From: Ianthella basta
Lineage: Eukaryota > Porifera > Demospongiae > Verongiida > Ianthellidae
Direction: 5' to 3'
DNA: 64,000 bases
NCBI GenBank assembly: GCA_964019415.1
Contig: OZ025888.1
Location: 4,102,536-4,166,535 of the forward strand
Part shown: positions 1-64,000 of the stretch, piece after piece
Position numbering within the stretch: position 1 is the first letter of the stretch
How the letters are laid out: the number at the start of each line of letters is the position of its first letter
Notes under the pieces: model-generated
What the model was told of the DNA's origin: nothing
What the model saw: the letters and a program-made list of their open reading frames with translations, nothing else
Databases searched by the model: none
Position numbers and translations under genes: made by a program

Positions 1-1533
1 TGCAGTGCATCAGATTGCTTGTGTCTGGATCTCCCAGAGCAGTCATCCTTTGCATTATGAGCCACATTTACATTTAGCTTTCCATTAACAATGTACGTAC
101 TCCGAATGTTCAATTGTGTGCCCTATCGTTGTGTTGACTCTTAGATGAAAAGGCTTATCCCCAATATGAGGTGAATTTCCTACTTGCCACTGTTCATAAA
201 CACTGATTTTGTATTGATTGAAGCTGCTGACTAAGGCAAGTACGTATGTATTTGCTTCTTATTCAAACTCTGCAGCTATCATAAATTGATTTGTGTGGTA
301 GCTTGCATACTGTGCACACATTCATTCTGAACATGTGCAACATGCGGGTGTCTGATTTGTTGTGCATATCTTGATGAACTGAATAGCAGTTATCAAATTG
401 GTGCACATGTGGCTAATCACCCCCTAGAACAGTACAGATTCCTATGAGTCCTGCAGTGTTTATTGCCGAGGCAAGTAATTGTGATGAGTTGTCGTCCCCT
501 GTTTGTATATATGTATGTATGTATATATGTATATCCGTCCCAGTCAACCTGAGACACCTAGATTGTGCAATAGCTTGGTGTTCTCTGCAGGCGCTCACGA
601 CAACAAAACACTCTACTTGGCCACCATCAGCCACAGAACTGCTCAACACTCCGCTGCACCCTGCATTCAGATTGTTGTTAACATCGCCCATTGCTTCAGT
701 GAGGGCTACACGCCTGTTGGCGATTCCGCCATATTGGCTGACGTCATTTGCCCGCGTGGCCGGGAACACTTTCACTGTTCTCTCGGGTGAAGCGATAACG
801 CACACTGTGTTAGCACAGCTCAGACAGGCTTCCCTGCGCAGCTCCAAATATGTAGGTGTTGAAGGGTCTGTTGCCATCCAGTGCTTCGTCTGGCTTGCTA
901 TCCTTTCTTTCTGCCAGCCAGTGAAAGCAGATTGCAGTTTTATTATTGCCCAAAATGTACTTGGGTCGAGTTACACTCATGCACTGTAATTCACTGAAGT
1001 AGCTAGCTACATACATTCAAGCGAGGCTGGTTGCCTCTTACATACTGTCTGTGTTGTCTCCCTGGTTAGGGCATATCACAGACTGACCTGTGTGGTGTTT
1101 TATCCTTTGTACAGTCTGTTTGTGTGTTTGTGTGTTTGGAGAGATATAGCTATGATGTCACACTATCAACAGAATTGTTTCATCACAGTGTTGTGTGTTA
1201 GCACGTGTTGCAGTATTATAATGTGATGTGTACTTTCCCTTACATGCTGGGCTTTTATTGGATGTCTGTACACAATTCTGTTTTGGCCTTTCTTACAATG
1301 ATAGTGAAATGTTATGAAACTATGGCTGACTGCCAGACCCTAAGCACTAGATCCAAAGTAGACACAGCTACTAGTAAACACCATGTATTCCCATGTACAT
1401 ATGTGTTCCCATGTATTTTGGGTCTGACTCATTACACTTTGGCAACAATGTTTGTTAGTCGTACACTGTCAAAGCAGTGCGGTATAACGTGGGATTGCTA
1501 CAGCTATCAAGGATTTATTACTAATGGAGAATT

Positions 1534-1564
<31 letters not shown>

Positions 1565-1703
1565 GGGCATTGACTCACTACTTGAATCAGTTATGATTTT
1601 GCCTTCAACCTGTGCATTTTCTCCCTTCCATTTTCCCGGTGGGTGATTTTGGAACAGTGCTAGCAATCTGTTTTGTACACTGTTATGTCACTCCATTGCT
1701 AGA
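1..1703. other. 5' flank of the array, no supported gene
   Basis: No exon of a recognisable gene is visible. Positions 410-990 are richer in CpG and open on both strands (154 codons on -, 181 on +), but neither translation resembles a known domain and neither has a convincing splice context, so I do not call a gene. Positions 1058-1230 match an intergenic module that recurs upstream of other array members (near 20,990, 30,715, 37,665 and 38,660), so the tandem unit reaches at least 650 bp upstream of P1. A GT run followed by a G20 homopolymer lies at 1535-1567. Confidence 0.6.
1548..1567. repeat. Poly-G homopolymer (G20)
   Basis: Twenty consecutive G follow a short GT run about 140 bp upstream of the P1 start codon. 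A similar G14 tract lies about 150 bp upstream of P7, so G-tracts recur at a like distance in the array. Length accuracy in such a run is doubtful. Confidence 0.9.
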
Positions 1704-3295
1704 ATGCTCAAGATTAAACCGAGATTCTTTGTACTTCTCCTTCAGCTGTTAACTCTGACATTCTCGGATGACAGTAGCAGTTGTGTAGACAACTATCTGG
1801 ACTTTGAGGAGCAGACCTTTGGCAACAACAGTGAGAACAGGCTAAAGCTGTATGAAGCTTTCTATCCTCCCAATGATCACTTGCCATACTCAGTGGTAGT
1901 GACCTACCAGGCTGTGCTTCCCAATGGAACTAGAGTCAATATCACTACTGATTCCTCCTGCCACAACAGACAAGTGTGGCTGTGGCTGTCTTCTCCGATA
2001 CTACTCTTAACAGAACCAACAGAATTGAATCGCTTAACCCTGTATACCCTCAACCATTTCACTGAGTGGGTTCCTCCACACCTTATTATTACAACTCCAC
2101 TACCTTGTTCTGCCAAGACTGAAGGATTTCTCACACTAATGACTTCTTCAGTAAGTGGTAGAAGAATTTTGCAGATTGTGTCTCATAAACACAAAACACC
2201 TTTGTCTGCAGTGCACTGCAGTTCACATTGTTACTATTCCCTGTCTACACAGTTACCGACATATGCTTTGGAAGAGATGTCAAATGGAGAGCACTTGGGA
2301 TATTCCAGCCAAGGGTGCACCACAGACACGGCTATTGTTTCTTTAATAGATGAAAGTTCTAATTTTCACATTTATCGCATCTTCGGTGCTGTTGGATTTA
2401 CCTTTTTGGTTATATTTCAATCCATGGCATATGCTGTACAGCTCCAAGTACTGTTCGAGCCTCTTTCTCAGAAAATGGACACTCTTAGGTACGCCTTTGA
2501 TTATTACGGGATATTCTGGGGAATGTCAGCCATCTTCTGTCTGTTCCTAATCGTGATCCTGTGCAGAGCTACCACGCACATGTCACTTGTCACCTTCAAC
2601 CCTGGTATCCAGCAAGCAGAATACATCAGATATTTCTGGCCAGTTAACCAAGCTTTCTCCATGATAATGTGTGCCATTTACTTTGGGATCAAGTTTAGGT
2701 TTGCCACTCCATCTGTCTACCTCCTTCCTGCTAAACTCCTCTGCTGCTGCAGTGAGAAACGTGCTGTAATAGTGGTTACTTCACTGACCCTTTGGTGTGA
2801 CTTGGTTGCTGCCCATTACTTTGTTGGCATTGGTACTTTTGTTCTGTTTGCATTTCCTGTGGCACTGTGAATGTGAGGCTGCTTGTGCTGACTTTGATGT
2901 GTCTCACTTACATCATGGCATTGGTCTTTACCATTTGTGCATCACTTGGTACCCGAAAGTGTCTCAGGAGCAATGCTGACTGCTGTGCTACAGTTCGTGC
3001 TGCAATGCTGATCCCTCTCCTGCTGGCTATCATCTGTTTCAGCTCTACTTTTGCTTTAAGTAGCCAGCTTGTCAATACGGCCACTCAGCAGAATAGTTTT
3101 CACATGTTGCTTAAGTCTCTCTTTGCTCCTGTCCTTCTGGCTGTCTTGGGCTTGGGTTTGAAGAGGTTCATTTCTGTCTGGATGCACTGGTCACCTGCTG
3201 ATGTCGATGGTGATATTGCAGTCAATCCACTACATGGAGGTGTGTACGATGGATACCAAGCCATTGATAATGTGGTGCTGAACCTTATGCATTAA
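1704..3295 (+). pseudogene. P1: signal-peptide/ectodomain/7TM family member, broken in exon 2
   Basis: Exon 1 (1704-2150, 149 codons) encodes a signal peptide and the full ectodomain beginning SSCVDNYLDFEEQTFGNNS. Donor GTAAGT is at 2151 and the acceptor AG at 2251-2252. Exon 2 starts at 2253 and runs through four of the seven membrane segments. Around 2858 the sequence lacks 13 bases present in every intact paralog (the start of the PFVVAVN codons), which shifts the frame to a TGA at 2868. The remaining family sequence continues in another frame to TAA at 3295, including the tail motif GYQAIDNV. The 102-base intron has no in-frame stop. The rest is well preserved, so the loss is recent. A truncated four-segment protein could still be made, but a pseudogene is more likely. 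Confidence 0.85.
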
Positions 3296-3869
3296 CCTTT
3301 ATGTATTATGTACTGTTGACTGGACTGAGTGCAATAGGACTTGTGGTTTGTTACTTCAGCTGTATTCCTAGCTAGTGCATCTCCTCCTGTGTGGCTTTCA
3401 ACAATGCTGTATCTTCATTTGCAGTGCTTCCTTTATCCTAAGTTTATAGCAATGTGATTTTCTGCAGCGGTACGTTTTATACATATGTATCTACTCCTGT
3501 GTAGTGTTCATTACATTCTGTAACTTCGCAATGCATTCTTTGTCCTCACATTGATGGAGCAGAAAATATTATAATACATGCCCTAACTTCACGCATTTTG
3601 TACTGTTAGTGTACCTCCCACTGTGACATTTATTTCATACTTATTTGCTGTTGTTAGGTGGTTGCCATGTTTATTGGGTGCCTACATATCAGCTACTTGT
3701 TGTGCAAGGTAATTATATCTAATTGTTGGTGTGAATATCCAATTCTTTGTGTACTTAACTAATTAGACAAGGCGATTGTATTTGATTGGAGACCACTGTT
3801 TGTTCGCATGCACAACACATTCTTGACTGCACAGTCATCCACATGATGACCATCCAGACCAGTACTGGC

Positions 3870-4325
3870 AATCTCCAGATCTCTAGCTGACCCTTTAACA
3901 GCCGGGTTACTGGACACCACCAACAGCCACTGATGCATTCCCTTCTTGTATACCAGTGTGGGTGGGCTCTATCCAGAGCCTCCTTTTAAACTCCCATGCC
4001 GGACACTAATTAATCAATGACATTATTGGAAATGCTATTTGAGATGGTCTATGTACCATGGTGACACAAATGAAAGACAACGTTCGGAACTACACATGGT
4101 AACGTAAGAATATAAAAAAGAAATGGATCGGTGGCTGTTGGCGGTGACCAGTAACCTGGCTGTTAAATGATCAGCTAAAGATCTGGAGGTTCCTGGTGTT
4201 AGTCCAGTTCACTGCAATATTTCTCTTCCCCCCTTTTTCCTTACCATGTGTAGTTCCGAAAGTTGTCTTTCATTCATGTCATCATGGTACATAGACCATC
4301 TCAAATACGTGGAGTTATTTTCGGC
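3870..4325. repeat. Fold-back repeat family R1, copy 1
   Basis: The segment contains two nested inverted repeats. The block at about 3873-3945 (CTAGCTGACCCTTTAACAGC) reappears inverted at about 4130-4188. The block at about 4040-4110 (GATGGTCTATGTACCATGGT) reappears inverted at 4245-4310. Related copies lie at 8887-9335, 51480-51935 and 54598-54855. There is no coding capacity. It looks like a non-autonomous DNA element or a compound of two; I saw no clear target-site duplication. Confidence 0.75.
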
Positions 4326-4836
4326 TGTTTCTGGTCAGGGTCCGTGTTTGTTCTGGCCTGGTTGGTTGGCTTGGGCTGCTGAAACCCCACGTTAGGGAGC
4401 AAGTTGTCCTGGGTTCGGCTGCCAGCTGGTGCCAATTTCTCCTTTCTTTCCAACATTTCTTTCGAGTAGTAACTTTCATGAGACTTAACACTTATCTCAT
4501 TATATGTTGCATAATCATGGTTTCCTGGCTTGCAGCTTAATGTGCCAGTCCTTTAGGCTAATCGTTGGCACAGAGTTCACAATCAACAGCTGCGTGTAGC
4601 TTGTATTGCATTGACTGTGTTTAGTGTTAGGGTTGGCTTTCAATTTCTTCTGATGTGTACACATCAGAAGAATGTGGCTAATTTCTGTTAGGCCAGTGAT
4701 GTTTTTGCAGGGCATAACACATTGTTTCACCTTAAATGGCAACAGACTTAGCATAGATTATATAATCTCATGTTTGTAGCTAACCTACATATGTACCTGT
4801 AACTTGCATCAAACTGCCAACAACTCTATGAAGATT

Positions 4837-4908
4837 CTCAACATACAGATGACATTCTTCGAGTTTCTCTATTGCTGTTGACCCTGGCTTCATCAGGCAA
4901 TAAAATCA
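4837..4908 (+). pseudogene. Relic of 7TM-family exon 1 (signal-peptide region)
   Basis: The stretch ATTCTCAACATACAGATGAC and what follows aligns with the start-codon and signal-peptide region of the family, then breaks off at 4909. The same relic in the other duplication copy (10913-11040) continues into a decayed CVDNYLD segment, which makes the identification firm. It is too short and degraded to be expressed. Confidence 0.6.
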
Positions 4909-6139
4909 GCCCTCCTCTGCTCCGGCGCCCAACGCAGGTGCTTCCGATGTCAGTGCTTCTGATGCAAAGCACTTCCAAACCTGGCTACTGAGTGATAGCT
5001 ATAGATGCTGCAGTTGCAGTTAGCTATAGAGTTGCATGCGGCTGACTCTTCTTCCACCACGAAACACCTTCTGCAAGGTCAAGCGTCTTGTATTGCCCTC
5101 TAAATTAAACAGAACTGACTCATGATGGCCCCTTTGAGCTGATTCCTGGTTGTTCTCTTGAGTTGACTCTTGCTTTTCCCCTGGAACTGACTCCTGTGAG
5201 TGAAGGTTGAGTAATAGTCTCGGAGTTCTGACAGTTGTCGTCGGTTCCTAAGAGCTGTCATCATCTCTGAATGTCTTGACGTCTTGGTTAGTCTAGTGTT
5301 ACCCTTAATGTTCGGCATATGCACACTGCAATGGTTGCAAATTGCTTTGTGGGAAGAAATGTATTACAATGACATCATGAGATCATTGCGCAAGCCTAAA
5401 ACCCGCATAACTTTGAGCCCATCCTTTCGCCATTGAGCCGCTTTCACTTGCGTAAGATGGCGATTTCCGCTATATAGCTTATGTCACTCACAGCCTTCTG
5501 CATTGTGCTAAAATGACAGCAAAGAAGCCGTCGCACCATCTCCCCAGGAGGAGTTTTTTAACAAAGGAATTAGCTGCAAATTTCGTAATCTACTTCGCTT
5601 TCATTCGTAAAACAAAAATGGCTTCCCATAGTAACGTATGGCGAGTTGGTGCAAAACCTTCAATTCGCAAGCTTTCGCAGGAAAACCAGCCGAGGACACC
5701 CTCCAGATAGCCCTTCGCCATTCGGACCGAGTTTGCTGCAAACCCTCCGTGCAGTTCCCGAGATTATTGCGTACAAAAAATTGGCCTAGCTCCATTATAA
5801 GACTGTGTGGCTCACACTGCAATTGCTATTCATACTATACTGATGTTTTGGACGATGTCCAGACCTGGGAAATATTGTATATGCATTCTGAAAATTAGAT
5901 ACGGTTACCAGCAATTAGATATAGCCATTACAAGCCAAGCAATTATGTAGGCATCCAATGAACATAGCCACCTAGCAATAACAAATAAGTATGAATCAGC
6001 TTGCTATAACGATGTAGTGGTATACCTTGAGTTCCTGGACCCATTGCTAGAGAAGTACAGTAAACATACTTGCAGTCAGTTATAATAGTTTATGTACTTT
6101 ATTCAATTAATTGGCACCAGTGCCATGGTCTATATATCA

Positions 6140-6285
6140 GTTATACCGAGATCCGAGGTGTCTACGGGATTTAGAACACCTTCGGAAACCGATTAGTATA
6201 GATGCCCGTGTGCGAAGTGCAAGGGCCTCTATATTGGTTTCATAGGTATTCTAAATCCAGTAGACACTGAAAGATCTTGGTATAA
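6140..6285. repeat. Palindromic MITE-like element, copy A
   Basis: Arms of about 38 bp (starting ATACCGAGATCCGAGGTGTC at 6142 and inverted at 6245-6285) flank about 65 bp. The second copy is at about 11563-11705 inside the matching duplication, so it predates that event. No coding capacity is seen. Confidence 0.6.
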
Positions 6286-6619
6286 CGTGTTTAAAATATG
6301 ATAGCAACCAGCATTAATACGGCGACGGACCCCGAAGTGCACAGAAGCGACCCTGTGAAGCCCAGCTGCCGAGAAGTACCTCAGTACATTGCTAATGTTA
6401 ATTTTGCTACAAGCTTGTCGCAAGTACGTTGTCGATTGTTTGCCGTAAAGCACCAGAAGCTACTAGATGTGGTATAAGTTGAGTCAGAGTTGGTATGAGT
6501 GAATCAGAGGTGGTATAAGCGATTTAGAACACCTCCGTTGGACCAATCAGATTACAGCAATTTGTTGCATCATGGTTTATTCAGTGTTATGTTTGCCAAG
6601 TGTTGCCAGATGTTGCTTG

Positions 6620-6937
6620 TGTGGTACACATGAGAAGAAGAAGGGCACTGACTTGTACCTAAGGACACGTCAGCTTGTCTATTGTTTATTATGCTTTTTG
6701 TTTCTTTATCATTTCCTTTAGTTTCATAATTGTAGTGGGTGAGTAAGCAGGTGAGGCTACACAGTACTAGTAGCTTGTGTGGTACACATGAGGGGCGGAG
6801 AGGCACTGACTTGTACCTAAGGAAACGTCAGCTTATCTCTTGTTTATTATGCTTTTTGTTTTCTTTTCATTTCCTTCATTTTCATATTTCCAGTGGGTGA
6901 GTAAACAGGTGAGGCTACACAGTACTAGTAGTTTGTG
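6620..6937 (+). repeat. Doubled leader block upstream of P2
   Basis: Two tandem units of about 158 bp each run from a purine-rich stretch and GGGCACTGACTTGTACCTAA through a pyrimidine tract ending TTTCCAG, then GTGGGTGAGTAA and a stretch ending TACTAGTAG. The downstream unit runs straight into the P2 start region. P3 has the same doubling at about 12375-12688; P7 and P8 have a single unit. It may be a promoter or 5' UTR module duplicated as a unit. Confidence 0.75.
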
Positions 6938-6969
6938 TGGTACACTGTTGTGTCAGTCACTTGGCCAGA
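6898..6969 (+). promoter_or_regulatory. Conserved 70 bp leader of P2
   Basis: The block GTGAGTAAACAGGTGAGG through to CCAGAATG is nearly identical upstream of P2, P3, P7 and P8 and recognisable at P6 and P10. Two readings fit. GTGAGT is a good splice donor and the CAG one base before ATG a possible acceptor, giving a very short 5' UTR intron. Alternatively GTAAACA (6901-6907) matches the forkhead core. P10 also keeps GTAAACA and ends in TAG before ATG; P11 lacks the heptamer. Nothing here decides between the two. Confidence 0.45.
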
Positions 6970-8575
6970 ATGATTGAGACTAAATTGGGATTTTTTGTGC
7001 TTCTCCTTCAACTATCAACTCTCACGTTCTCAGTTGGCAGTAGCAGTTGTGTGGACAACTACCTGGACTTTGAGGAGCAGACCTTTGGCAACAACAGTGA
7101 GAACAGGCTAAAGCTGTATGAAGCTTTCTATCCTCCCAATGATCACTTGCCATACTCAGTGGTAGTGACCTACCAGGCTGTGCTTTCCAATGGAACTAGA
7201 GTCAACATCACTACTGATACCAGTTGCCCTGATGGGCAGCTATGGCTATGGCTGTCTTCTCCCATTTCACTGCTTAATGAACCCACAGAATTGAATCGCG
7301 TAGCCCTGTATACCCTCAACCACTTCACTAAGTGGGTTCCCCCACATCTTATCATTACAACACCCCTACCTTGTTCTGCCAAGGCTGAAGGATTCCTCAC
7401 ACTAATGACCACTTCAGTAAGTTCTGTCAGTAGAACAGCTTCTCTAATAATACTAACTCTTGTTCCTTCTGTACACATTATGTAACTCACTCGTTACATC
7501 CTCATCCACCCAGCTCCAGGCCTATGCTGTAGGTGATCAATTGAAGGGAAAGCAACTGGGGTATTCTCGTCAAGGCTGTGGTATGAACGTGTCCAGTGCT
7601 TTTCTAAAGGATGTAAGCTCAGCCATTCCCATTTCTCGCATTGCCTTCTATGCTGGCTTACTGTTTATGATTATTTCTATATGTACAGTATCTGTGGTAC
7701 TGCTCCCAGTCCTCCTTAAGTCCATTTCGCAGAAAATGGAGGTTCATGGTCATTCCTTTGACTATTACGGTATCTTCTGGGGACTGTCAGCCATTCTTTT
7801 CCTGGTATTTGCATTGATCCTGTATAGAGATGCAACAAGCATAACTATGGTCTTCACTACCGACGTTTATCATAAAAGATATTACAAGTATTTCTGGCCT
7901 TTTGCCTTTGCGTTCCTTGGCGTATTTTGCACTCCAGTTGCCATTTACATTGGTGTTAAGTTTGTATTTACCACTCCATCTGTCTACCTCCTTCCTGCTA
8001 AACTCCTCTGTTGCTGCAGTGAGAAACATGCTCGAATATTGGTTACTTCACTGACATTTTGGTTCAACTTGGCTGCATCTGTTTTCCTTCTCGGTCACGG
8101 TTTCGTCATCTTGTTTGCATTCACAATGGCGCCATTTGTTGTTGCTGTGAATGTGATGCTGCTTGTGCTGACTTTCATGTGTCTCACTTACATCATGGCA
8201 TTGGTCTTTACTGTGTGTGCATCACTTGGTACCCGAAAGTGTCTCAGGAGCAATGCTGACTGCTGTGCTACAGTTCGTGCTGCAATGTTGATCCCGTTCC
8301 TGCTGGCTATAATGTGTTTCGTGCTCATGGCTGCGTTGAGTGGTCAGTTTGTCAATAATGCCACTCAGCCAAACAGTTTTAACTCTATTATTAAGTCTCT
8401 ATTCACTCCTGTCTTTCTGGCTGCTGCAAGCTTTGGTTTAAGGAGGTTAATTTCTGTGTGGCTACACTGGTCACCAGGCAATGATGATGGTGGTAATGCA
8501 GTCTATCCAGTACTTGGAAGGATGTACAATGGATACCAAGCCATAGATAATGTGGTAATAGAGTGTGACGAGTAA
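6970..8575 (+). CDS. P2: intact signal-peptide/ectodomain/7TM receptor-like protein
   Basis: Two exons, 6970-7416 and 7514-8575, joined phase 0 across a 97-base GT-AG intron, give about 502 residues. The start is the ATG after TTGGCCAGA, the position used across the family. Residues 1-22 are a signal peptide. The ectodomain follows, with cysteines in SSCVDN, SCPDG and PLPC and sequons in NNS, NGT and NIT. Exon 2 begins LQAYAVGDQLKGKQLGYS, then seven hydrophobic segments, a CCC-containing loop after the third, and a tail with GYQAIDNV ending ECDE. Topology is predicted N-out, C-in, and the sequon between segments 6 and 7 (NNAT) agrees. P3 is its nearest relative. Function is unknown; a cell-surface receptor is inference from architecture. 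Confidence 0.88.
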
Positions 8576-8886
8576 CCGTTTACAGTACATGTTGTGTACA
8601 TTTGGATTCTTTGAATAGGTTTGTTTAGTTAAAGTGTTTTTCCAGCTTTTTCCATATTGTATGGAATTCATTTCCAAGTAGAACCTACAATTACTTTCTG
8701 TACAGTTTTTGTAAACTGCATACCTTTTAACTGTGCAAGTATGGCTACTTTAGCTTTGTACTTATTTGCTGTTGCTAGGTGGTTGCTATGTTTATTGGGT
8801 GCCTACATTTCAGCTACTTGTTGTGCAAGGTTATTATATCTAATTTTTGGTGTGTATATCTAATTCTTTGTGTGCTTAACTAATTG

Positions 8887-9335
8887 GACGACCTCCAGAT
8901 CTCTAGCTGACCCTTTAGCAGCCGGGTCACTGGACACCGCCAACAACCACTGATGCATTCCCTTCTTGTATACCAGTGTGGGTGGGCTCTATCCAGAGCC
9001 TCCTTTGAAACTCCCATGCCAGGCACTAATTAATCAGTGACATTATCGGAAGTGCTATTTGAGATGGTCTATGTACCATGGTGACACAAATAAAAGATAA
9101 CGTTCGGAACTACACATGGTAAGGTAAGAATATGAAGAAGGAATGGATCAGTGGTTGTTATTGGTGACCAGTAACCTGGCTGTTAAATGATCAGCTAAAG
9201 ATCTGGAGGTTGCTGGTGTTAGTCCAGTTCACTGCAATATTTCTCTTCCTCCCCTCTTTCCTTGCCATGTGTAGTTCCGAAAGTTGTCTTTCATTCGTGT
9301 CACCATGATACATAGGCCATCTCAAATACGTGGAG
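8887..9335. repeat. Fold-back repeat family R1, copy 2
   Basis: It has the same order as copy 1: TCTCTAGCTGACCCTTTAGC at the left, GATGGTCTATGTACCATGGT in the middle, and the inverted forms of both at the right. Preceding host sequence is shared with copy 1 too, so the two may be one insertion carried along by an old duplication rather than independent insertions. Confidence 0.75.
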
Positions 9336-9699
9336 TTAATTTCGACGTTCACCATGGCTGTTTCTGGAAGCGAGTCTAGGGAAACAGTGCCATCCATCAA
9401 TTGATTACTCTACCGTACACAACCATTACAGTTGTGTGTGTAGAATATCTATAGCTGGCTATATGGTGCAGCTGTAGTTTCAGCTTTGAAAGGGGAGCAG
9501 AAGACTTAAACCTTGTCAGACACACTTAGCAGGCTACTTACTGCTGTTCTACAGTACTGCACTTATACTGCAAACACTGAAAACCTGTGCGCAAAGCTAA
9601 TTCTTCTGCATGATAAATACGCAGTGACGCAGCATTGTGGAAGTATCTTCATTCTTTGGTATGAGCACCTGTTGAACACGTTGTGCTGTTTTACCATCA

Positions 9700-10010
9700 G
9701 TGATGAAATCCTAAGCTGAGCGGCAGCCTATTTCAGCCATTTCTGGGACCAGTACTACTCTTCCGCTTCGCTGCTCTCTGCCTCACTCTCACATCGATCC
9801 CAAAGTTGCAAAATCGCATTTCACCACTGGATTCTTGGAAGATAGAGTTACTGGGGGTAACGATCATCTGCGGAGCGATCCATTTCTGCTTAGTCAACAG
9901 GTGCACTCGCTTCTCCGGCTGAACTGCTACCCTACTAATAATTTATTATTCTACCTTATTTGGCAAGAAACTAATTATCATTCGCTCATGCTTCTCTTTT
10001 GATGGCAAAT
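9700..10010. repeat. Dispersed repeat R2, copy 1
   Basis: About 300 bp beginning near AGTGATGAAATCCTAAGCTG match 16583-16885 at high identity, with an extra partial copy of its middle at 16888-16970. I recognise no terminal inverted repeats and no coding frame. Confidence 0.75.
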
Positions 10011-10912
10011 GAATCACCTACCGTATGTCGGGATATTTTGGTGGGGATTTTATTATGGCGGATTGGTGGTTTTGTGAGCAATCAGCCTTTATTTCTTCCG
10101 ACAAAGTTTATCTCATATTTTTATGTAAGATGAACGAGTCGGTTTTAACCGTGTTAAGTCTAATGAATGTCACGGCTCGGGAACGACTGGAACAATTCGC
10201 CCTTTCTCTCCTTATTGGCTAGTTTCGAATAATGGAATGGTTCAACTAACTTTTGCAGGTGTGCTGCTAACTACTGCCACTTAGAACCTGTGTACAACAA
10301 GTCAGTACAGAACGATGACAATGTTCCACTAACCTGAATGGGCAGGCCGCTTACAGCTGCCACTTATCAACCCGGTACTGTGCTCCTATTCTAATTTTAC
10401 GTAAGATGAACAAGTCGGTTGTAACCATGTTTGTTCTGGCCTAGTTGGTTGGCTTGGGCTGCTGAAACCCCACGTTTGGGCATTGTCCTGGGTTCGGCTG
10501 CCAGCTGGTGCCAATTTTCTCTTTCTTTCCAACATTTCTTTCAAGTAGTGACTTTCCATAGACTTAACACTTATCTCATTATTATGTTGCATAATCATAG
10601 TTTCCTGGCTTGCAGCTTAATGTGCCAGTCCTTTGGGCTAATCGTTGGCATGGAGTTCACAATCAACAGCTTCGTGTAGCTTGTATTGCATTGACTGTGT
10701 TTAGTGTTAGGGTTGGCTTTCAATTTCTTCTGATGTGTACACATCAGAAGAAAGTGGCTAATTTCTGTTAGGCCAGTGACGTTTTTGCAGGGTATAACAC
10801 GTTGTTTCACCTTAAATGGCAACAGACTTAGCATAGATTATATAACCTCATGTTTGTAGCTAACCTACATATGTACCTGTAACTTGCATCAAACTGCCAA
10901 CAACTCTATGAA

Positions 10913-11210
10913 GATGCTCAGCATACAGATGACATTCTTCGTGCTTCTCTATTGCTGTTGACCCTGGCTTCAGCAGGCAATAAAATCAGTTGTGTAAACA
11001 GCTACCTAGAGTACAAGTACTGTTACTGTATAACATGGCCACAATGGCACTTGCTCATTTATGAAATGAAGGCCAGAAATAAGCTAAGTATCTGAATGGA
11101 TGTCTTATTACTTGCTCATTGCAATTCGAGTACTAATTTGACTATTTGAATTTGTTAATGTACTGACCCTTTGGTTTATCTTGGTTGATGGCCATTACAT
11201 TGTATGTACT
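10913..11210 (+). pseudogene. Decayed 7TM-family member (exon 1 start plus segment 4)
   Basis: Positions 10913-11020 align with the family from the start-codon region through the signal peptide to AGTTGTGTAAACAGCTACCT, equivalent to SCVDNYL. Positions 11160-11207 (ACTGACCCTTTGGTTTATCT) align with the fourth membrane segment. Everything between them in intact genes is missing, so this is a deleted, long-dead copy. Confidence 0.7.
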
Positions 11211-11562
11211 GTGTGGCTCTCGCTGCAATAGCTATTCATACTATACTGATGCTTTGGACGGTGTCCAGACCTGGGAAATATTGTATATTATACATTCCTA
11301 AAATTAGATATGGACACCAGCAATTAGATATAGCCATTACAAGCAAAGCAATTAGTATACAATTTTATGTAGGCATCCAATGAACATAGCCACCTAGCAA
11401 TAACAAATAAGTATGAATCAGCTTGCTATAACAATGTAGTGGTATACCTTGAGTTCCTGGACCCATTGCTGGAGAATACAGTGAACATACTTGCAGTCAG
11501 TTATAATGGTTTATGTACTTTATTCAATTAATTGGCACCAGTGCCATGATCTATATGTAAGT

Positions 11563-11705
11563 TATACCAAGATCCGAGGTGTCTACGGGATTTAGAACAC
11601 CGTGGGAAACCGATTACTATAGAGGCCCGTGCGCAGAGCGCAAGGGCCACTATATCATTTTTATGTATTATAAATCCAGTAGCCACCGAAGGAACTTGGT
11701 AAAAG
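11563..11705. repeat. Palindromic MITE-like element, copy B
   Basis: Counterpart of 6140-6285, with arms starting ATACCAAGATCCGAGGTGTC. The right arm is more diverged than in copy A. Confidence 0.5.
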
Positions 11706-12374
11706 GTGTTTAGACTATGATAGCAACCAGCGTCAATACGGGGAAGGACCGTGCTGGCCAGTTCTACTGAGATAGGACGACAAATAGGTATCCAAGTAGT
11801 CACACGGCTGCATGAACTGGGCAGAAACGACCCTGCAAAGCCCAGCTGCCGTGAAGTACCTCGAAATGTTGCTAAAGTTAATTTCGCTCCAAGCTTGTCG
11901 CAAGTACATTGTCGATTGTTTGCCGTAAAGCACCAGAAGCTACTAGATGTGGTATAAGTTGAATCAGAGGTGGTATAAGTGAATCAGAGGTGGTATAGGC
12001 GATTTAGAATACCTCCGTTGGACCAATCAGATTACAGCAATTTGTTGCATCATGGTCTATTCAGTGTTATGTTTGCCAAGTGTTGCCAGATGTTACTTTC
12101 ACTGTGTGGACCGTCGCTGTACAGTTTATCATAGCTCACATGGTACGTACTTTCATCCTAGCTGTTACAGTGTCTGTGGCATTGCTGAACCATCAACCAA
12201 CCTACGAAGCAGTACTTGTGCTGTGTCACTGAAGTATAGTGTACTGTACAGGATTCCATAAACTATAGATTGCACATGAAAATGATACATTGTACTGTAT
12301 AATTATGCTCTGCAGCTGAATAGCTTTATAATATTGTGTATGTCCCAAAGTATTGCTAGTGGACGATGGGGGGG

Positions 12375-12688
12375 AGGGGGGCGAGGGGCACTGACTTATA
12401 CTGTACCTAAGGACACCTCAACTGTTCTCTTGTTTGTAATGCTTTTTGTTTCCTTTTCATTTCCTTCATTTTCATATTTCCAGTGGGTGAGTAAACAGGT
12501 GAGGCTACACAGTACTAGTAGTTTATGTGGTACACATGGGGGGAGGAGGGGCACTGACTTGTACCTAAGGAAACGTCAGCTTATCTCTTGTTTGTTATGC
12601 TTTTTGTTTTCTTTTCATTTCTTTCATTTTCATATTTCCAGTGGGTGAGTAAACAGGTGAGGCTACACAGTACTAGTAGTTTGTGTGG
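12375..12688 (+). repeat. Doubled leader block upstream of P3
   Basis: Two tandem units, each with GGGCACTGACTT, a pyrimidine tract ending TTTCCAG, then GTGGGTGAGTAAACAGGTGA. The heptamer GTAAACA occurs at 12491 and 12649; the second lies 69 bp upstream of the P3 ATG, the same spacing as at P2 and P7. Confidence 0.75.
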
Positions 12689-12717
12689 TACACTGTTGTG
12701 TCAGTCACTTGGCCAGA

Positions 12718-14326
12718 ATGCTTGAGACTAAATTGGGAATTTTTGTGCTTCTCCTTCAACTATCAACTCTCACGTTCTCAGCTGACAATAACAGTTGTGT
12801 GGACAACTACCTGGACTTTGAGGAGCAGACCTTTGTCAACAACAGTGAAAACAGGCTAAAGCTGTATGAAGCTTTCTATCCTCCCAATGATCACTTGCCA
12901 TACTCAGTGGTAGTGACCTACCAGGCTGTGCTTTCCAATGGAACTAGAGTCAACATCACTACTGATACCAGTTGCCCTGATGGACAGCTATGGCTATGGC
13001 TGTCTTCTCCTGTTTCACTGTTTAATGATCCCACAGAATTGAATCGCATAGCCCTGTATACCCTCAACCACTTCACTGAGTGGGTTCCCTCACACCTTAT
13101 CATTACAACACCCCTACCTTGTTCTGCCAAGGCTGAAGGATTCCTCACACTAATGACCTCTTCAGTAAGTTCTGTCAGTAGAACAGCTTCTCTAATAATA
13201 CTAAATCTTGTTCCTTCTGTACACATTATGTAACTCAAATGTTACATCTTCATCTATCCAGCTCCAGGCCTATGCTGTTGATGATCATTTGAAGGGAAAG
13301 CAACTGGGGTATTCTCGCCAAGGCTGTGGTATAGACATGTCTAGTTCTTTTCTTAAGGATATAAGCTCAGCCATGATCATTTATCGCATTGCCTTCCTTG
13401 CTGGCTTACTGTTTATGGCTTCTTCTTCTATATGTACAGCATCTGTTGTACTGCTCCCAGCCCTCCTTAAGCTCCTTTCACAGAAAATGGAGGTTAATGG
13501 TCACTCCTTTGACTATTACGGTATCTTCTGGGGACTGTCAGCCATTCTTTTCCTGGTATTTGCATTGCTCCTATATAGAGATGTGACAATCGTATCTATG
13601 GAATTCACTACCGACTTTTATCATAAAAAGTATTACAAGTATTTCTTTCCATTTGCCTTTGCTTTCCTTTGTGTATTTTGCACTCCTGTTGCCATTTACT
13701 TTGGTGTTAAATTTGTATTTACCACTCCATCTGTCTACCTCCTTCCTGCTAAACTCCTCTGTTGCTGCAGTGACAATTGTGCTCGAATATTGGTTACTTC
13801 GCTGACCTTTTGGTTCAACTTGGCTGCATCTGTTTTCCTTCTCGGTCACGGTTTCGTCATCTTGTTTGCATTCACAATGGCACCATTTGTTGTTGCTGTG
13901 AATGTGATGCTGCTTGTGCTGACTTTCATGTGTCTCACTTACATCATGGCATTGGTCTTTACCGTGTGTGCATCTATTGGCACACGAAAGTGTCTCAGGA
14001 GCAATGCCAACTGCTGTGCTACAGTTCGTGCTGCGTTGTTGATCCCGTTCCTGCTGGCTATCATCTGTTTCGTACTCATGGGTGCATTGAGTGGTCAGTT
14101 TGTCAATAATGCCACTCAGCCAAACAGTTTGTACGCCAATATTAAGTCTCTATTCACTCCTATCTTTCTGGCTGCTCTAAGCTTTGGTTTAAAGAGGTTA
14201 ATTTCTGTGTGGCTACACTGGTCACCAGGCAATGATGATGGTGGTAATGCAGTCAATCCAGTACTTGGAAGGATGTACCATGAATACCAAGCCATGGATA
14301 ATGTGGTAATAGAGTGTGAGGAGTAA
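12718..14326 (+). CDS. P3: intact signal-peptide/ectodomain/7TM receptor-like protein
   Basis: Exons 12718-13164 and 13262-14326, phase 0 with a 97-base intron, encode about 503 residues. It has the same modules as P2, to which it is closest: the stalk LQAYAVDDHLKGKQLGYS is specific to this pair, and the tail reads HEYQAMDNVVIECEE, so the YxxPhi motif is kept with methionine. Differences from P2 cluster in the stalk after the last ectodomain cysteine and in the loop between segments 2 and 3, both predicted extracellular. The third loop keeps NNAT. No defect is seen. Confidence 0.88.
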
Positions 14327-14684
14327 CCGTTTACAGTACATGTTGTGCGCATTTGGGTTCTTTGGGTTTGTTTAGTTGAAGTGTTTTCCAGCATTTTTCA
14401 TATTGTATGGAATTCATTTCCAAGTAGAACCTACAATTACTTTCTGTACCGTTATGTAAGCTGCATACCTTTTAACTGTATGGATACATAGATACAATAG
14501 CTTTGTATTGACAGTGCATGGCAGATAGTGTTGTCTGAACAATTTCTCTACTTGTAAACGTTTTCAGACTAATTGAAAGTGCTTTCATGATTAGGCATGT
14601 AATGCTTGGATATTATATGCTTGCACGTATTCACCATACGTACTGATATACACTGTGATAGTAGAACTGCATGCTGGACAACTT

Positions 14685-16101
14685 TGATATTCCAGGCTGC
14701 CAAGGGTGCACCACAGACACGGCTATTCTGTCTGTAAGTTGTAATTGTCGTATTTATTGCATCTTCTGTGCTATTGGATTTACCTTTTTGGTTCCATTTC
14801 AGTCCATGTATTATGCTGTACTGCACCAAGTACTGCTCAAGTCTCTTTCACAGAAAATGGACACTTGTAGTTACTCCTTTGATTATTATGGATTATTCTG
14901 GGGAATATCAGCCATCTTTTGCCTGTTCCTTATCGTGATCCTGTACAGAGCTACCATGCACATGTTACTTGTCATGTTCAACCCTGGTATCCAACAAACA
15001 GAATACATCAGATATTTCTGGCCAGTTTTCATTGTTACCCTGTGCGCGATTGTGCAATAGGGGTTATGCGTTTGGTTTGTGGCTCTGTTTGTTCATCCTC
15101 ATTTTTGGGCTGTTTGCGCGATTAAGGCACTTTCAAGGGCTCGTGTAGCTCCTGAAAGATAGGTTTCGCTAAAAAAAAAAACAGCCTGTATGTGATCGAC
15201 GACTGCAACAATCACGCAAAAGCTATTAAAACCGTACTTTCTAGTCTTTTGCGGATGGTCCCTTCCCTACCGTGCCTCTGGGCACTTACAGGACAGTCTA
15301 GCAAGCCAGACTAGACAGTCAGCGGCTATAATTATGTGCAGAGTTAGAGTTTGCGGACAGCCCACGTCCATATACGGATAGAGACATAATAGCAATAATA
15401 TATAGCTAGGTCTACACAGTCTCCACACGCACGGGGTATGGTCTCTTCTATGAGGCCTTGTTTTCTCCATGATATTGTGTGCACCTGTGACCATTTACTT
15501 TGGTATCAAGTTTAAGTTCACCACTCCATCTTTCTACCTCCTTCCTGCTAAACTCCTCTGCTGCTGCAATGCGAAACGTGCTGGAATATTAGTTAATTCA
15601 CTGACCCTTTGGCTGGACTAGTTTGCTGACCATTGCATTGTTGCTATTGGTGCTTTTGTTCTGTTTGCATTTCCTGTGGCACCATTTGTTGTTGCTGTGA
15701 ATGTGATGCTGCTTGTGCTGACTTTCATGTGTCTCACTTACATCATGGCATTGGTGTTTACCATTTGTGCATCACTTGGTACCCAAAAGTGTCTCAGGAG
15801 CAATGCTGACTGCTGTGCTACAGTTCATGCTGCAATGCTGATCCCTCTCCTGCTGGCTATCACCTGTTTCAGCTCTACTTTTGCTTTAAGTAGCCAGCTT
15901 GTCAATACGTCTGCTCAGCAGAATAGTTTTCACATGTTGCTTAAGTCTCTCTTTGCTCCAGTCCTTCTGGCTGTCTTGGGCTTGGGTTTAAAGAGGTTCA
16001 TTTCTGTCTGGATGCACTGGTCACCTGCTGATGTCGATGGTGATATTGCAGTCAATCCACTACATGGACGTGTGTATGATGGATATCAAGCCATCAAATA
16101 A
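14685..16101 (+). pseudogene. P4: 7TM-family pseudogene lacking exon 1, split by an insertion
   Basis: Family sequence starts abruptly inside exon 2 near 14690 (CCAAGGGTGCACCACAGACA) with no exon 1 upstream. Segments 1-3 are readable to about 15035, where about 430 bp of foreign sequence interrupts the third segment; the gene resumes at about 15466 with CATGATATTGTGTGCACC. Further damage is a TAG at 15619-15621 in segment 4 and a shift in the tail so that it ends GYQAIK. Its closest relatives are P1, P5 and P7. It is not functional. Confidence 0.88.
15036..15465. mobile_element. Insertion in P4, possible SINE-like element
   Basis: About 430 bp absent from all paralogs sit in the third membrane segment of P4. 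They include an A11 run at 15171-15181 and are otherwise unlike neighbouring DNA. I found no convincing internal promoter boxes, terminal inverted repeats or clear target-site duplication, so the element class is open. Confidence 0.45.
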
Positions 16102-17169
16102 TGTGGTGCTGAACCTAATGCATTAACCTTATGTATTATGTACTGTTCATTGGACAGAGTGCAATAGGACTTGTGGTTTGTTACTTCAGCTGTATTCTAG
16201 TATATGTCTTTCTGTGTGGATTTCAACAAATTCTTTATCTTCAGTTGCGGTGCTTCCTTTGTCCTAAGTTTATAGCAGTGTGATTTTCTGCAGTGATACT
16301 TTTTTATACATATGTATCTACTCCTGTGTAGTGTTCATTACATTCTGTAACTTCGCAATGCATTCTTTGTCCTCACATAAAGTGAAGGATAGAACAGAAA
16401 ATGTTATAATACATGCCCTAACTTCATGTATTTTGTACTGTTTATTTCAATGGGATGTATAAGTCTTGTGCTTTATTACTGCAGCTGTATTGTAGTGTAC
16501 CTCCCACTGTGACGTTTATTTCGTACTTACTTGCTGTTGCTAGGTGGTTGCTATGTTTATTGGGTGCCTACATTTCAGCTACCAGTGATGAAATCCTAAG
16601 CTGAGTGCCAGCCTATTTCAGCCATTTCTGGGACCAGGACTACTCTTCCGCATCGCTGCTCTCTGCCTCACTCTCACATCGATCCCAAAGTTGCAAAATA
16701 GCATTTAACCACTGGATTCTTGGAAGATAGAGTTACTGAGGGTAACGATCATCTGCGGAGCGATCCTTTTCTGCTTAGTCAACAGCTGCACTCGCTTCTC
16801 TGACTGAACTACTAGCCTACTACTGATTTATTATTCTACTTTCTTTGGCAAGATACCAATTATCATTCGCTCATGCTTCTCTTTTATTTCTGGGACCAGT
16901 ACTACTCTTCCGCATCACTGCTCTCTGCCTCACTCTCACATCGATCCCAAAGTTGCGAAATCGCATTTTAATTGACACATTCACCTTTTCATGTAACGTG
17001 AACCACCTGGCCTGAAATGTACTCAGTTTGGATCAGCTTACTCCAGGAATGATTTTCATTTTCAGTACACTCACTGTCACTGTATCACCTTTACTGCTGC
17101 TGCGAATTAGTAAACAAGTAGACCTACTAAACCAGTAGCTTGTACTGTGGCTTCAGTAAATTGATGACA
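16102..17169. other. P4-P5 intergenic region
   Basis: The first 470 bases are family 3' flank closely matching that of P1. Dispersed repeat R2 follows at 16583-16885 with a second partial copy to 16970. The final 200 bases are the P5 leader, which contains GTAAACA at 17110. No other gene is seen. Confidence 0.7.
16583..16970. repeat. Dispersed repeat R2, copy 2 plus partial copy
   Basis: Positions 16583-16885 match 9700-10010. Directly after it, 16888-16968 repeats the segment from ATTTCTGGGACCAGTACTAC through TTGCGAAATCGC a second time, a local tandem gain. Confidence 0.75.
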
Positions 17170-18786
17170 ATGCCCGAGATCAATCTGGTGTTGTTTGTGC
17201 TTCTCCTAAAACTGTCGACTCTGACAGTCTCAGTGAACATTAACAATTGTGTGGACAACTACCTGGACTTTGAGGAGCAGACGTTTGGCAACAACAGTGT
17301 GAACAGGCTAAAGCTGTATGAAGCTTTCTATCCTCCCAATGATCACTTGCCATACTCAGTGGTAGTGACCTATCAGGCTGTGCTTCCTAATGGAACTAGA
17401 GTCAACATATCGACTGATTTTACCTGCCCTGGTCACAAGGTGTGGTTATGGCTGTCTTCTCCCATACTACTTGTGATAGAACCAATAGGATTGAATCGGT
17501 TTGCCCTGTACACTCTCAACCACTTCACTGAGTTGGTTCCACCACACCTTATCATTACAACACCCCTACCTTGTTCAGCCAAGAGTGAAAAGTTCCTCAC
17601 ACTAATGACTTCCTCAGTAAGTAGTACAAGGAGTTTGTTCTGCCATGTACACATACAGCTAGTGCTCTTTGTTTCCAGTGTTGTACAGTTCACATTGTTG
17701 TTACGTTCCTTGCTTACACAGTTACAGGCATATGCTTTGGGAGAGATGTCAAAGGGAGAACACTTGGGATATTCCAGCCAAGGGTGTACCACAGACAAGT
17801 CAATTGTTACATTAGCTGATGAAGGTTCAGATTTTCACATTCGTCGCATTATCTTTGTAACTGGCTTTGTCTTTATGGTTGTATTTCAATCCATGGCATA
17901 TGCTGTACTGCTTCAAGTACTGCTCAAGTCTCTTTCTCAGAAAATGGACACTTGTAAGTACTCCTTTGATTATTACGGGATATTCTGGGGAATATCTACC
18001 TTTCTCTGCCTGTTCCTAATCTTGATCCTGACTACGTACGTCAGTTACAATTCACTTGTCGCCTTCAATCCTGCTATTCAACCAATAGAAGATCTCACCT
18101 ATTTCGGGCCAGTTGCCCTTGCTTTCTCCATGATAATCTGTGCACCTATGGCCATTTACTTTGGTATCAAGTTTCAGTTCACCACTCCATCTGTCTACCT
18201 CCTTCCTGCTAAACTCCTCTGTTGCTGCAATGAGAAGCGTGCTGGAATATTGGTTACTTCACTGACCCTTTGGTTTAACATGGTTGCTGGCTATTATATT
18301 GTCTTTATCGGGACATTTGCTTTGTTTGCATTTCCTGTGGCCCCATTTGTTGTTGCTGTGAATGTGATTGTACTTGTGCTGAATTTGGCATGTTTCACTT
18401 ACATCATGGCTTTGGTCTTTACTGTGTGTGCATCACTTGGTACCCGAAAGTGTCTCAGGAGCAATACTGACTGCTGTGCTACAGTTCGTGCTGTAATGCT
18501 GATCCCTCTCCTGCTGGCTATCATCTGTTTTAGCATCGTATTTGCTTTTAGTGGTCAGCTAGTCAATACTTCCACCCAGCAGAGCAGCTTTCAATTTTTT
18601 CTCAAGTCTCTCTTTGCTCCTGTCCTTCTGACTGCCTTGGGCCTGGGTTTAAAGAGGTTTATTTCTATCTTGATGCACTGGTCACCTGACAATGTTGATG
18701 GTGATATTGCAGTCAATCCACTACATGGACATGTGTACGATGGATACCAAGCCATAGATAATGTGGTAGTGAACCTTATGCATTAA
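17170..18786 (+). CDS. P5: intact signal-peptide/ectodomain/7TM receptor-like protein
   Basis: Exons 17170-17616 and 17722-18786 give about 503 residues. An ATG six bases upstream (17164) is also in frame; 17170 matches the family start. The 105-base intron is a multiple of three and free of stops, so an unspliced message would insert 35 mostly hydrophobic residues between ectodomain and stalk. The stalk is LQAYALGEMSKGEHLGYS, and the seven segments and tail GYQAIDNVVVNLMH are complete. Segment 5 is more diverged than in other members (VIVLVLNLACFTYIMAL), so it has partly escaped the homogenisation seen elsewhere. No defect is seen. Confidence 0.88.
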   Translation: MPEINLVLFVLLLKLSTLTVSVNINNCVDNYLDFEEQTFGNNSVNRLKLYEAFYPPNDHLPYSVVVTYQAVLPNGTRVNISTDFTCPGHKVWLWLSSPILLVIEPIGLNRFALYTLNHFTELVPPHLIITTPLPCSAKSEKFLTLMTSSVSSTRSLFCHVHIQLVLFVSSVVQFTLLLRSLLTQLQAYALGEMSKGEHLGYSSQGCTTDKSIVTLADEGSDFHIRRIIFVTGFVFMVVFQSMAYAVLLQVLLKSLSQKMDTCKYSFDYYGIFWGISTFLCLFLILILTTYVSYNSLVAFNPAIQPIEDLTYFGPVALAFSMIICAPMAIYFGIKFQFTTPSVYLLPAKLLCCCNEKRAGILVTSLTLWFNMVAGYYIVFIGTFALFAFPVAPFVVAVNVIVLVLNLACFTYIMALVFTVCASLGTRKCLRSNTDCCATVRAVMLIPLLLAIICFSIVFAFSGQLVNTSTQQSSFQFFLKSLFAPVLLTALGLGLKRFISILMHWSPDNVDGDIAVNPLHGHVYDGYQAIDNVVVNLMH

Positions 18787-21639
18787 CCTTACGTATTAAG
18801 TACTGTTCTTTGGACTGAGTGCAATAGGACTTGTGGTTTGTTACTTCAGCTGTATTTCTATCTAGTGCATCTCCTCCTGTGTGGCTTTCAACAGTTTCTC
18901 TAACTTCATTTTGCATTGCTTTCTTTGTCCTCATACGTTATTAGTAGTGTGATTTTCTGCGGCAGTATTTCTAACACGTAGGTACCTACTCCTGTATAGT
19001 GTTCATTTCATAATAATTGTTTCTGTTCACTTTGCAATGCATTCAATATCTCCACATAAAGTGACAGATGAATTAGAAAATATTATGATAATATTTTATA
19101 GATCCTGTTGCCATGGTAACAAACATCTAAATGCTATTCCTAAATGTCATAGATACTACAGCCGTACTTTCGCACCGTAGTTTATTTTGTCCAGTCATGT
19201 TCTAATTCAACAAGGGACGTTCTCGTCTATGCTCTAAATACCTATTTAGGAGCATGGGCAGGGATTAGACCCGTGGTCTATAGCAGAGAAGCTGCACCTG
19301 TGATAACAATAGCAACGCCACTACATACGATGCACAGGTCACCCAGCTTACTTGTTTCGTCGAGAAACAGGGTGGAATAACAGTTTGGCTACGAACCAGA
19401 GCTGCATGAGAAATGAACTGGTTACAAGCTGGGAACAGGCTTTGATTAAAGAATTCCGCTCTGGGAAACGCTGTGGCTGACAGTGAGTAAGCTTACGCTT
19501 AGCTGATGCGCTGCATCTACTGCCGACCTTTCGGAAACTTCTGCTGCGAGATGACCAACCCAAGATGAGACCCAAATCAAACGAAGTTCTCTTAGCCATT
19601 GTCAGAATTAGCTAACTACTTCCGGAAGACGCATGATGATGCAAGTAAGAGTAGGTAAACTGAATTGCTGCCGGCTCCTTGCCCAATCATGTGTGAACTA
19701 TGACACTTAAATTCTGATCTATTGGTGTCTCTGAAGATTTAAAACACTCAGCACTCGAGCGCTTAACGCAGAGGCTGTGGTGACTACGTTTGTTTCAATT
19801 AGGTGACTTAATATTCTTAATCAAAGCAACCTCATTTTAAAGGACATACATCAATGGGAGGTATATCCAACATATTCTAAGTCCTGTTTGGTGGGGTAAC
19901 AACTGTGGATCCTGGCCCTTTATTCTGAGAAATACTGACCAGTGTATTGTGACATTGTGCTCATCACTGTGGTCACTGCATAGCAATATATCATACAAGC
20001 TAGTTCCTTAGCAATCAATCCTACATTTAGGAGGATTGGGAAAACAATAGTCTATTTATCACCTCACACCTTATAGTAAAAGTCTTCGAATGTTTTGCAA
20101 TTTGTGATTCAAGCAGAAACTGCAGAGCCGAACACTACCTAACTCTCAGGGATTACAAAGTACTGATCAGGAAGTGTCCTCCAGCAGTTGAAATCACCAT
20201 TCTTGCTGTTTTTGGGGAGTTACCTTTGATTTCTGCCTTTTTCATCATGGTTGATGACAATGTAGAAGAAGAGGCTCATTGCTACGTTATTCAATGTATA
20301 TAGGCGAATAGTTTGTGGGCAATACGTAGCAGATATATCAACAACTGAATGCAGGACATTTCGGCCCGAAGGCCTTCGTCAGCTGTGTACAAAACTGAGA
20401 GCCGAAATGTCCTACATTCAGTTGTTGATTAATCTGCTACGTATTGCCCACAAACTATTCGCCTATATACATGGTTAATGACCATTTTAAATTATTCTTC
20501 CTTTCAACTTCCAGCTATCAGCCGGTTTGATTTACAGTTGTCCAACAATCAAATTTTCACTAAGAATCATTATAACTGCTACGTATTCACTGTTGCTATT
20601 AGGGTAGATGCTTCAAACTGGCAGGTCCCGCATCACTATATATAGTGGGAAGCTTACCAAAGACCGTCCATTGTGTATTTAGCAACTATGGTTCCACACT
20701 CCAGCCAACATACAACTCACTGTAGCAGGTAAGCCCACCAGAAGTGGGCGCCCTTTCTGGTTTTGTAATACACATTCTGTGAATCATATACACCAACGTT
20801 CACCACCATGCCAATGCATATCACTGGTGTTGCATTGATCCATTCTGCTGACCTAGGTCAAGCATGTTTTTGCTTATTTGTTCAAACTTTGCAATAACTC
20901 TGATGATAGTCAGTATGTCCTGCATATATCATCAAGGCGTGTACCATGCAAATCTGATCTAACGTGTCGCAGATTTTATGATACATTTTTGTTGTATCCC
21001 TGGTTAGAGGATGCCACAGACTGACTTCTGTGTCCATGGTGTTATACATTATACAGTATGTGTGTGTGTTGTGTGTTTTGACGGGTAGCCATTATGTCAC
21101 ACTGTTGTGTAATTTGAGGTAATGCGCAGTCCCACAGGTTGGGCTTGTTGTAATTCAATTGGTTGCCACTGCACAACACATTAAAAATTGAATCATTCTC
21201 TTCAGACTTGCTTGCTCTGTACAGAGTATATGGCTAACTCAAACATAGAGAAGTAGAGCCAAATAAGGCACACAGCACTACAAATAACTTACATTGCTTC
21301 AATTTGCATTTGTTACACTATCGAAGTTGTGTGGGCAACAGCTGTCAAGGAACCAACTTTCAGTGTATCTCAAATGGAGAAATAATATATGCACCAGCTT
21401 ATGCCTGAATTTAGGTACGTTTATGATTTGTTTCTGGTAGATATCCTTCACTTTTATTTTCAAGCGGGTCTGTAAACAGGTATGGCTGCAGCTCAGATAA
21501 TATGTGCTGTATGTTGTTGTATATTTTGTTTTCTGTGTGTATCCTTCATTTTCTTTTTATCAGTGGGGGTGAGTAAAAGTGTAAGCCTTCAGTACAATTA
21601 GTCTATGTTGTACACTGTTGTGTCAGTCACTTGGCTAGA
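18787..21639. other. P5-P6 intergenic region
   Basis: Family 3' flank runs to about 19,080. Positions 19,100-19,700 are CpG-richer and hold an unrecognised 83-codon open frame on the - strand (19348-19599) without a supporting splice context. A large palindrome lies at 20294-20472. The recurring intergenic module follows at about 20,990-21,110 and the P6 leader from about 21,470. I see no gene I can support. Confidence 0.6.
20294..20472. repeat. Large palindrome with hammerhead-like core
   Basis: Arms of about 72 bp (20294-20365 and 20401-20472, containing AGTTTGTGGGCAATACGTAG and its complement) flank a 35-base loop. On the - strand the loop and arm edge read CTGACGAAGGCC, TTCG, GGCCGAAATGTC, which is the hammerhead order CUGANGA, stem II, GAAA with one extra A before the stem. 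Related hairpins are at 23864-24048 and 33429-33579. Confidence 0.75.
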
Positions 21640-23322
21640 ATGCTCAGGATTATGGTGGGATTCACTGTGCTTCTCCTTCAACTGTCAACTCTGACATTCT
21701 CAGCTGACAGTAGTAGTTGTGTGAACAACTACCTGGACTTTGAGGAGCAGACTTTGGGAACAACAGTGAGAACAGGCTAAAGCTGTATGAAGCTTTCTAT
21801 CCTCCCAATGATCACTTGCCATACTCAGTGGTAGTGACCTACCAGGCTGTGCTTCCCAATGGAACTAGAGTCAACATATCCACCAATCCCACCTGCCCTG
21901 ACAGACAAGTGTGGCTGTGGCTGTCTTCTCCCATTTTACTGTTGGTGGAACCAACAAGATTGAATCGTGTAGTTCTGTTTACCCTCAACTACTTCACTGA
22001 GTGGGTTCCCCCACATCTTATCATTACAACACTCCTACCTTGTTCTGCCAAGGCTGAAGGATTCCTCATGTTAATGACCTCTTCAGTAAGTACTGCAGAG
22101 AATTCGTTGCTTCTTGTTGTTTCACAATGCCAGAAGATGTATTACAATGTTTAGTTCATTGTTTTGTTCCATGTTCACCCAGCTTCAGGCATATGCTTTG
22201 GGAGAGATGTCAAAGGGAGAACACCTGGGATATTCACAACTTGGGTGCCTCACTGACATAGCCATTGTTTCTGTAAGGGGACATAACTCAGCTCTTCTCA
22301 CATATCGCATCTTCGGTGCTGTTGGATTTGCCTTGTTGGTCATTTTTCTAATCATGTCACATGCTGTACTTCTCCAAGTACTGCTCAAGTCTCTTTCTCA
22401 GAAAGTGGACACTTGTAGGTACTCCTTTGAATATTATGGGATATTCTGGGGAATGTCAGCGGTCCTCTGTGCGGGTGTATTAGCAGTCTTGTACACAGCT
22501 ACTGCATTCTTGTCACGTTTCACCTTCAATACTGGTGTCCAGCCAACAAGATATATCAGCCACATTTGGCCATTTGTCCTTGCTTTCCCCATCATATTGT
22601 GTTTACCTGTGGCCATTTACTTTGGTGTCAAGTTCAAGTTTACCACTCCATCTGTCTACCTCCTTCTTGCTAAACTCCTCTGCTGCTGCAACAGGAAACG
22701 TGCTGGAATATTAGTTACTTCACTGACCCTTTGGTTTGACTTGGTTGCTGCCATTTGCGGTGTTGGTTTTGGTGTTTTTGCTCTGATAGCTCTTCCGGTG
22801 GCACCATTTGCTGTTGCTGTGAATGTGATGTTGCTTGTGCTGACTTTCATGTGTCTCACTTACATCATGGCATTGGTCTTTACCATCTGTGCATCTGTCT
22901 GCACCCGAAAGTGTCTCAGGAGCAATGTGGACTGCTGTGCTACAGTTTGTGCTGCAATGCTGATCCCTCTCCTGCTGGCTATCATCTGTTTCAGCTCTAC
23001 AGTTGCTTTAAGTGGTCAGTTTGTCAATGCTGCCACTCAGCAGAACAGTTTTCATGTCTTCTTTAAGTCTCTTTTTGCTCCTGTCCTTCTGGCTGCCATG
23101 GGCTTGGGTTTAAAGAGATTCATTTCTGTCTGGATGCACTTGTCACCTGACAATGTCGATGGTGATAATGCAGTCAATCCACTACATGGACATGTGTACG
23201 ATGGATACCAAGCTATTGATAATGTGGTAGTGAACTTTATGCATCAACCTTATGTATTATGTACTGTTCATTGTTCAGAGTGCAATAGGACTTGTGGTTT
23301 TATTACTACAGCTATACTCTAG
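21640..23322 (+). pseudogene. P6: 7TM-family member with frameshift and lost stop
   Basis: Exon 1 (21640-22085) is 446 bases, one short of the family 447: GAGCAGACTTTGGGAACAAC lacks a base, so the reading frame closes shortly after EEQT. Exon 2 (22183-23322) is open throughout. The usual stop codon TAA after MH is CAA here, which adds about 24 residues, including CTVHCSECNRTC, before the next stop. Otherwise the sequence is fresh, with all seven segments and GYQAIDNV. It may be a young pseudogene, an allele, or carry an assembly error at the frameshift. Confidence 0.8.
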
Positions 23323-24860
23323 TGTATCTCCTGTGTGGCTTTCATTTGATGCAAATTTTGTAGGTTCAATTTGAATAATGTCTTGTGTTTATAGTGGTGC
23401 TGCTTACTGCAGTGGGTTTTCTTGTAACTACTCCTTTGTTGTGTTCAACTCATAGAAACTATTTCTGTTCACTTTGTCTTTATGTAGTAGATATAACCAA
23501 CTTTGTACCCTTTGCTATGGCAGCTGGACAAACCACACATTTAGTTGGTGGGAAAGTCAATGGAACGTTGAGCCTTGATGATAGTGTCTCATTCTAGTGG
23601 ACAGGGGTCAACAGCAGCTCTGTTGGTTGTGTCTCCAAGGAAGTGGTCTATCACACAGCAAACAGTTTTCCACAATGGCAGAAAGTCGCTCTTTGTCTAA
23701 TTTTTAGCTACCTAGACTCTGGCAACAGTGAAGCTACACCGTCGAACAGGATCTGTGGATCTGAGACTAGATCACTTGGTAAAGCTGAAACATAGCTAGC
23801 TGCCCAAGGGAATAGTTAATGGCAGTTCAATGATACTGTAAAGGCTCGTAGCTGTGTTGATGATACACTGATACAAAATTCTTGAGCAAGACACAACTGT
23901 TAATGATAAATCAATGCAGGATGTCTCGACTCAGAGGTCTTTGTCAACTGCATACAGGACGCAGTTGACAAAGACCTCCAGGTCGAAATGTCCTGCATTT
24001 GATTTATCATTACCAGTTGTGTCTTGCTCAAGAATTTCGTATCAGTGTAATGGCAGTTTCTTGGCTCTGCTCCGTGAAGAACTGATTTGTAGCTATCCAG
24101 ACTGCTTCCTTGGAGACACAACCACCGCCAATGCTGATAAATCCTGTCCATGAGAACAAGACACTTTTGTTGAGGCTCCATATTCTACCGACTTTCCCAC
24201 CAACTGAATCTGCGGTTTGTCCTGTTACCATAGCATGAGGTACAATTTGTTATAACACATTTCCTCGGACTTCCAGCAAAATACATATACTTAGCTTCGG
24301 CTTCACCTTGGCCTCGTATTATATTCTGCCTACAGTCCTCAGTAAAATGGTTTGTGTACTTATGAGCTCCAGTGCCATGGCCCATTCAGTGTTATGTTTG
24401 CCAAGTGTTGCCAGATATATCTACCATTTTGTGGAGTGTCGCTGTACAATTTATCACAGCTCACACGGTGCTTTCATCCTAGCTTTCCCAGTGTCTGTGG
24501 TATTACTGCACCATCATCCAACCTAGATGTACTTGTGCTGTGTCACTAAAATTCAGTGTATCGTATAGGATCCATAATCTATAGATTGTACATACTGTAC
24601 GTCAAAATGCTACATTGTTATTGTATAATTATACTCTGCAGCTGAATTGCCTTACAATATTGTGTAGATCCCAATGTATTGTTAGTAGACAATGGGGGGG
24701 GGGGGGGCATTAACTTATTCCTAAACGTACATCTTGTAATGCTTTTTGTTTCCTTTTGCATTTCCTTCATTTTCATATTTCTTGTGGGTGAGTAAACAGG
24801 TGAGGCTACACAGTACTAGTAGCTTGTGTGGTACACTGTTGTGTCAGTCACTTGGCCAGA
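23323..24860. other. P6-P7 intergenic region
   Basis: After about 130 bp of family 3' flank, most of the region is an inverted-duplication element (about 23480-24265). Positions 24,375-24,640 match 12,050-12,300 upstream of P3 (GTTATGTTTGCCAAGTGTTG), so the P7 upstream region belongs to the P2/P3 lineage. A G14 run lies at 24694-24707 and a single leader unit with GTAAACA at 24792. No gene is seen. Confidence 0.65.
23480..24265. mobile_element. Inverted-duplication (fold-back) element with central hairpin
   Basis: The outer arms 23480-23690 and 24050-24265 are imperfect inverted copies (GTTGGTGGGAAAGTC near 23548 and its complement near 24190). The inner arms 23864-23951 and 23961-24048 are stronger, pairing CTTGAGCAAGACACAACTG with its complement. 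About 170 bp in the left half have no partner. The centre on the + strand has TTGACAAAGACC, TCCA, GGTCGAAATGTCC, a decayed version of the hammerhead-like core seen at 20.36 kb. No intact coding frame is present. Confidence 0.7.
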
Positions 24861-26465
24861 ATGCTTGAGGCTAAACTGGGGGTTTTCGTGCTTCTCCTTC
24901 AGCTGTCAACTCTAATGTTCTCAGTTGACAGTAGCAGTTGCGTGGACAACTACCTGGACTTTGAGGAGCAGACCTTTGGCAACAGCAGTGAGAACAGGCT
25001 AAAGCTGTATGAAGCTTTCTATCCTCCCAATCGTCACTTGCCATACTCAGTGGTAGTGACCTACCAGGCTGTGCTTCCCAATGGAACTGGAGTCAACATA
25101 TCCACCGACTCCTACTGCCTTGACAGACATGTGTGGCTGTGGCTGTCTTCTCCCATTCTGCTCCTGGTGGAACCAACAGAATTGAATCGTGTAGCCCTGT
25201 ATACCCTTAACCACTTCACCAATTGGGTTCCTCCACATCTTATCATTACAACACCCCTACCTTGTTCTGACAAGACTGAAAGATTTCTCACACTAATGAC
25301 CTCTTCAGTAAGTGGTAGAAGGAGTTTGCAGCTTGTACTCTTATACACATAGAACTCATTGTCTGCAGTGTACTACAGTTCACATTGTTCTTGCTACTCC
25401 TTGTCTATTCAGTTTCAGGCCTATGCTTTGGGAGAGATGTCAAAGGGAGTACACTTGGGATATTCCAGCCAAGGGTGTACCACAGACACAGCTATTGTTT
25501 CTTTAATGGATGAAAGTGCAGCTTTCCACATTTATCGATTGATTTGCGCGACTGGCTTTGTCTTTTTAGTTGTATTTCAATCGATGTCATATGCTGTACT
25601 GCTCCAAGTACTGCTCAAGTCTCTTTCTCAGAAAATGGAGGCTTGCAAGTACTCCTTTGATTATTACGGGATATTCTGGGGAATATCAGCCATCTTCTGC
25701 TGGTTCCTAATCGTGATCCTGTACAGAGCTACCATGCACATGTCACTTGTCGCCTTCAACCCTGGTATCCAACAAACAGAATACATCAGATACTTTTGGC
25801 CAGTTTTCATTGTTTTGCCCATGATATTGTGTGCACCTGTGGCCATTTATTTTGGTGTCAAGTTTAAGTTTGCCATTCCATCTGTCTACCTCCTTCCTGC
25901 TAAACTCCTCTGCTGCTGCAACAGGAAACGTGCAGGAATATTGGTTACTTCACTGACCCTTTGGGTTGACTTAGTTGCTGTCCATTACATTGTTGGCATT
26001 GGTGCTTTTGTTCTGTTTGCATTTCCTGTGGCACCATTTGTTGTTGCTGTGAATGTGATGCTGCTTGTGCTGACTTTCATGTGTCTCACTTACATCATGG
26101 CATTGGTCTTTACTGTGTGTGCATCACTTGGTACCCGAAAGTGTCTCAGGAACAATGCCGACTGCTGTGCTACAGTTCGTGCTGCAATGCTGATCCCTCT
26201 CCTGCTGGCTATCATCTGTTTTAGCATCATATTTGCTTTAAGTGGTCAGCTTGTCAATACGTCCACTCAGCAGAGCAGTTTTCATGTGTTTCTCAAGTCT
26301 CTCTTTGCTCCAGTCCTTCTGGCTGTTTTGGGCTTGGGTTTAAAGAGGTTCATTTCTGTCTGGATGCACTGGTCACCTGATGATGTAGAAGGTGATAATG
26401 AAATCAATCCCATACCTGGACATGTGCATAGTGGATACCAAGCCATAGAAAACATGGTGTTGTAG
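24861..26465 (+). CDS. P7: intact signal-peptide/ectodomain/7TM receptor-like protein
   Basis: Exons 24861-25307 and 25413-26465 give about 499 residues. The ectodomain carries private changes in an otherwise rigid block (PPNRHLPYS, NGTGVNIS, SYCLDRHVW) yet keeps all family cysteines. The stalk is FQAYALGEMSKGVHLGYS. Segments 1-7 are complete, with the CCCNRKRAG loop after segment 3 and the NTS sequon between segments 6 and 7. The tail is GYQAIENMVL and stops four residues short of its relatives, so the YQAI motif stays but the usual NLMH end is lost. The 105-base intron contains an in-frame TAG. Confidence 0.87.
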
Positions 26466-27993
26466 TGAACATTATGCACCTACCTTATGCATTACATACT
26501 GTAACAGTTCTTTAAACTGGGAGTTATAGGCCATTTGGTGTGTTACTGCTGCTGTATTCTAGTGTATCTCCTGCCGTGTGGCATTCACTTTTGTAATCCT
26601 TTATTAGATGTAATCTTTTCCAGTCCATTTGATCATCCATTTGTTAATGCATGCCTTCAGAGATGTGCATGCGATTGGCCGATGCTCGCATGAGTCCAGG
26701 TTGCCTGGGCTCCTGCCTTATTACTTGATTTTAATATTGATAGTTTCATCATTATGCTACAATGTCAAAAGCAGACTGGGCGTAGCAGGCAAGTGTGTGG
26801 GCAACAGAAAGCTGCAAGGATGTCGAAGACCCAGTAGCCTCCCCATGCGAGCACAGCACAACTTGGGGCAGTGTGCTTCAGACAGACAGATTACTAACCA
26901 AGCCAAATGCGAGTAGCCTCGGCAACTAGATTGGCAACAAGTGCAACTGAAGTGCAACAGCTCTCCTGTGGAGTGTCAGGGCTGCCCAGACTTTTCTTTG
27001 TGCGTCTGTTCAATGCTGCCAGAATGCTGTATGGAGTATCAGTGGGGTGCAGCCAAAGTTCCAGCACATTGCCTGGAGAGAGCTAGATTTGAACCAGAGG
27101 GCTGGCCAGAGTTGAACCCCGGCTTGGGGTGTTTGCTTTCAAGTTGGTGCCCTCAAAGCCCATTGGCCTGAGATTAGCTCTAAATGATTTAGTCCACGTT
27201 GCCGTAATGTTCAAATTTAGTGCTCTCAGATGACCAATAAAGTTTGCAGCTGCGTGATGCACTCATCTTCGGCTCATGCATTACGTATGTAATTCTGACC
27301 TTCACTGGGTCATCCCCTCTAGTGCTAAGATGCTCTACCAACCATGGTTTGATTATTACTTATATTTGCTTGCAGTCTTTGCCCATTCCAGTGCTAGTTT
27401 TCTTTTGGCTGTGCATAGCACACATGATCAGAATAAGTATGTTTTGCTCTTCTGATCTTCCATTTATTAGTGTTGATAATGTGTGACTTGTATATGTGTT
27501 GGTGTTTGCATATGCACAACTAATGCAGACACCATCAACAGTGGCATTTTTGGGTATGAGCCCCAATGCAGATTCAGTGCAGCCTAAGGGCTGCCCTCTC
27601 TTTGTAATTCTTTATGCCCATTTTGCATTTGTTTTCCTCATGGAAAGTGTCACGCATAAGTATTGTTAACCACTCCAGCACACGTAAACAAGCTCCCAGT
27701 TCATTAGGGTCATTAGTTTGCAGTTTCGATAGTCTTACACCATCAAAGTGGTGTAGTAACCAGTGTGACTGCAACAGCTATCAAGAAATCTACTATTAAA
27801 TGTATTGCAAATGGACAATATGGGGGCACTAGCATATGCCTAAAGTTAGTTTAGTTTATCTCTTGCATGTAATGCTGCCCTTCTTCTTCTGCATTTCCTT
27901 CATTTTCATATTTCCAGTGGGTGAGTACACAGGTGAGGCAGCACAGTACTAGTAGTTTGTGTGGTACACTATTGTGTCAGTCACTTGGCCAGA
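26466..27993. other. P7-P8 intergenic region
   Basis: Family 3' flank runs to about 26,620. Positions 26,620-27,180 differ in composition (higher GC, repeated short motifs such as GGTTCAAATC on the - strand that loosely recall a tRNA-type B box), so a decayed SINE is possible but unproven. The rest has no recognisable content until the P8 leader (27,890-27,993), a single unit in which the heptamer reads GTACACA. Confidence 0.55.
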
Positions 27994-29591
27994 ATGCTTG
28001 AGACTAAACTGGGGGTTTTCGTGCTTCTCCTTCAGCTGTTAACTCTGATACTCTCAGTTAGCAGTAGCAGTTGTGTGGACAACTACCTGGACTTTGAGGA
28101 GCAGACCTTTGGCAACAACAGTGAGAACAGGCTTAAGCTCTACAAAGCTTTCTATCCTCCCAATGATCATTTGCCATACTCAGTAGAAGTGACCTACCAG
28201 GCTGTGTTTCCCAATGGAACTACAGACAACATATCCACTAATCCCAGCTGCCCTGATGAACAACGATGGTTGTGGCTCTCTTCTCCCATGCTACTCATGG
28301 TGGAACCAACAGAATTGAATCAACTAGCAGTATTTACCCTCAACCACTTCAGTGATTGGAATCCTCCACGTCTTGTCATTACCACTCCACTACCTTGTCG
28401 TAGCAAAGCTGAAGGATTCCTCACACTAATGACCTCTTCAGTAAGTGGTAGAAAGAACTTGCAGCCTTTTGTTTTCAAACCACAGGAAAGTGTTGATGAT
28501 GTTCACAGTGCTTTTTTACTTACACCCAGCTTCAGGCATATGCTTTGAGAGAGATGTCAAAGGGAGAACACCTGGGATATTCACAACATGGGTGCATCAC
28601 TAGAGGCATTCTTTCTCTAGTTGGTCGAAGCTCAGATCTTCAGTTATGCAACATTATCAGCGTTATTGGTTGTGCCTTCTTGGTTATTTTTGAGTCTATA
28701 GCATATGCTGTACTGCTCCAAGTACTCCTCAAGGCTCTTTCACAGAAAATGGAGGCTTGCAAGTATTCCTTTGATTATTATGGAATGTTCTGGGGATTAT
28801 CAGCCACTCTTTTCGCAGTCCTAACTGCACTCCTCTACAAAGGTGTCACACACCTATCTCTTAGCGTGTTTAATCCTCATATCCAACAGGTAGAATATGC
28901 CACATACATCTGGCCAGTTGTCCTTGCTTCCCCCATTATATTCTGTGTACCTATGGCCATTTACTTTGGGATCAAGTTTAGGTTTGCCACTCCATCTGTC
29001 TACCTCCTTCCTGCTAAACTCCTGTGCTGCTGCAGTGAGAAACGTGCTGGAATATTGGTTACTTCACTGACCCTTTGGGTTGACTTGGTTGCTGCCCATT
29101 GCGTTGTTGCTATAGGTACTTTTGTTCTGTTTGCATTTCCTGTGGCACCATTTGTTGTTGCTATAAATGTGATGCTGCTTGTGCTGACTTTCATGTGTCT
29201 CACTTACATCATGGCATTGGTCTTTACCATTTGTGCATCTGTCTGCACCCGAAAGTGTCTCAGGAGCAATGTGGACTGCTGTGCTACAGTTCGTGCTGCA
29301 ATGCTGATCCCTCTCCTGCTGGCTATCATCTGTTTCAGCGTTACTTTTGCTTTAAGTAATCAGCGTGTCAATAGATCCACTCAGCAGAACAGCTTTCACG
29401 TGCTTGTTAAGTCACTGTTTGCTCCTGTCCTTCTGGCTGCCGTAAGTTTTGGTTTGAAGAGGTTCATTTCTTCCTGTATGCACTGGTCACCTGACGATGT
29501 TGAGGGAGGGGATTCAATGGATACACTGCATGAACATGTATATGAGGCACACCAAGCAATTGATAATGTGGTAGTGGACCTTATGCATTAA
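27994..29591 (+). CDS. P8: intact signal-peptide/ectodomain/7TM receptor-like protein
   Basis: Exons 27994-28440 and 28530-29591 (89-base intron) encode about 502 residues. It is the most diverged ectodomain of the central group: NGTTDNIS replaces NGTRVNIS, with SDWNPPRLVI and CRSKAEGF. The stalk reads LQAYALREMSKGEHLGYS. The tail lacks the tyrosine of the sorting motif (EAHQAIDNVVVDLMH). All seven segments, the CCC loop and the C-terminal charge pattern are kept. No defect is seen. If YQAI matters for trafficking, this member should behave differently. Confidence 0.87.
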
Positions 29592-29844
29592 CTTTATGTA
29601 TTGCACACTCTTTATTGGACTGGGTGCTATACGTACGTATGCCTTTAGTTGTATTTACTGCATCTGTATACTAGTGTACATATGTGGCAATCATTGTAAT
29701 TATTTCATTTGCTTTGCTTCTTTGTATGGCTTTATGTACATGTTTGACGTAAATATGAACAATTACTATGGCATACGTATCTCTTTTGTAAACATTAACT
29801 GCTGAAATAATAGTACTGGTTTGATCACAAAAGCCTCAGAATCA

Positions 29845-29990
29845 ATGCTGGCTGATGTGCTGAAGTTCATTATGCGATGCTGATCCCTATCCTACTGGCT
29901 ATCGTCTGTTTTAGCCTTAAGAATTTTGATTGTTTCATATTGCCAGTTTTTGATACCTCCACTGAACAGCACACTAGCCTCTCATAGCTG
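29845..29990 (+). pseudogene. Relic of 7TM-family segment 6
   Basis: CATTATGCGATGCTGATCCC and the following CTACTGGCTATCGTCTGTTTTAG align with the RAAMLIPLLLAIICF codons, followed by a degraded loop and start of segment 7. It lies 250 bp beyond the end of P8 and is part of an otherwise lost copy. Confidence 0.75.
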
Positions 29991-30417
29991 TCTTAGTTGT
30001 TGTAAGTTTGTTGCTAACGTTCACTCTGATGTATGGGCAGGACCAATCTGCATCCAATTTAATGCACAAAATGTGCATTTCTGCGCACATTAAATGACCA
30101 CATTGTTTAGACAAATCTTTAGTTGTCATATATACTCTGTGTGTGTGTGGAGCTCCAATCCGTCTTCAGGTAGTTGTGCCCTTACAATATATATTGTGCA
30201 ATTTTCTCATATTGACAAACACACATTAGTGTATTGGAGTATAGTGCGCATGAATGTAAGAAGTGCAATATTGTGCTGTATGTATGTACGTACGTACGTA
30301 CGTATGTATGTTGTCCTGTGTGTGCACACTTGGTATGTACCTTGTATGCAGTTGATACAGTGGGGAAATGAAACTGCAGTGAATTGTTGATGGACGTGCT
30401 GAATGCCACACTTAATG

Positions 30418-30635
30418 CAGTGAAACCTGTCTAAGACAGCCACCTGTGGGCCAGTTAACTGACCCACACGTGGCTGTGGTGGTGGCTGTCTATGTAACTT
30501 TATTTAGTGGTGGCTTCCGTATAGAGGTAGCGTATAGAAGGTTTTAGTACTAATTGGGGCCAGGGAGGCTGGCTGGTTTGGAGAGGTGACTGCCTAATAC
30601 AGCGGCGATCTTAGACAGGTTGAACTGCTCCACTG
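30418..30635. mobile_element. Pogo/mariner-like MITE, copy 1
   Basis: The left end CAGTGAAACCTGTCTAAGAC pairs with the right end, whose complement includes CAACCTGTCTAAGATCG. TA follows the right end; the left flank TA is degraded. A related copy with clean TA flanks is at 48466-48621. The CAGTG...AACCT termini and TA target are typical of the Tc1/mariner-pogo group. No transposase is present. Confidence 0.7.
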
Positions 30636-31001
30636 TATTCACTCATTCCACGAACAGTAGAGACTCATATGAGTCCTGCAGTGCTTATTATACGTACGTA
30701 TCTGTGTTTTCTCACCAGCTAAGACATATCACAGACTGACTTGTACATGGTGTTTATCCATTGTTTTGTCCATGTGTGTTTGGAGGTACAGCCATGAGGT
30801 CACGCTGTCAGCAATTGCTTTGTTTTTAAAATATTTCAAATGGAGAATATGGGGAGTACCGGCTTTAATTGTGCTTAAAGTTAAGTCAATATTTATGATT
30901 TTTGTTTCCTGTACCCTTCCTTGTTTCATTTTCCAGTGGATGAGTATGGAACAGTACTAGTAGTCTGTGTTGTACATTGTTGCGTCAGTCACTTGGCTAG
31001 A

Positions 31002-32608
31002 ATGCTCAAGATTAATAAACTGGGATTTTCTGTGCTTCTCCTTCAACTGTCAACTCTGACATTCTCAGTTGACAGTAGCAGCTGCGTGGACAACTACCTG
31101 GACTTTGAGGAGCAGACCTTTGTCAACAACAGTGAGAACAGGCTAAAGCTGTACGAAGCTTTCTATCCTCCAAATGATCACTTGCCATACTCAGTGGTAG
31201 TGACATACCAGGCTTTGCTTCCCAATGGAACTAGAGTCAACATATCCACCAATCCCATCTGCCCAGACAGACAAGTGTGGCTGTGGCTGTCTTCTCCTGT
31301 ATTACTCTTGATGGATCCGACAGAATTGAATCGTATAGCCCTTTACACCCTTAACCACTTCATTGACTGGGTTCCCCCACACCTTATCATTACAACACCC
31401 CTACCTTGTTCTACCAAGACTGAAGGCTTCCTCACACTAATGGCCTCTTCTGTAAGTACTGCAAGGTGTTAGCTACATAATATCTTATGGAAATATGGGG
31501 AATGTGTACAACGTTAAGTGCTCTGTTTTATTTCCTGTTGACCCAGCTTCAAGCAAATTCTTTGGGAGAGATGTCAAGTGGAGAGCACCTGGGATATTCA
31601 CAACATGGTTGTACCACTGACATAGGCATTGTTTCTCTACAGAGTCAAAGTTTAGCTGTTCTGCTATTTAACATTATCAGTGTCAGTGGATTTGCGTTTT
31701 TGGTTGTTTTTGAGTCCATGGCATATGCTGTACTGCTCCAAGTACTCCTGAAGGCTCTTTCACAGAAAGTGGAGGCTTGCAACTGCTCCTTTGATCATTA
31801 TGGGATGTTCTGGGGAGTGTCAGCCATCCTCTTCACCGTCCTAATGTTTCTCCTGTACAAAGGTGTCTCACACGTTTCTCTTGTCACTTTCGATCCTGAT
31901 ATCCAACAGGCAGAGTATGCCAGATATTTGTGGCCAGTTGTCTTCGCTGTCCCCATGATAATGTGTGCACCTGTGGCCATTTACTTTGGTGTCAAGTATA
32001 ACTTTACCACTCCATCTGTCTACCTCCTTCCTGCTAAACTCCTCTGCTGCTGCAACAGGAAACGTGCTGGAATATTGGTTACTTCACTGACCCTTTGGGT
32101 TGACTTGGTTGCTGCCCATTACATTGTTGGCATTTGTACTTTTGTTCTGTTAGCATTTTCAGTGGCACCATTTGCTGTTGCTGTGAATGTGATGCTGCTT
32201 GTGCTGACTCTCATGTGTCTCACTTACATCATGGCATTGGTCTTTACAGTTTGCGCATCACTTGGTACTCGAAAGTGTCTCAGGAGCAATGCTGACTGCT
32301 GTGCTACAGTCCATGCTGCAATGCTGATCCCTCTCCTGCTGGCTATCATCTGTTTCAGCTGCACACTTGTTTTAAGTAATCAATTTGTCAATTCTGCCAC
32401 TCAACAGAGCAACTTTCATGTCTTCTTTAAGTCACTGTTTGCTCCTGTCCTTCTGGCTGCCTTGGGTTTGGGTTTGAAGAGGTTCATTTCTATCTGGATG
32501 CATTCATCACCTAATGATGTTGGTGATAACGCAGTCAATCCACTACATGGGCAAGTATACAGTGGATACCAAGCCATAGACACTGTAGCAGTGGAGTGTG
32601 TGCACTAG
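31002..32608 (+). CDS. P9: intact signal-peptide/ectodomain/7TM receptor-like protein
   Basis: Exons 31002-31451 and 31547-32608 (95-base intron) encode about 503 residues. The signal peptide has one extra residue (MLKINKLGF). The stalk is LQANSLGEMSSGEHLGYS, with private LQSQSLAVLL before segment 1. Segments 1-7 are complete. The loop between segments 2 and 3 reads KGVSHVSLVTFDPDIQQAEY. The tail ends SGYQAIDTVAVECVH, an ending shared with P10, so P9 and P10 form a subgroup. The cytoplasmic loop NCSFDHYG differs from the usual YSFDYYG. No defect is seen. Confidence 0.88.
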
Positions 32609-33428
32609 CGTTGTGCAGTGCACACTGCATAGCCCATTAACTGTGTGTCATAGTATGTTTCCGTTTGTTGACTAGACTGTTTTCTAATGTATTGTGTGTG
32701 TTTCTGGGCTGTTTTGTAATGGATTGCCTATTTCAGAGTGTTTACTGTACTCTTCTAATGTATTTCCTCTTAAATGCTGAACTGTTTTCTAATGTGTTTC
32801 CTATTGTGTGGTGTTCATTTCCTAATATGTAAATTTTGACTCCTTTCTCAAAACTGTCATTGTCTTCATATGTAAGGCTGGTGTGAAGTGTGTACTGTAT
32901 TTGCTAACTTGCAGTAGGTGGTCTGCTGTCTAGTGTGTCTCCTCCTGTGTCCTGTTCATTTTGTAATGCTTACATGATTCAGGCTGGCACATCTGGTGTG
33001 TGAGAATTAACTGGTGGAATAACACTGCTACACATGTGTTGGAATTCTTGCTCATGTACACTCCTCATTTTATGTACAAGAGGCTCTTGTAGTGAATATC
33101 CTTATGGTTGCTAACTTAAAGGAAAGCTGAGGGGGTGGTGACTTTGAGAATGTACCTACAACAACACAGCACAGCCATTACCAAGTGTTGCCTAGGTTAC
33201 TAACTTTCAATTAGTTGACCTACAATGTACAACATTTTCAGAGTCGTATGAGGTGAAGCAGCTGTTGATCATCCCACTCACTTATGTAGCCCCTTTGTCC
33301 TAAGAGCAGCCAACTGTGTAATGGGGGTTGTGTTCTATTCATCACTCCAGTCACTGTAAGGCGTATTGTTCATGCTAGGTGGTTGATTAGTTGGTCATTC
33401 CCACAATAATGAGTGGGAAGAGTATACC

Positions 33429-33579
33429 AGAAAGGGTTGGCTCTCTAATACCAGCTTCACAACAGGGTTGAAAACCTTGCTGACGTTTCGACCAGATGCT
33501 CTGGTCTTCTTCAGGGCGAATCGTCGGCAAGGTTTTCAACCCTGTTGTGAAGCTGGTATTGGAGAACCAACCCTTTCTG
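33429..33579. mobile_element. Hairpin element with hammerhead-like core
   Basis: Inverted arms of about 52 bp (33429-33480 and 33527-33579, containing CTTCACAACAGGGTTGAAAA and its complement) flank 46 bp. On the - strand the core reads CTGAAGAAGACC, AGAGCATCT, GGTCGAAACGTC: the CUGANGA and GAAA boxes separated by a self-complementary stem, with one extra A. The left arm alone recurs at 51434-51499. Such hairpins are known from the termini of Penelope-like retroelements; assignment here is inference. Confidence 0.65.
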
Positions 33580-33680
33580 ATGCCTGAGCCAGCTGAGAAG
33601 CCCTCACTTCAAGAGAATACCATGCAGGCATCCAGTCTTGCCTAAAAGCATAGTAACAAGCTGCCTCAAGAACTTTAACA

Positions 33681-33925
33681 ATGATCTGTTCAAAGACTGT
33701 TGGTGAGTTTTTGTGAGATTGGGGTGGTCAAGAATGCAGTCCAGCATTGGTGTGTTAGACTGCGTTCTCTGCACACAACATCACTCCCACCAATCTGCCA
33801 CATGTGCAGCACATGAGGTTGTATGTTCCAATGAGTGCATTTTGATGTTGACCATCAGTTTCTTATTGCTGTTCATCCAATGTGTTGTGAGCCCTGTAGT
33901 GTCTCCCTATGTAGGGTATCTGTGA
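33681..33925 (+). repeat. Upstream block shared by P10 and P11, copy 1
   Basis: The block from ATCTGTTCAAAGACTGTTGG to GTATCTGTGA matches 39189-39475 at high identity with small indels. It shows that the P10 and P11 units arose by duplication that included at least 700 bp upstream of the start codon. Confidence 0.8.
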
Positions 33926-33934
33926 CCTGCATGT

Positions 33935-33935
<1 letters not shown>

Positions 33936-34021
<86 letters not shown>

Positions 34022-34070
34022 GTGTGCATGTGTGTGCGTGCGTGTGTGTGTGTGCGCACGCGCGTGTGTG
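33936..34070. repeat. GT microsatellite
   Basis: Pure GT runs to about 34,015, then GT interrupted by C (GTGC units). The same position in the otherwise matching P11 upstream block has no such expansion, so it grew after the duplication. Confidence 0.95.
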
Positions 34071-34419
34071 TCTGCAGTATTGCACACCACTGCTATTATT
34101 ACACTATCACATGTAGAATTGTGATTGCACAATAATTTTAATGTACAAGCAGAGAATTAGGGGCTGGAAGCGAGACTGGATGTCTGTGTGTCTTTACGTA
34201 TGTGTACTGTATGTGCATGAAAGACTAGCCATGGTATCAACGAATCAGATCCTGAGACACGCAGTAACTTAGATCTGTTTGCCTCACTAAGGATTGATCT
34301 TAATTTTCAATATATAACTCAATGCAATTATCATCTTCACTATTCCAGCTGGTCAGTAAACAAGTGCATTAAGATAAATAGCCAGTAGATGATACCGTGT
34401 TATCATCTACTTGGTTAGA

Positions 34420-36007
34420 ATGCTCAATATTATACTGGGAGGCTGTGTACTTCTTCAGCTGTCAACTCTGACATTCTCAGTTGACAGTAGCAGTTGTGTA
34501 GACAACTACCTGGACTTTGAGGAGCAGACCTTTGGCAACAACAGTGAGAACAGGCTAAAGCTGTATGAAGCTTTCTATCCTACCAATGATCACTTGCCAT
34601 ATTCAGTGGAAGTGACCTACCAGGCTGTGCTTCCCAATGGAACTAGAATCAACATATCCATCGATTCCAGCTGCCCTTATAGACAAGTGTGGCTGTGGCT
34701 GTCTTCTCCCATTCTGCTATTGTCAGAACCAACAGAATTGAATCGCCTTGCCCTGTATACCCTCAACTACTTCACTGATTGGGTTCCCCCACACCTTATC
34801 ATAACAACACCCCTACCTTGTCCTGCCAAAGCTGAAGGATTCCTCACACTAATGACCTCTTCAGTAAGTGTTAGAAGAAGTTTGATGCATATAATAAGGG
34901 AAGTTTTGTACATTGGTCATATTGTTTTGTTCCATGTTCACCCAGCTTCAGGCATATGCTTTGGGAGAGATGTCAAAGGGAGAGCACTTGGGATATTCAC
35001 AGCTTGCATGCACCACTGGCATACCCATTGTTTCTTTGAAGGGTCAAAGCTCCACTCTTCTCTTGTATGAAATTATCATTTCTATTGGTTTTGCCTTCTT
35101 GGTATTTTTTGTGTTTATGGCTTTTGCTGTACTGCTCCAAGTACTCCTAAAAACTCTTTTACAGAGAATGGATGCTTCCAAATACTCTTTTGATCATTAT
35201 GGGGTGTTCTGGGGAATGTCAGCCATCCTCTTCACTGTCCTAATATTGCTCCTGTACAAATCTGTCGCACACCTATCTATTGTCACCTTCAATCCTGATA
35301 TCCAACAGACAGCACTCAATAGGTACATGTGGCCGGCTATCCTTGCTTTCCCCATCGTATTGTGTGCTCCTGTGGCCATTTACTTTGGTGTCAAGTATAA
35401 CTTTACCACTCCATCTGTCTACCTCCTTCCTGCTAAACTCCTCTGCTGCTGCAACAGGAAACGTGCTGGAATATTGGTTACTTCACTGACCCTTTGGGTT
35501 GACTTGGTTGCTGCCCATTACATTGTTGGCATTGGTGTTTTTGTTCTGGTAGCATTTCCTGTAGCACCATTTGTTGTTGCTGTGAATGTGATGCTGCTTG
35601 TGCTGACTTTCATGTGTCTCACTTACATCATGGCATTGGTCTTTACCATTTGTGCATCTGTTGGTACCCGAAAGTGTCTCAGGAGCAATGCTGACTGCTG
35701 TGCTACAGTTCGTGCTGCAATGCTGATCCCTCTCCTGCTGGCTATCATCTGTTTCAGCTGTACAATTGCTTTAAGTAATCATGTTGTCAATTCTGCCACT
35801 CAACAGAACAGCTTTCATGTCTTCCTCAAGTCTCTCTTTGCTCCTGTCCTTCTGGCTGCCATAAGTTTTGGTTTGAAGAGGTTCATTTCTGTCTGGATGA
35901 AAAGGTCACCTGACAGTGTAGAGCGCGATAATGCAGTCAATCCACATGGACAAGTAAACAACGGATACCAAGCCATAGATAATGTAGCAGTGGAGTGTGT
36001 GCACTAG
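34420..36007 (+). CDS. P10: intact signal-peptide/ectodomain/7TM receptor-like protein
   Basis: Exons 34420-34863 and 34946-36007 (82-base intron, the shortest) encode about 501 residues. The signal peptide MLNIILGGCVLLQLSTL is one residue shorter than in most members, as in P11. The ectodomain has PTNDHLPYSVEV and SCPYRQVW. The stalk is LQAYALGEMSKGEHLGYS followed by QLACTTGIPIVSL: the usual QGC is LAC, but the cysteine is kept. All seven segments are present, and the first cytoplasmic loop is QRMDASKYSFDHYG. The tail is NGYQAIDNVAVECVH. No defect is seen. Confidence 0.88.
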
Positions 36008-36204
36008 CCCAACTGTTTCTATTGGATTTCTTACTGTGTAGTATTTACTTAACTGTTTTTGAATGTATCATACTGTGTGGTGTTTACTGAACAATTTCTA
36101 ATGTACGTAGTTCCTAATGCGTGGTATTCGTTTTCATAATTTAGTTTTGTAACCTTTTGCATTACTTTCCTTGTTAGTCTTGACTTTTCTACGTACTTTG
36201 TATG

Positions 36205-36640
36205 CTTTGTAGTTGCACTGTATGTTGTTGCTGCAAATGTGATGCTGACTGACATGTCTGGCTCATGTCATAGCACTGATGACTTATTTACACTGATTAC
36301 ACTGATTGGTTATTGCCATGCGTCCAACTGTCAGTATTGTACAGTGTGACAAGACCAATGTTGACTGCCATGGTATTACTTGGGCTGCAAAGCTGCTGCA
36401 TCTTCTGCTGGCAATTATCTGTTTATGATTATTTGCTGTCCGTGTATAAATGCCACCTCAACAGAACACCTACAGTACCATGTCTTCTTAATCTCTCATC
36501 ACTCCTGTCTTTCAGAGTACCATGTGCTTGAGATTGAAGTGGTTCATTTTCTCTCTCAATGCTCTGCCCCCCTGTTATTATTAAGGGTGGCATTGCAGAG
36601 GGTCTTTGAGAGTCATGTGGACATATGTACAACAAATTCT
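36205..36640 (+). pseudogene. Decayed 7TM-family copy, segments 5-7
   Basis: TATGTTGTTGCTGCAAATGT (segment 5), GACCAATGTTGACTGCCATG (loop), CTGGCAATTATCTGTTT (segment 6), CCACCTCAACAGAACACC (third outer loop) and GAGATTGAAGTGGTTCATTT (segment 7) follow in family order with many gaps. It lies just beyond P10 and is far older than P1 or P6. Confidence 0.75.
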
Positions 36641-36865
36641 AATTCATAGATAATATTGCAATGGACTGTGTTGTAGTGTACATTTGGAGAGAGGGGGCAT
36701 CACAACCTGTGGTTTATAGTTGAAAATGATTATTCTGTTTTGTTTTGTGATGCCCTGCAAGGCTTGGTGTAAATATTATTTGCTGCTTATTGCCTATTCC
36801 ATTAGTGTTTCAACAGGTGCTAGGTAGGTAACTGCTGAATGGACTAGCACTTCCAGTGGCATCAT

Positions 36866-37437
36866 CCCCCCTTTCACATGGCACTGTGAAGCTGGATTCG
36901 AATCCAGATTAGAATCCGTGTTTAGCTCTGAGAGTGCTGGTTGTGTTCACATAGCACAGAGGCTCCTTTGTGGTCTGTTGGTTATAGAGCCGCAACCACA
37001 AACACCTGACAGCTGGGAAAATGGTCGTTCTCATCCAATTCGCCTATCCCCCATGCTCTATAAACAAGTCTTTGTGCTTCAATCTGTGAAATTTGTTCAA
37101 GTTCGCAATGCTTTACGATGATATACAGCACGATGGAAACTGCAGTGCCGCAACTCTTCTACGAGGTTCATGCAAATGTTCACATTCCTGAAACGTACCG
37201 AATAAGCCCCTGTTGATTGCCCTAGCGTTAGATCTTCGAAATCAGCTCATTTCTGTGTTGCCCGACATGCAAGCCCTTTCCGCCATCTTTTATTGCATAC
37301 GGAATACGATATTGCACAATCTTGTAGCGGGATCCGGATTGAAATCCGCCTCCAAAGTAGGATCGGATAATAATAAAGTAGGATTGTGCGCATGTGAATG
37401 GCACAATCTGGATTACAGTGGCTATGTGAAAGGGGGG
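36866..37437. mobile_element. DNA transposon remnant (572 bp) with CAT target duplication
   Basis: The left end CCCCCCTTTCACATGGCAC and the complement of the right end (CCCCCCTTTCACATAGCCAC) form terminal inverted repeats of about 20 bp. CAT occurs at 36863-36865 and 37438-37440, a 3 bp target duplication as in PIF/Harbinger-type elements. No transposase frame is present. Host sequence on both sides belongs to a relic 7TM gene (TTCCAGTGGCA before, GTTGCTGCAAATGTGATGC after), so the insertion split that gene. Confidence 0.75.
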
Positions 37438-37490
37438 CATGTGTCGTTGCTGCAAATGTGATGCTGCTTGCGTGCTGACGTTCATGCGAT
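37438..37490 (+). pseudogene. Relic of 7TM-family segment 5, right of the transposon
   Basis: GTTGCTGCAAATGTGATGCT and GTGCTGACGTTCATG align with the VVAVNVMLLVLTFM codons of intact members. The partner fragment to the left of the transposon (36845-36865) aligns with the FPVAP codons. Nothing further of this copy survives. Confidence 0.7.
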
Positions 37491-39188
37491 TCAATGCAAA
37501 AGGGTTAACTTTCAAAATAATGCTGCAGTACATGTTAATTATTAAGATGTCATCTGCTTTTTGTATTTGGACCACCCTCTTATATTGAATGGTAATCAGT
37601 GGATGTTACACCAAACACGGCATGCCACATGAAAGCTGAAGGGAAATTGCTCCATTATGTAGCAGAGTTGTCTCCCTTGTTAGGGCATGTCCAGATTAAT
37701 GTGTGTGGTGTTTATCCCTTACACTGTACGTGTGTGTGTTTTGTGTGTGTTTTTGGAGGTTGTGACGTCATCCAGTGATTACCATTCAATCTATTGCCTC
37801 TGCAGTGGCTAACTGCAAGCAATTTCCCCCCTTGGCCGTCTTATATGATATGCATGTCTTTGTGTTCTCCACGCACAATGAATGCTCAGTGTGCTTTTAC
37901 AAACAGTGAAGAACATATTGCTAGAAGAACACTATATATTAGCAGTAAAGGCACCTGTACTTCTTCCCAATAGGTTTTGGCAGGTAGACTTTTCTTCTAA
38001 GCGTCTTTGTCTAAGTTTCAGAAGTAAGTGTGTAAATTGGCTTACACTGGTCAACACAGGATCCACTGGGCAGCAGCACTCTACTTCCATCCTTCCTCGC
38101 ACTGCGAGACTTCTCATCCACATTTGAAAAGTCTGCCCTGCTTTCCTGGTTTGATATAGCTAGCTCTGTATCACTCACCCTTTGCACACAGCTCCTTAGG
38201 TCTGCCACATAAAAGTGGAAGGGAAATTGCTCCATTACATTAGCTGAACACTTTGTCATGTCATTCCAAATGGGACAGAACAGCCTCTTCACTAGTATCA
38301 GTAGCAAAGGCAAAGCAAAGCAAGACAATTTTATTCCTTTGATAATTTGATTTATGACAAAGGAGACATGTTTGATTTGCACAAAGCCATTTAAAGATGA
38401 TCACTCGGATGCTTGGTTCATTTATTTACCCCTCATAACCAAGTTATAGCTATTTCCTACTGTATGCCCATGCACTAATCCCAATGATCTATTCTGATAC
38501 CACTGGTGCCCACACACTTGGTACAGTATATGCCTTTAGGCAATTGGTGTAGTATTGAGAGCAAACTGCAGAAAGTTGTTTGATGTGTTGAATATCAGTT
38601 ACAAAATTGCTGCATGCCCCTTGAACAGCAGAGACTCCGATGAGTCTTGCAGAGCTGTCTCGCTGGTTAGGGCATGTCCAGACTGATGTGTGTAGTGTTT
38701 ATCCCTTGCACTGTACATGTGTGTGTTTTGTATGTGTGCTTGGAGGTTGCGACATCACACTATTGACAAAATTGTTTGTGTGGCTATTGTAATGTCATGC
38801 ACACTCATGTTCTGCTTGTGCTGGATGTCTCTACACTAGCCATCTTCTATTCACTATACGTCTTCTATACACTATTATACACCTTTCTCACAATGGCACT
38901 AAAATGTTACGAAAATATGGCTGACTGCCAGAAACTTCAATTAGTTGACCTACGTAGCATATTTTGACAGAATGGGGGTGTAACAACTGTTGATATTTCC
39001 ACCCACTTGATTCTGTGTCCACAGTGCCATCAACTGTGTACTGGTAGATAGTGCTCCATTCCTTCTGGTTACTGTATGGCAAGGTATTGTTCATGCAAGG
39101 TGGTTGTTCCCAGGATAATGAGTAGGTGTACCGTGTAGGCTTTCAGTCTTAACTGTGAATCTATAACAATCTGCCTTCAGTTTCCTTG

Positions 39189-39475
39189 CAATGGTCTGTT
39201 CAAAGACTGTTGGTGAGATCATGTGAAACTAGCCATGATTACTGCAGTCAAAATACAATCCAGCATTGGTGTGTTAGACTGCGTTCCCTGCACATAACAT
39301 CACTCCCACCAATCTGCCACATGTGCAGCACATGAGGTTGTATGTTCCAATGAGTGCATTTTGATGTGTTGACCATCAGTTTCTTCTTGCTGTTCTTCCA
39401 TTGAACAGTACTGTAAAGTGTTGTGAGCTCTGTATAGTATACAGCATGCCTGTGGTGTCCCCCTATGTAGAGTAT
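39189..39475 (+). repeat. Upstream block shared by P10 and P11, copy 2
   Basis: Partner of 33681-33925. It ends with CCCCTATGTAGAGTATCTAT, after which copy 1 has the GT expansion and this copy does not. Confidence 0.8.
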
Positions 39476-39680
39476 CTATAATGTGATAGCATTACATTGT
39501 CATACTGTAGTTACTGTAACTTATGTAGATCTGTTTACCTCACTCTGAGGATTGAGCTAAATTTCAATATATAAGTCAGTGCAGTTACAGTATCATCTTC
39601 ACTATTCCAGCTTGTCAGTAAAATAGTGAACTAAGATAAAAACCAGTAGTTTATGCCGTGTCTTCAGCCACTTGGTTAGA

Positions 39681-41899
39681 ATGCTAAAGATTATACTGGG
39701 AGTCTCTGTACTTCTTCAGCTGTCAACTCAGGCGTTCTCAGTTGACAGTAGCAGCTGCGTGAACAATTACCTGGACTTTGAGGAGCAGACCTTTGGCAAC
39801 AACAGTGAGAACAGGCTAAAGCTGTATGAAGCTTTCTATCCTCCAAATGATCACTTGCCATACTCAGTGGTAGTGACCTATCAGGCTGTGCTTCCCAATG
39901 GAACTAGATTCAACATATCCACCGATCCCACCTGCTCTGACAAACAAGTGTGGCTGTGGCTGTCTTCTCCAATTTTGCTTACTACAGATCCTGTAGATGT
40001 GAATCGCCTAGCCCTGTATACCCTCAACCACTTTACTGAGTGGGTTCCCCCACATCTAATCATTACAACACCCCTACCTTGTCCTGCCAAAGCTGAAGGA
40101 TTCCTCACACTAATGACCTCTTCAGTAAGTGTTGCAAGGAAGCTTTAATTAATGCTGCACCAATAAGCTAATCAGCAATCAGTATTGACCAATAATGGGC
40201 CTCCATTCTTCCGGCAGCCAGCACTTTCAACTGATCTCGATCTAATTACATCTGACGAATACCTGGCGTTCATAATAAAGATATGATATCAAATGCTTAT
40301 GCTGTTTTGTGCTTTGTACCTGCTGATTGTGGATCATTTCATTTATTCCTATTTGGTCCTCAAATGTGGTAGTGCTTCAGATTTGGGCACTGTTGTTTCT
40401 GTCGTAAAGGCCTTGGTTCCAGACAGAGCAGGGAGTACTGTGCAAGCTGATTATAGAGTGTCCATGGCTTTGTAGGAGAATGGAAAGAACATCATGCGAC
40501 AAGACTATTACAGTACATTACAAAGTTAGAGAATATCTTCAGATATACTGCTAGAATGGTAATTTAAGCTTGAAACTTGAAATGGTAATTCTACAAAATG
40601 TAACCCCCTAATGAACATTCAAATGGTTATGTTACATAGCAACTCTATGCCACATATTTCATGAATGCATACTAAATATGGAAATATTGGATTGATAGTG
40701 GTGCTGAAATATTGAAAACATAATTATACTGTGTTATCAAAACTATATTAGTGGAATATGTTTGTTTCTCTTGTACTCACAGAGCTTCTTATTCATTAAC
40801 GTTCTTCATAATACGTATTACTGCTCCTCTTCTACTTCAGTTACAGGCATATGCTTTGGGAGAGATGTCAAAGGGAATGCACCTGGGATATTCCAGCCAA
40901 GGGTGCACCACAGACACGGCTATTGTTTCTAGGAAATATGAAATCGCATCTGTTAACATTTACCGCTTCTTTTATGTTGTTGGATTTATTTTCTTGGTTA
41001 TTTTTGACTTTGTGGCATCTGCTCTACTGCTCCAAGTACTCCTCAAGACTCTCTCACAGAAAATGGAAGCATATCGTTACTCATTTGAATACTATGGGAT
41101 TTTCTGGGGGATGTCAGCAGTCCTCTTCCCCATCCTATTGTTGCTTCTGTACAGTGACATTTCCCAAGTAGCATGTGTCACCTTCAATCCCAATGTGCAC
41201 CAAACAAAATACACCAGGTTCATGTGGCCATTTGTTCTTGCCTCCCCCATGGTATTCTGTGCACCTGTGGCCATTTATTTTGGTGTCAAGTTTAAGCTGG
41301 CAGCTCCTTCTGTCTACCTCCTTCCTGCTAAACTCCTCTGCTGCTGCAACAGGAAACGTGCTGGAATATTGGTTACTTCACTGGCCCTTTGGTTTGACTT
41401 GGCTGCTGCCAATTTCATTGTTGGTCATTGTGTATATGTACTGTATGCTTTCCTAGTTGCACCGCTTGTTGTTGCTGTGAATGTGATGCTGCTGATGCTG
41501 ACCTTCATGTGTCTCACTTACATCATGGCATTGGTCTTTACAGTTGGTGCATCACTTGCTACTCGAAAGTGTCTCAGGAGCAATGCTGACTGCTGTGCTA
41601 CAGTTCGTGCTGTAATGTTGATCCCCCTCCTGCTGACTATCATCTGTTTTGGCTCTACAGTTGCTTTAAGTAATCAATTTGTCAATACTTCCACTCAGCA
41701 GAACAGTTTTCACATCTTACTCAAGTCCATAGTCGGTCCTGTCCTTCTGGCTGTTGTGAGCTTGAATTTGAAGAGGTTTGTCTTTGCATGGTTGTACTCA
41801 TCATCTGACAGCATGGAAGATGGTAATACAGTCAATCCACCACCATATGGACAAGTGTACAATGGATACCAGGATATGGATAGTTTATTAATGGACTAG
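39681..41899 (+). CDS. P11: intact, most diverged 7TM-family member, long intron
   Basis: Exons 39681-40124 and 40841-41899 encode about 500 residues. The intron is 716 bases, against 82-105 in all other members, with no recognisable insert ends. The ectodomain is typical (SSCVNNYLDFEEQ, TCSDKQVW) with private TTDPVDVN. The stalk is LQAYALGEMSKGMHLGYS. Segments 1-7 are present but carry the most changes (KSIVGPVLLAVVSLNLKRF in segment 7), and the tail ends NGYQDMDSLLMD, keeping YxxPhi as YQDM. It is the last copy before the dynein gene; end copies often escape conversion, which fits its divergence. Confidence 0.87.
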
Positions 41900-43873
41900 G
41901 CGGTCTAACCTTCTGCATTGCGTACAGTCTTTGAACAGAGTGTAATATGTAGGATGTGTGATTTGTTTTCTAGTTTATGTCATTTTAAATGGCTTTCATA
42001 GCACACTAACACTGTATGCATGTAGCAGCTGACAACTCTTATGCTACCATTAGCAATGTATGTATGTGTTTTGAGCAATGTGTGTCTGCACAACAAGCGT
42101 ATATGCTGAAATTACGAATCATAGACTGAGAACCCACCCAAATGGCAGGTATTCAGCTAGTACTAAGAATATTTACTTGGAAGTATAAAAAATCGACTTA
42201 CATACATAAATCATTTATACGTATATGTCTCCAGTAAAGTGTCAAAATACTGTAGTTATAAGCAGTTACATTGGGAAAGTTGTGTTTGAGCTTTGCTGGC
42301 CGACGTTGCCCAGCACTGAAGCTGAATCCCTCACTGGACTGCCGCTCAAGAGCTCTGTAGGACATAGGTGATAGGAGGTAGACATCTCGTCCTCAGTAAC
42401 CTGAACCAGTTGGTGACCAAGGACCTTCACAGATGCCATCAGAAGAATCAACTATTTTAAATGTACCAAATGATAGCAGTTTATTGGGGCACATGGGTGT
42501 GGCAAGTTCTTGTGACATGTCGTATGAATCTACTTTATTATTGTATTGAAGCATCTGGCTGTGCTGTGTTACCCAACCCTGGTTTTACCAGTGCTGTGCC
42601 ACTTAAATGTTGTATTTTATACAAGCTGCACTAACTGTCCAATGGAGAGAAATGAACGGTCAAATGATATTGTAAAGAGAACTAATGCAATTACATGTAC
42701 TATTATAACACAATGATAAAAAATTAATTACACCTCTAAGAAGAAATAATTTAAAGTCTATTAATGTGTTCACTACAGCAAAATATCCCTAAAATAAATT
42801 AATTAATATGACAAATCAGTACCTAAGCGGCGCCTCTGCTACTCAAGGCCTAGACAAGGGTTCTGTCCATGGTCCCCAGAGCTGCAGCAGCATTACCTCG
42901 CTGTTGGGCAGCCAAAACCTGCTGCACAGCAAGACATGTGACTGCTCTTCATGCATGAATGCTCTGATTCGCCTGCCAATGTCTGAAATAACTCAAGAGC
43001 ATCTGCCCCCATGGCTCCAGTTGCCACAACCACAGCAACAAAGTGGTGCATCTGGGCCAAGTCCGGGTACTTTGCTCATTTACTCTTTTCCTCTGTTCTG
43101 CCGATGCTGCAACGGCCTTGCCTACCTAGTGGCTTGAGGAAAGAATGTGTGTATTTATAGCTACAAGTGCTGTGTAGCACACACTACTACAGCATAGCCC
43201 TTCAAGTCACCTATGTATTTCCTGCTGTCGCATACATAACCATCTTGACTGAGTACAGTGAGACATTTGTCCACTGTTTGTATCATGCATTTTGCCAGTT
43301 TAACCTGCACTGGTGAACAACCTGGGATTGTACAACCAATTTAAGACTCACTTTTATCATCTGTGTATGCGTATTGCCTTGAACAATTCATCCCAAGATG
43401 GTATTATGTACAGTGGGAGAGGGAGCTGACAGTACCATTAGCATCTTGACTTTGGAGCAAGTTTGTTGATTTATTGTCTCTAAGCCAACATTGCTAGCAT
43501 GTACTGCTGTCAGCTCTACCCTTTGTTGTACCACCACAACAGCAGTCAACTGTTATTTAAATCAGTACTATGCAATGATTTAATGAGTTGTCATTTACTT
43601 TACTTATGTATGTATATACCTATGTAATGATTGAGCATTGCTGTAAATTTATGACTTCCACTGCCTGACTCAATTATGTTTCTTCCATTAAAGTTATCTA
43701 CAAGCTTCGGAGCTAAAAGTTATTACTTTTTCCACTATAGCAGTGAAATTTTGTACTTTATATATTCTTTCCCCTGTAGCACTGTCTGTTACAGAATGTA
43801 CACAGTATTCTGTGCATATAATACATAGCATCCACCTAGCAACTGTATGCTATGTTGCCTTTCTGCCATGCAG
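41900..43873. other. Array-dynein boundary
   Basis: No exon of the 7TM family or of the dynein gene is visible. Positions 42266-43137 hold a retroelement fossil on the - strand. The remaining sequence is AT-rich (42,600-42,800) or unremarkable. The dynein N-terminal half, which should precede 43,874, is absent here. Confidence 0.65.
42266..43137 (-). mobile_element. Retroelement fossil: C-terminal fragments
   Basis: Two short - strand stretches, near 42266-42451 and 42900-43100, resemble the C-terminal tail that follows the reverse transcriptase in a class of invertebrate retroelements (motifs HHFVAVVVATGAMGADALEL and ASVLGNVG). The element is broken, with several breaks, and no complete domain is present. 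The family is uncertain and I rest this on remembered motifs only. It looks old. Confidence 0.4.
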
Positions 43874-45983
43874 GTCAGATGTATGGACCACACCAGAGCA
43901 AAACAATGAATTGGTTCATTGATGATCTTCACCTGCCTGCCTCACAGAAGGACAGAACAGTTTCTGAGGTACTAGTGTATGTACGTATTCATTCGCATGT
44001 GAAATTGAAAAGTGTTTTTGTGTGTGGGGAGGACTTCATTGGGTTCATCCTTGCTCTTTGTCGTGATTTGGGACTGTATTCCGACCAAACATACTGGTCA
44101 ACATGTGTACGTAGGTATATGCATATATACGTATGTATTGGTTACAGAGGCAGGGAACTTTTCCAGCAGTGAACATGGTGTAGTTTCAGTAAAGCACGAT
44201 GTTTCAGCCACTGAGTCATGAGAAAGCCATTTGAAGTGACAAAGGCCTACATGGCTGAAGCATCCTGGTTATTGACCCTATGCTGCATTCACTACTCCAA
44301 AACGTTTCTTGTTTCTAGTTATCAGCTACATAGCAACAAGTCACTGCAATATTATAACATGGATTGGCTATTTGGCATGCATGAAGATCACAGTTTACAG
44401 TGAAGAGTTGTGTGATTTTTTGTACTGTCATACATGTGTGTGTTATACTTCTGGATACACTTCAGATTGTACATTCATGACGTCATTCCTGCTCCACCTA
44501 CTTTTCTCCTTCCAGTACCTCCGTCAACTCCTTGATGCTCATGGTTTGTACAACCTCTCACGACTGAATGAGTGGTGCAGCATTGAGGACCTCCTCCTCC
44601 TTGCCTGTGGAGGGGAGGACACAGAAGATAGTGACAATGCCTCGATCAAGCAAGACCCTCGATTCAAAGTTAGCATCTACATATACTGCATTCACCAGTC
44701 CAATAGGACTACTTTCCCTTGATATACAGTATATGGTTTGCAGTATGCTACATAAACTTCTTTTAGTAGTTGAAAGAATCAGAGCCACAGAACTTTCTGT
44801 GGCTTGCATCTGAGAATCTAATGTCTCCTTGTAAATGTTTGTTGTACACTCTACCCTGCTCAGTGTGTTCCTACAGTTGCTGTACATGTACCAGTGATTG
44901 TGTCTTCCCTTGCAGCGCCACTTCGCTGTCATCCGTTTTCCTTTTGTGTCAGAGGCTGACTGCAACAACATCGTCAGCTGCCTGGCAGAGGTACGTATAT
45001 ATGTGTGAGCATGGGTAGTATGTTTTTGCATCTTTTGGTACAAACATTCAAATTTAACAACTGTGATTGTGACATACCAATGGCAGCTGATGGTTAGCTG
45101 GGGAAAGTGTGTGATCTTGTAAGCGGTATCATAATAGCTGTGTATGTCCCGCCCCTCCCCCTGTAGGGCTACCTCACACATTGTAGCTTAGAGTGCCCTC
45201 TCTCCAAGGAGGCTGTCACTGTGATCTCCTTGGCCTCTGCTGAGCTGTTTGATTCAGTGCTGAAAGTGCTCAAGAGCTCTTCTCTCCCTGGGAGGCAGCA
45301 CTATCTCTTCTCACTGAGGCATGTGGCTGCTCATTTTCAGGTGAGCACACAGGGTAGGCACAGCTGTCTGCAGTGAGCTGTCTCATGATCAGAAGCAGAC
45401 ATGTGTTTAGAGCATGACGTATGAGCAGGCTAAGTAGCAGACACACGTGGACACACACACGCACACAGACACACATGCAGAGAGACACTTACACGTGCAC
45501 ACACATACATGCGCAACACAGTACCCCAGTGACTTCCTTATTCATTCATATATATATACCTTACACTTCATGTACAGTATTTGGACGCCAGTCTAGCTCT
45601 ATTTAACACAGGGACTGAAGTGTAGCATAGATCATGATTTGTATTGTACATCAAAAGTTGACACATGGAGTACCTTAAATTATTGTCTATTTACTATCCA
45701 GGGCTTGCTACAATGTATCCAGTCCATTCCTGGTGCCTCCTCCCTCCTTCCTTCCCTGTGGTCTCACGAGGCTGTGAGAGTGTACTGTGATGGTATGAGC
45801 CGAGAAAGGGACTACGTATGGTTCTATGATGTCCTCAGACCACTCGAATGTCAGATGGCTAAGAGCCTAGGGCTACAAGTAGAGGAGAGTGGATGTAGGG
45901 AGTTTTTGTTACTCACTTCCCTGCCTCTTGACCACCAGTCTGTAAAGGAAGCAAGGGAGCCTGGACTGACAGCAGTGCCTAGG
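43874..45983 (+). other. Dynein AAA3 end and AAA3-AAA4 linker (exons 1-5 seen)
   Basis: The first visible exon carries the Walker B motif FIDDLHLP, in dyneins FIDDLNMP, preceded by a phase-2 acceptor, so it is internal. The next encodes YLRQLLDAHGLYNLSRLNEW, equivalent to the sensor 1 region. The fourth ends SLRHVAAHFQ and the fifth starts GLLQ, the LRDxxxxFQG motif conserved in AAA3. The upstream P-loop of AAA3 would lie before 43,874 and is not found. Confidence 0.85.
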
Positions 45984-46566
45984 GTATGTGTGCATGTGTG
46001 CATTTGTGTGACTGGCGTGTGGCAGTACTCTACCATTGGTACAGTATGTCAGCACCATCCCACTTCTTCCTTTCTCCTCACCCCTGTTCCCTTCTCACTT
46101 CCCTCTCCTCTATTTATCACCTCCCCCCCTACAGGTTTCTCTCTCCTTGCTAAATGAGTGGAGTGATTTGCAGACCACTATGCAGTACTACATGAGCCAG
46201 TACCAAGAGGAGCATGGAGTACTCGACATAAACCTGTCCTCCATCGCCATCAAGCACCTTGTCAGGCTACACAGGGCGATAGTGTCATCCAGGTACAGTA
46301 ACATGCTAACATGGATTAGTGCAATTGAATATATTAAGCATTCATTGTTGAAGTCGTGCATGACACGTACTATTTGCATACAGTGTTAAACACCACAGGT
46401 ATATTTGTGTGTATATTCGTGTGTGACATTTGTAGAAGGTGTTGTTTGGCTGTTACGTACAGTATGTTCATATATACTATTCACTTGTTCTGTGGTGTTG
46501 GCCAACTTGCTACAGTATGTTTTCCCCTTCCCTAGTGCTCACCTCATTCCCTTTTCATGTTCCCTT

Positions 46567-46623
<57 letters not shown>

Positions 46624-49600
46624 AGCTGTGGTGTCATCCTGTTAGGTGCAGTGGGGTTGCAGCTGGACCAGCTGGCTCGCCTTGCACTGCACATGGCTGG
46701 CTACCGAGTGATGAGGGTGGACGTGAGCACGCAGAGTGGATTCAGAGATGCAATGCAGGCCTTGGTACGACAGGCAGGGCTGGAGAAGAAGCAAGTGGCT
46801 GCTGTGTTTTCTGTGAGTTAGAGCATTGCTTTAAAGTGTTTGTGTGTCACCACTATAATAATGACTCTCTGCCTCTAAGCTCTCTGCTACCTACATGCCA
46901 TGCAAGAATTATATGTGTTCTACAGTGTGGAGTAGCCAGCCCACTAGTATGTATGGATAGTTTTGGGGTGTGAAGATGTAGATAGATGTGTTCTACCAAA
47001 GGGTTGTCTGTGCAAATACACTTATGTATATTGCTTGATGTGGAAATCTATGTGCTTTGTGGTTTTGTTTAAGGAGTAGCTGCTTTTACACTTCCTTGTT
47101 TCTGCATTATTCCCTTAATGCATTCTTGACCTCCACTCATATGTATGATTAGGAGAAGGACTTGAAGAATGACAGAATCCTTGAGATGACCAGCACCTTC
47201 CTTGCCAGTGGTGAACTACCAATGCTCTTCTCCAATGATGAGGAAGATGGCCTGCTGCAGGTGAATGGGCATATACACAATTTTGAGTATACGTACATAC
47301 AGTAGGTCTACAATGTTAACCATTGGTGGGGATGAGTGTTAGGATGTATAATGCCCATACATGAGCGGATTTGACACAAGGGCCCACTTGTCACTATTTG
47401 TCGATTTGAGTTAGCAGTACTGGGTGGAAGCGCAGTAGATGAGCTCTTCATTGCACTTTGTTGCACTTCAATGGCTGCTCCCATTCCCGAGATACGCTCG
47501 CTCAAAGTACGAAAATATGCCCAGTGCAATTATGAGAAAACGGCACATAACCCTCCCGTTATTATATCTGTAAACATGGCGACGGCGTAACTATTCTGCC
47601 TGGTTTGAAGCGCAGGAAAGGACTACGGTTTTAAACTTGGCCAGAGTGTTGGGATGATACCACAAGTACGAAAGATGCAATAATCCGAATATACTGAAAA
47701 CATCACTCAGTTGCATATTTTTGTCCTTAGTGACACTTCATACATAACGACAAGTGGGTCCTTTTGTCAAATCTGCTCACATACACTGTATATACATATG
47801 TAATTTGATGTATGTCTTGTTACTCAGTGGTTCTGTACTGTATGCCAGCATAGGCTAATTGTATGCTACACTCTTCTTGTTATATCGGAACTTTTCACAC
47901 ATAAATACCAAAAACATTCAGTTCTGTTATTCTGTATCAGATTCTCTCTGGATTTAATTACTCCCTTCATTTTAAGCTGTTTCACCTCCCACTTCTGTAC
48001 TTGTTGCTCCTCATCACCCAGGCAATCTCTCCTGCCATTAAAAGGGACTTCCCCGGAAGGCTAGTGGAACCATCACAGTACTTTGCTCAATTCATCCAAG
48101 CCAATCTCCGAATTGTTATCTGCCTTCCCTCCTCCCACCAACTGGTCAACGAGCACTCTGTGTGAGCTAACACATATGCAGCATCCCCTGCCAGACAGTG
48201 CAAGTGAACAGTGATAGTACAAGGCCAATATCACCTACACTATACACTGCCTGTATATGTGTACCTACGTACCATCTTGAAGTGTATAGTCTCGCGTAGC
48301 CTAAACCAGTTCTCCTCTCCATTTTTATATCCTGATGTCGTCAGTCAATCCTTTCCTCCCAATAGCAATAGTAGAAATGGAGTAAAGGATCCTGGCTACG
48401 CAAGACCACTTGAAGTGTGTGTACAGTCTCAATTTCACTTCTCACTACCGCACACAATAATACTACAGTGAAACCTGTAAGCCAGTTCTAACTGACCTTT
48501 GTAGAGAAGTGGCTGCTCTACAGAGGTAGATTGCAGAGGTGTGTATTTGGGGCCAGGGAGGCTGGCTGTTTTAGAGAGGTGGCTACCGAACACAGTGACC
48601 CATCATAGACAAGTTCCACTGTATTGCTACAATAGTATCTCGCAGTGTACTATTATAATACACTCCACACATGCTGTGTATTCATTGTATCTACTTACTG
48701 TGTTGCCTGTACTTGCTACACCTGCAGAGACTTCCCATCCCTGCTGCACTCCTCACCCATTGTTGACCTGTGTGAGTGGCGACCTCATGAGCTGACCTGT
48801 TCAGCCTTGGAAGTGATTAATCAGTTTACAGGGAGCACTGGCATCACAGAAGAGCTCAAGTAGGTTTCACTGCAATGTAATCTACATATATGGCATGTGG
48901 TATATTCAACGATTGTATGTATTACAGTGTACTTCAGTTCTGTTAGGTTGTCTTGCATTACTTTGCCTGTTGGTGACGTGTACTGTGTATTGTAGATAAT
49001 GAAGTACAGCCATGGTGTTTTCTTTGTATGCCTACATGTATATCCTATACCCTTGAAGTTCTATGACCCTGTTTCCATGGGACTGTCCAATACATTAGCC
49101 CCTGTACCTATCCATGTGCCTGACTTCCACATTGTGTGCCATACCCTTACTTGTGTACACTGTTTGAGTCCTAAAAGCCTATGTATTACTTACAGTATGG
49201 TATACTCTGTTCTGGCTACCCTACAGGGTTATACTGTCTGAATGTGTCACAGCAGTGCACACACTGGTGCTCCAAGAAACAGCCCACCTCACACGAGCAG
49301 GATTTTACCCTCAGAAAGAGGGCCTGGATTCCTCATCAATCATTCCAGCCATGCAGAAGCCTGAGCCCGTGGCAACCAGCAAAGACGAGGTAGGCATTTC
49401 AGTGACCATCACTGAAGAAGAAGAAGAAGCTGAAGAAGGGTTAGACTCCTATCCATCTGACACCTTGCCCAGTGCTTCTGCACGAGCAAAGGTTGCCTCA
49501 GCAACATTCTTTCAACAGCACATGCCTTCTTTAGCTGAGGACAATGAAGCAATAAACACAGCCAAAAGTCTGATGGAGAAGTGCTACCTGTTGAACAAGA

Positions 49601-52288
49601 AGCAGGCAGAAAGTTTCTTGACTGCAGAGGATTTGCACTTGCCTTATGTTGGTCCATGCTCTATGAAAGTGTTCACAGAGTGCATCTGTAAGTTGTATGT
49701 TCAAAAGAGTCAGGATTCCTCTGTAAAGAAAAACCAACTCACCAATGCTTTGGATGCATTGGAGAAGATCAGCAAGGATGTAGAATCTTTGAAACAAGCT
49801 CTTGATGAAATTCGAGCCAACTGTAAGGAAGCTGGCAAAAAGTCAGGCTCCCTCATGGATGCATTAAGCAGGAAAACATGCGAATTAGAAGTTCTTCGGG
49901 CCAGACAAGGCCAGGAGTCTAGTGTTCTCAGTGCTATGCGCATGGTGGCAGACCAGGAGAGGGGATTAATGGAGTACGAAGATGATGAAGCACTTCTGGA
50001 ACTGCTGGTCAATGATTCAGGGAGGAGGAGTTCACGGCTGGACACCCTCCTTCAGCGCACTCGAGAGCAACTAGAAGAAGCACTTCAAGAGGAAGCAGAG
50101 CTATCTGCAGAAGTCTCCAAATTGAAGGAGGGCGTGAAGGATTTGCTGAGCAAAATTGATAGGAACACTGTGGAGCAAGTCAAAACTCTTAATAACCCCC
50201 CAGTGCTAGTGGGTGTAGCCATGGACATGATCATCAGACTGCTGCAGCCACAGACCTCAGACTCTGCCAGTCTGCTGGAGGTATCAGAAGGGTCTACTTC
50301 TCTTCTGGCCATGGCCGGAACTGCCAGTGTTACTGATGGTGTGTCTCAGGTGTCTGCCGGTAAAAGAAGTACCTCAAAGGGCAAGAGAAGTGCTCCTTCA
50401 ACTGTGTCTTCACTCCAAGGTGAGTCAACCAGCAGCAAACGCCTGAAGAAGGAGCAGTGGAGCAAGATTCAATTGGCTATCGGTGATACTCAGAGGTTTC
50501 TAGACCTCCTCCACAGTCTTTCCTGGGAGGAGGGTCTCACACAAGAAGTCATCCAAGCTGTGGAGTCTCAGCTAGCTACATCCCACAATGTTGATCCCTT
50601 ATCTGATGGTGAAGATGCTCAGCCCAAGTCCACTCCCTTGCATTCTGTCACAGGGATGGAGTTGATCACCATACGAGCAGCCAGATACACTTCTGAGGCC
50701 CTCGGTCTCCTCTGCTCCTATGTGCTTGCAGTCACAGAGCACCACTACCTATTGGAACCAGTAAAGAGAGCTAGGGAGAAGGTGAAGCGGCTGAAGCGAG
50801 AACTAGAAAACTTAGAATGCACCGAACTACCCAGCTTAGGAGAGATGCTGGCATCTGGGAGGCTGTCCCCCATGGCAGAAGAGGACACAGGGAATCCAGA
50901 GGATATCGAGCGACTGAAGGCCGAAATATTGGCCCTGCATACTCAGTTTGATGCGGCTGCACTTGAGAAGCACAAGCTGAAGCAGATGTGTGCACAATAC
51001 AGTGAGAAACTCAAAGTGGCCAACCAGCTGCTGAGCAACCTGCAGGCCAAGCAGGAGCAGTGGAGGGACCAAAGTACTCAAATCCCCACCCAGCATCAGG
51101 TGCTTGGTGAATGTGTGCTCTCCGCAGCTTTTGTAGCTTATGCTGCCGCTTTGAAGCCAGTGAAAAGGGCAAAGGTCATAGAATGGTTTATCAAGGTACT
51201 CTCGCACTTTGGACTTGAATTCAGTCCATCTTTCCAAGTCTCAGAGTACCTTGTGGGGCAGGTAAGCATTCGCTGACTATCTTGCAGTATGCTAACTGGT
51301 AGCAGCACAATGTGGTGTGAGCACTATGTGCGCTGCATGTACTGTGTGGTTAAATATGCCAACTGTACATACCATCAACCCAAAGTGAGGCAAAATCTCT
51401 CCATTTCTTTGTTTACAATTATCAACAAATTCAGAAAGGGTTGGTTCTCTAATACCAGCTTCACAACAGGGTTGAAAACCTTGCCGACGTTTCGACCAGT
51501 GACCCAGCTGCTAAAGGGTTGGCTAAAAATCTGGAGGTTGCCGGTGCTGGTCCGGTTCACTGCCATTTTTCCCTTCCCCCCTCTTTCCTTACCATGTGTA
51601 GTTTCGAACGTTGTCTTTCATTAGCGTCACCATGGTACATAGACCATCTTAATCAACATTTCCGATAAGTCACTGATTAGTCAGTGCCCGGTGTGGGAGT
51701 TTCAAAGGAGGCTCTGGATAGAGCCCACCCACATTGGTATATAAGGAGGGAATGGATCAATGGTTGTTGGCGGTGACCAGTGACCCGGCTGCTAAAGGGT
51801 CGGCTAAAGATCTGGAGGTTGCCGGTGCTGGTCCGGTTCACTGCCATTTTTCCCTACCCCCTCTTTCCTTACCATGTGTAGTTCCGAACGTTGTCTTTCA
51901 TTAGTGTCACCATGGTACATAGACCATCTTAATCATCACAACATTAACAACAATCTGATTCTGTTGTTTTGGGTTCTTAGTAGCCGAGGCTAAGTTGTTA
52001 TAGAGTGTGCCCAAGGCTAAGTTCTTGAAGAGGCGACCGAAGCTAGCCTAAAGATGTCGGGATTGTCGCAGAATGCTTCTGGTGACATCATTATGCCATG
52101 ATATAGTCGTGTCCGTTAAAGTCATTTGATCTGGCCCGTTTCCTCATGGGAAGCTTCGTTTGCCAGTTTCAGTCCTGTTCAGGAGTAGCGTGACTTTGTA
52201 TTACAGCATACATACAACCCCTGCCAACCCTACATAGACAGCACTACCATGCTGTCTGATTGTACATCCAAAGTTGCAGCTGCTGTTT

Positions 52289-52370
<82 letters not shown>

Positions 52371-55300
52371 CTACACACAAGCATGCATACATACATATGA
52401 TACACAAGCATGCAGACATACATACAAACACATTCACTCAAACACAGATACCATAAGCACACACCTAAGGATACATCACAACACTTGCATCATAGAATGT
52501 TGCTTTACCTCATTATCTGACACAGACTCAGCATCAATAAATGCACACAAAGAGTGTAATGTATGATAGCCTAATGGATGCACTGACTACTCTATAATGG
52601 TTAGTGTACTGTACATCCATAGTTACAGCTTCTGTTTTCACTAACGGATGTATATGACAACTGTCATTTGTTTGTTCACTATTGTGGATGGAGAGCTTCT
52701 TGTATTGTAGGCACAGTTGTGAAAGCGGCATTCAGTGGGATTGTTGAATGAACCATACATAGTGTCACAATTCTCAAGGTAGTTGTCTGGGCTGTATTTA
52801 TCAAATGCTATCCCCAGGAAAAGTCTGTTTCCTCTACCAGCACTTGGAGCTGGTGGAGTGCCCAATGACTCTCTCACTGTGCATGTGTCCACAACTTGCT
52901 TTGGCTCCACCAGCACTCCTCCTGTCCAGTCGTGGTCAATGTTCCAGTTGAACCATCCCTTGTAGGCCCACACCACGTTCTTGTTGTGGTAAGCTGCTAT
53001 CATCATCTCTGTTGGATGAAAATGGCTTTTATTTGGTATGTTGCACCATCCTGCCTCCATGTTGAAGCACTCCCTGTAGTGTTGGCTGAAGTAGTACATG
53101 GCTGTGGTGAGGGGGAGAACCTCCAAGTAGGAATGCTTCCACACCATGGTCCAGCCCCCTCCATCCAGACCCATGTCACAATACACCTGTAGAGTGTAGA
53201 ACACAGAGACACACTGTGTAGTGGTGTTGTGAATGGAGTGTGAGCTAATAGAAGAAATAGTACGTGGCTGGATATATTGCAGACACCATGTTTGAGGTGT
53301 GCGTTTACTCTGTCTTCGTTTGTAACTCCGTCTATGTCACGTTTAGACCTAACCCCTACTTTCAACTTGGTGCACTCTTAGGCAAGTGTGTTTCGTACCC
53401 ACCCTCATGGTCTTGTTGTCTCCAGTACATTGGTCAGTCATATTGATCCAGTAGGTCCCGCTCTGGGGTCTCCCTGAGCACTCGTTGGAGAGAACATCCC
53501 TCACCTCCTTGCAGGAGGAGGCAGGTACACTGTTAGTCTTGCCAATAGAGGGAGTCAACCTGCATACAGACAGACAGACAAACAGATGGACACAGTGAAC
53601 AAATCAAGTACTCATGACATGATGAGATGTGTTGGTGTTGTGTTGGTGTGTGGTGTGTAGTGTGTAGTGATGGGAGGGTCTGACTCACTCGTAAGGGATC
53701 CACTTGTTGTTCTGGCAGACCCAAATGGAGTCAACCTGTGCCCCTCCCCCTGCCTTCCACATTTCCCCAGCATTGCTGGATGTGCAGGCCTTCAAAGGGA
53801 AGGACGGTACGGCCCTTCTCTGTAGAAAGGGAGAGTGTTGTGGTGTGGGTATTGTAAGGTCTTACATTTAAGGCATCAGTGGTCATAGAGTCACTCACAT
53901 GTACACTCCTCACCTGTCTGTCACTAGTAGCAGTGATGGCAGTGTTCAGAGATTTAGCACTGGCAGAAACAGCCAGAACCAACAGGAAGAAAGTTTTCTT
54001 CCTCCCAAATATGAATTGTTCCATTTCTTTCTGCTTCACTCTGATCCCAGTAATTGTACTGTGCAGAACTAGCTGCCTTTTATAGAGCACCCTGTGTACT
54101 CCATCACACTCCAGACTTCCTGTTGTTTGTGAAAGGAATGTTGCTAACATTGAAATTCAACTTCATAGCTTCTGCAGTACAGCCACTTAAAATCTTTGAT
54201 CAGTTCACGGCCCATCTTCACACCAACTGAACAAAATCACCCAAAGAGGCTTGATTTGAGTATTGTCAGCCTTTCCCATATGCTTACTGTACAGTAAGTA
54301 GCAGGCCTTGACCTAGCCACCCTATTGATAGCATACTCCTGTAAGTTTTATACATATTGCAGTCTACGTACGTATCTGATGAACACCCCACTAGTGGAAC
54401 ATGGGATCTGCTAGGACCATTAACTGACAGGACGCGCAGCATGCCAAGTCAGGAGTTCAATATAGCAGGCAGAGAGAGATGTGCAGCAACAGAATTTGAT
54501 CATTCATTGACCTTCATCTCCTGAGAGAGAGGGGTCCTTATTTCATAGTTCATTTTGAACATGTCTCTATGTACCTAGGACAGTAGGCACTGCCCTCATA
54601 AAGATGGTCCATGTACTATGGTGACATGAATGAAAGACAACATTGTGAGCTACACGTGGTAGGAGAGGGTGAAGAGGAATATGGCAGTGAACCCGACTGA
54701 GGCCAGTGACCTTCCAGATCTATAGCCGACCCTTTAACAGCTGAACCACTGGTCACTGCCGACAGCATTAATCCGGCCATACTTAATGGCTGTCGGCAGT
54801 GACCAGTGGTTCTGTTGCTAAAGGGTCGGCTATAGAACTGGAGACGATCTTTGATTTACATTGTGGTCAGTCACACTCTATGAATTCTATTGCTTGAAGT
54901 TTCTTGGCAGTGTCATCTCATTGTTTGTCAGTCACAGGGAGGTACGAACTTCTCATTATGTTTGCTTCCCTCCCTCTTCCATGCTCCCCCAGGCACTTGT
55001 TGGGTCAATATAGCTAGTCAGACTAGCGTCCACTGGTCATGCTCGTTATTTGATAGTGTAATAACATATTTTCTGGAATAAAAGTGTAGTCTTTTGTATA
55101 TATGTAAGTATATAAAGCATTCCCAGAAACACATGTGTACGCACTAATTACAGTAGCAAAGTTCAGTATTACACGAGTGTTTCTGCAATGTGCAAACACT
55201 TTCTGTGGATGTTTTGCACTTTCTGCAGAAGGCGCAGTAGAGCAAACAATATAATTACTCCGTACTACTAATAATTCCAAGAGGTGACCTTAAATTCCCT

Positions 55301-58300
55301 ACATGCCTTAATGAGTGCCATACAAAAGTAGTCTAGTACATGTACAGTACTTACTATACCACTAGTACTGTATGTGTTCCTATTGGTTAGTGTACATCCA
55401 AGGTGATAGCTGCTGGTCCACTAACGGATGTATATGACAACTGTCATTTGTTTCCCCACAATTGTGATTGGAGATTTCCTTGTGTTGTAGGCACAGTCAT
55501 AAAATCGGCATTCCCCAGGATTATCGAATGAACGATATATGGTGTCACTATTTTGAAGGTACTTTTCTGGACTTCCCTTGTCAATTACTATCCCCACGAG
55601 ACGTCTGTCTCCACCAGTTATATGAGCACTTGGAGCTGGTGGTTTGCCAAATGAATGTGCTCTGTTTGTACATGTGTCCACAACTTGCTTTGGCTCCACC
55701 AGCACTCCTCCTGTCCAGTCGTGGTCAATGTTCCAGTTGAACCATCCTTTGTAGGCCCACACCACGTTCTTGTTGTGGTAACCTGCTATCATCATCTCTG
55801 TTGGCTGAAAGTGTCCCTTATTTGGTATGTTGCACCATCCTGCATTTCTGCCTGAAACCTGATGAGCACCCCACTAGTAGAATGAGCAGTCTGCTAGGAT
55901 TATCAACTGACAGGATATGCAGTATTCTGCTCCATTAAGCATAATGAAGTTGAGGTTACTGAGGTCCACTGACCTCATTACTGACTGACATCATTACTGA
56001 GGCCTGTCATGGTGTGTCGATGAGCTGCATCTGCAACCATGACTGGAGAATAGTGGATCCATATTAAACTCATTGAATAACAAGTTAACTCATGACACTG
56101 ACACGGGCATGAGGAGTTTCTCCTCAGTCTCCGTCATGCAGTGACAATGTTGAAGAGTGCATGCTGTGTGTTTTGACCATGATCTCATGTGCATACAGGG
56201 AGTTCACCACATATCTGATGAAAATTTGTTTTGCTGATTAGATTACATAGATATTCCTGTTATTGTATGTGTCAACATGTTTTCTGCCTTGTGTTAGTGT
56301 CAGTGTCAGAAGAGAAATGAATTTCAAGTCCCCCTCACTGTACTTTGTCCTTGTTGAGGTCATGCAAGTTCCAGTCCTAATGGCACCCGCCCACTCACAA
56401 CACAAACACACACTATTGTACCTTGCCTTGTTATTGTCACCATTCAAAGTGGCTTAGAGTCACCTGTTTCCACTTCAGTAGCTTTTGCAACACATCTATG
56501 TTATAGCACCAATGTACTGGAGAAAACATACACTGATCAGTGATAAAACACTTGAGTTATAGTTAATGTTTTGTCTCAATAAACTATGCATTTAACAATA
56601 AACTTTCTATCCATTAAAGTTTTGCACCCTTTCTCTCTCCAGTCTCAGGTCTACAAGTTCCGCCTGGAGGATCTTCCTTCAGATCCCTCCTCAGCTGAAA
56701 GTGCTGCTGCAGTGCTAGCTGTGCAGCGCTACTGTGGTGTATGGCCTCTCATCAATGATACATACAGCCTGGCTCCACAGTGGCTCAAGCGTAGGTACGG
56801 AGTAGGGAAGGTGGCAGTGGTGTCAGCAAAGGTGAGCCCCTACCTCTGTGAGTGGTTGTCACTCACTGCTGGACAGTTCATACTCTCACTGCGTGCATGT
56901 AAAACTGGAGTACGTACGTGTCCTAGTGACTAGCAATTCTTCATCATGCATTACATTGTCTAATGCTTTAAGCAGTAACAGAGATAATGCACATACTGTA
57001 GCTGTGGCCAATGACATAAGTATTATTGTACAGTACAATGGAAGGGTAACAATAATTTGTTTGCCAGTGAATCATTTAATCAACACAACGTAACTACTGT
57101 AGGCCGCGCTAAAGTGATGTGATTAGTGATATTTCCTGATGCTAGATTACATCACAATTTTGTGTGGCCTGAATTGTACAGATCCCTATTTCACGAAAAA
57201 AATTACACTTTGTGCCATTGCAAAGTTTTATTTTGTTTACCATCGCAACAGGATCTGTTAGAAACTATTGGTGCTAAGTAGCTAGCAGGGAAGAGGGTTC
57301 ACTAACTACTGTATGTTATGCAAACTTGCAATAACATCAACAATGTCAGCTGAAGTAGTCCATGGGTTGCACTGATGCTTTACACACATTAGACAACAAA
57401 GCCATTGTGCACATATCTCATGTACATACAGCAGAATGACTTCTTGGTTCTGCCTCAGATCAGTGACGTCAATGACATATCCAGTAAACTAGAACTCAAG
57501 TACTGTACATACCTGCAGCTAGAGGTGCCAAGTGCTATTTGCACAGATGCACAAGTACATGTGCAACACACACACATACACAATATTACCTTCATTCCCC
57601 TCCCATTCCTTCCTTTCCAGAGCCCCCTCCTACAGAAGAAGCTGACTGACTGTCTCAGTGAGGGTCTCCCTCTGGTTGTGGTAGACATTGAAGGTCCTGA
57701 CCTACTTCACAGCAGAGAGCTGTCCGTCATGCTGGGGACCAGGGGGAAGATAAGCAGTGCAAGAGCAAGCGGAAAGAAGCACAAGATAAAAGTAGGTAGC
57801 TTCAGACATTTAAGGGCATGAAGGCATACCAATTCAAGTCTCTTCTGCTAAAGACCTTGTGAAGGTGTAGATATCCATGAGGTGGACAGCCCTTGATTAT
57901 AGTGGTTGGTGACAGCACTAGATTCAACAGCTGGGTACAGGTAAACCCAAACAGTTCTAATCCTCCCTCCAGCTAGCTGGGATGTTTCTTGGTGGTTCTT
58001 TGCCTACATGTAATCAGATTGCTATGGTACAGACACATGCATACGTACATGCACACACCTTCATCCCATCCACCGCTGACACAGCCACACCTTTATTCCT
58101 TCTTTGTTGGACTGTTCTGCTATTGCCATTTATACTTGACTATAGATTGGAGAGAAGGAAGTGGAGTGTTCACCAGACTTCATGTGAGTATCATGCACTA
58201 CCACGCACTACATCACATCCCATCCCACTCCGTTAGTGCACCTATGTCAACCCATTACTGGGTCTACTCCTTACAATGTACATACATATGTATGTACTAT

Positions 58301-60024
58301 AACATTAGCAAGTTAGTTGTAACTGTAAATATTCTAATGAAAGACACGACTCAAAGGAACAGGCTAGAAAACGAAAATTTGCCATCAGTTGGCTTGGGTG
58401 GCTGACAGTCTGCGTTATACAGCTTAGGTTGTCCAGGGGTCAATACTGGCTGGTGGCACATGTCTCCTTCCTTTCCTGTTCCTTTGGGTCATGACTTTAT
58501 TTAGACTACTCAGAATACATAGATTGTGCCATTTATTCTTCCCTTACTGCACTGTTTATAACATGAAGTAATGCTCACATATTTATTATAACTGCTTACT
58601 CGCACACTTGAGACACTGCCGGTCTGTTGGTTTGGCTTAGGCTGTTCCGTATGTATGTACAGTAGCAGTTTACTGTCTCACTCATCATCATCACCATCAT
58701 TCAATAACGGCAAAATCTCCTCTGCAGGAGGTAGCCTGATATACATAAAAGTTATGGCATTATGTGTCCAAAGCGTTCATGCTCATTAGTCAAATGCTAT
58801 AGACGAGTCAGCAACTAGCTACTTAAAATTATCTGTCCACTGCATCTTTGGTCTTCCTCTAGGTCTCTTTCTTGACATTTCTTTTTCATGCACTTGCTTC
58901 ACCAATCTGTCTCACTGTCTCACTAGTGATTTGTACATGATCTCAAACCAATAGCAACTCCCATGCTGGATTAAGTTGGTACAATTGCACCTCCTCACAA
59001 TATGCGAGAGAGGGAAAATTAGTCACTGTAATAATTATGCAGTGCCTGCAGTAGGTTCCCTCTGTCATTTCTTAGGGAGAGGATGAAATTTAATCATCCC
59101 AATATCAGCTCCGTATCATTGCTCACTGATATCTCTTATGTTTCCAAGCAACTGTACAGTTCCATTTCTTTGCCATCCTTCCTTTCCTTTGAAGGCTGTA
59201 CCTTGTCACACATACTCCAGTGGCTGCACTGCCAGCAGAAGCTTCTTCCCTTGTCTGCTTGGTGGACCTCACACCCCAGCGAGCGGGTATAGAGGACTTG
59301 CTCCTGGGGCAGTTTCTGGCTGTGCAAAACATGAAGACATGCAATGACTGGCATGAGCTCCACCAGGTCAGGCATGTGGCATATGTGTGTGTATCACAGT
59401 TCGTGGAGGTATTTGTGCAACGTTGCTAGCATGCACATATTGATGTACAGTACATATGTACGTAGTACGTTCGTTAGTAGTATGTACACATGCATGCAGC
59501 TGGGATTGTACACACAACTCTGTCATACAAAGTGCATGCTTGTGTATCCACAAACACATACAGTGATACACTCACACTCATACAAAAACACCTACTGTAA
59601 TATATGAATGTGCTCCTATGCACAGACATACTGGACAGCCTGCGTATACGCATATATATATATATATCTTGTAGTTTCATTGTTTAAGTTACTGCATCTA
59701 CTCCGTTATTTCTTAAAGTGCAGTGAAGCATTCTCCACTATGAGCACTGATAGAAGGCATTACATGTTACCTCTTTTGTTGCAGCGAGTGTACAAGGACT
59801 CATTGGAACTAGTGAAATTTGAAGATGAAATGCTGCAGATTTTGTCTTCTGGAAGACAGCCAGATGACCCTGAAGTGGCCAAAGCACTGATGAGCCTGAA
59901 CAAGAGCCATGAAGAAGCTAATGAGAGGTACATACAGTACATTGAGGCTACACATGGACATGAACACAGAAGTAGAACACACACGCACACACACACGCAC
60001 ACACACGCACACACACACACACAC

Positions 60025-60088
<64 letters not shown>

Positions 60089-60792
60089 TCAAGCTCAAGT
60101 TGTCCTTACTATGCACTAAATGTGTATTCTGCATATGTACAGTCTCGTGCGATGTCAGTCCACACTGAGCAAGATGGAAAGCTATACACTCAGTGTGGTG
60201 CGGTTACTAGCTCGACGTGCAGCTGTGATCATGGAGTGTGTCTGCTGCATGAGCCACCTGAACCCAATGTACAGAGCCTGCTACGAACAAGTGGCCGTGC
60301 CAATGATCAACTTCACAGGGCAGATCAGAAGGTGCATAGTATGGTGTGGTGCCTTACTGTGTCCGAGCTGCTGCAAGTGCTCTGTAGTTTGTGTGTTTAA
60401 GTGCACTTGTCTACTTTCTGGCTATCTCTATATGCTTCCCTGTCTACTGTATGCAGTTAGTACCTACTTTTGTATATGCATATATACAGTACTGTACCTA
60501 CATAATTTATGTATAATACGTATGTACTGTTGTACTTATGTATGTACAGGCATACATGTGTCTAGTTACATCTGTTCGTCTGTATGTAGTAAATGGCCTT
60601 ATTCTGTCTGCCTATGATCCATTAAATTGTCTCTCTCTTTCCAATGCGTGTAGAACCAACAGTGACAAGGAAGCAGTTGGAAGATTAACCACAGCTGGCC
60701 ACAACCTCTTTGTTCAGAGCTACAGTGAAGCAGACCAGCTGATTTTCAGCACTACACTAGCACTTGAGGTACAAGCACCCACCACAAGGGTG

Positions 60793-60876
<84 letters not shown>

Positions 60877-63800
60877 AATGTGTCTACATAAGCATGAGAT
60901 ATTGTCTTCTTTCTTGTTCTTTGTATCCAGATTGAATGCAGTGAGGGGCGCGTCTTGCCTAATGAGAGGGAGTTCCTCGTTGAACCTCATCTTGGCCTTG
61001 AGTATTCAGTGAGAGGTGTGACCCCAATATTGCCAGGTGGGAGCAGCATTGACTTCTCTGGCCAGGGGTGGCTCAGTTTTGGAAAGAAGCCTTTTGATTG
61101 GCTCTCAGACAACCGGTGGAAGCAGTTACTTGTAAGTGGGGATTGTACATCATCAGATGTTCCTACTGGCATGTGTGGATAGCACACAGATGCCATTTGT
61201 ACATGCAGGTAGTGCATGTGCCCTATCCTACATTACAACATGCTGCAGCCTTCCATGATTCCTCTTGTCTACTGTTCCTCACTCACCCACAGCTTCTGGC
61301 AACACACTTCTCTTGGATGCACTCCATCTTGCACTCAATGAGCAGGGAAGGAAAGGAGGCAGCGTGGAGGAACCTTGGAGAGAGCCATGCCCCTGAGATA
61401 CTCTTGGTGGCCGGCAACTTCCCTGGAGGGGACAAGTAAGCTTACACTACAATACATCCATACCCCATACAAACTGTGTGACCAGAACATGTTGCTCTGA
61501 TTCTGACTGGGACTGTACCTTAATCGACTATGCTGTGTGAATGTGCATGGACAATATCTTCCTCTTGCTTGTGTTGCCCACCACCTCCTTGCATGCAAAC
61601 AGCCCTCCCTATACCTCCCTCTGCACAGGCTGACCCCCATTCAGCAGCTTCTCCTCTTGAGGGCACTGCGGCCCGAGAGGCTTGCCCAGTGCTTGACTGC
61701 CTTTTGCTCCAGGGTACTCAACAGGACAAGCAAGAGGTGGGACAGAGTGGGGAGAGGGGAAGAAGGATGAGAAGTGTTTGTTGAATTCTGTGGAACCATA
61801 GAACAAATATCTATAGTGGAACCTGTTTAAAGTGTCAATGTATTACGAAGCTAACTCTCTGATATGCCAGGTGAAGGAGGTCCCATTGTTGACCAAATGA
61901 GACAGGCTCTATCCATTAACTGCACTTCCACTGTGCCTATCATGGCAGCTAAGCAGAGCTCAGTGCATCTGGTGCATATATGTGCAGCTACATGTCGTTC
62001 ACCATGCTATTACACTATGTAAAACACACATCCACTGTGTTGCATACATCATTCCTTTATGTATTGTTTCTCACATCACTCTCACAGAACATGGCTGGAC
62101 AACACAGTGGACCTTTCCAGCATTGTGAAGACAATCAATCCGAAGCAGGCTATTCTTCTGCTCTTCAAAGAAGACCCAGGTCTGGTGCTGCCACAGCTCA
62201 GCCTCACTGCTGAGCGGCTAAAGACAATCCTGCATGTGGTAAACGTGTTTGGTGACCAGGTGGACTTAGGGCAAGTGAAGACCCGAATCTCATTATCCAT
62301 TGAGAAGGTGAGTGTGTTAAGAATCTTCACCAACATGTGTAGAGTTGCACACAGGCCAAGGAATGTACTACAGTGGAACCTGTGTAATATAATGGTTAAT
62401 GTATATATAGCTCTCTATTTGACCTTGAACTGAACACAATGGAAAGATGCCACAAGTCAACATTTTCCTGCATACAGTATTAGTGGACTGTTCTGTGAGC
62501 TCTTCTGTTAACTGGCTAAGGAGATAGTTGCAGCTTACCATCGTTTCAGCACCATAGCTTATGTACTCTGACACGACTGAAGTAACACATTGTATGTTGT
62601 CACTTATGTAGGGACACTGGCTGCTATTTCACTGTGTTCACACCTCCAAGCTGTTAATGAAGGAGCTTCCCCACTTGCTGCAAGACGTCCGCCAGCAGGT
62701 AGCTGGCACAAATTCCGATACCTCTTTCCGTCTGTGGCTTTCCTCTGACGTCTCATCAGTACTGCCTGTCACAGTCGTTCTCTCCACCACCAAGCTCATG
62801 ATGGATTCACCAGTGGTAAGCAAGGAAGAAGCACTGGCCCCACCCACTGGGGTCACATGACATGATAACACCAAATGCTTCCAAAAGTGTTAATCAATAC
62901 TCATACTCATGCATGATTGCTTCATTTCAAACTTGTGTTCACATTTGGATTGTTCCATTTGGGGATTTGTTCATAGTTTGAATATACTGTGTTGGGATGC
63001 ACAAATTGTGATTCCACTAGCTGAAGCGATTTTGATGTGATGGGAAGCCCGTGTCTTTTTATATCAACCTGCACTTGTATAGAAGGATAATTTGCTAGCA
63101 TCTTCAATTTGGATGGACCATGTAAGATGATGTAATGGTAGCTTCAAGTGTAGACTCCTAACTGTGATGATTTGGGAGTGTGTGTATCATCTTCAATGCT
63201 TTCGGCTTGTCTACTTGTTAACTTCCTCTCACTTTGATATCTACAACTTCACACAACCTCCTGCATGCCCCTCTACTCCCCTAAATCTCACCTCCTTAAC
63301 ACACTCTTCACTTTCCTCTCTCCAATGTATTCTTAGTCTCTTCCACTGAGTTTGCTGCACAGCCTAAGTAGCACTGCTGGAGACCTGATACAAGGCAACA
63401 TGCGACAAGACTGGCTCCCACTCCTCCACAACCTAGCGATGCTGCATGCCATGATGCGAAACAGGGCCATTGTGTACCCTCACGCTTGGACCGGGCAGTA
63501 CAAGTGGGGATACCAACAGCTCAGAGTGAGTGGGAACCATAAGGATGGGAGTTACAGGACTGAGAGATGGTGACACTGTGTACTTTACTAGCAGTGAGGG
63601 GAGAATTTTGACCATATTATGTATAGCCCTACCTAGCTAATGGCATGCTTAGAGCACTCAACTTGGATGTAGACAACAAGAATAGCGAGAGGATTGGGAG
63701 ATGACAATGCACAGTGCCTTGTGAATGAGCATATGTACCTATTGCTTGATGCATGTGCTGTATGTGTTTTGCAAAGTAGCACTTACATGTCCAGATGGCT

Positions 63801-64000
63801 ATTTGAACAGGTGTTTGCCTATTGTGCCAATTACAGTGCATTGTTTGTGCTTTAACGTACGTACGTATATATAGTGGTGGATAGTGTTCTTCTAATGAAA
63901 GTGTTGAATCGGATCGCTAGCTGTACCTGGTGTCTTCTCCTCTCTTCTCATGTGGGTTGGGCCGGATCTCACTACTATTCCTCCTCCTCTTTCAGGATAT
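43874..64000 (+). CDS. Dynein heavy-chain-like protein, AAA3 to AAA6 (partial both ends)
   Basis: Exons read: 43874-43968, 44516-44668, 44916-44990, 45167-45340, 45702-45983, 46135-46292, 46626-46812, 47153-47260, 48022-48161, 48728-48859, 49227-51261, 56643-56831, 57432-57524 (approximate), 57621-57791, 58146-58183, 59195-59366, 59785-59927, 60143-60331, 60654-60768, 60931-61131, 61293-61435, 61629-61736, 62088-62307, 62612-62815, 63337-63525 and 63996 onward. Phases agree throughout, giving about 1,900 residues. Diagnostic pieces are MNWFIDDLHLP (AAA3 Walker B), HYLFSLRHVAAHFQG, the stalk coiled coils, LTPIQQLLLLRALRPERL and FRLWLSSD (AAA6). It should be a cytoplasmic or ciliary motor or motor-like protein. 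The degenerate AAA4 P-loop suggests the divergent DNHD1 class rather than an ordinary axonemal chain. The last exon is cut by the window edge. The N-terminal half is not present upstream. Confidence 0.85.
46571..46620. repeat. CT microsatellite at a dynein 3' splice site
   Basis: Twenty-five CT units run straight into GTCAG at 46621-46625, the acceptor of the AAA4 exon. On the transcript the repeat forms the polypyrimidine tract. Confidence 0.95.
47363..47778. mobile_element. MITE in dynein intron, ACAT target duplication
   Basis: The 416 bp element starts GAGCGGATTTGACACAAGG and ends with the complement (CTTTTGTCAAATCTGCTC); terminal inverted repeats are about 30 bp. ACAT flanks both ends (47359-47362 and 47779-47782). 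It is CpG-richer than the host intron and has no long open frame, so it is a non-autonomous DNA element of unassigned superfamily. Confidence 0.75.
48466..48621. mobile_element. Pogo/mariner-like MITE, copy 2
   Basis: The 156 bp element is flanked by TA on both sides (48464-48465 and 48622-48623), starting CAGTGAAACCTGTAAG and ending with the complement-type CAAGTTCCACTG. Its middle shares GGGGCCAGGGAGGCTGGCTG with copy 1 at 30.55 kb. It lies in the intron between the exons at 48022 and 48728. Similar ends near 61,819 and 62,372 may be further fragments. Confidence 0.75.
49227..51261 (+). other. Dynein stalk exon (678 codons)
   Basis: One 2,035-base exon covers the end of AAA4, both stalk coiled coils and the microtubule-binding tip. 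It opens VILSECVTAVHTLVLQETAH, then has an acidic insert with TEEEEEAEEG. Coiled coil 1 starts near LTNALDALEKISKDVESLKQ. The tip begins KTLNNPPVLVGVAMDMIIRL (in dyneins LKSFGxPPxxVxxVxxAVxxL), but a serine/lysine-rich segment (GKRSTSKGKRSAPSTVSSLQ) separates it from WSKIQLAIGDTQRFLDLLHS. Then follow RAARYTSEALGLLCSYV and coiled coil 2 up to LSAAFVAYAAAL, which enters AAA5. The acidic and basic inserts are unusual for axonemal chains. No introns interrupt it. Confidence 0.85.
51434..51499. repeat. Single arm of the 33.4 kb hairpin element
   Basis: AGAAAGGGTTGG through GACGTTTCGACCAG matches 33429-33494, then stops where R1 sequence begins. The hairpin element was cut off by, or used as the target for, the R1 insertion. 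Confidence 0.75.
51490..51935. repeat. Repeat R1, copy 3 (direct-repeat arrangement)
   Basis: Two direct copies of about 155 bp (51496-51650 and 51778-51932, both with CTGGTCCGGTTCACTGCCAT and CACCATGGTACATAGACCAT) flank the inverted middle block seen in copies 1 and 2 (GGCTCTGGATAGAGCCCACC). This copy is in the opposite orientation to copies 1 and 2 for the middle block. Confidence 0.75.
52291..52368. repeat. CA microsatellite
   Basis: Thirty-nine uninterrupted CA units lie about 270 bp beyond the stop of the antisense fibrinogen-like gene. Confidence 0.95.
52641..54024 (-). CDS. Secreted fibrinogen-like (FReD-type) protein, nested in dynein intron
   Basis: Four - strand exons, 54024-53866, 53819-53689, 53559-53403 and 53186-52641, join in consistent phases to about 330 residues. 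Residues 1-23 form a signal peptide (KKTFFLLVLAVSASA). A cysteine-containing module follows (ACTSSNAGEMWKAGGGAQVD, VCQNNKWIPYE), then CSGRPQSGTYWINM and, across the last intron, VYCDMGLDGGGWTMVW. CDM..GGGW is the fibrinogen-domain start, here after the usual SGxYWI motif. The C-terminal part (GWFNWNIDHDWTGGVLVEP, ending QMTVVIYIR) diverges from vertebrate fibrinogens. It is likely an extracellular lectin-like or matrix protein; ligand unknown. It is antisense to its host gene and seems intact. Confidence 0.82.
54598..54855. repeat. Repeat R1, copy 4 (perfect fold-back)
   Basis: TAGCCGACCCTTTAACAGCT at 54730 pairs with the inverted AGTGACCAGTGGTTCTGTTG and TAAAGGGTCGGCTATAG at 54795-54835, around a centre near 54,775. 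The outer block GATGGTCCATGTACTATGGT matches the other copies. It lies 570 bp from the start of the antisense gene, in its likely upstream region. Confidence 0.75.
55421..55858 (-). pseudogene. 5'-truncated second copy of the fibrinogen-like last exon
   Basis: The - strand sequence from about 55858 (AGWCNIPNKGHFQPTEMMIA) to the stop at 55421 (MTVVIYIR) matches the C-terminal 145 or so residues of the complete gene. The GGGW half of the exon and exons 1-3 are missing. The surviving frame is open and carries many replacement changes (TNRAHSFGKPPAPSAHITGG), so it may once have been longer. Shared 3' flank (ACTAACGGATGTATATGACA) shows that the duplication extended past the stop. Confidence 0.8.
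56643..59366 (+). other. Dynein AAA5 and start of AAA5-AAA6 linker
   Basis: Five exons are read: QVYKFRLEDLPSDPSSAESA, then CGVWPLINDTYSLAPQWLKR (in dyneins RWPLxIDPQxQAxxWI), QNDFLVLPQISDVNDI, LPLVVVDIEGPDLLHSREL, the 38-base micro-exon IGEKEVECSPDF (in dyneins GDKEVDYDPxF), and LYLVTHTPVAAL. The 3' end of the exon near 57432 is uncertain: GTGCCA at 57525 keeps phase, while the stronger-looking GTACTG at 57500 does not. Confidence 0.8.
58146..58183 (+). other. 38-base dynein micro-exon
   Basis: The exon is bounded by TATAG at 58141-58145 and donor GTGAGT at 58184. It encodes IGEKEVECSPDF plus two bases of the next codon, matching the invariant GxKEVxxxPxF of dynein heavy chains, and its phase joins correctly to the exon at 59195. 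It is easily missed by gene finders. Confidence 0.8.
59977..60085. repeat. CA microsatellite in dynein intron
   Basis: CA with scattered CG units, 49 bases after the donor at 59928 and about 57 bases before the acceptor at 60141, so it fills most of this intron. Confidence 0.95.
60794..60875. repeat. GT microsatellite in dynein intron
   Basis: About 40 GT units begin 25 bases after the donor at 60769 and end about 55 bases before the acceptor at 60930; they are half of this 162-base intron. Confidence 0.95.
62088..64000 (+). other. Dynein AAA6 and beginning of the C-terminal region
   Basis: Exons encode NPKQAILLLFKEDPGLVLPQ (in dyneins PLIFVLSPGxDPxxxL), GHWLLFHCVHTSKLLMKELP (in dyneins GxWVLLQNCHLxxSWM), FRLWLSSDVSSVLPVTVVLS (FRLWLTSxPxxxFPxxxLQ) and LHNLAMLHAMMRNRAIVYPH (LCFFHAxxxERxxFGPxG). 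TTCAG at 63991-63995 opens the next exon, of which only five bases are inside the window; they would continue QQLRD, as in GWNxxYxFxxxDL. Confidence 0.85.

Follow-up and report, generated by a model that had tools for sequence, protein, structure and literature searches.

Judging from the matches to its two exons, the 40-kb tandem array described here is a single cluster within a large animal gene family whose members occur throughout the genome. The part lying in the window (by which we mean the whole 64,000-nt stretch of DNA under study) belongs to an array of ~116 kb, and matches to the ectodomain exon, found on 15 contigs of the same genome, number at least 150, so that the array does not stand alone. 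The membrane exon has 116 matches in the genome at E <= 1e-3 and the rhodopsin class (7tm_1) has 10 at E <= 1e-8, numbers obtained at unequal thresholds. Of several possible explanations for this family we favour, tentatively, one in which its members are chemoreceptor-like membrane proteins that would cycle through endosomes.

Organisation of the array

Eleven copies of the membrane exon (exon 2), all on the + strand, lie between positions 2253 and 41899 of the window, together with ten copies, also on the + strand, of the exon that encodes the signal peptide and ectodomain (exon 1). The two are separated by a single phase-0 intron (GTAAGT...CAG), which is 82–105 nt long in nine copies and 716 nt in copy 11. 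A chance origin is ruled out, as all 11 copies are at least 60% identical to the reference over 300-nt stretches, and the tandem array is confirmed as real. The 11 same-strand copies with relics that had been reported from the letters alone were thus recovered, with both exons open in eight of them.

The eight open genes are copy 2 (exon 1 at 6970–7416, exon 2 at 7514–8575, with the tail motif GYQAI at about 8531–8545), copy 3 (12718–13164 and 13262–14326), copy 5 (17170–17616 and 17722–18786, where the intervening 105-nt intron is open by chance), copy 7 (24861–25307 and 25413–26465, with GYQAI at about 26433–26447), copy 8 (27994–28440 and 28530–29591, with a degenerate tail motif, AHQAI), copy 9 (31002–31451 and 31547–32608), copy 10 (34420–34863 and 34946–36007) and copy 11 (39681–40124 and, beyond the long intron, 40841–41899). 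Copy 7 serves as the reference for residue numbering. In copy 1, exon 1 (1704–2150) is open up to its GTAAGT donor and exon 2 (2253–3292) has a frame break near 2864, being matched in two frames by tblastn/HMM. The frame break of copy 6 is near 21,750, in exon 1 (21640–22085), and its exon 2 (22183–23322) runs past the usual end. Copy 4 (14686–16126) is a relic that has exon 2 only, interrupted at about 15040–15456. Besides copy 4, there are five relic pieces at four places, all derived from exon 2 and on the + strand: 11150–11203, 29835–29919, 36166–36598 (two pieces, 36166–36252 and 36305–36598) and 37430–37486. Tandem expansion accompanied by broken copies, as looked for in a chemoreceptor-like family, was therefore found.

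Searches of viral contigs and of prokaryote genomes returned no relatives; 15 and 48 stretches, respectively, matched the pattern, and these data, being viral and prokaryotic only, are not informative on animals. Two divergent members (L041 and L044) may resemble uncharacterised cnidarian and sponge proteins, which we take as a lead only. That the animal is a sponge was surmised from its short introns, its very large clusters of adhesion receptors and contigs the size of chromosomes. A possible further hint comes from C20, where one exon with a 729-aa frame encodes a PIP5K domain and might represent a GPCR-PIPK, a type of protein that among animals occurs only in sponges according to the available extract of PMC12716839.

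Protein architecture and topology

In the 33 proteins for which both exons are nearly complete, cysteines 27, 86, 135 and 171 are invariant (33/33), and for this reason the end of the ectodomain was set at C171. The ectodomain thus comprises about 147 residues and, since its fourth invariant cysteine is encoded in exon 2, takes in part of what had been described as a stalk; the ectodomain of the initial annotation stands, its size of ~120 residues does not, and the stalk survives only in part. One N-glycosylation site, recognised by sequence, is nearly invariant in the ectodomain.

A positive-inside bias is present in all 33 proteins and favours an N-out orientation with an odd number of helices. 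This is stronger support for the topology than the sequon between segments 6 and 7 that was adduced originally: among the 33 proteins that sequon was counted six and four times at two adjacent positions, and sequons are as frequent per residue in the cytoplasmic tail as in the outer loops. The N-out orientation itself remains favoured by the charge bias. Seven hydrophobic segments were counted in 9, 20 and 7 of the 33 proteins at three thresholds (range 5–9), in crude counts made with a hydrophobicity scale. Seven, the number first proposed, is probably correct and is the best supported, with predictions that are not unanimous and do not cleanly exclude six or eight. Two AlphaFold models, made with alignment rows from the window only, reached pLDDT values of 40.6 and 41.3 and a pTM of 0.25; helix and strand segments appear in the ectodomain of one at a pLDDT of about 41 (low confidence), the second having been modelled without the ectodomain exon.

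Absence of matches to named families

No credible Pfam match was obtained for any of 28 membrane parts (best E 0.0092, a single member and an unrelated family) or of 23 ectodomains (best E 0.015, again a single member and an unrelated family), and a sequence search of the PDB likewise gave no credible match. The claim that the proteins fall outside the named classes is supported as far as sequence and profile searches go, as the confident profile match named beforehand as the result that would speak against it did not occur. The families 7tm_1, 7tm_2 and 7tm_3 are absent from those matched at E<=1 by the 28 membrane parts. In the same genome, all listed matches of 7tm_1 and 7tm_3 are at places other than those of this family, and for 7tm_2 there is none at a family place among the matches listed (150 of 427 candidates scored). 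Alignment of the family by hhalign with GPCR classes A, B/adhesion and C gave a probability of <1% each, using class profiles built from only 5, 7 and 6 own-genome sequences, and the three classes also gave <1% against each other, so that at such a depth the values do not discriminate. No title or passage found in the open-licence PMC literature names this family, and the available extract of a survey of Amphimedon (PMC4302439) lists no such family.

Variability among copies

The distribution of variability was examined in C21 (12 proteins) and C10 (13 proteins), two clusters that expanded separately. Per-site entropy of the ectodomain is 0.44 in both. In the membrane part, with outer and inner sites assigned by a topology drawn up in this analysis, entropy is 1.19 on the outer face vs 0.55 on the inner face in C21, and 1.00 vs 0.30 in C10, so that in C10 the ectodomain is more variable than the inner face. 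A difference between the faces as large as that observed was reached by 5 of 292 circular shifts in C21 and by 4 of 292 in C10. Site by site, the variability of the membrane part in one cluster is correlated with that in the other (rho 0.46, n = 289), and the most variable regions within each are the juxtamembrane segment, the outer parts of TM1 and TM2, the first outer loop and the outer part of TM3. Peaks of dN in codon windows coincide with the entropy peaks. A variable outer and a constant inner membrane face, the pattern looked for in chemoreceptor-like proteins, was thus seen in two clusters under our own topology assignment.

Substitution ratios give a less uniform picture. In the window, with copies 1, 4 and 6 excluded, dN/dS is 0.31 for the ectodomain vs 0.49 for exon 2, an order that was reversed in 18 of 2000 bootstraps. 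The corresponding values in the C10 cluster are equal (0.42 vs 0.41), with one ectodomain stretch reaching a ratio of up to 0.75, and the ectodomain can for this reason be called the most constrained part in the window only. The outer face in the window has a dN/dS of 0.64 (0.46–0.87) and is relaxed or mildly diversifying, not under positive selection by the crude test used; no ratio >1 was seen. As dS is raised there too (0.77 vs 0.41), unequal homogenisation by gene conversion could produce part of the pattern.

Cytoplasmic tail signals

The motifs in the cytoplasmic tails, either YxxPhi or an acidic dileucine, suggest endolysosomal sorting. They resemble the established sorting signals (G)YXXPhi, [DE]XXXL[LI] and DXXLL, as given in an extract of PMC5297682. 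YxxPhi occurs in 10 of 15 tails, compared with 2.94 in shuffled sequences, and none of 5000 shuffles gave as many; the 15 (of 53) were chosen by hand, one per subfamily, and are related, so that the shuffle test overstates their independence. The five tails without YxxPhi are those of C2, C3, far C6, C10 and C15, of which the last two carry DEELL, and acidic dileucines of the DEELL/DDELL type recur in C10 and C15 members. Several proteins end exactly with the tyrosine motif: GYEAI (C5, one member), GYEVV and GYKAV (C13, two members), AYEAI (C20, one member) and GYDSI (C1, one member).

Interpretation and alternatives

In the process that we tentatively favour, the outer membrane face would form a binding pocket for soluble ligands that differ from copy to copy, and the constant inner face would couple all copies to one common effector. 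The ectodomain may be a shared module for folding, export or partner binding, and not the variable reader of ligands. Tail signals (YxxPhi, or DEELL/DDELL in C10 and C15) would recruit clathrin adaptors and so direct traffic between surface and endolysosome. A more far-reaching version is rather doubtful: the proteins, with their at least 150 ectodomain exon matches, would constitute an unnamed class of animal 7TM receptors with a conserved, disulfide-bonded outer domain, a hypervariable membrane pocket and tails in which tyrosine and dileucine signals for endolysosomal sorting replace one another, and would provide an early-branching animal with a major chemosensory or microbe-sensing repertoire, larger here than the rhodopsin class.

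The ectodomain adjoining a 7TM-like part and the adaptor-type signals in the tails would also be expected of a receptor for trafficking or cargo in the secretory and endolysosomal pathway. Such a receptor would work like GOST or Wntless, with an ectodomain that captures or chaperones its cargo and a tail that controls its cycling; GOST proteins are located in the Golgi and endocytic vesicles (PMC12716839, extract). We consider this unlikely, as 116 membrane-exon matches are unlike the small GOST families, no GOST_TM or GOLD profile matched any of the 28 membrane parts or 23 ectodomains, and the genome has separate GOST_TM exons (five matches, on C2 only, at 0.27–0.29 Mb), none of them at places of this family. 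Less probable still is a transporter or ion channel with an outer face diversified for different substrates: variability near an outer vestibule would fit substrate choice equally well, and the lack of a Pfam or PDB sequence relative agrees with it, but insect receptor channels are N-in, unlike these proteins with their signal peptide and N-out orientation.

Two further readings are improbable. The tails of the form YEx[ILV] (YEAI, YEVL, YEPI, YEHI, YEEL) recall the pYEEI-like preference of SH2 domains and could be docking sites or half-ITAMs on helices that act as a scaffold, and YExPhi does occur in 7 of the 15 tails vs 0.43 in shuffled ones. In 20 distinct C10 tails, however, the tyrosine place is taken by D in 13 and by Y in one, and L-L is kept in all 20, from which it follows that the adaptor signal is preserved and the SH2 site is not. 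Receptors for allorecognition, or for self and non-self, would account for a tandem array of many copies, some frame-broken, that encode a surface protein, and in C10 constraint on the ectodomain is no stronger than on exon 2. The hypervariable ectodomain that such receptors should have was not seen among the paralogues, as its low entropy in both clusters indicates; its dN/dS in the window is also low, and none of the 23 ectodomains contains a Pfam recognition domain. Allorecognition was therefore dropped as the leading reading, given an ectodomain entropy of 0.44 where the outer faces have 1.19 and 1.00, an argument based on how little the ectodomain varies among copies and weakened by the C10 dN/dS values. 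Of the earlier proposal of a cell-surface receptor or allorecognition cluster, the surface-type protein is retained (signal peptide, ectodomain, probably seven helices) and allorecognition is not.

Implications and comparison with known systems

If the chemoreceptor-like reading is right, this genome contains a newly recognised membrane receptor family that ranks among its largest and has been overlooked so far because it has no Pfam model. Direct tests would then be possible of how a large set of receptors lets an early-branching animal sense chemicals or microbes, and of whether a conserved ectodomain is able to serve a membrane pocket that varies. Under the more far-reaching version, with its conserved outer domain and hypervariable pocket, the design would be reversed relative to that of most ectodomain receptors. 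The case is a warning that receptor censuses relying on Pfam profiles can miss whole families.

LAMP-type lysosomal proteins share with this family GYxxPhi at the C-terminal end (the tail of LAMP1 is GYQTI), and only the tail is alike, as LAMPs have one membrane helix. Hi-GOLD proteins, described from choanoflagellates, sponges, ctenophores, placozoans and cnidarians and of unknown function (PMC12716839, eLife 2025, extract), also have an ectodomain directly before the 7TM part; they carry a GOLD domain, and the ectodomain of the present family shows helix and strand segments in a low-confidence model only, in a comparison made by description and under which membership in Hi-GOLD is possible. 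The GOST proteins (TMEM87, GPR107/108, GPR180, TMEM145, Wntless) share with this family an ectodomain, seven helices and, as we propose for it, cycling through endomembranes; the present family differs in having no GOST_TM match and in its large tandem expansion, the GOST exons on C2 being separate. Adhesion GPCRs (7tm_2) form large tandem 7TM gene clusters in the same genome (at least 155 exon matches), but no listed 7tm_2 match is at a place of this family and the 23 ectodomains gave no GAIN match. The odorant, gustatory and nematode chemoreceptor families differ from the present one in that no sequence relation was found and in that this family has a conserved four-cysteine ectodomain. They resemble it in a membrane part that varies on its outer face and is constant on its inner one. 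They resemble it as well in their tandem arrays and broken copies; genes of chemoreceptor families are widely clustered in tandem (PMC11526382, extract).

Organisation of the array

A two-exon gene is present in 11 copies on one strand between positions 1704 and 41899 of the window, bearing out the tandem array described in the initial annotation. Exon 1, for the signal peptide and most of the ectodomain, was found in 10 copies and exon 2, for the ectodomain end and the membrane part, in 11, the two being joined by a phase-0 intron (donor GTAAGT) that measures 82–105 nt in nine copies but is 716 nt long in copy 11. Both exons are open in eight copies, while the frame is broken in copies 1 and 6, and copy 4 is an interrupted copy of the exon 2-only type, besides which five pieces of exon 2 relics lie at four places in the window. 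The introns of copy 5 (17617–17721) and copy 1 (2151–2252) have no in-frame stop, probably by chance; their retention would lengthen the protein.

After the array, dynein heavy chain-type exons occupy 45639–51276 (+ strand), with a match to the microtubule-binding stalk profile (E 1.3e-5) and a weak one to the AAA lid (E 0.029, below the cut-off). A possible gene for a fibrinogen-like C-terminal domain at 52641–53204 (− strand) has a weak Pfam match (E 0.029), also below the cut-off.

Extent in the genome

The family is real and large. Searches of the assembly (209 Mb, 96 contigs) gave at least 116 matches to the membrane exon of copy 7 (E ≤ 1e-3) and at least 150 to the ectodomain exon (E ≤ 0.01), fragments counted in both cases. 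The ectodomain exon is matched on 15 contigs (C1, C2, C3, C5, C6, C7, C9, C10, C12, C13, C15, C20, C21, C22 and C23), and adjacent exons 1 and 2 were read at loci from 13 of these, the exceptions being C7 and C15. The window covers C21:4,102,536–4,166,535. By our count, C21:4,075,885–4,191,259, which contains it, holds twenty exon 1 copies, ten of them inside the window, the last two of the twenty being set apart by a gap of about 40 kb with dynein-type exons. At C15:5,025,632 and 5,031,564, the open frames enclosing family exons are 1993 and 1785 aa long and may be repeats. On C10, which carries a second cluster, a family exon 2 lies 4–5 kb from an adhesion-type 7TM exon both at 4,001,887–4,007,326 and at 4,027,644–4,033,486, as if one segment carrying both genes had been duplicated.

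Part of the members outside the window were read, and from the loci covered 33 two-exon proteins were assembled, broken or partial members being omitted. Three divergent genes extend the family, L041 on C22 and L044 and L045 on C6; comparison of membrane-part profiles with the family gave 99.9% for L044, 64% for L045 and 26% for L041. In a tree rooted on L041, with 13 C10 and 12 C21 array genes sampled, the C10 cluster and the C21 array form separate clades (support 0.83 and 0.99, respectively).

Protein anatomy

Cysteines 27, 86, 135 and 171 (copy 7 numbering) are kept in 33/33 proteins, so that the ectodomain extends across the exon junction. Since L044, read by eye, has no cysteine matching C27 or C135 yet retains those matching C86 and C171, this single member suggests disulfide pairs 27–135 and 86–171. 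The N74 sequon occurs in 32 of the 33 proteins.

The seven membrane segments of the initial annotation are recovered as seven hydrophobic peaks, plus a marginal one at 309, but the number itself is not fixed, as a crude scan gives 5 to 9 helices depending on the threshold, and the ambiguous stretch 321–386 has room for two long or three short helices. Lysine and arginine are more numerous in the inner loops, which are also longer, than in the outer loops in 33/33 proteins (means 10.6 vs 4.3), and this bias and the presence of a signal peptide together favour an odd helix number. Sequons, previously cited for an N-out topology, have densities per 1000 residues of 17.2 (ectodomain), 11.1 (outer loops) and 2.8 (inner loops); as the cytoplasmic tail reaches 11.7, their support for that topology is modest.

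Variation among copies

For the eight window copies, dN and dS are 0.099 and 0.323 in the ectodomain (ratio 0.31, interval 0.21–0.44), and 0.233 and 0.472 in exon 2 (ratio 0.49, 0.42–0.58). The lower ectodomain ratio belongs to the window array only, because in 13 C10 genes exon 1 (0.116/0.273 = 0.42) and exon 2 (0.164/0.401 = 0.41) have equal ratios, with one ectodomain stretch reaching 0.75. The two clusters agree better in per-site entropy, which in C21 and C10, respectively, is 0.44 and 0.44 for the ectodomain, 1.19 and 1.00 for the outer membrane face, and 0.55 and 0.30 for the inner face; the outer–inner difference was matched by 5 and 4 of 292 circular shifts. Variability peaks in the juxtamembrane segment, outer TM1, outer TM2, the first outer loop and outer TM3.

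The window outer stretch gave no evidence of positive selection (dN/dS 0.64, 0.46–0.87); its dS is raised (0.77 vs 0.41), and gene conversion may have bypassed it. Exchange between copies is suggested by the lower dS of exon 1 than of exon 2 in the window copies (reversed in 14 of 2000 bootstraps), together with copy pairs that rank differently by the two exons.

Cytoplasmic tails and proposed mechanism

Among 53 distinct tails, most of those from the C21 array carry GYQAI or a near variant. Members read elsewhere end exactly in GYEAI (C5), GYEVV or GYKAV (C13), AYEAI (C20) and GYDSI (C1), and other tail motifs are GYHII (C9), YEPI (C6), YEHI (C23) and EYEELLD (C12). When 15 subfamilies are represented by one tail each, 10 of these tails carry YxxPhi vs 2.94 after shuffling (0 of 5000 shuffles gave as many as 10), and 12 vs 3.01 carry either YxxPhi or [DE]ELL, the 15 being related by descent and thus not independent events. 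Clathrin adaptor sorting signals include YxxPhi and acidic dileucines, according to PMC5297682. An alternative role for such tyrosines would be SH2 docking. In the C10 tails, by our count, L-L is kept in 20/20, with the tyrosine place taken by D in 13 (DEELL, DDELL, DEDLL), Y in 1 and other residues in 6; as the tyrosine is replaced while L-L stays, we infer that sorting fits better than docking.

We tentatively propose, giving it slightly less than an even chance, a chemoreceptor-like 7TM protein with a conserved ectodomain, a variable outer pocket and a common inner effector face, cycling through endolysosomes. Patterns in the sequence support two of these features, the conserved ectodomain and the variable outer face, as well as the tail motifs. 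The outer face would form the ligand-binding pocket, the common inner face would contact a shared effector, and the tail signals would drive endolysosomal cycling.

Relation to known families

The absence of a named family, as initially annotated, was upheld: the family, large as it is, lies outside Pfam. Scans of 28 membrane parts, 23 ectodomains and pieces of the three divergent genes gave no credible Pfam match, the best E-values (0.0092, 0.015 and 0.057) being to unrelated families. A PDB sequence search gave no match for the ectodomain and no relation for the membrane part, whose two matches (0.17 and 0.33) are at chance level. Profile–profile comparison with GPCR classes A, B and C found no match, but this test lacked power, as it also failed to link those classes with one another.

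GPCR classes and GOST are encoded elsewhere in the same genome, the matches listed lying at places other than the family loci. Receptors of the adhesion type (7tm_2) and of class C (7tm_3) form very large tandem clusters at C12:4.78–5.04 Mb and C9:3.13–3.33 Mb, whereas rhodopsin-class matches are few (10 at E ≤ 1e-8). A PIP5K domain contained in a single exon, whose open frame spans 729 aa (C20:6,507,217–6,508,200), is a candidate GPCR-PIPK fusion. Hi-GOLD (PMC12716839) is the published group that most deserves comparison with the family.
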